Positions 1 through 23,955 of a stretch of 23,955 bases of DNA are shown in pieces. The stretch lies in the NCBI GenBank assembly GCA_900128565.1, contig LT636007.1:1-23955 (forward strand), read 5' to 3'. Source of the stretch: Stramenopiles sp. TOSAG23-6. Lineage: Eukaryota; Sar. A model generated the notes under the pieces. It saw only the letters and a program-made list of their open reading frames with translations, was not told where the DNA came from and ran no database searches. The position numbers and the translations under genes were made by a program. Each line of letters begins with the position of its first letter. The stretch's first letter is position 1.

Positions 1-55
1 CGTACGAAATTTCGTACCTAACGATTTTTTTTTGAAATATTTTTCCAAAATACAT
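1..55 (+). mobile_element. Introner-like intron, 3' part only (gene A)
   Basis: The window opens inside a copy of the element. It shows the perfect palindrome CGTACGAAATTTCGTAC, the CCTAAC box, poly-T, the AAATATTTTTCC box and the terminal ATACAT. Exon coding resumes at 56 with HIQRWK. The 3' half is nearly identical to the copy ending at 3298. Confidence 0.8.
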
Positions 56-3000
56 CATATACAAAGGTGGAAAGCTTTGCGATTAACAAATCTAAAGTCA
101 TCTATTGAGTCTCACGCACGTGCACAGATCTCATACCATCAAAGTTTAAAGAAACAATTTGAATGTTTATTAAATGATATGGAAAATAAAAATTTTGGAG
201 GATCCAAAAATGACCAAGCTAAACCTTTGATGCAAAATTCAATAGCTCATTGTAAGCAATATACTTCTACTGATACTGTATTCTCTGAAACTGTTACAGA
301 GAAAGACATACCACAAAAATGTATGTCAAATGATAGGCTCAACCAAAAATTGGAACTGTCATATAACCCTAACCCTAACCCTATAGAACACATTTCATCG
401 AATGACAATGGACAAAATCCATCGAATCCATCGAATTCGATTACTAATAAATCTAGTGATTTTGTTGCTGTTTTTGCCATTTGTGTGGTCGAAGTGAGGC
501 ATATTTTTCGTGAAATAAGGAACCCATATATTGTTATTTCAATGGGTGGAATTGAGCATCGCGCATCATGTACAAGAATGTATGTTTTTATGATTCAATT
601 CATTTTTTTTTAAATTTAGTATGAAATTTTGTACCTAACAAAAAGTTAATTGTTTTTGAAATATGTTTTATCAATATATGTTTAATGATCGAGCAGAATT
701 TGGAGAAACATTTTGTTTTACTATTTATTCAGATACTGAGATGTGTAGAGTTGCGTTACATGTATGTTCTATTTTTTTTTCAAATTCGATTTTTTTGCGT
801 ACGAAATTTTGTACCTAACGATTTTTTTTTTTTGTGAAATATTTTTCCAAAAGATATGATGAAAGCAAAGGATCAATAGGTTCAATTCTTATTAGTCAAA
901 AAGATTTGAATAATCACAAAACGACATGTGGCGAATGGTGGTGGATTTTCCATGGTTTATATAGTGGTGAAGTTAGAATACGTTCTCATATGAACTTTGG
1001 TAGAGCTACGCTAAATAAAAAAGATGGTCATTTATCATTACATGATTTTGGTAAATTGTCAGTAGAAGGAAATGATCGAAATTCGGGTGCACGAAATCTG
1101 AGAAACAAAGTCAGTAGTGATAGTAGTAGACGATACACTGGTATAAATTCTTTACATGTTTATAATCAACAAAATGCAGGGTTATTACCAGCTAATGGAA
1201 CTTTTCTCCATTCTCCTTCGTATTTAAAGAATAATAGAAATGTTATTTCAGGATGGATGGATAATAATAATATTGATGATAATATCGATAGAAGTAGTGA
1301 AAGTTCAAGTAATAGAAAATCAAATATTGATAGAATAGAAGAGAACCATAACCCTCATATTATCATAGGCAGTCCATATAATAGAAAATTAACTGAAGGG
1401 AACTGTGATAAAAATGACTCTATATATGATAATTTAGGATTTCAAATTCCTCCCCACTGTCTCGGACTTGCTCATTTTATAGGCCTTGAGCAATGTAGAG
1501 AAATTCAACAATGTTCCCGATGGATTCAATTGAGCGGTGGCTATGAAAATGGCGTTTTTTCTATGCTCGAGCAACACGCAACACCTGTTGATGCATCTCA
1601 ATTCGCATCACCTGTAGATGTATCCCGACCTTGCCGTGTACTCATGTATGTTTTTTTTTTTTTCAATTTCTAAATGTTTTTTTTTTGGTTTTCGTACGAA
1701 ATTTCGTACCTAACAAAAAAATCAAAAAAAAAATATTTTTTATACTACATATCGTCGGAATTAGGAGCTTTATTGTTTGGTGGAATTCCAACTACATTTC
1801 GATCGGAGGCCTATATGTGTCTTAGTGGCGCTGCTGCCATGAAATTACGACAACCAAAAGGTTATTATCAACAGCTTTATGACGGATCGATTGATCCAAT
1901 CGTTCGCAGGCAAATAGAGGACGATCTTGTGAGAACATTTGCTAAACAGCAAACTCGTATTAATGTGGTGAAAATCGATACAACTATAAAAAGAGTATCG
2001 AGTGAAAGCATTTTACCTATTACAAAAAACGATAGTACTGTTCATTTGAATATTTCAGATGAAACCACAACTAAACAGGAACCAGAGGCTTTAGCTGCCC
2101 TTCGTCGTATTTTATTGGCACATTCATTCAGGAATTCTGTTGTTGGATACTGTCAAAGTTTGAATCATGTTGCGGGTTTTTTACTTTGTCTTGGTACTAT
2201 TCATGAAGAATGTGTTTTCTGGATACTTTGCGCTGTGACAGAACGTTTATGTTGTGATTATTACGTACCTTCAATGTCTGGTTTACATCGGGATCTTCGA
2301 GTTCTTCGCGATTTAATGCAGAAACGGCAACCAGAATTAATGAGACATATGGATAGATTAGGTGTACCACTTGAAATGTTAGCATCTGGTTCATTACTGA
2401 GTCACTTTGTGTTACATCTTCCGACCCATACTGTGCTTCGTATGTTGGACATAGTTTTATGGCGTGGATCTCCCATGCTTCTTTTGACGGTTTTGGCGTT
2501 GATGCAAATGTCGCGTATGGATCTGCTTTCTGCACGTACTGCTGGGGAAGTCGCAACACGATGGAAATCATGCCAGGAGCGTTGTTACGATGCAGAAGGT
2601 TTAGTATCTCGCATTCGAGCAGAATGGATTGAACTTGGTGAAGGGACAATAGAAGAATTGCAAGCGAAACATGCAGCCGCGGCAAGATCTGAAGCTGAAG
2701 CATCACTACATAGTGCAGCTTTACGCCGTTTTGTTGGTGATGACACAACTTCAGGTGATGGCTTACGACAGAGTGTGCTTGACCAAGCGCATTTCACACA
2801 ATTATATGGACGTTTTGTTGAAGCTGCCGCAGCACCCGCAGGAAGATCTGCTGATCATCGTAGGTTAGATACATCTAGCTTTCGCGCATTGATGTTGCGA
2901 ACTTTCTTTGGTCTTCCTGTGAATAGCAGCCGGAGAACACTTGATGCTCTTTTTGAAGCTTTTGATGCCAATGGCGATGGAGAGTTGGATTTACAAGAAT

Positions 3001-3619
3001 TTATTACTGGAATGGGTATGATCAGTCCAACTGCAACAATTGAAGAAAAACTTCGTTTTTGTTTTAATTGTTATGACGCAGAGAAATCAGGGCAAATAGA
3101 AAAGCAATCACTGGCTGGTCTGTTACATACTATTGTTGCTGTTGCTATGCTTATGCTTGGACATCAAAATACACTATCAAAAGATGTAGTTGCAACGTTA
3201 CTTGATCATGTATGTTTTATTTTTTTTCAAATTCGATTTTTTTTCATACGAAATTTTGTACCTAACGATTTGTTTTGAAATATTTTTCCAAAATACATTG
3301 TCCGAGTTCTTCGCTGTCTTTTGTAGAGTTCTGTGAATATTTATACGCACAACCTCTTGTATCTGAGTGGTTGAATCTTCAGCAGCGTTTGAATGACTCA
3401 GGCATTATTATTAATTCTGGTATGAAAGAGATGAAAAATATGTCTGGGACAATATCCAGTAATACGACGAATAATCCAATTGACGAATATGAGCAAATAG
3501 AATATAATAATTATGGAAATACTGAAATAAATGAAAATGAACATCATAAATTTGGGGATTCGTATGCTGAAAAAATGTGGATAGACTGGCCACATCATGA
3601 TGGACGAAGTGGGCATTAA
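56..3619 (+). CDS. C2-TBC-EF-hand RabGAP-like protein (5' partial, five exons)
   Basis: Exons 56-579, 680-761, 858-1645, 1751-3209 and 3299-3619 join in one frame (3174 nt, 1057 residues visible); the start lies upstream. Residues 1-45 look like the last helix of a BAR-type coiled coil. A C2-like domain follows at about 140-235 (YIVISMGG, then WWWIFHGLYSGEVRIRS), interrupted by two introns. After an Asn/Ser-rich linker comes a TBC domain at about 466-720. It keeps both GAP fingers: the arginine in IEDDLVRTF and the glutamine in VVGYCQSLN, so it is probably an active Rab GTPase activator. An EF-hand with loop DANGDGELDLQEF and a weaker second one follow near 860-960. TBC plus EF-hands recalls the TBC1D8/9 layout, which predicts calcium- and membrane-linked Rab inactivation. 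Every splice join was chosen to restore frame and domain continuity, for example LLDH|CPSSSLSFVEF in the EF-hand region. Confidence 0.85.
364..383 (+). repeat. Telomere-like CCCTAA triplet repeat in an exon
   Basis: Three CCCTAA units within gene A's first visible exon, encoding YNPNPNPIE. It is too short to be a true interstitial telomere. Confidence 0.6.
580..679 (+). mobile_element. Introner-like intron (gene A, C2 domain)
   Basis: 100 nt, GTATGT...ATATAT, phase 2. The join AGA AT|G TTT restores ...SCTRM|FNDRAEF... inside the C2 domain. The core is GTATGAAATTTTGTACCTAAC. The upstream exon ends in AT, repeated at the intron end. Confidence 0.8.
762..857 (+). mobile_element. Introner-like intron (gene A, C2 domain)
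   Basis: 96 nt, GTATGT...AGATAT, phase 0. The join CAT|GAT GAA gives VALH|DESKGSIGS, continuing the C2 domain. It carries the full element: poly-T, CAAATTCG, core CGTACGAAATTTTGTACCTAAC and AAATATTTTTCC, with the end 21 nt from the start of that last box. Confidence 0.85.
1646..1750 (+). mobile_element. Introner-like intron (gene A, before TBC domain)
   Basis: 105 nt, GTATGT...CTACAT, phase 2 (AT|A). It joins CRVL to ISSELGALLFGGIP, the typical start of a TBC domain. The core is the perfect palindrome CGTACGAAATTTCGTAC followed by CTAAC. CAT occurs at both borders. Confidence 0.85.
3210..3298 (+). mobile_element. Introner-like intron (gene A, EF-hand region)
   Basis: 89 nt, GTATGT...ATACAT, phase 0, with CAT at both borders. 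The join gives LLDH|CPSSSLSFVEFCEY. Using nearby AG dinucleotides (after CCGAG or TTGTAG) shifts the frame into stops. Its first 60 nt are nearly identical to the copy at 23895. Confidence 0.88.
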
Positions 3620-3746
3620 TTGAGGATTTATAAAATGAGGTTTGATTTGGAATGTTTCGAATTTTTTGATGGTAATGAATTGAATTTGTTTTTGATTGAC
3701 AAAATTTTTTATGACTTTTTAATTTTAAATGTAGATAAAACTTTTA

Positions 3747-4951
3747 TTATTTAGCTTGGTCTAATTGTTTTTGAGAAGGTAGCTTCGGTACCGGGGGAAT
3801 TGGTCTATTTCCCATCAAGAATGATGGACGTCTTGGAACAGGAGGTGAAAGGCATGTATAGTGTTTTTTTATTAGAAGAAAACCCGTTAGGTACAAAATT
3901 TCGTACGAAAAAAAATTTCAATTTGAAAGAAAAATCAATTTTGAAAACGTACGAAATGGTGGGTTACGAATTGTTGCAGGAAAAGCACAATTTTTAAGAT
4001 CTATTCGAGAAACCTTTATCGCTCCAACGAGTCGTTCCGGCAACTCTTCCATACTTTGTGATTCTATCAAATATCCAAGTTCTAATTCCAATTTTTTCGC
4101 ACAACCGGATTTGTCTTGTGAAAAAATATTGTTTTTTTGGTTAAAAAAAATGTAAGGTACAAAATTTTCATACAAAAAAAAAGAAATGTCTAATGTAAGT
4201 GGACAACATACACGAGTCCTAAAATTTTTCTAGCAATCTGAGAGGAACAAACATCACAATCCACTTCAAAATAATTAGGACCACGAAAATATGCACATTT
4301 TAATTTTTTACCAATAATTGCAGGACGTTGGACACCCAGACTTTGAAGCGTTTTTTTCATTAACATTGGTGCTGAAATGACTTTACAAACAAATTTCATA
4401 CGGTTATTACGATATTCATTTGTTCCATTTAAAATGGAATCCAACAACTTTTCGAATTGAGGATCAGAATCCTTATCTAGCGTTTTTTCAAATAGGTTAA
4501 CAACATTTACATGCTTCTTGCCAAAATTGATTTGCCAACAAAAGACAAAAAAGAATGACTCGGCGTGACTTTTGATAAAATCATGAAGTTCAAGAATTCT
4601 ATGAGACACATGCTGTAGAGATTTATCACCCACATCAAGCACAGAAAACCCACATGGGCGAAACGCACAAGGTTCAGGCTCTACTTTCCTTTTATCTATA
4701 AGATATGTAGGACCTCGTAATAACCAGCCGCCACCAGCTCTTCCAGGTGTGATTGGTGCAGCTGGAGACATTGTGTTTTTACGAATACAGTCGGTTCCGA
4801 TTTCCTCAGCATCTGGATTAAATGTAGTAATATTTCCAGGTAACCAAACATCATAAGCAGTCTTTCGTACTGGTGCTGTACGTAAGGGACCTGCAACTGG
4901 TGTTTTCATTCCACTGGAATTAGTAAATGAGTTTGTAAAGGATTTGAACAT
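3747..4951 (-). CDS. EDR2_C / DUF1336 domain protein
   Basis: Exons on the minus strand are 4951-4212, 4110-3953 and 3853-3747 (1005 nt, 334 aa, stop TAA at 3747-3749). The product is essentially one EDR2 C-terminal domain (DUF1336). Visible hallmarks are WLLRGPTYLIDK near residues 75-86, the NFGKKHVNVVNLFEK segment, the block GKKLKCAYFRGPNYFEVDCDV (about 218-238), SSQIARKILGLV, and EELPERLVGAIKVSRID near the end. In plants this domain occurs in ENHANCED DISEASE RESISTANCE 2, usually behind PH and START domains and linked to lipid binding. Here it stands alone with a short Pro-rich tail (SPPVPRRPSF). The molecular role is otherwise unknown. The gene is divergent from the BCKDH E2 gene, 411 bp away. 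The first ATG of the open frame is used as the start. Confidence 0.82.
3854..3952 (-). mobile_element. Introner-like intron (gene B, second)
   Basis: 99 nt read on the minus strand, GTACGT...ATACAT, phase 1 (C|GC). It joins TIRNPPF to RLSPPVPRRPS and reaches a stop codon 35 codons later. The core is CGTACGAAATTTTGTACCTAAC. The upstream exon ends TTTC, so no duplicated AT is seen here. Confidence 0.78.
4111..4211 (-). mobile_element. Introner-like intron ending in AA (gene B, first)
   Basis: 101 nt on the minus strand, GTATGT...CACAAGACAA, phase 2. The end was placed by two criteria that agree: the fixed 21-nt spacing from the AATATTTTTT box, and the join GLV|SGCAKKLELELGYLI, which keeps the normal spacing of the EDR2_C domain. 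An alternative end at 4126 (ATAT) is also in frame but inserts five residues. The CTAAC box is CTTAC here. Confidence 0.7.
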
Positions 4952-5362
4952 GTCAGTGGTGTATACTTCCGTGGTGTGAAACTAAATACTCTATTCAATC
5001 AAGTATATCGTAAAAATATATTACAATAGACCTAAAATGCAACGAGTGTATAATTAATTACAGTATTTTAGTTATATAATGTCGTGATTTAGCTTTCTTT
5101 TGGTGATTGACATCTGGAATTGTAGTAGCTACGTATCCAAAATCTCTCGAAAACCGAAACCAAACGAACGAATTTGCTACTTGTAATGACACTCTTCTTC
5201 TATCTACAATCATCAATTTTTTTTTTTAAGTACAAAATTTCGTACAAAAAAAAAACACGAAATAAAAAAATATTTCAATAGTTAGTGTTTCCTTTCTTCG
5301 AATCAAATCTTCATCTCAAAGGAAGATCCTAATCTAGGTACCTAAAAAAAGAGACTCGAACA
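4952..5362. promoter_or_regulatory. Divergent intergenic region between genes B and C
   Basis: These 411 bp separate two divergently transcribed genes and should hold both promoters. Apart from AT-rich sequence and the element remnant near 5209-5286, I see no RNA gene, open frame or clear repeat. Confidence 0.5.
5209..5286 (-). mobile_element. Degenerate element copy upstream of gene B
   Basis: Read on the minus strand, this stretch holds GAAATATT, poly-T, TTGTACGAAATTTTGTACTTAA and a further T run. The core matches the introner family, but the arms are not in standard order and no GTATGT/AYAT pair is evident. It lies in gene B's 5' flank, in gene B's orientation, so it may be a decayed copy or a 5'-UTR intron. 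Confidence 0.5.
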
Positions 5363-6951
5363 ATGTTACGTACTACATTAGCAGTATCCAAATCGACACA
5401 TATCTTGTCTCGTATAGCATTTAGATTTCCCCAACCTTGTATAGGTCTTCCATTTCAACGTCATTTTCATTCCACAACTTCAGTGAACAAGCAAGTTGCG
5501 TTTACTCTACCCGACGTCGGTGAAGGCATCGCAGAAGTTGAAGTTTTACAGTGGTATATCAAGGAAGGCGACGAAATTTCCCAATTTGACAAAATATGTG
5601 AAGTGCAGAGTGATAAAGCTACGTTAGATATAACGAGTCGTTTTGATGGTACGGTTGCCAGTCTTTCATATGGTGTTGGTGACATGGCACAAACCGGAAG
5701 TACATTGTTCATGATTGACGTTGAGGGGGGTTCAGACGATATTGAATCAGACGATATTGAATCTACGCCGCCCCCACCTAAAGATAGTTCACCAAACTCT
5801 TCTTCTACACCTAATGATACATCAATACATCGTGAGAAATCACTTCCTTACAACAATTCCGATGGAAAAGTTCTGGCGACACCTGCAGTACGCAGGCTTA
5901 CTAAAGAAAATGAATTAGACATAAGTCAAATAGTAGGTACAGGTAAAGATGGTCGTATTTTAAAAAGTGATGTTCTTGAGTATATGAATAGTTCAAATAG
6001 TGATTCACAAATGTATGTGTCGTCACCGCCTGTGTTTTTAACAAATCAAGAGGATAAAGTAGTTCTAATTAAAGGCGTACAACGTGCTATGCTTGCAAAA
6101 ATGAATGAAGCTCTTAAAATTCCACATTTTGGTTACAACGACGAATTTTCAATGACGGCACTTTCTACTGTGAGAAATGATTTACAAAAAAGTGTTGGAG
6201 ATAATCGTGGTATCAAAATTACTTCAATGCCTATTCTCATGAAAGCAGCATCTCTCGCGTTACATCAGTTTCCTGTCATAAATGCCAGTATAAGTGATGA
6301 TGAAACGTCAATCAAGCATCATGCAGCACATAATATAGCTTTTGCAATGGATGGACCATCAGGTTTGATTGTGCCTGTGATTTCACACGTGAATCAAATG
6401 TCAATTGTGGAAATTGCTGAGGAAATGACACGTATCATGTACGTCATTTTCATCATTTTTCAATTTTTTTTTTGGGTAGGAAATTTCGTAATTAACAAAA
6501 ATTTTAAATTGTTTTGAAATATTTTCACAAAATACATAGCAATCGGTCAAAAAGGAAAATTGAGTAATGCTGAACTTACAGGAGGAACTTTTACACTTTC
6601 GAATATTGGTAGTATTGGTGGAACATATGCATCGCCTATTATATTACCTCCTCAAGTTGCTATAGGTGCACTTGGAAAAGTTCAAAAACTTCCTCGATTT
6701 GGAGAAGATGGTACGTGCATATGAATTTCTAATTTAATTTTTTTTCATACTAAATTTTGTACTTAACGATTTTTTTTACGGAAAAAAAATATATGTTTCA
6801 TAATACATGTGAAGTCGAGGCAGTAGAAATTATGAATGTTAGCTGGTCGGCTGATCACAGGGTTATTGATGGGGCTACAATGGCAAGGTTTTCTAATGCA
6901 ATGAAGAGTCATGTGGAACATCCAATGTCAATGCTTTCAAACTTACGATAA
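5363..6951 (+). CDS. DBT: Branched-chain 2-oxoacid dehydrogenase E2 (dihydrolipoyl acyltransferase)
   Basis: Exons 5363-6438, 6538-6710 and 6809-6951 give 463 aa, close to the roughly 480 aa of animal homologues. This is the core acyltransferase of the mitochondrial BCKDH complex, which moves branched acyl groups from lipoyl-lysine to CoA in Leu/Ile/Val breakdown. Residues 1-43 are a basic, Ser-rich mitochondrial presequence. A lipoyl domain follows at 44-120 with the lipoyl lysine K85 in QSDKATLDI. The E1/E3-binding domain is at about 169-207 (LATPAVRRL...[13 protein letters not shown]). The catalytic domain runs from about 225 and ends with the active-site motif HRVIDG (H433, D437). Both introns fall in the catalytic domain. 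The joins restore [17 protein letters not shown] and [13 protein letters not shown], both matching the family. A related E2 of another 2-oxoacid dehydrogenase is possible but less likely. Confidence 0.92.
6439..6537 (+). mobile_element. Introner-like intron (gene C, first)
   Basis: 99 nt, GTACGT...ATACAT, phase 2 (AT|A). CAT is repeated at both borders. A nearby ATACATAG could offer a canonical AG end at 6539, but that join shifts the frame to an early stop, whereas the ACAT end restores the conserved catalytic domain. The core is weakened (GGTAGGAAATTTCGTAATTAAC). Confidence 0.88.
6711..6808 (+). mobile_element. Introner-like intron (gene C, second)
   Basis: 98 nt, GTACGT...ATACAT, phase 1 (G|GT). 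The join [26 protein letters not shown] restores the last strand and active site of the E2 domain. The branch-like box is CTTAAC. Confidence 0.88.
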
Positions 6952-7000
6952 CTGTACAATTTTATTTTGAAATTAAAAATTATTTTGTGTTGTCATATTT

Positions 7001-10000
7001 CTACTTTTTATTTGCTAATATTCCTTTAAGCATGCCACCTTTAACAATACCACGAAGTTTTCTTGAAGGCTTTTTCTCTTGTGATGAAATTTCACTGAGC
7101 TTTTGAAAAGCTGCGAACCAAAGTTTTGATATTTCCAGAGAAGTTGCTTCTAAATCTAGAGTTCTCAGAGGAGTATGTAGAGATAAACAATTCGCACTAT
7201 CTGTCTCTTTACCATGACTACGTGTAAATACCTTTGAAGCATGACCATCAGTAATATCCGAGATGTGAGATAATTTGATTCCACTATCTGATTTAAGCTG
7301 AGAAGCAGTTTTTGCACGCATTTTTGTTACTTTTCCGACTTTACACCATCGAACAAAACCATCACTTTCATCTTTTGTAAAATCAACCCAAACAAATCTT
7401 TGATTAGGAGCACCTCGACGTCCATGTTTCCTAAATTCCGCACCTTGAATAAGCATCATTTTCATTTCTTCCAAGTTTTGTTCTTTTATTTGTTTGTGGC
7501 GATGTTCACTAAATTCTTTTTGATTGGTGTTATCGGTAACTGACTCTTTTATTTCTTCTTCCGTTTTTTCTTCAGAATATTTTTCTGTTTCAATGCCCAT
7601 TTTGTTTTCTTCAAGACTTTCAGTTTTATTATCTACATTAAAAACAGATGATTCTCGAAAGTTTTCTATTTCAGCATCTTTAGTGTGCAGAGCTACAAAT
7701 TCTTTGAATAATTGCGACTCTTTATTTCCCCAAATACCATCTACTTTTAAATTTGCTCCATGCGCGTTGAGCATTTTCTGAAGAGCTTGAATGACAGAGT
7801 TATCTAATTCATTGCCATTTATTGGTAGTGGAGAATGTTCAGCGCTATTCTTATTTAAATACTGTTTTAGTTTAATTATGGTTTCCGCGCCTACTATACC
7901 ATCTACCTTGAGGGATTTATGTCCGACAATCTCTTTATTCAAAAATTCTTGGAGGCTTTTCCGTGATACAATATTTCCAAAATCAATTTTTGATATGAAA
8001 TTTGCTGCATTCTTTGAATGTTTTCTTTTTGACAAATCTACAAATGATGATTGTTCAGATGATTCATCTGTTATATTTGTACTTCCAAGTTCTCCACTAT
8101 TAACATTGTCTTTGTCTTCGAGAGAATAATCATCGGAAGTATTACTTGCATTTTTATCAGTAATTGATTTTGATTGTGATTTATTATTACTATTGTTATG
8201 TTGTTCATTCCTCTTGTCGTTTGAGTAATTGTTACCTTTTTCACTCCTCTTATCGTTTGAGGGGTGATGTAATTCAGACAACGTTTTCCCTTGAGATTGA
8301 GTGTTAGGTTGCTCTCGACTAGCAAAAAGTTTTCGTTTTGATGGTGATGTGTCAGAAATACTACGATAATGACCTCTTTCTCTTCGCGAGATATTAGACT
8401 CTTTACTAGATGTACCAGACAACTCACTAGGTAGACTTCTTCTATGTGAACGTTTTTTGTTTCCAAGTAAATGATCATATTCAAATTCTTTAAGATGTCT
8501 ATGACTACGTGGAAATAATGCTAATTGCCGCTGCAACTCCATCAAAATATTTGCACCCATACCTGCACATTCATGTTTAGTAAAAAAATATGGTTTGAAT
8601 TTGAAATTTGTTAGGTACATAATTTTCTATGAAAAAAAAATAATTTTGAAATTCATGATGAAAACATACATGAGCCTTTTGAAATGAACCATTATATGAC
8701 CTAAATGGTGTCTCATGAAACGGTTTAGACTTTCTCGTCATATTTTTAGTATGACTTTTAGTATGACGTTTATCAGATGTCGTACTTTTTTGTTTTCTTT
8801 TTGTTTTTTTTTCAACACTTTTTCCGACACTTGAAATTACTAATTTACTTGGACTTACAGTGTAATCTATGTAATGCTTATGGCCATGCAATCGATCAGA
8901 ATGATTACTTTGATCGTGAATATGACTTGTTTCTTTCATAAAGATATAAGTACCCGTCAAAGGATCGCGTCCATGTTTTATAAAGAAATATTTTAGAAAA
9001 AAAATTGTTAGGTACAATTTTTTTTTCTGAAAAAAACAATTAATTTGAAATGCATTATGAAAACGTACACTATCTTCTCGCCATATTTTCATAAGTTCTA
9101 ATCCAAATTTTTTAGCTGCTCGAAGTAATACAGCCGGGTTTGTCGCAGCAGCATACCTCGTTCTAAATCCAGCAACGTCTTCAGGGCGAGCTAAAACTCT
9201 ACCTATATGTTGTAGCAAACCTTTAAGCATATCTACTGGGCGAGCTTGATTAAAAGAATCAGCGAATGCGCCAAGAGCAAATCGAGCAATCGCATCTAAG
9301 AAATGACTGAAATGCATATGGGAGTTGTAACTTACACGAACTTCACTATTTTCGAAAGAACTTGTTTTAAATTGCTTTTGTTGCGCATCATCATTTTGAC
9401 CAATTTTGTTTATATTATTCGATGTTTGTTCCTCACTTGTTTGATTTTCACATGCACGTGTTGGTTTTTGCATTCCACCACAACAACAAGCAGCTAAATA
9501 ACAATCTCCATGTGGTGTGAAGATATATGCCAGATTCGAAATTCGTTAAGTACAACAAACTAAATAATTTGAATGAAGCAAAAAGAAAATTAATTTTAAA
9601 TTAATAATGAAAACAAACGTATTCAATCATTGGAATTTGTAAATTAGAAAAATCCAAATCTTGAGTAAGTTGAAGGAAATCTTGATAGCTAAATATACCA
9701 AGATTTTGTCTATTTGAAGATCTTTGATTTCCATGATCATTTTTAGATCGTTTAGAATGCCAAACTTCGGTGCCTAAACCCGAATTCCAAGAAGACCAAC
9801 CACCCTTGTATGAATTAACAGTCCGGTCTCTTTTTGGTCCTATATTTCGATCTCTATGTAATTGTTGTTGCTTTGTTGGTGCATAAAAATTAAAAATTTG
9901 CCATAAAGGATCTCGAAATCGATGCATGAGAGCCAAAACAGCTGGATCTCTCAACTGGGTAGTTTGAGTCGCCCATTTTGCAACATTCCAACGTTGAGCT

Positions 10001-11508
10001 CGGGGAAGTATTCTGTCAACTAAAAGTTCAAGAACAATTTGTTGAGGTCCATTTGGCAATTGAACTCTTTTTGGTAGCATGCCTAAAGAAACCCTAACAA
10101 GAGCATTTACAAAATCATCAAAGGAGAGCCTTCGACTACCTTTACCTTTTGTGATTCCACCTACTATGCGTCTTCGACCTCGACCATCACCTGAGTCTTT
10201 GTGTCTTCCTCGTGATTCTGCATAAAATACAACATTTGCTTCAGCTTCTTCAATTAATCCTCGATTTCGTGCATCATCTGGATGACAATTTCTACCTAGT
10301 AAGCCACAGTCAAATAAAAGTTTACGCCAACATCGACTATGAAGTCGTTGTAATGATAGTGGATCACCAGTTACACAATAATATGTGAATACCAACCATA
10401 TATTGTGAAAAAATATTTTACATTCAAATGTTTTGTTAGGTACAAAATTTGGTACGAAATATTTTTTACATTCAATTTTGAAAACGTACATAATTCTCCT
10501 TCAAGGTTTAGTTGCTGTTTAGAATTTGGTGTGTGAATACTTAAAGATGGTGGTGAAACAGATTCTGAATAATTCTCATCCCAATTTTGAAGCGGGTGTG
10601 ATGGAGGTGGAGACATCTGAGGAGAGCTTATACGTGTACTATTTTTACTCAAAGATTTCGGAGATTTTCTCTTCACTTTTGTTTTTGTATCTCCATCGTC
10701 TATTACACTATTATCAGCACGTTTCTTTTTCAATTCTTTGATAATTACCTTCTGATTTTCTTCATCCTCTGTACTGTATAAAGATGAAATGTCTTTTTCC
10801 GGTGATGATTGCGTATCTACATGTAAAAGAGACGTTTTAATTCCTCTCGGTGTTAGGATAAGTAAAGAGTTATCGTGTCTGGGTTGTGAAAGTATTGTGA
10901 AAAATATTTTACATTCGAAATTCGTTAGGTACAAAGTTTGGTTCAAAAAAATAAATTTGGAATTCATTACGAAAACATACAAGAACTCGAATCACAAAAG
11001 CGCTTTCAGGCCAAACGCAGTTATCTTGGTCTAGAAGGACGTAAGTTGTTGCCTGCGAGGGAGAATGTGGATCATTACTAACAGTAACGCCATCTTTAAC
11101 ACACCAGTATCGCATAGCGTCGCGTCGAAGATCACTGAAAGTATACGAGCTCGGAATCCAACTAGAAAACTCAGTTCGAGTTACAGCATGTATTACCGTG
11201 ACTTTTGATGTTTCTGTAGTACTACCTAACGGCCGAAGACGTATACATGGCAGAAAAGCATATGCTTTCATACTGTCTTCTTGTTTGCGTGATACAGGCA
11301 CGCCATCATCTAATAAAAAGGAATAATGCCTCGGAAGGCCGTCTAAGTCCCGGTGTAAAAGACGTCGAATTTCAGAAAGACGAGTATCATCGTACGTTGT
11401 CACAAAACCTATATAACCCATATTTTCTATTGCTACTCGAAGGGTTGCCGCCATAGATGGTGCACTACTAGAACCAAATAGTCCCGAGGCTGGAATTGAC
11501 TCCTGCAT
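7001..11508 (-). CDS. Large multidomain protein: beta-grasp-like N-terminus, repeated F-x-x-F modules, peptidoglycan-binding-like repeats, PH-like domain
   Basis: Six minus-strand exons, 11508-10981, 10889-10490, 10397-9619, 9509-9069, 8972-8670 and 8572-7001, join to 4023 nt (1340 aa, stop TAG). Residues 20-110 look like a ubiquitin/beta-grasp fold (LRVAIENMGYIGFV...HYSFLLDDGVPVS). At about 315-450 and 545-680 are two related modules containing SFDDFVNALVRVSL and HFSHFLDAIARFAL, resembling EF-hand-like or p25-alpha-like segments without obvious calcium ligands. A Ser/Lys-rich linker follows. Two peptidoglycan_binding_1-like repeats lie near 1013-1105, each with LKVDGI(V/W)G. The C-terminus (about 1190-1316) is PH-like (GAEFRKHGRRGAPNQRFVWVDF...SLHTPLRTLDLEATS). 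I do not recognise the whole protein. The PH-like part suggests membrane or cytoskeletal attachment. It is convergent with gene C, 49 bp away, and divergent from gene E. Confidence 0.78.
8573..8669 (-). mobile_element. Introner-like intron (gene D, fifth)
   Basis: 97 nt on the minus strand, GTATGT...AAACAT, phase 0, CAT at both borders. The join is QKAH|ECAGMGANILMEL. A canonical AG lies 10 nt further on (TGTGCAG), but using it shifts the frame to a stop within a few codons. Confidence 0.85.
8973..9068 (-). mobile_element. Introner-like intron, frame-neutral (gene D, fourth)
   Basis: 96 nt on the minus strand, GTACGT...AAACAT, phase 0. The join is WREDS|GRDPLTG. The element is a multiple of three and has no stop in frame, so an unspliced message would carry 32 extra residues. 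The left half of the palindrome has decayed to A runs; TTGTACCTAAC is intact. Confidence 0.78.
9510..9618 (-). mobile_element. Introner-like intron (gene D, third)
   Basis: 109 nt on the minus strand, starting with the variant GTTTGT and ending CACACCACAT, phase 0. The join is MIEY|GDCYLAACC. The end was placed by alignment with the copy at 10890-10980 (shared ACGAATTTCGAAT, then a CACA-type end). An alternative in-frame end at 9525 (CATAT) would insert IFTPH. The branch-like box is CTTAAC. Confidence 0.65.
10398..10489 (-). mobile_element. Introner-like intron (gene D, second)
   Basis: 92 nt on the minus strand, GTACGT...CAATATAT, phase 1 (T|GG). The join is EGEL|WLVFTYYCVTGDPLS. TAT is found at both borders. 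The core is GGTACCAAATTTTGTACCTAAC-like, with one mismatch in the palindrome. Confidence 0.78.
10890..10980 (-). mobile_element. Introner-like intron ending in TT (gene D, first)
   Basis: 91 nt on the minus strand, GTATGT...CAATACTT, phase 0, joining FVIRVL|SQPRHDN. The upstream exon ends CTT and the intron ends CTT. This is the one copy with a TT flank and the one with a TT end, which supports a target-site duplication. The nearby AG (AACCCAG) gives a stop two codons later. Confidence 0.75.
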
Positions 11509-11734
11509 TATGAAAAGTTACCTCGAGCAAGATAAGCTTTTAGGAATTCAATTCAAAAACTGAAGTCTGAAGAGGAACGGGATCGAGGTACCGGACGTAT
11601 CCGGGATCCGGGTTTGCTTTTTGTAACTGTCGGCGTTTGCGAGTCTTTGTTTGAACGTCCAACATAAATTTTTACCTTATAGTCATTATGATAATGTGCA
11701 TAATATAATGCTAAAAACAAAATAGAATAAAGGT
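11509..11734. promoter_or_regulatory. Divergent promoter region between genes D and E
   Basis: 226 bp between the start codons of two oppositely transcribed genes. It should contain both promoters. No TATA-like or repeated motif stands out beyond AT-rich tracts near 11660-11730. Confidence 0.4.
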
Positions 11735-14700
11735 ATGAGACAGTGGACCCCCCCCCAAACACCTCGAGAAAAAGAGTCTCTTCCAGCTATACAAGAGTCT
11801 TTGGATACCTGCACTAATTCTTTGAAAAGGAATAGCCCAACAGAATCTACAGACTGGGAGATATGCGATTGGTACGGCGATACTTCAAGACTGAATAACT
11901 TTCATAGCAGTTCTATTTATTCAAAAAAAAAAAAAATGAGCGAGAATTTAAAAATACACACGACACCACTGAGACGTTCATTTACATCTAGACCTCAAAC
12001 AGCACTACCAAATCGGTCAAAGTATATTTCATCTTCTGGTGGTCGACAATTATTTAGACAACCAAAAATACAATCATTATCAAAACCAAAAATGAACAAG
12101 AAAAAACATTCTAAAGATGCTTTGATGTATCAAAATAATTCAATGGTAGTTAAAGATTTTCGCCTTCGACAATCTGCTATGCGACAATATGAAAAAAACA
12201 TGAAAAGTATTGAAAAAAAAATGTCGGTCTTTTTTACAAGGTTATACACACAGCGACCTCACATTGAAGTAGAAGCAATGCAATTAATGATTGACTGCAT
12301 TATTGAACCCTTTGTTACAAAGTTAAAAGATTCTACAACAAAAGAACTGGCGTCAATTAAACTTCACTTGGGTAGAATAGAAAAAGAACGAATAAATCTT
12401 TTACACACTGAATGTAAAGAAAAGTTTGATGCTATAAAATTGATAGAATTAAATACGTTAAAGGCAGATTTATTGGATAAAATGAAAAATAAAGAAGCAA
12501 TTGCCACGAAACGAGGTGTTCGGATAGGTAAAAAGCACATGCGCCGTAAGCTATCCAGAGCAAGAAAACTTCTAAGGAAAACAAGAGCTAAATTACGAAG
12601 AAAACGTCANAAGTTACGTAAAGAATTTCGCTATAAAGAAGAATGTATAGTTGATGAATCTTCATTATCGTCCTCCGAATTATCTCAAGACACATCAGGG
12701 GATAATAGTAATACATCTATGTTTTCGTGTTCTTCGTCAGAACTTTCAAACTCAGATAGCAGAAGTAGCAATAGTGAAGAGGCAGAAGAAACAGCATACA
12801 CGTTTTTGGAGATTGAAATGCTGGCTCATAGATTATTCTTAAATATGGATATTAACGGAAGTAAATGTTTGAAACATTTTGAAATTAAAATGTTGATTGA
12901 AAAATTATTACAAAGTGTACACACGAATTCGAAATTACAGCATTCTTTGTCAGGAAAAGAATTTGAAATGATTGTTCAGAAATTACAAGATTTCCTTTCA
13001 CTATATATGAGAAGTAATTATCCAGCTACATCAAATAGCAATAGTATAGACAATGATAAAATGTCATTTATTCAGTTTATTCAATGGTTCAAGCTTGCTT
13101 GGACTAATGTCATATTGGGAGAAATAAAAGATGAAAAAAGAAGTCGACGAAATCGAAGGCGAAAGTGTAGAAGAAAACGACGAAAACAACAAAAGCAACA
13201 TCGATGGAAACAACGTGTATACCGTGGAGAAGCCATTATGAATATGCGACATAACATCCAAGGGAAAAAAAAACAAACTGTAGTAAATGATTCTGAAACT
13301 TCTAACAATTATTTGAGTAAATTAAACCCAGGTGCACCTCTATTAAAAAATGATGAAAACTGGATAGGAAATCTTGTTCGAGTAGCACCACTAAAGCGTT
13401 TCTTTGACTTACCAATGCAACGATGGGAAGAAATTGCTGCATCAGATGACACGTTGCAAATACGAAATAATAAAAGCGAATATGTAGAAAACAATAAGAT
13501 GGATACAGAACTAATTATGAAAGTTTTAAACATTACGCCAGGTGATAAGTCTCGGAAAAAAATTCAACTAGCGATGCCATATCTTAAGTATGCTAGTTGC
13601 CTTGGTCAAATTGGTAAAGACAGAACCAATTCAAAAGTTGTAAACAATTGCTGGAACAATGCTAAAAAGCAGGTTGATACAATAGTAAACAATGGAAATA
13701 TCGAATGCAATGTAAAGCCTAAAAACCTACTACAAAATTCTGTAATGATTGGAAATTTAAGTAATTTAAACAAACTCTCTTTGGGAGACGAAATGAAACA
13801 TATTTCAGAATCTGATAGATTACTATGTAGTGGTAATTCATATTCTGCATGGCCTTGCGAACTCATAGAACACATAAATTCTTCTGATATAATCCGTAAT
13901 AATACTGATAAAGATATAATACCCCCATGTATTTCTATACTAGGTCCTCCAGCATCAGGGAAATCATATTGTTGTAAGCTTTTGGCTCGCTCCGGCTGGA
14001 AGATTATAAATGTACACAATCTAATAAATGAAACTAAGAATCCTGCTTTTAGCAATCTTGACGCGCTTGAGTGTTTGCCTTCGGAAATGAATCAACTTTT
14101 ACGAAAAAAAATAAATCAAATTATGGAACTTGGTGATACGAAAAAAGGTATAATTATAGAAGGATACCCAACAAATATGCGCCAATGCTTTGCATTTGAG
14201 AATTACGTGACTCCAATTTCATTGATAATTTCACTCCAGATACCTGAGAAAGTTGCACAAGAAAGACTAAAAGATCCGAACTATATTGATCTATGTAACG
14301 AATACAATACGGGTACAAGTGTGCGTATAAATTATTTTCAAAAACTTACGTCACCACTGATAAAAAAATTTCAACATTATAGATTAGTTTCAGAAATCAA
14401 CACAGATTGCACATCCACTGAACTTCAAGCTTTGCTTGCTAAGGTTGTAAAACCCGTAGTTAGCAAGTGGACCCAACAAAGGGTATTATTATATGGAGAT
14501 GATGATCATATTGATTTTTTAGCAACATCTTATTTGAGACTAGAACCTCAATCAATTAAAGAGCAGTCGAATATTGCACTTGAAGAAGCCGGATTCGGAA
14601 GATCTAACCAGCGTTTGCTCCACTGGACAAAAGAAGATGTCTTCATCTGGTTAGAAAAACAAGGACTATTTGGTGTTGCTGATGTGTTTTATAGGAAAGG

Positions 14701-15139
14701 TGTTGATGGTATTGAAATGACTAATATTGCAAATAATGGGGAAATAGAACAATTTGAAAAATTTGGGTTTTCGAATGAAATTAAAGAAGAATTGACTACA
14801 CTAATACAAAAACTTGTAATTGGATCTGACCAACAATGGGGATCAACAAAACTACAGTCTTTATACAGAGGTAGATTAGAGCGCAAAAATATAAATGACA
14901 AAAAAGAAGCCGCGGTAAAGGTACAAGCGATCATAAGAGGGAGAGTGCAACGCAATAGTAAAAAGCGTACTGCATGCTCTACAATACAGAAATTTCTCAG
15001 AGAAAAAATGTCCTTAATTTTTGATGAAACAAGTACAAGTGAAATTTATATTCCTAGTGAAACGAATTCAATTCGAGACAGTGTAGGAGTAGAAATCCGC
15101 CCTGAAATACAACAAGGAAGTCCCATGCCTTCGAGGTAG
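11735..15139 (+). CDS. Adenylate-kinase-like P-loop protein with SAM domain and IQ motifs
   Basis: A single uninterrupted 1134-aa frame. The N-terminal third is basic and partly helical, with an Arg/Lys-rich stretch at about 265-305; one base at 12610 is undetermined (codon CAN, His or Gln). A degenerate EF-hand-like segment lies near 355-385 (NMDINGSKCLKHFEIKMLI), and a second very basic patch near 470-495. The P-loop GPPASGKS is at 737-744 in a nucleoside-monophosphate-kinase-like domain (about 730-910; IIIEGYPTNMRQC matches the usual GFPRT position). A SAM-like domain follows at about 958-1025 (HWTKEDVFIWLEKQGL), then two or three IQ motifs to about 1090 (KLQSLYRGRLERK, KVQAIIRGRVQR) that could bind calmodulin. 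Such combinations suggest a ciliary or cytoskeletal protein, which is an inference. A C9 run at 11748-11756 near the start could hide an indel; Met68 is an alternative start. Confidence 0.82.
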   Translation: MRQWTPPQTPREKESLPAIQESLDTCTNSLKRNSPTESTDWEICDWYGDTSRLNNFHSSSIYSKKKKMSENLKIHTTPLRRSFTSRPQTALPNRSKYISSSGGRQLFRQPKIQSLSKPKMNKKKHSKDALMYQNNSMVVKDFRLRQSAMRQYEKNMKSIEKKMSVFFTRLYTQRPHIEVEAMQLMIDCIIEPFVTKLKDSTTKELASIKLHLGRIEKERINLLHTECKEKFDAIKLIELNTLKADLLDKMKNKEAIATKRGVRIGKKHMRRKLSRARKLLRKTRAKLRRKRXKLRKEFRYKEECIVDESSLSSSELSQDTSGDNSNTSMFSCSSSELSNSDSRSSNSEEAEETAYTFLEIEMLAHRLFLNMDINGSKCLKHFEIKMLIEKLLQSVHTNSKLQHSLSGKEFEMIVQKLQDFLSLYMRSNYPATSNSNSIDNDKMSFIQFIQWFKLAWTNVILGEIKDEKRSRRNRRRKCRRKRRKQQKQHRWKQRVYRGEAIMNMRHNIQGKKKQTVVNDSETSNNYLSKLNPGAPLLKNDENWIGNLVRVAPLKRFFDLPMQRWEEIAASDDTLQIRNNKSEYVENNKMDTELIMKVLNITPGDKSRKKIQLAMPYLKYASCLGQIGKDRTNSKVVNNCWNNAKKQVDTIVNNGNIECNVKPKNLLQNSVMIGNLSNLNKLSLGDEMKHISESDRLLCSGNSYSAWPCELIEHINSSDIIRNNTDKDIIPPCISILGPPASGKSYCCKLLARSGWKIINVHNLINETKNPAFSNLDALECLPSEMNQLLRKKINQIMELGDTKKGIIIEGYPTNMRQCFAFENYVTPISLIISLQIPEKVAQERLKDPNYIDLCNEYNTGTSVRINYFQKLTSPLIKKFQHYRLVSEINTDCTSTELQALLAKVVKPVVSKWTQQRVLLYGDDDHIDFLATSYLRLEPQSIKEQSNIALEEAGFGRSNQRLLHWTKEDVFIWLEKQGLFGVADVFYRKGVDGIEMTNIANNGEIEQFEKFGFSNEIKEELTTLIQKLVIGSDQQWGSTKLQSLYRGRLERKNINDKKEAAVKVQAIIRGRVQRNSKKRTACSTIQKFLREKMSLIFDETSTSEIYIPSETNSIRDSVGVEIRPEIQQGSPMPSR

Positions 15140-15240
15140 AAGATTTATCTCTTCAGCTGAAAAAAGTAAATATATTATTCAGTTTTTGTTTATCTTTTGT
15201 ATAGTTTAAAACTTATAAAGTGATTTGTTTCTATGTTTTT

Positions 15241-15483
15241 CTAGTGATGCGACCCTCCGCCACCATCAGGTGTTTTTCTTGCTACCTCTAATCGCCGTTG
15301 CCGTTCCATTTCAATAGCGTTCATACGGGTGTAGTACTTGCGGTGATGTAAACACTCCATGTAGTCTTCTTTCATATCTACACACTCTGATGGCGTTGAC
15401 GCATCAGCCATACATTTCGAGAACTCTTGCCAGTATGGAAAGCATCTACCCACGTTGCCCCTACAACCGTATGAACTAGCCAT
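15241..15483 (-). CDS. NDUFS5: Mitochondrial complex I subunit NDUFS5 (15 kDa, CHCH)
   Basis: An 80-aa protein with a twin CX9C motif: C14/C24 (CFPYWQEFSKC) and C34/C44 (CVDMKEDYMEC). The string ECLHHRKYYTRMN after the last cysteine is characteristic of NDUFS5 in plants and protists. The family is an accessory subunit of NADH:ubiquinone oxidoreductase on the intermembrane-space side, folded by the Mia40 disulfide relay. It is head to head with a second complex I gene (gamma-CA-like), with 253 bp between the start codons. It converges on gene E, 101 bp away. There are no introns. Confidence 0.85.
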   Translation of the reverse strand: MASSYGCRGNVGRCFPYWQEFSKCMADASTPSECVDMKEDYMECLHHRKYYTRMNAIEMERQRRLEVARKTPDGGGGSHH

Positions 15484-15736
15484 CTCTTATGCAATATTAA
15501 AATACCGATATGATTAAATTGACTAAAGTCGTGTCTTCTTCTGTGTTTATGAAAAAAAAATACTTTGTTTGACTGACATCGACATGTGGCGCAAAAACCA
15601 GTTGATGACGTGTCATTTTTTTTTTTTTTTGGCCACATGTGTCGAAAGAAGTCATAAATTGTCGTCAAAGTCGACTCTACGTAATACGCACGAAGTTTTT
15701 TATTCTATATAGCCCGTTTTTGTACTAGTTAGTAAC
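15484..15736. promoter_or_regulatory. Shared divergent promoter of two complex I genes
   Basis: 253 bp between the NDUFS5 and gamma-CA-like start codons. It contains a run of 14 T near 15618-15631 and an AT-rich TTTTTTATTCTATATAG about 25-40 bp before the gamma-CA ATG. Shared control is inferred only from the arrangement. Confidence 0.4.
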
Positions 15737-16432
15737 ATGAGACGTTTTACCAGTGAACTTGGCCGTTGCTTGCGCGAGACTGGCCAGGCTTTGGATCGTG
15801 TTGGAATGCGTGCTCAGAATAATGAGCGTTTCAGGGAACAGTTCAGTCGTCACCGCAAAATAATGGGCATTTTTGATAAGACTCCAGACATAGCCAACGA
15901 TTGTTGGATTGCTCCAAGTGCATCAATAGTTGGGGAGGTCGATATATGTACTCAGTCTTCTGTATGGTACAATTGCGTTCTTCGTGGAGATGTAAATGAA
16001 ATCAGTATCGGAGGATGTACGAATATTCAAGATGGTACAGTCATCAACGTTTCAAAATCAAATCCTTTGGGTTTTCCAGCGTCTACTTTTATTGGACATA
16101 TGGTTTCCATTGGCCCAGGATGTAGTCTTTCATCTTGTACTATTGAGGACAATGTTGTTATTGGAAGTGGAAGTATTATTTGTGATGGAGCTCTAGTCGA
16201 AAAGAACTCAATTTTATCGCCAGGAACTGTACTCAATGCAGGGCACAGAATCCCATCTGGACAACTCTGGGAAGGAAATCCAGCAACTTATGTACGGGAT
16301 TTAACTGGAGATGAGATTGAAGGGATTGAGAAACAAGCTGAAGCAGCCAAAAATCTTGGTGCGGAGCATAAACACGAATTCCTTCCATTTGGAACTGCAC
16401 ACCTGGAAGCTGAAAAACTGGAGAAGCAATAA
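15737..16432 (+). CDS. Gamma-carbonic-anhydrase-like mitochondrial complex I subunit, zinc ligands lost
   Basis: A 231-aa protein. The N-terminal helix (residues 4-43, LGRCLRETGQALDRVG...FREQFSRHR) is typical of mitochondrial gamma-CAs. The left-handed beta-helix (about 55-180) is built from hexapeptides, with conserved SASIVGEV, SVWYNCVLRGDVNEISIG and TNIQDGTVI. In active gamma-CAs three histidines bind zinc. Here the expected positions read VIN (N104), SIGP (P127) and LSS (S132), so all three ligands appear replaced. This resembles the catalytically silent CAL-type subunits of plant complex I and suggests a structural role in the membrane arm. The C-terminal helix ends EAEKLEKQ. The neighbouring divergent NDUFS5 supports the complex I assignment. 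Confidence 0.88.
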   Translation: MRRFTSELGRCLRETGQALDRVGMRAQNNERFREQFSRHRKIMGIFDKTPDIANDCWIAPSASIVGEVDICTQSSVWYNCVLRGDVNEISIGGCTNIQDGTVINVSKSNPLGFPASTFIGHMVSIGPGCSLSSCTIEDNVVIGSGSIICDGALVEKNSILSPGTVLNAGHRIPSGQLWEGNPATYVRDLTGDEIEGIEKQAEAAKNLGAEHKHEFLPFGTAHLEAEKLEKQ

Positions 16433-16462
16433 TTTCTTTATTTTCTTTCTACTTTTATAACC

Positions 16463-16496
16463 ATATTTTTTTTCATACGAAATTTCGTACCTAATA
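16463..16496 (+). mobile_element. Element core remnant 3' of the gamma-CA gene
   Basis: Poly-T followed by CATACGAAATTTCGTACCTAA, in the same orientation as the upstream gene. No GTATGT start and no AAATATTTTT box follow. The sequence turns into TATATAGATAGATAGGGTTAGGTT. It is a truncated copy or 3'-UTR remnant. Confidence 0.6.
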
Positions 16497-16629
16497 TATA
16501 TAGATAGATAGGGTTAGGTTAGCGTTGGTGGAAACACATTTTACCATGTCCATTTATTTTTTAAATAAATTACATTTTTAAATCTCAAACTTGTTTTGTT
16601 ATATTTCAATACGCGAACGTCTTCATCAT

Positions 16630-17643
16630 CTACCCAGTAGGTAATTTCAAATACCCAGTAGGTAATTTCAAATGAACGTTTTCTTTGACTTCTTTTTGTT
16701 TGTTTTCTTTGACTTCTACTTCTTTTTCTTCGACTTCTTCAACTACTTTTTGTTCTGGCACACATGTTTGAGTGAAAGAATCAATTTGTTTGGTTAAAAA
16801 TTTGTTATGACATCTATGAAAATGTTCAGCGGCTTCAATATGTTCAAGCATCTTTTCATGCATGATACACTTATGTTGAATCAAAAATTTTAGGGTTGCC
16901 TCGTTAGTTCGTAAGAGCACTGCTTCTCTGGCTTTAATATGTTCAGAAGCCTTTGTGATTGAATCATGGGTCATTTTAATGAAATCTCCATACATTCCTT
17001 GCATCTTTTCATCCATGATACACTTATGTTGAATCAAAAATTTTAGGGTTGCCTCGTTAGTTCGTAAGAGCACTGCTTCTATAATCTCAAAATAGTGTTC
17101 GGGAGGCGGAAGCTTTGGAATATCGATAGTGGGCCGCTTCGCTTGGTCGTCAAAACGTCTTACTTGTACTCCACCTAATGCATATGGTAAGGCTATGAAA
17201 TCCTCACACTCAGCAGGACTCATAGGCCCGCCTTGGAGTACTAGGCTGCGCTTCGAGTCGGTCAGGAGTTTATCGTAGTATGTCTTGTCACTACCACAAA
17301 GATATCGTTTGGCTGGTACATGCAAACGTATTGAATCTGTGACAATTGGTGGAAAACCTTGCTTTTTCAGGTACTCATAACCCACACGACCGTGACCCTG
17401 GTCACTCTTGAGTCTCGTTTCATCATCTTCTTTTAGTAAAAGGTGACCAATATCGTGCAAGAATGCAGCGGCGATGAGCCCCTGTGAACAACCCTGCAAC
17501 TCTGCAAGGTATCCAGCCTGTCTAGCGTGGTCCAAGCTAGATGCATCAACCTCCACAACGTAACGAAGGTGGCCCCACTCGGTATATACATTGCGAATAT
17601 CTTTCATGGTTTTCTTTATGTTTATTCGTTTACTATCAGACAT
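16630..17643 (-). CDS. PhnZ/TmpB-like HD-domain diiron oxygenase with repeat-expanded C-terminus
   Basis: 337 aa. Residues 1-200 form an HD domain of the PhnZ/TmpB type. Candidate iron ligands are H39 (SLDHARQAG), H63-D64 (AAAFLHDIGH), H84 (DQGHGRVGYEYL), H108 (RLHVPAKRYL) and D165/D166 (RRFDDQAKRP). The motif LQGGPMSPAECEDF (136-149) is a strong family marker. Known members oxidatively cleave organophosphonates using a mixed-valent diiron centre, but many relatives have no known substrate. The usual length is about 190 aa; here about 140 extra residues follow. They include a duplicated EAVLLRTNEATLKFLIQHKC unit (80 bp, one mismatch), a Glu/Lys/Val-rich coiled stretch and a doubled LKLPTG tail. 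The extension has no recognised function. There are no introns. Confidence 0.82.
   Translation of the reverse strand: MSDSKRINIKKTMKDIRNVYTEWGHLRYVVEVDASSLDHARQAGYLAELQGCSQGLIAAAFLHDIGHLLLKEDDETRLKSDQGHGRVGYEYLKKQGFPPIVTDSIRLHVPAKRYLCGSDKTYYDKLLTDSKRSLVLQGGPMSPAECEDFIALPYALGGVQVRRFDDQAKRPTIDIPKLPPPEHYFEIIEAVLLRTNEATLKFLIQHKCIMDEKMQGMYGDFIKMTHDSITKASEHIKAREAVLLRTNEATLKFLIQHKCIMHEKMLEHIEAAEHFHRCHNKFLTKQIDSFTQTCVPEQKVVEEVEEKEVEVKENKQKEVKENVHLKLPTGYLKLPTG
16631..16672 (-). repeat. 21-bp tandem repeat at the end of gene H
   Basis: Two exact copies (16631-16651 and 16652-16672) encode the doubled LKLPTG tail immediately before and at the stop codon. The stop codon itself is formed at the end of the repeat. 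Confidence 0.85.
16848..17080 (-). repeat. In-frame 80-bp direct repeat inside gene H
   Basis: Positions 16848-16927 and 17001-17080 are identical apart from one base (G/C at the 13th position). They are offset by 153 bp (51 codons). The start of a further, more diverged unit (GGCTTTAATATGTTC versus GGCTTCAATATGTTC) adjoins each copy, so the tandem unit is about 153 bp. Confidence 0.9.
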
Positions 17644-18166
17644 GTTAAGAAGAAAAAAGGGTTAAGATTTTCTTTTAAAGTAAAAAAACGTGTACTGTGT
17701 TTGTATCAATAGGTATCTCTATGATAAGATCTATATCAATTATGACATTATGGAGAATAAATTATCCTTATGTATGGCTTATATTTAATATTTAATAATA
17801 GCTTGAAGATTCATGACAAAGGACAATGGAACAACGTTTTTTGTGAATTTCGAAATTCAATTCGGCAAAAAAAAACTGTCAAATTTTGAAGTTTGAAAAA
17901 AAAAAAATGAAAGTCAACAAGATGAAGAAAGAACAGTCAAGTCATAATCCTATAATATGTAAACAACAGCGAGCGAGTTCTAACTTCTAATAGAGCCAAT
18001 GGTCTGATAGTTGATTTTTTTTGCCGCACCAACTTTTTTTTCTCGCCGACTGTCTCATTGAATTGAACTATTATCCAACAACATAAATTGAAGTTTTACG
18101 ACACTAAATTTCTGACCTCTGTATATTTCAAGTTACGATAAATTATTGTTTTGAAGCGTCTACAAA
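17644..18166. promoter_or_regulatory. Divergent intergenic region between genes H and I
   Basis: 523 bp, AT-rich, containing the promoters of two divergent genes. There are A-runs near 17868-17876 and 17899-17908. No element core, RNA gene or convincing open frame is seen. Confidence 0.4.
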
Positions 18167-19423
18167 ATGGACTTTAATGAAGCTCCACTTGATACAAAAA
18201 AAATAGTTTCCCGCACACCACGGTGGTTTCCTTGTTTCATGATTTTAATTATGATATACACTATGATCAATATAATTATTTCGTTTGGTTTACATCGCTT
18301 CGCTTTTACCATACGTGATCATTCTTCTACAGCGTTTGTTGACCCATTACGGTGTAAGTTGGAAGCCTTGCAGTGGAGTCCAATTTCAGGATACTATCTA
18401 GAGACACGAAAATGTAAATGGTTACAACTAGGTGCAAAGTTACGAGGTATAGATGATGCAGAGAATCTTGCCTCAGCAATGAGAAAAGTTCCCTCCACAA
18501 CAGTCCGTAAAATTGAATTATGGGCAAATAAATTTGGAGACGTGGGTATACAGGCGGTTGTGGAAGCTATCCGTCAAAATAAAGCTTGGGAGAAGCTTGA
18601 AGAGCTCGATCTTACTCGTAACAAGCTATCACATGAGAGTGCAGAGCACATTGCTTCTCTCATACGAGAAAGCACATCACTCCGTCAAATGATCTTATAT
18701 GAGAATCAACTAGGCGAAGTTGGGGCTCAAACTATAGCAGAATCTCTCGTTTATAACACGCGAAAGGGCTCTGGGATTGAGAAATTATTCTTAGAATACA
18801 ATAATATTGGATCAAAAGGTGCTACAGCTTTTGCGAATGCACTGCACAAGAACCAGTCCTTACAACATCTTGATTTAGATCATAACCAAATTGGTGCTTT
18901 TGGCGCTTCACAAATAGCAAAGGCTCTCAGTATCAATGCAAGGAATGGGGAAGGGTTTGGTTTGCGACATCTTGATCTTGAAGCAAATAATATTGGAAAT
19001 GAGGGCGCAATTGCACTCGCTAATGCTCTTGGAAATAATAAAGACAGTAAAAATATTGTCCACACTAAAATAACACGCGCTGGAGATTGGGGTGGAGTTC
19101 TGATTGATCATTTAGATATTGCAGACAATAACATCACAGATTCAGGTTTAATTGCTTTAGCCAATATGCTACATCAAAATCGAGCTTTACTACAACTTAA
19201 CTTAAAAGGATCTAATGTGTTTAGTGACTCAGGTATAATTGCACTGGAAAATAGTTTACGTTGGAACGGTACAATTGAACGGATTTCTTTTCCTAAATTG
19301 ACAAATGAGAATTTAATGTCAACGGCCGGAAAAAGTGCGTTCAAAAAAATAAAAGGATATCTGTTGCGTAATCAAAATTTGCGACAAGAAGAGGACACAC
19401 GATTAGAGAAAACTGAATTTTAG
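18167..19423 (+). CDS. Single-pass membrane leucine-rich-repeat protein (RNI/NLRC3-like)
   Basis: 418 aa. A hydrophobic segment at about 24-47 (CFMILIMIYTMINIIISFGL) follows a short cytosolic-type N-terminus and probably acts as a signal anchor. From about 110 to 390 there are 8-9 ribonuclease-inhibitor-type leucine-rich repeats of about 28-34 residues. They carry the usual LxxLDLxxNxIGxxGAxxIAxAL pattern, for example LEELDLTRNKLSHESAEHIASLI and LQHLDLDHNQIGAFGASQIAKAL. Such repeats form a horseshoe for protein binding; no enzymatic domain is attached. The tail is charged. The target is unknown. There are no introns. Confidence 0.82.
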   Translation: MDFNEAPLDTKKIVSRTPRWFPCFMILIMIYTMINIIISFGLHRFAFTIRDHSSTAFVDPLRCKLEALQWSPISGYYLETRKCKWLQLGAKLRGIDDAENLASAMRKVPSTTVRKIELWANKFGDVGIQAVVEAIRQNKAWEKLEELDLTRNKLSHESAEHIASLIRESTSLRQMILYENQLGEVGAQTIAESLVYNTRKGSGIEKLFLEYNNIGSKGATAFANALHKNQSLQHLDLDHNQIGAFGASQIAKALSINARNGEGFGLRHLDLEANNIGNEGAIALANALGNNKDSKNIVHTKITRAGDWGGVLIDHLDIADNNITDSGLIALANMLHQNRALLQLNLKGSNVFSDSGIIALENSLRWNGTIERISFPKLTNENLMSTAGKSAFKKIKGYLLRNQNLRQEEDTRLEKTEF

Positions 19424-19492
19424 GTGTTTGATTGATATTTTTACCTTGTTGCAAATAAAACACACACTAGTAAAACGAGCAATTTGATCTTT

Positions 19493-19550
19493 ATTTCTAA
19501 AGAAAGCACTTCCACATGCTTCATAAAGTCCATTGATTTCTAAAGAAAGC
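19493..19550. repeat. Short direct repeat between genes I and J
   Basis: ATTTCTAAAGAAAGC occurs at 19493-19507 and 19536-19550. The following bases are also similar (CTTCATAAAGTCCATT and TTATAAAGTTCATT), so an imperfect unit of about 43 bp is tandemly duplicated in the convergent 3' region. Confidence 0.65.
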
Positions 19551-19602
19551 GATTACGCATTTTTTTTATTATAAAGTTCATTCAGATTCCAATACAAGTC
19601 TA

Positions 19603-19968
19603 TTACTTTGCTGACGCTTTCTTCTCAGCCTTGACTTCCAACTCCTTGACTTTTTCAGTCACTTCATCAATTGCTTTAGCTCCTGCCTTTGCTGCTTTGT
19701 CCACTTGGGCTTCAACTTTTTCTGATAATTCTTCCGCTTTATCTGCAACTTTTTCCGCGGCAGCTAACGCTTTAGCTTCAACACCATCGGGATTTTTTGC
19801 TGCATCTTTCTTGACCTTATCTTTCAATTGTTTCTCCTCACTTTCGATCGCTTTCTTAACATCTGCCTCCAACAAGTTTGCCTCTTTAGTTACCTCTTTA
19901 GCTATTTTTTTTACTGATTCTTCAGCTTCTTCAACAGCGTGTTCCATTTTTTTAACAAGTGATGCCAT
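19603..19968 (-). CDS. LEA-like / amphipathic helical hydrophilic protein
   Basis: 121 aa, almost entirely Lys, Glu, Ala, Val and Asp, with no Cys or Trp and no signal peptide. The 11-residue-like periodicity (KKIAKEVTKEANLLEADVKKA, AEKVADKAEELSEKVEAQVDKAAKAG) predicts one long amphipathic alpha-helix or a disordered chain that folds on drying or on membranes, as in group 3 LEA proteins. No catalytic motif is visible. A stress-protective or lipid-surface role is an inference; a coiled-coil structural protein is an alternative. Codon usage is richer in G/C than in its neighbours, which fits a well-expressed gene. A long antisense frame over the same span is a shadow caused by the composition. 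Confidence 0.7.
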   Translation of the reverse strand: MASLVKKMEHAVEEAEESVKKIAKEVTKEANLLEADVKKAIESEEKQLKDKVKKDAAKNPDGVEAKALAAAEKVADKAEELSEKVEAQVDKAAKAGAKAIDEVTEKVKELEVKAEKKASAK

Positions 19969-20472
19969 GTTGATGTGTTTTGTTTCGATGTTTTTATAAC
20001 CAGTAAAGACTTATGATATATTATCTTAAGGGGATACGAAGGACATACGGTAGTATACTGTAACGGTAAATCTTGACCGGCAAAGCAAAGATCGTTCTTG
20101 ATTTCGTGTATTGATTTTACCAAAGACTCTTGAATAGCTGAAAAAAATCACTCATATGTTGGATTTTAAAATAATTTAGTACTATTATATATATATATGC
20201 TTAGATTGCTGTGAAAAAACAAATGTTACTTTAAAACAGAGTATTTAGTAGTGCTTGAAGTAAAAATATTTAATATTTGTATGTGTTGACATCACATATC
20301 ATTTGTGATATATATACAAACAAAGGATTCTCAATTTCAAAAGGATTTTTATAAATAAATCCTTACTTTTCTCTGTTAAATATATATGTAACAAAGTACA
20401 GAAAGTACATTGAATATTCAACCTTGATATTCAACCTTGAATAAATCCTCCAAATTTTTTTCTGGTAGTGGT
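19969..20472. other. Intergenic region between genes J and K
   Basis: 504 bp, very AT-rich. It includes an (AT)n stretch near 20185-20198, a small hairpin-capable ATCACA...TGTGAT near 20291-20309, and a 13-bp exact tandem repeat (ATATTCAACCTTG) at 20414-20439. No supported gene or element core is seen. The 20400-20470 part is probably the 3' UTR of gene K. Confidence 0.45.
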
Positions 20473-21777
20473 TTACCTTAAAAATTTTGATAGTTCTTCT
20501 GATGGAGTCTGTTCAACATTTGGTTCCAGTTTTGTTGCTTCTGATGTCGATTCTGACGGGGTCAGATCTATTGTTGTTTTCGTAGTTTTGGGACAGTCAC
20601 AAAGTTTTGGACATTTGCAAGGTTGTTCAGCTTTTGGTTCCACAAACCGAGGTTCCAATACTGGTGTTTTTTGAACTTCTGATGCCGGTTTTTCATCTTC
20701 TGCAGGTTCTGTTACCTCCTTGTGTAAGTTGTACATTTTTGTTTCCGTAGTTTTGGGACAGTCACAAAGTTTTGGACATTTGCAAGGTTGTTCAGCTTTT
20801 GATGCCGGTTCTTCTGCTGCAGGTTTTGTTGGTTTTGTTGCCTCTGACGATTTCCCTTTACAATCCCCACACCCGTTCTTGACAGCATCTTCGAGTTCTT
20901 GGGCTTGGTTCAAATGAACGTTAATCTCCAAGTCCGCGGCCTCCTCAGTTGAGCAATCTGGAGTTTTCTGTTGACATTTTTTTTCTGTATCGTTGGAATC
21001 GTTTTGTTTTTTTGTTGGACATTGTATTGCCCTTTCAAATCTTTTTTCGAAGTTACATACTTTGTGTTTGCACTGCATCAATACATCACGATTTGAAAAA
21101 ATAATTTTGCCATTTGCATCAGCATATGGAGGTTCTCGCGCTGCTACTTTTTGTAATAGTTCCTCACAAAATGCAGCCGTAATTGGATTTTCTTCGAGTT
21201 CCCGTTCGCTAGGCTTTGGATCAATAAATTGTGTGTTGTTTGTCGTCTCTGTTGTAGATGCTGTAGGATCAGGGAAAGCAATAAATTTTCCTGGTGTTGT
21301 TGCTGCTGCGTCTGTTGCTTCATCATCATCATCATTTGCTGATGAATCAGTATCATCATCTGTTACTGCCGCCGCTGTCGCCGCTGCGCCTGGTGCTGCT
21401 TCTCCATCATCATCATCATTTGCTGATGAATCAGTATCATCTGCTGCCGCTGCTGCATCTTCATCATCATCATTTGATGATGAAGCAGCATCAGCAGTAT
21501 CAGTAGTATCCTCTGTTACTGGTGTTGCGTCTGCTGCGTCTGGTGTCAGACCCTCAGCAATCTTTTCCATTGTATTTTGGCCTTCTTCATCAATTTTGCC
21601 GTTTGTTGTTGGCACAAGTGGTTCATTCGACTGATCTGATTTTCGGAACATTCCTTTCAACCTGTTCATATCCCAGTATCTTGAGTATGGCCATGCTAGA
21701 ACGTGAGTCGCAAAAATAGTCACAAATGCAAAAAGCAGAAGTATTGGAGAACGCATCGTGGATTGTTTAGAATTCAA
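20473..21777 (-). CDS. Secreted or surface acidic protein with Cys-rich repeats
   Basis: 434 aa. Residues 8-28 (MRSPILLLFAFVTIFATHVLA) form a clear signal peptide; Met1 or Met8 may be the start. Residues about 80-170 are low-complexity Asp/Ala/Ser/Thr runs encoded by GAT/GCA/TCA trinucleotide repeats. A middle part (about 190-300) has several cysteines (CEELLQKV, CKHKVCNFEKRFERAIQCP, CQQKTPDCS, NGCGDCKG). The C-terminal third carries two identical blocks containing EQPCKCPKLCDCPKTT, separated by a Glu/Pro/Thr-rich linker. No known domain is recognised. Composition suggests an extracellular, possibly metal-binding or cell-wall protein; this is inference. The DNA repeats point to recent internal expansion. 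There are no introns. Confidence 0.72.
   Translation of the reverse strand: MNSKQSTMRSPILLLFAFVTIFATHVLAWPYSRYWDMNRLKGMFRKSDQSNEPLVPTTNGKIDEEGQNTMEKIAEGLTPDAADATPVTEDTTDTADAASSSNDDDEDAAAAADDTDSSANDDDDGEAAPGAAATAAAVTDDDTDSSANDDDDEATDAAATTPGKFIAFPDPTASTTETTNNTQFIDPKPSERELEENPITAAFCEELLQKVAAREPPYADANGKIIFSNRDVLMQCKHKVCNFEKRFERAIQCPTKKQNDSNDTEKKCQQKTPDCSTEEAADLEINVHLNQAQELEDAVKNGCGDCKGKSSEATKPTKPAAEEPASKAEQPCKCPKLCDCPKTTETKMYNLHKEVTEPAEDEKPASEVQKTPVLEPRFVEPKAEQPCKCPKLCDCPKTTKTTIDLTPSESTSEATKLEPNVEQTPSEELSKFLR
20581..20800 (-). repeat. Exact 55-bp direct repeat in gene K
   Basis: Positions 20581-20635 and 20746-20800 are identical over 55 bp and encode the EQPCKCPKLCDCPKTT block. The spacing is 165 bp (55 codons). 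Identity at third codon positions implies a recent duplication or gene conversion. Confidence 0.9.
21315..21500 (-). repeat. Trinucleotide-rich tract in gene K
   Basis: Clusters of TCA/ATC and GCT/GCC triplets encode Asp, Ala and Ser runs. The block TCATCATCATCATTTGCTGA recurs near 21322 and 21405, giving the repeated protein string DTDSSANDDDD. Confidence 0.75.
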
Positions 21778-22097
21778 TATTTAGATTAATGTTGGAGATG
21801 TGTGTAATACAATCTCAGATCTATATCTAAATCAGAGAAAGAGCAACAAATTTTGCTTCAGAGGTACTTATTCTATTTAGAAGATTTAGATTCGTTTCGT
21901 TGTTCTATCCAGTGCGCAGTGTGTTTCCCAGACGAAACAATTTTTTAACGTACTTCTTCGATCGACAACTATAATCGTACAAACCTGCTCAAAAATTCCG
22001 GGGATTTTCATATCGATCAGATCATGAATCATGATTTGCATTCTCACACCTGTATAGTGTCAAAAACATAAAACGCTATATTAAAAAACGATTAATT
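21778..22097. promoter_or_regulatory. Divergent intergenic region between genes K and L
   Basis: 320 bp between two divergent start codons, presumed to hold both promoters. I see no element core, RNA gene or repeat in it. Confidence 0.4.
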
Positions 22098-23894
22098 ATG
22101 GCAAGTAATACCAATGAGATGCCAAATTTTCGTTGCAGTGAGTTATATGAGGAACACAGAGACCATACTGCTGATAATATAAATCTTTCATGTGAACAAA
22201 CAAGTCAGAGTTCTTTTCGAAACACGACATATACGACAACAAGAACTGATCAGCTATTAGAGTGTGAAGAATATTCGCCTGAAAGTTGCACTGATGATAA
22301 GTTAGTTGGAATAATGTTTGACCTTTATACTATTCAAGATGATAATACAAAGAATTCCATAAAGAAACAGTTTCAAAAGGAACAAGCAAGACAAAAAACA
22401 GAGACATTGGAAGAATTTAACTTTAGAGTATTTGCTTTGACCTGGTTTTCAAAAATAAAAAATATAAGAAACAAAACCCTCAAGAAACTTAATGAGCATA
22501 AAAGGAAGAAACAACAAAAAAAGGCAAAGAATGCAAACAAACGAACAAAAAAGAAAAAACGACAGAAAAAAACAAGTACACTATAACACACCATGCATTT
22601 TAATTTATTTTTTTTGCTATGAAAATTTTCATAGTAAATTTTGTACCTAACAAAAAAAAACGTTTAAATATTTTTTCTTTATACAGCTGAGTTAAATTCA
22701 TTTAGACTTCAACTCGGTTTAACAGTTCACACTAGTAGCTCTGATGATGATGATGATCAATTTAGTAGTAGTGGTTATGGAAATGAGAGTATTTCAAATG
22801 AATGTGATTTTAGTTACAGTTTGAAAGAAATAGAAATACACGAAATGAAGGATTTTGACAAAGAGTGTTGCGAGTCATTTGTATGTAATAAAATTGTGCG
22901 GGAGATACCAACGGAGTCAAAAATAGAGTATACCGAGAAGAATGACATTCAACAAATTCAAGATTCATCAAATACAATCTTTGGTACGGATTCAATTTCG
23001 AATTTGTCAAATGCCACACCTCTGGAATATCTATTAGAACACGAAATCGACGTAGGTCCAAAAGTACTAAACTATATCCCGGAATTTCGATACAAAAACG
23101 ATAATTGTGAAAGATATAATGAGTTAAATAATAATGAAGTAATCAATAAGTTAAATGATAATGAAGTAATCAATAAGTTAAATGATTATGCTTCACTCGC
23201 TATAATTAATAACGTAAATGATACTGATACATCTAGTAGTACTATATTTGATGATATTACTGATACATATAATACTACTATAATTGATGATACTACTGAT
23301 ACATCTAGTAGTACTATATTTGATGATACTACTGATACATCTAGTAGTACTATAATTGATGATACTACTGAGCTAATTTTACATGAAAAGGCATTAAATC
23401 TTGCAAATCTCACAAATTTCTCATTAGAGTATTGTAAAATTGCTTTGAAACAAAATATAAATAGTTCTATACAAGATATTGCATCTTGGCTCTCACATGG
23501 GACAAAAACAAAAAATCGTTTTTCTACTAAACCAATGAAAACAAAAAATCGTTTTTCTACTAAACCAATCGAACTATCCATGCAATATAAAAGTAAGAGA
23601 TGCGACACTCAACAAATTCGAAATTCATTAGGTACAAAATTTGGTACGGATTTTACTTTGTCTGAATTCTCTACATTTTCACAAAAGCACCAATCCAATC
23701 TAAATCATAGTACTTGTACTCCATCCACAAACAAACCTGTTTCTACTTTTCCGAAATATACTCAATTGGCGAAAATAACAAAATGTAAAAAAATACATAG
23801 TAGTAGTGATGATGAAATAAAAATAACAAAATGTAAAAAAATACATAGTCAATGTAGTAGTGATGGTTTTATTGACTACGAAACGCTTTGGCAT
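22098..23894 (+). CDS. Repeat-rich basic/acidic protein with UBA-like segment (3' partial)
   Basis: Exons 22098-22575 and 22687-23894 join in frame (562 codons before the next intron), and the gene continues past the window. The N-terminus is Ser/Thr/Glu-rich. Residues about 115-158 are a lysine-rich stretch (KRKKQQKKAKNANKRTKKKKRQKK) that could be a nuclear signal. After the first intron come an acidic Ser/Asp tract, then 9-residue (NEVINKLND x2), 12-residue (TDTSSSTIFDDT-like x4) and 11-residue (KTKNRFSTKP x2) repeats. Between them, LILHEKALNLANLTNFSLEYCKIALKQNIN...SIQDIASWL fits a UBA-like three-helix ubiquitin-binding segment. Without splicing the first exon would stop at 22584-22586, yet the sequence after the element keeps an open, protein-like frame. 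The function is not recognised. Confidence 0.65.
22576..22686 (+). mobile_element. Introner-like intron with canonical AG end (gene L, first)
   Basis: 111 nt, GTACAC...TTATACAG, phase 1. The AAATATTTTTT box starts exactly 21 nt before the AG, as in the copies that end in ACAT. The core carries an extra perfect palindrome CTATGAAAATTTTCATAG ahead of TAAATTTTGTACCTAAC. An in-frame alternative end at 22671 (ATAT) would add IFLYT. The join given is KKT|TELNSFRL. Confidence 0.65.
23133..23366 (+). repeat. Coding tandem repeats in gene L
   Basis: Two 27-bp units at 23133-23186 (NEVINKLND each) and four 36-bp units at 23223-23366 (TDTSSSTIFDDT and variants TDTYNTTIIDDT). All are in frame and differ by only a few bases. 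Confidence 0.85.
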
Positions 23895-23955
23895 GTATCT
23901 TTTATTTTTTTTCAAATTCGATTTTTTTTTCGTACGAAATTTTGTACCTAACGAA
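23895..23955 (+). mobile_element. Introner-like intron, 5' part only (gene L, second)
   Basis: Starts GTATCT after CAT, phase 0, and runs through poly-T, CAAATTCG, CGTACGAAATTTTGTACCTAACG to the window end. Compared with the copy at 3210 it shows about three differences over 60 nt by eye. Confidence 0.82.

Follow-up and report, generated by a model that had tools for sequence, protein, structure and literature searches.

Introner copies in the window

The 23,955-nucleotide stretch of DNA analysed here as a whole (the window) carries genes interrupted by copies of one introner, among them an EDR2_C gene and a BCKDH E2 gene. Fourteen complete and two truncated copies were found, 16 in total (Table 1). 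With at most one mismatch, the core GTACCTAAC occurs 21 times in the window, versus a mean of 2.4 and a maximum of 7 in 100 shuffles. Thirteen full-length copies, 6 on the forward and 7 on the reverse strand, were placed by eye from the sequence, and in all of them a cut before GT and past the 3' dinucleotide leaves the frame open at the junction; the fourteenth complete copy can be read as an in-frame GT-AG intron. Counts from an automatic introner caller are a lower bound, as the caller retained 9 of the 13 copies and set the 3' end of two differently. A preliminary description had claimed a family of introners with 15 interruptions of about 89-111 nt. The family proved real and its size range accurate (the 14 complete copies measure 89-111 nt), and the number of interruptions is revised to 16.

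Table 1. Introner copies located in the window
Feature	Ends	Left bases	Positions	Strand	Gene	Observations
Truncated introner (3' part)			1..55	+		Upstream of first visible exon of gene 56-3619; core and ...CCAAAATACAT end read directly
Introner	GTATGT..ATATAT	AAT	580..679	+		In frame; 2/3 phases open
Introner	GTATGT..AGATAT	CAT	762..857	+		In frame
Introner	GTATGT..CTACAT	CAT	1646..1750	+		In frame
Introner	GTATGT..ATACAT	CAT	3210..3298	+		In frame
Introner	GTACGT..ATACAT	TTC	3854..3952	-	EDR2_C	In frame
Introner	GTATGT..AGACAA	CGT	4111..4211	-	EDR2_C	In frame; imperfect repeat, end AA
Introner	GTACGT..ATACAT	CAT	6439..6537	+	BCKDH E2	In frame; 11/11 homologs aligned without indel
Introner	GTACGT..ATACAT	ATG	6711..6808	+	BCKDH E2	In frame; imperfect repeat; 10/11 homologs without indel, remaining one with one extra residue
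Introner	GTATGT..AAACAT	CAT	8573..8669	-		In frame
Introner	GTACGT..AAACAT	AGT	8973..9068	-		In frame
Diverged introner	GTTTGT..CCACAT	TAC	9510..9618	-		In frame
Introner	GTACGT..ATATAT	TAT	10398..10489	-		In frame
Introner	GTATGT..ATACTT	CTT	10890..10980	-		In frame; TT on both sides, as expected from target duplication
Diverged GT-AG member	GTACAC..ATACAG		22576..22686	+		Core GTACCTAAC at 22643-22651; frame runs across without stop
Truncated introner (5' part)			23895..23955	+		GTATCTTTT.. through core, read directly

Intron boundaries and target-site duplication

The position of the boundaries was assessed by a frame test on 89 copies of the genome, which is an independent count (94 of 111 copies lay above the score cut-offs, and five of these were too near an end). 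Cutting before GTAYGT and two bases past ATAY kept the frame in 78 of the 89 copies, versus 19-23 for other cut registers. Unspliced read-through left 30 codons open in 30 copies, because the introns contain few stops, and models placing the 3' end at the first AG kept the frame in 33-40, little above the unspliced level, so that first-AG 3' splice sites were rejected. Among the 11 copies that failed, the likelier 3' end lies slightly farther downstream, by a few bases, in about six; three failures (L011 2994, L026 5420 and L028 9662 on the reverse strand) are open only if cut two bases later. Donor sequences have G in 92% and T in 98% of 114 copies, and the GT donor is accompanied by a branch site. 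At the other end, the first 100 of 340 places, a sample drawn with a single exact 3'-end form and containing six or more mirrored pairs that stem from self-inverted contigs, showed AT in 71 and AG in 3; the canonical 3' AG is not the rule in this family, but single members do end in it.

The exon dinucleotide preceding GTAYGT was identical to the last two intron bases in 60 of 73 AT-ended, 23 of 36 TT-ended and 13 of 16 GT-ended copies, the repeat being missing in about a third of the TT-ended and a fifth of the GT-ended ones. The AT-ended set was taken from frame-aided calls, and the other two from 40 of 47 (TT) and 20 of 25 (GT) listed places that were fetched; one duplicate, one copy that was too short, five whose 5' end could not be found (3 TT, 2 GT) and a GT copy lacking left bases were excluded. 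A direct repeat was present in 72 of 105 copies, compared with 52.3 under shuffled pairing, and none of 5,000 shuffles reached as high a number; one of three shifted controls gave p 0.046. Five copies without an open frame are excluded from the 105, and the ends in this set were picked with the aid of the frame, so that its count of 101 of 110 is not independent. A longer duplication was rejected, as the third base matches weakly (40 of 105 versus 32.2 expected, p 0.02). Since the last two intron bases repeat the two exon bases before the intron, a copy behaves as a DNA insertion of about 95 bp with a 2-bp target duplication, as in introners of the DNA-transposon type, and use of the duplicated dinucleotide as 3' splice site would make the introns mostly GT-AT. 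Both the predominance of non-AG ends and the match of the last two bases to the target-site duplicate had escaped the preliminary description.

Copies with an imperfect repeat scored better with the left dinucleotide kept in all three families tried; Pfam scores were 155.4 versus 152.4 bits for the EDR2_C copy and 258.1 versus 254.6 bits for the BCKDH E2 copy. Among 120 matches listed, no near-identical transcript of the spliced E2 was present, the best reaching 56%, and a search with the EDR2 gene recovered one 98% relative whose sequence continues into the intron, and which is therefore DNA-like and not spliced.

Genome-wide number and copy lineages

Exact GTACCTAAC sites numbered 2,378 in the 8.03 Mb genome, versus 62 for a reversed control, and exact 3'-end sites 340 versus 0. 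A search relying on the two ends and an open frame, without the core, yielded 91 candidates and none in the reversed sequence; 70 of the 91 contained exact GTACCTAAC. On these counts, a single short mobile intron appears to sit in the genes of this genome in thousands of copies. In a full alignment of 110 copies, one exact duplicate having been left out of the copy set, pairwise identity averaged 56% and reached 92% in the best pair. The standard deviation of identity was 0.088, versus 0.044 after column permutation, and 114 pairs shared at least 85% identity, versus at most 2 after permutation. This lineage structure beyond column permutation indicates copies, and not merely introns under a strict consensus. 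Intron phases were distributed 35/35/30 among 100 copies with assignable phase. As is characteristic of introners, many introns similar from end to end occupy unrelated sites in one genome. The exact core pattern was absent from the viral contigs and prokaryote genomes searched, and Rfam at gathering threshold gave zero matches in the window.

These data bear out the earlier proposal of spread by copying, through both the lineage structure and the insertion-site duplications, and dispose of the idea that the motif represents a few local repeats. "Near-identical", as the introns had been called, gives way to a family with subfamilies. The sense orientation attributed to all copies was observed in 78 of the 89 strongly scoring copies, which lie in the sense of the open frame; the other 11 fail the frame test.

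Origin and removal of the copies

We consider it very likely that the copies are short non-autonomous DNA elements whose duplicated target dinucleotide serves as 3' splice site and which are removed by the spliceosome. The proposal draws on what can be read in genomic DNA: where the boundaries lie, the restored frame, the direct repeat, the lineages among the copies and their number across the genome. An element of about 95 bp with ends GTAY...ATAY would insert, probably by means of a DNA transposase, at AT dinucleotides or, more rarely, at TT or GT, duplicating the target. It would supply GTAYGT as a 5' splice site of U2 type, a U tract, CTAAC within GTACCTAAC as a strict branch site, and a 3' U-rich/CACAATAY segment, and the downstream copy of the target would become the last two intron bases, the 3' splice site then being usually YAT, not YAG. 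Removal would proceed by RNA splicing, the U2 spliceosome cutting before GT and after the target dinucleotide, and loss of the element with one duplicate would give back the reading frame of the uninterrupted gene, whatever the phase. There is about an even chance that the spliceosome of this lineage no longer requires AG, the 3' end being set by the branch site together with the U-rich/ACAATAY segment and whatever dinucleotide was duplicated being accepted; a mobile element would thereby have reset the 3' rule for most introns. The genome encodes a Prp8-type domain, so that a spliceosome probably exists. A search for U1, U2 and U6 spliceosomal RNAs gave no match, and the controls were likewise unrecovered. 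A search for the U2AF small subunit gave 8 CCCH matches, of which two places were inspected; in a PDB search the place on C16 proved similar to tristetraprolin fingers, and the second was assessed only by eye.

Against the proposal, end logos showed an inverted repeat of only about 4 bp, GTAY...ATAY. Searches for DDE_3 and DDE_Tnp_4 domains, the latter with zero matches, found no transposase with matching ends in an assembly that is possibly incomplete. The sole DDE_3 match, a gene on C298, was set aside as autonomous partner, as introner ends do not bracket it. Introner-like ends (L034 2368-2460, reverse strand) adjoin the DDE_3 gene on its downstream side.

None of the 89 strong copies tested was clearly intergenic, about 16% of the read DNA lying outside long open frames. 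Plain random transposition would predict some intergenic copies, and their absence counts against an explanation by DNA insertion. Sense-only, genic-only insertions are predicted by reverse splicing, in which an intron, once cut out, is inserted into a different RNA that is copied to DNA and recombines, and the 78 copies passing the frame test are genic and in sense. However, reverse splicing yields no duplication, whereas the frame indicates that two local bases leave with the intron, and the last two bases tend to match the local exon and not a constant parent end. It is already disfavoured, and we regard it as very improbable.

Ends other than AG, the direct repeat and the palindrome in the core would also suit structured non-conventional introns of the euglenid or Amoebophrya type, in which a hairpin joins the ends for removal. 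Of the six pairs in the core, a single one forms more often than in shuffles and the other five do not, which lends little support to an RNA hairpin around the core, and folding is near the shuffled level (mean z -0.73, 58 copies). Moreover, the left arm of the core is less conserved (56-94%) than the branch-site segment (92-100%, a figure somewhat favoured because the best match was taken), and such introns are a very improbable explanation. That the copies are ordinary GT-AG introns constrained to a strict consensus, an AG lying just beyond the visible end, is highly unlikely: the GTAYGT donor and CTAAC are ordinary, and AG does terminate one window copy and the few sampled ends mentioned above, but neither the frame under first-AG models nor the lineage structure agrees with it. 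Elimination at the DNA level, as of ciliate IESs, leaving one copy of the 2-bp repeat, would explain that repeat and the precise excision register but is extremely unlikely, given the fixed polarity of the copies, whose donor, branch site and U tract follow the sense of the gene in 78 of 89, whereas ciliate IESs are not known to be oriented with respect to genes.

Short DNA elements spliced at their target duplicate have partial counterparts in known systems. Gozashti et al. 2022 (PMC9860276) describe introners as introns resembling one another at many unrelated sites, and in some families a target-site duplication supplies one splice site; a Chrysochromulina example carries its 5' site and co-opts a 3' site, with a 4 bp duplication, and duplications of 3-9 bp are given there for earlier families. 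The present family shares the similarity at unrelated sites and the splice site taken from a duplication, but it duplicates 2 bp and usually co-opts a 3' site other than AG. The introner elements of Amoebophrya, as presented by Farhat et al. 2021 (PMC7789003), fall into many families; their inverted repeats measure 8-20 nt and their direct repeats 3-5 nt, and they show no clear signature at the terminal dinucleotides. Both systems consist of repeated introns of non-canonical type whose boundaries are spanned by direct repeats; here, by contrast, there is one main family, in which the GTAYGT donor and the branch site are both strict, the repeat is 2 bp and a hairpin is not supported, only about 4 bp being available to pair the ends. 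In the animal Fritillaria, 3'AT is likewise reported as the commonest 3' end of non-canonical introns (44% in F. pellucida, 34% in F. borealis); the last three bases of the intron are nearly always a YAY triplet, and one often precedes the intron too, AG/AC and AG/AT are the most frequent non-canonical classes, and a U2AF duplication is shown (PMC13326754). ISL2EU transposons are described with a 2-bp AT target duplication at A/AT/T (PMC4482050). The AT duplication is shared, but here TT and GT are duplicated too and C and G are favoured in the flanks, the base before the dinucleotide being A in only 25% and the base after it G in 46%; the search for DDE_Tnp_4, which gave zero matches, likewise sets the family apart from ISL2EU.

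Introners, non-AG introners (Amoebophrya) and AT-ended introns (Fritillaria) are thus already known; what is new is the GT-(target dinucleotide) design, in a single-celled eukaryote that is probably a stramenopile and uncultured, and whose 18S 5' end lies at 1-564 on the reverse strand of contig C1. Since annotation tools usually expect AG, our results suggest that surveys based on annotated introns, the starting point of Gozashti et al. 2022 (PMC9860276), may miss such families. The family would offer a readable case of a DNA insertion becoming an intron, with the target duplicate still visible as 3' splice site in most copies, and would make it testable how far a spliceosome manages without AG.

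Abundance, anatomy and relatedness of the copies

The exact core GTACCTAAC was found at 2,378 sites in the genome assembly (8,027,113 bases in 408 contigs, the window being one complete contig, C57), against 62 for the reversed control pattern. The 3'-end pattern TTTTTCACAATACNNNB gave 340 matches and its control none, and a 5'-end pattern terminating in GTACGTTTTCAT gave 196 and one, respectively. Such genome-wide counts are somewhat inflated because some contigs seem to be inverted duplicates of themselves. Motif positions were mirrored on contigs C2 and C4 (stretches L025, L026 and L027), which suggests inverted self-copies like whole-genome-amplification chimeras.

A first pass over about 274 kb (the window and 25 stretches of 10 kb each) yielded 114 introner copies. 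On their 5' side the flank AT (72%, 90%) is followed by GTAYGTTTT; on their 3' side TTTTYCACAATAY precedes two bases, AT in most. When the two ends and an open frame were searched for without using the core, 91 candidates were obtained, against 0 in reversed sequence; 88 already belonged to the core-based set and 70 carried the exact core.

The last nine core bases, including the branch site, were 92–100% conserved, a range somewhat favoured by taking the best match, and the left palindrome arm 56–94%. A kept RNA hairpin was disfavoured, as pairing exceeded that of shuffles at one of six pairs and folding was near the shuffled level (mean z -0.73, n = 58 copies). Given this arm conservation and weak pairing and folding, the core is better interpreted as the signal of a branch site than as a retained hairpin. 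Two core-like palindromes lie outside every modelled intron of the window, one directly past the gamma carbonic anhydrase gene and the other upstream of the BCKDH E2 gene.

The preliminary description had claimed spread by copying. In a lineage test over 91 alignment columns, pairwise identities were spread twice as widely as in column-permuted data (0.088 versus 0.044; maximum 0.049 in 200 permutations). The closest pair reached an identity of 0.956 (at most 0.879 when permuted), and 114 pairs stood at 0.85 or above (at most 2 when permuted). Variants of the 5' and 3' ends were associated among copies (p 0.002). An environmental protein with 98% identity to the EDR2_C gene product extends into the same intron start, so this insertion is probably also present in a second strain. 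Other arrangements included a tandem pair and a dense array on contig C13, where exon spacing may track nucleosomes; nucleosome-related exon spacing has been reported for other introners.

Coordinates of individual features
Stretch	Positions	Strand	Feature
Window	4190-4951	-	match to environmental protein (EDR2_C gene)
Window	5221-5255		core-like palindrome
Window	16466-16496		core-like palindrome
L009 (contig C1)	1-564	-	5' end of eukaryotic 18S (small-subunit) rRNA
L010	7483-7680		tandem introner pair, no exon between; end of first is start of second
L011	2994		full-length copy, later cut
L026	5420		full-length copy, later cut
L028	9662	-	full-length copy, later cut
L034 (contig C298)	796-2091		432-codon open frame, DDE_3 (IS630/Tc1 type) transposase domain
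L034	2368-2460	-	introner-like ends
Contig C13	~37-3380	-	13 core motifs within 3.3 kb, spacing 170–470 bases

Intron boundaries

Introner ends were set from the sequence alone, and a copy passed the frame test, which is blind to shifts of three, when at least 30 codons were open on both sides. Of 89 copies, 78 kept an open frame with a cut two bases past ATAY. Out-of-phase registers were open in 19–23, first-AG models (several minimum distances past CTAAC, or after ATAY) in 35–40, a first-YAG model in 33 and unspliced read-through in 30. That even the unspliced frame was so often open indicates introns with few stop codons; AG 3' ends (33–40 of 89 open) were rejected as barely better than no splicing. 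Among the 11 failures, about six have a likelier 3' end a few bases downstream, one belongs to a tandem pair and one lacks a clear reading. Three full-length copies (table) have flanks that stay in frame only if the cut is moved two bases beyond its usual place.

At the first E2 junction all 11 homologs aligned gap-free, and at the second 10 of 11, the remaining one having one extra residue. Where the repeat is imperfect, two candidate spliced products can be distinguished, and these were compared by domain score in three families. Keeping the left dinucleotide scored higher in all three: DUF5672 (72.6 versus 66.3 bits), EDR2_C (155.4 versus 152.4) and 2-oxoacid_dh (258.1 versus 254.6). By frame, E2 alignment and domain scores, the predicted intron is one that starts at GT and runs through the final dinucleotide. 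Among the first 100 of the 340 places listed, which include at least six mirrored-copy pairs, this dinucleotide was AT in 71, TT in 12, GT in 10, AG in 3, AA in 2, and AC and GC in 1 each. Phases among 100 assignable copies were 35, 35 and 30.

Target duplication and genic location

Of 105 copies, 72 had the same dinucleotide in the exon before GT as at the intron end (expected by re-pairing, 52.3), a match count reached in 0 of 5,000 shuffles; two of three shifted controls were null and the third gave p 0.046. In a directed test, TT- or GT-ended copies were fetched and their left flanks then read. The flank was TT in 23 of 36 TT-ended copies (Fisher p ~2e-11 versus AT-ended) and GT in 13 of the 16 GT-ended copies with a readable flank (p ~1e-8, one unreadable flank scored as a miss). 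AT-ended copies of the main set (n = 73) had AT in 60, TT in 3 and GT in 5. Because one copy leaves with the intron, the gene would originally have had a single dinucleotide, as expected from a 2-bp target duplication. Reverse splicing of an excised intron into another RNA would not yield this single dinucleotide and its duplicate, and is a very improbable insertion route.

DNA insertion with target duplication has also to accommodate genic location. No clearly intergenic full-length introner was seen among the 89 tested copies, even though about 16% of the DNA examined falls outside long open frames. Random transposition alone does not account for this absence; depletion, fast decay or targeted insertion may. 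The DDE_3 gene is a doubtful autonomous partner, since introner ends do not bracket it. Introner-like ends adjoin its open frame.

Host and relation to known introners

The best named matches of the window's gamma carbonic anhydrase include a diatom-labelled entry and oomycetes. In an unrooted tree of 22 chosen sequences it groups with environmental relatives and the diatom-labelled entry, apart from oomycetes, and the host is probably an uncultured stramenopile. The 18S end on C1 could give the organism's name.

Published work already covers introners, the co-option of splice sites and introners without AG ends (PMC9860276, PMC7789003), and introns with an AT end are common in Fritillaria (PMC13326754). 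Phrases for GT-AT introns had no match in literature that mostly excludes subscription journals, and GT-AT combined with protist splicing matched one paper, on the ciliate Oxytricha. Judged by title and opening of abstract, four related papers give no description of GT-AT introns in a MAST-like stramenopile; the present family could figure partly in the supplementary tables or sequence files of the PMC9860276 survey. As far as seen, what is new is the combination of one dominant family, a strict donor and branch site, a duplication of 2 bp, and a target duplicate, AT in most copies, as the predicted 3' splice site.
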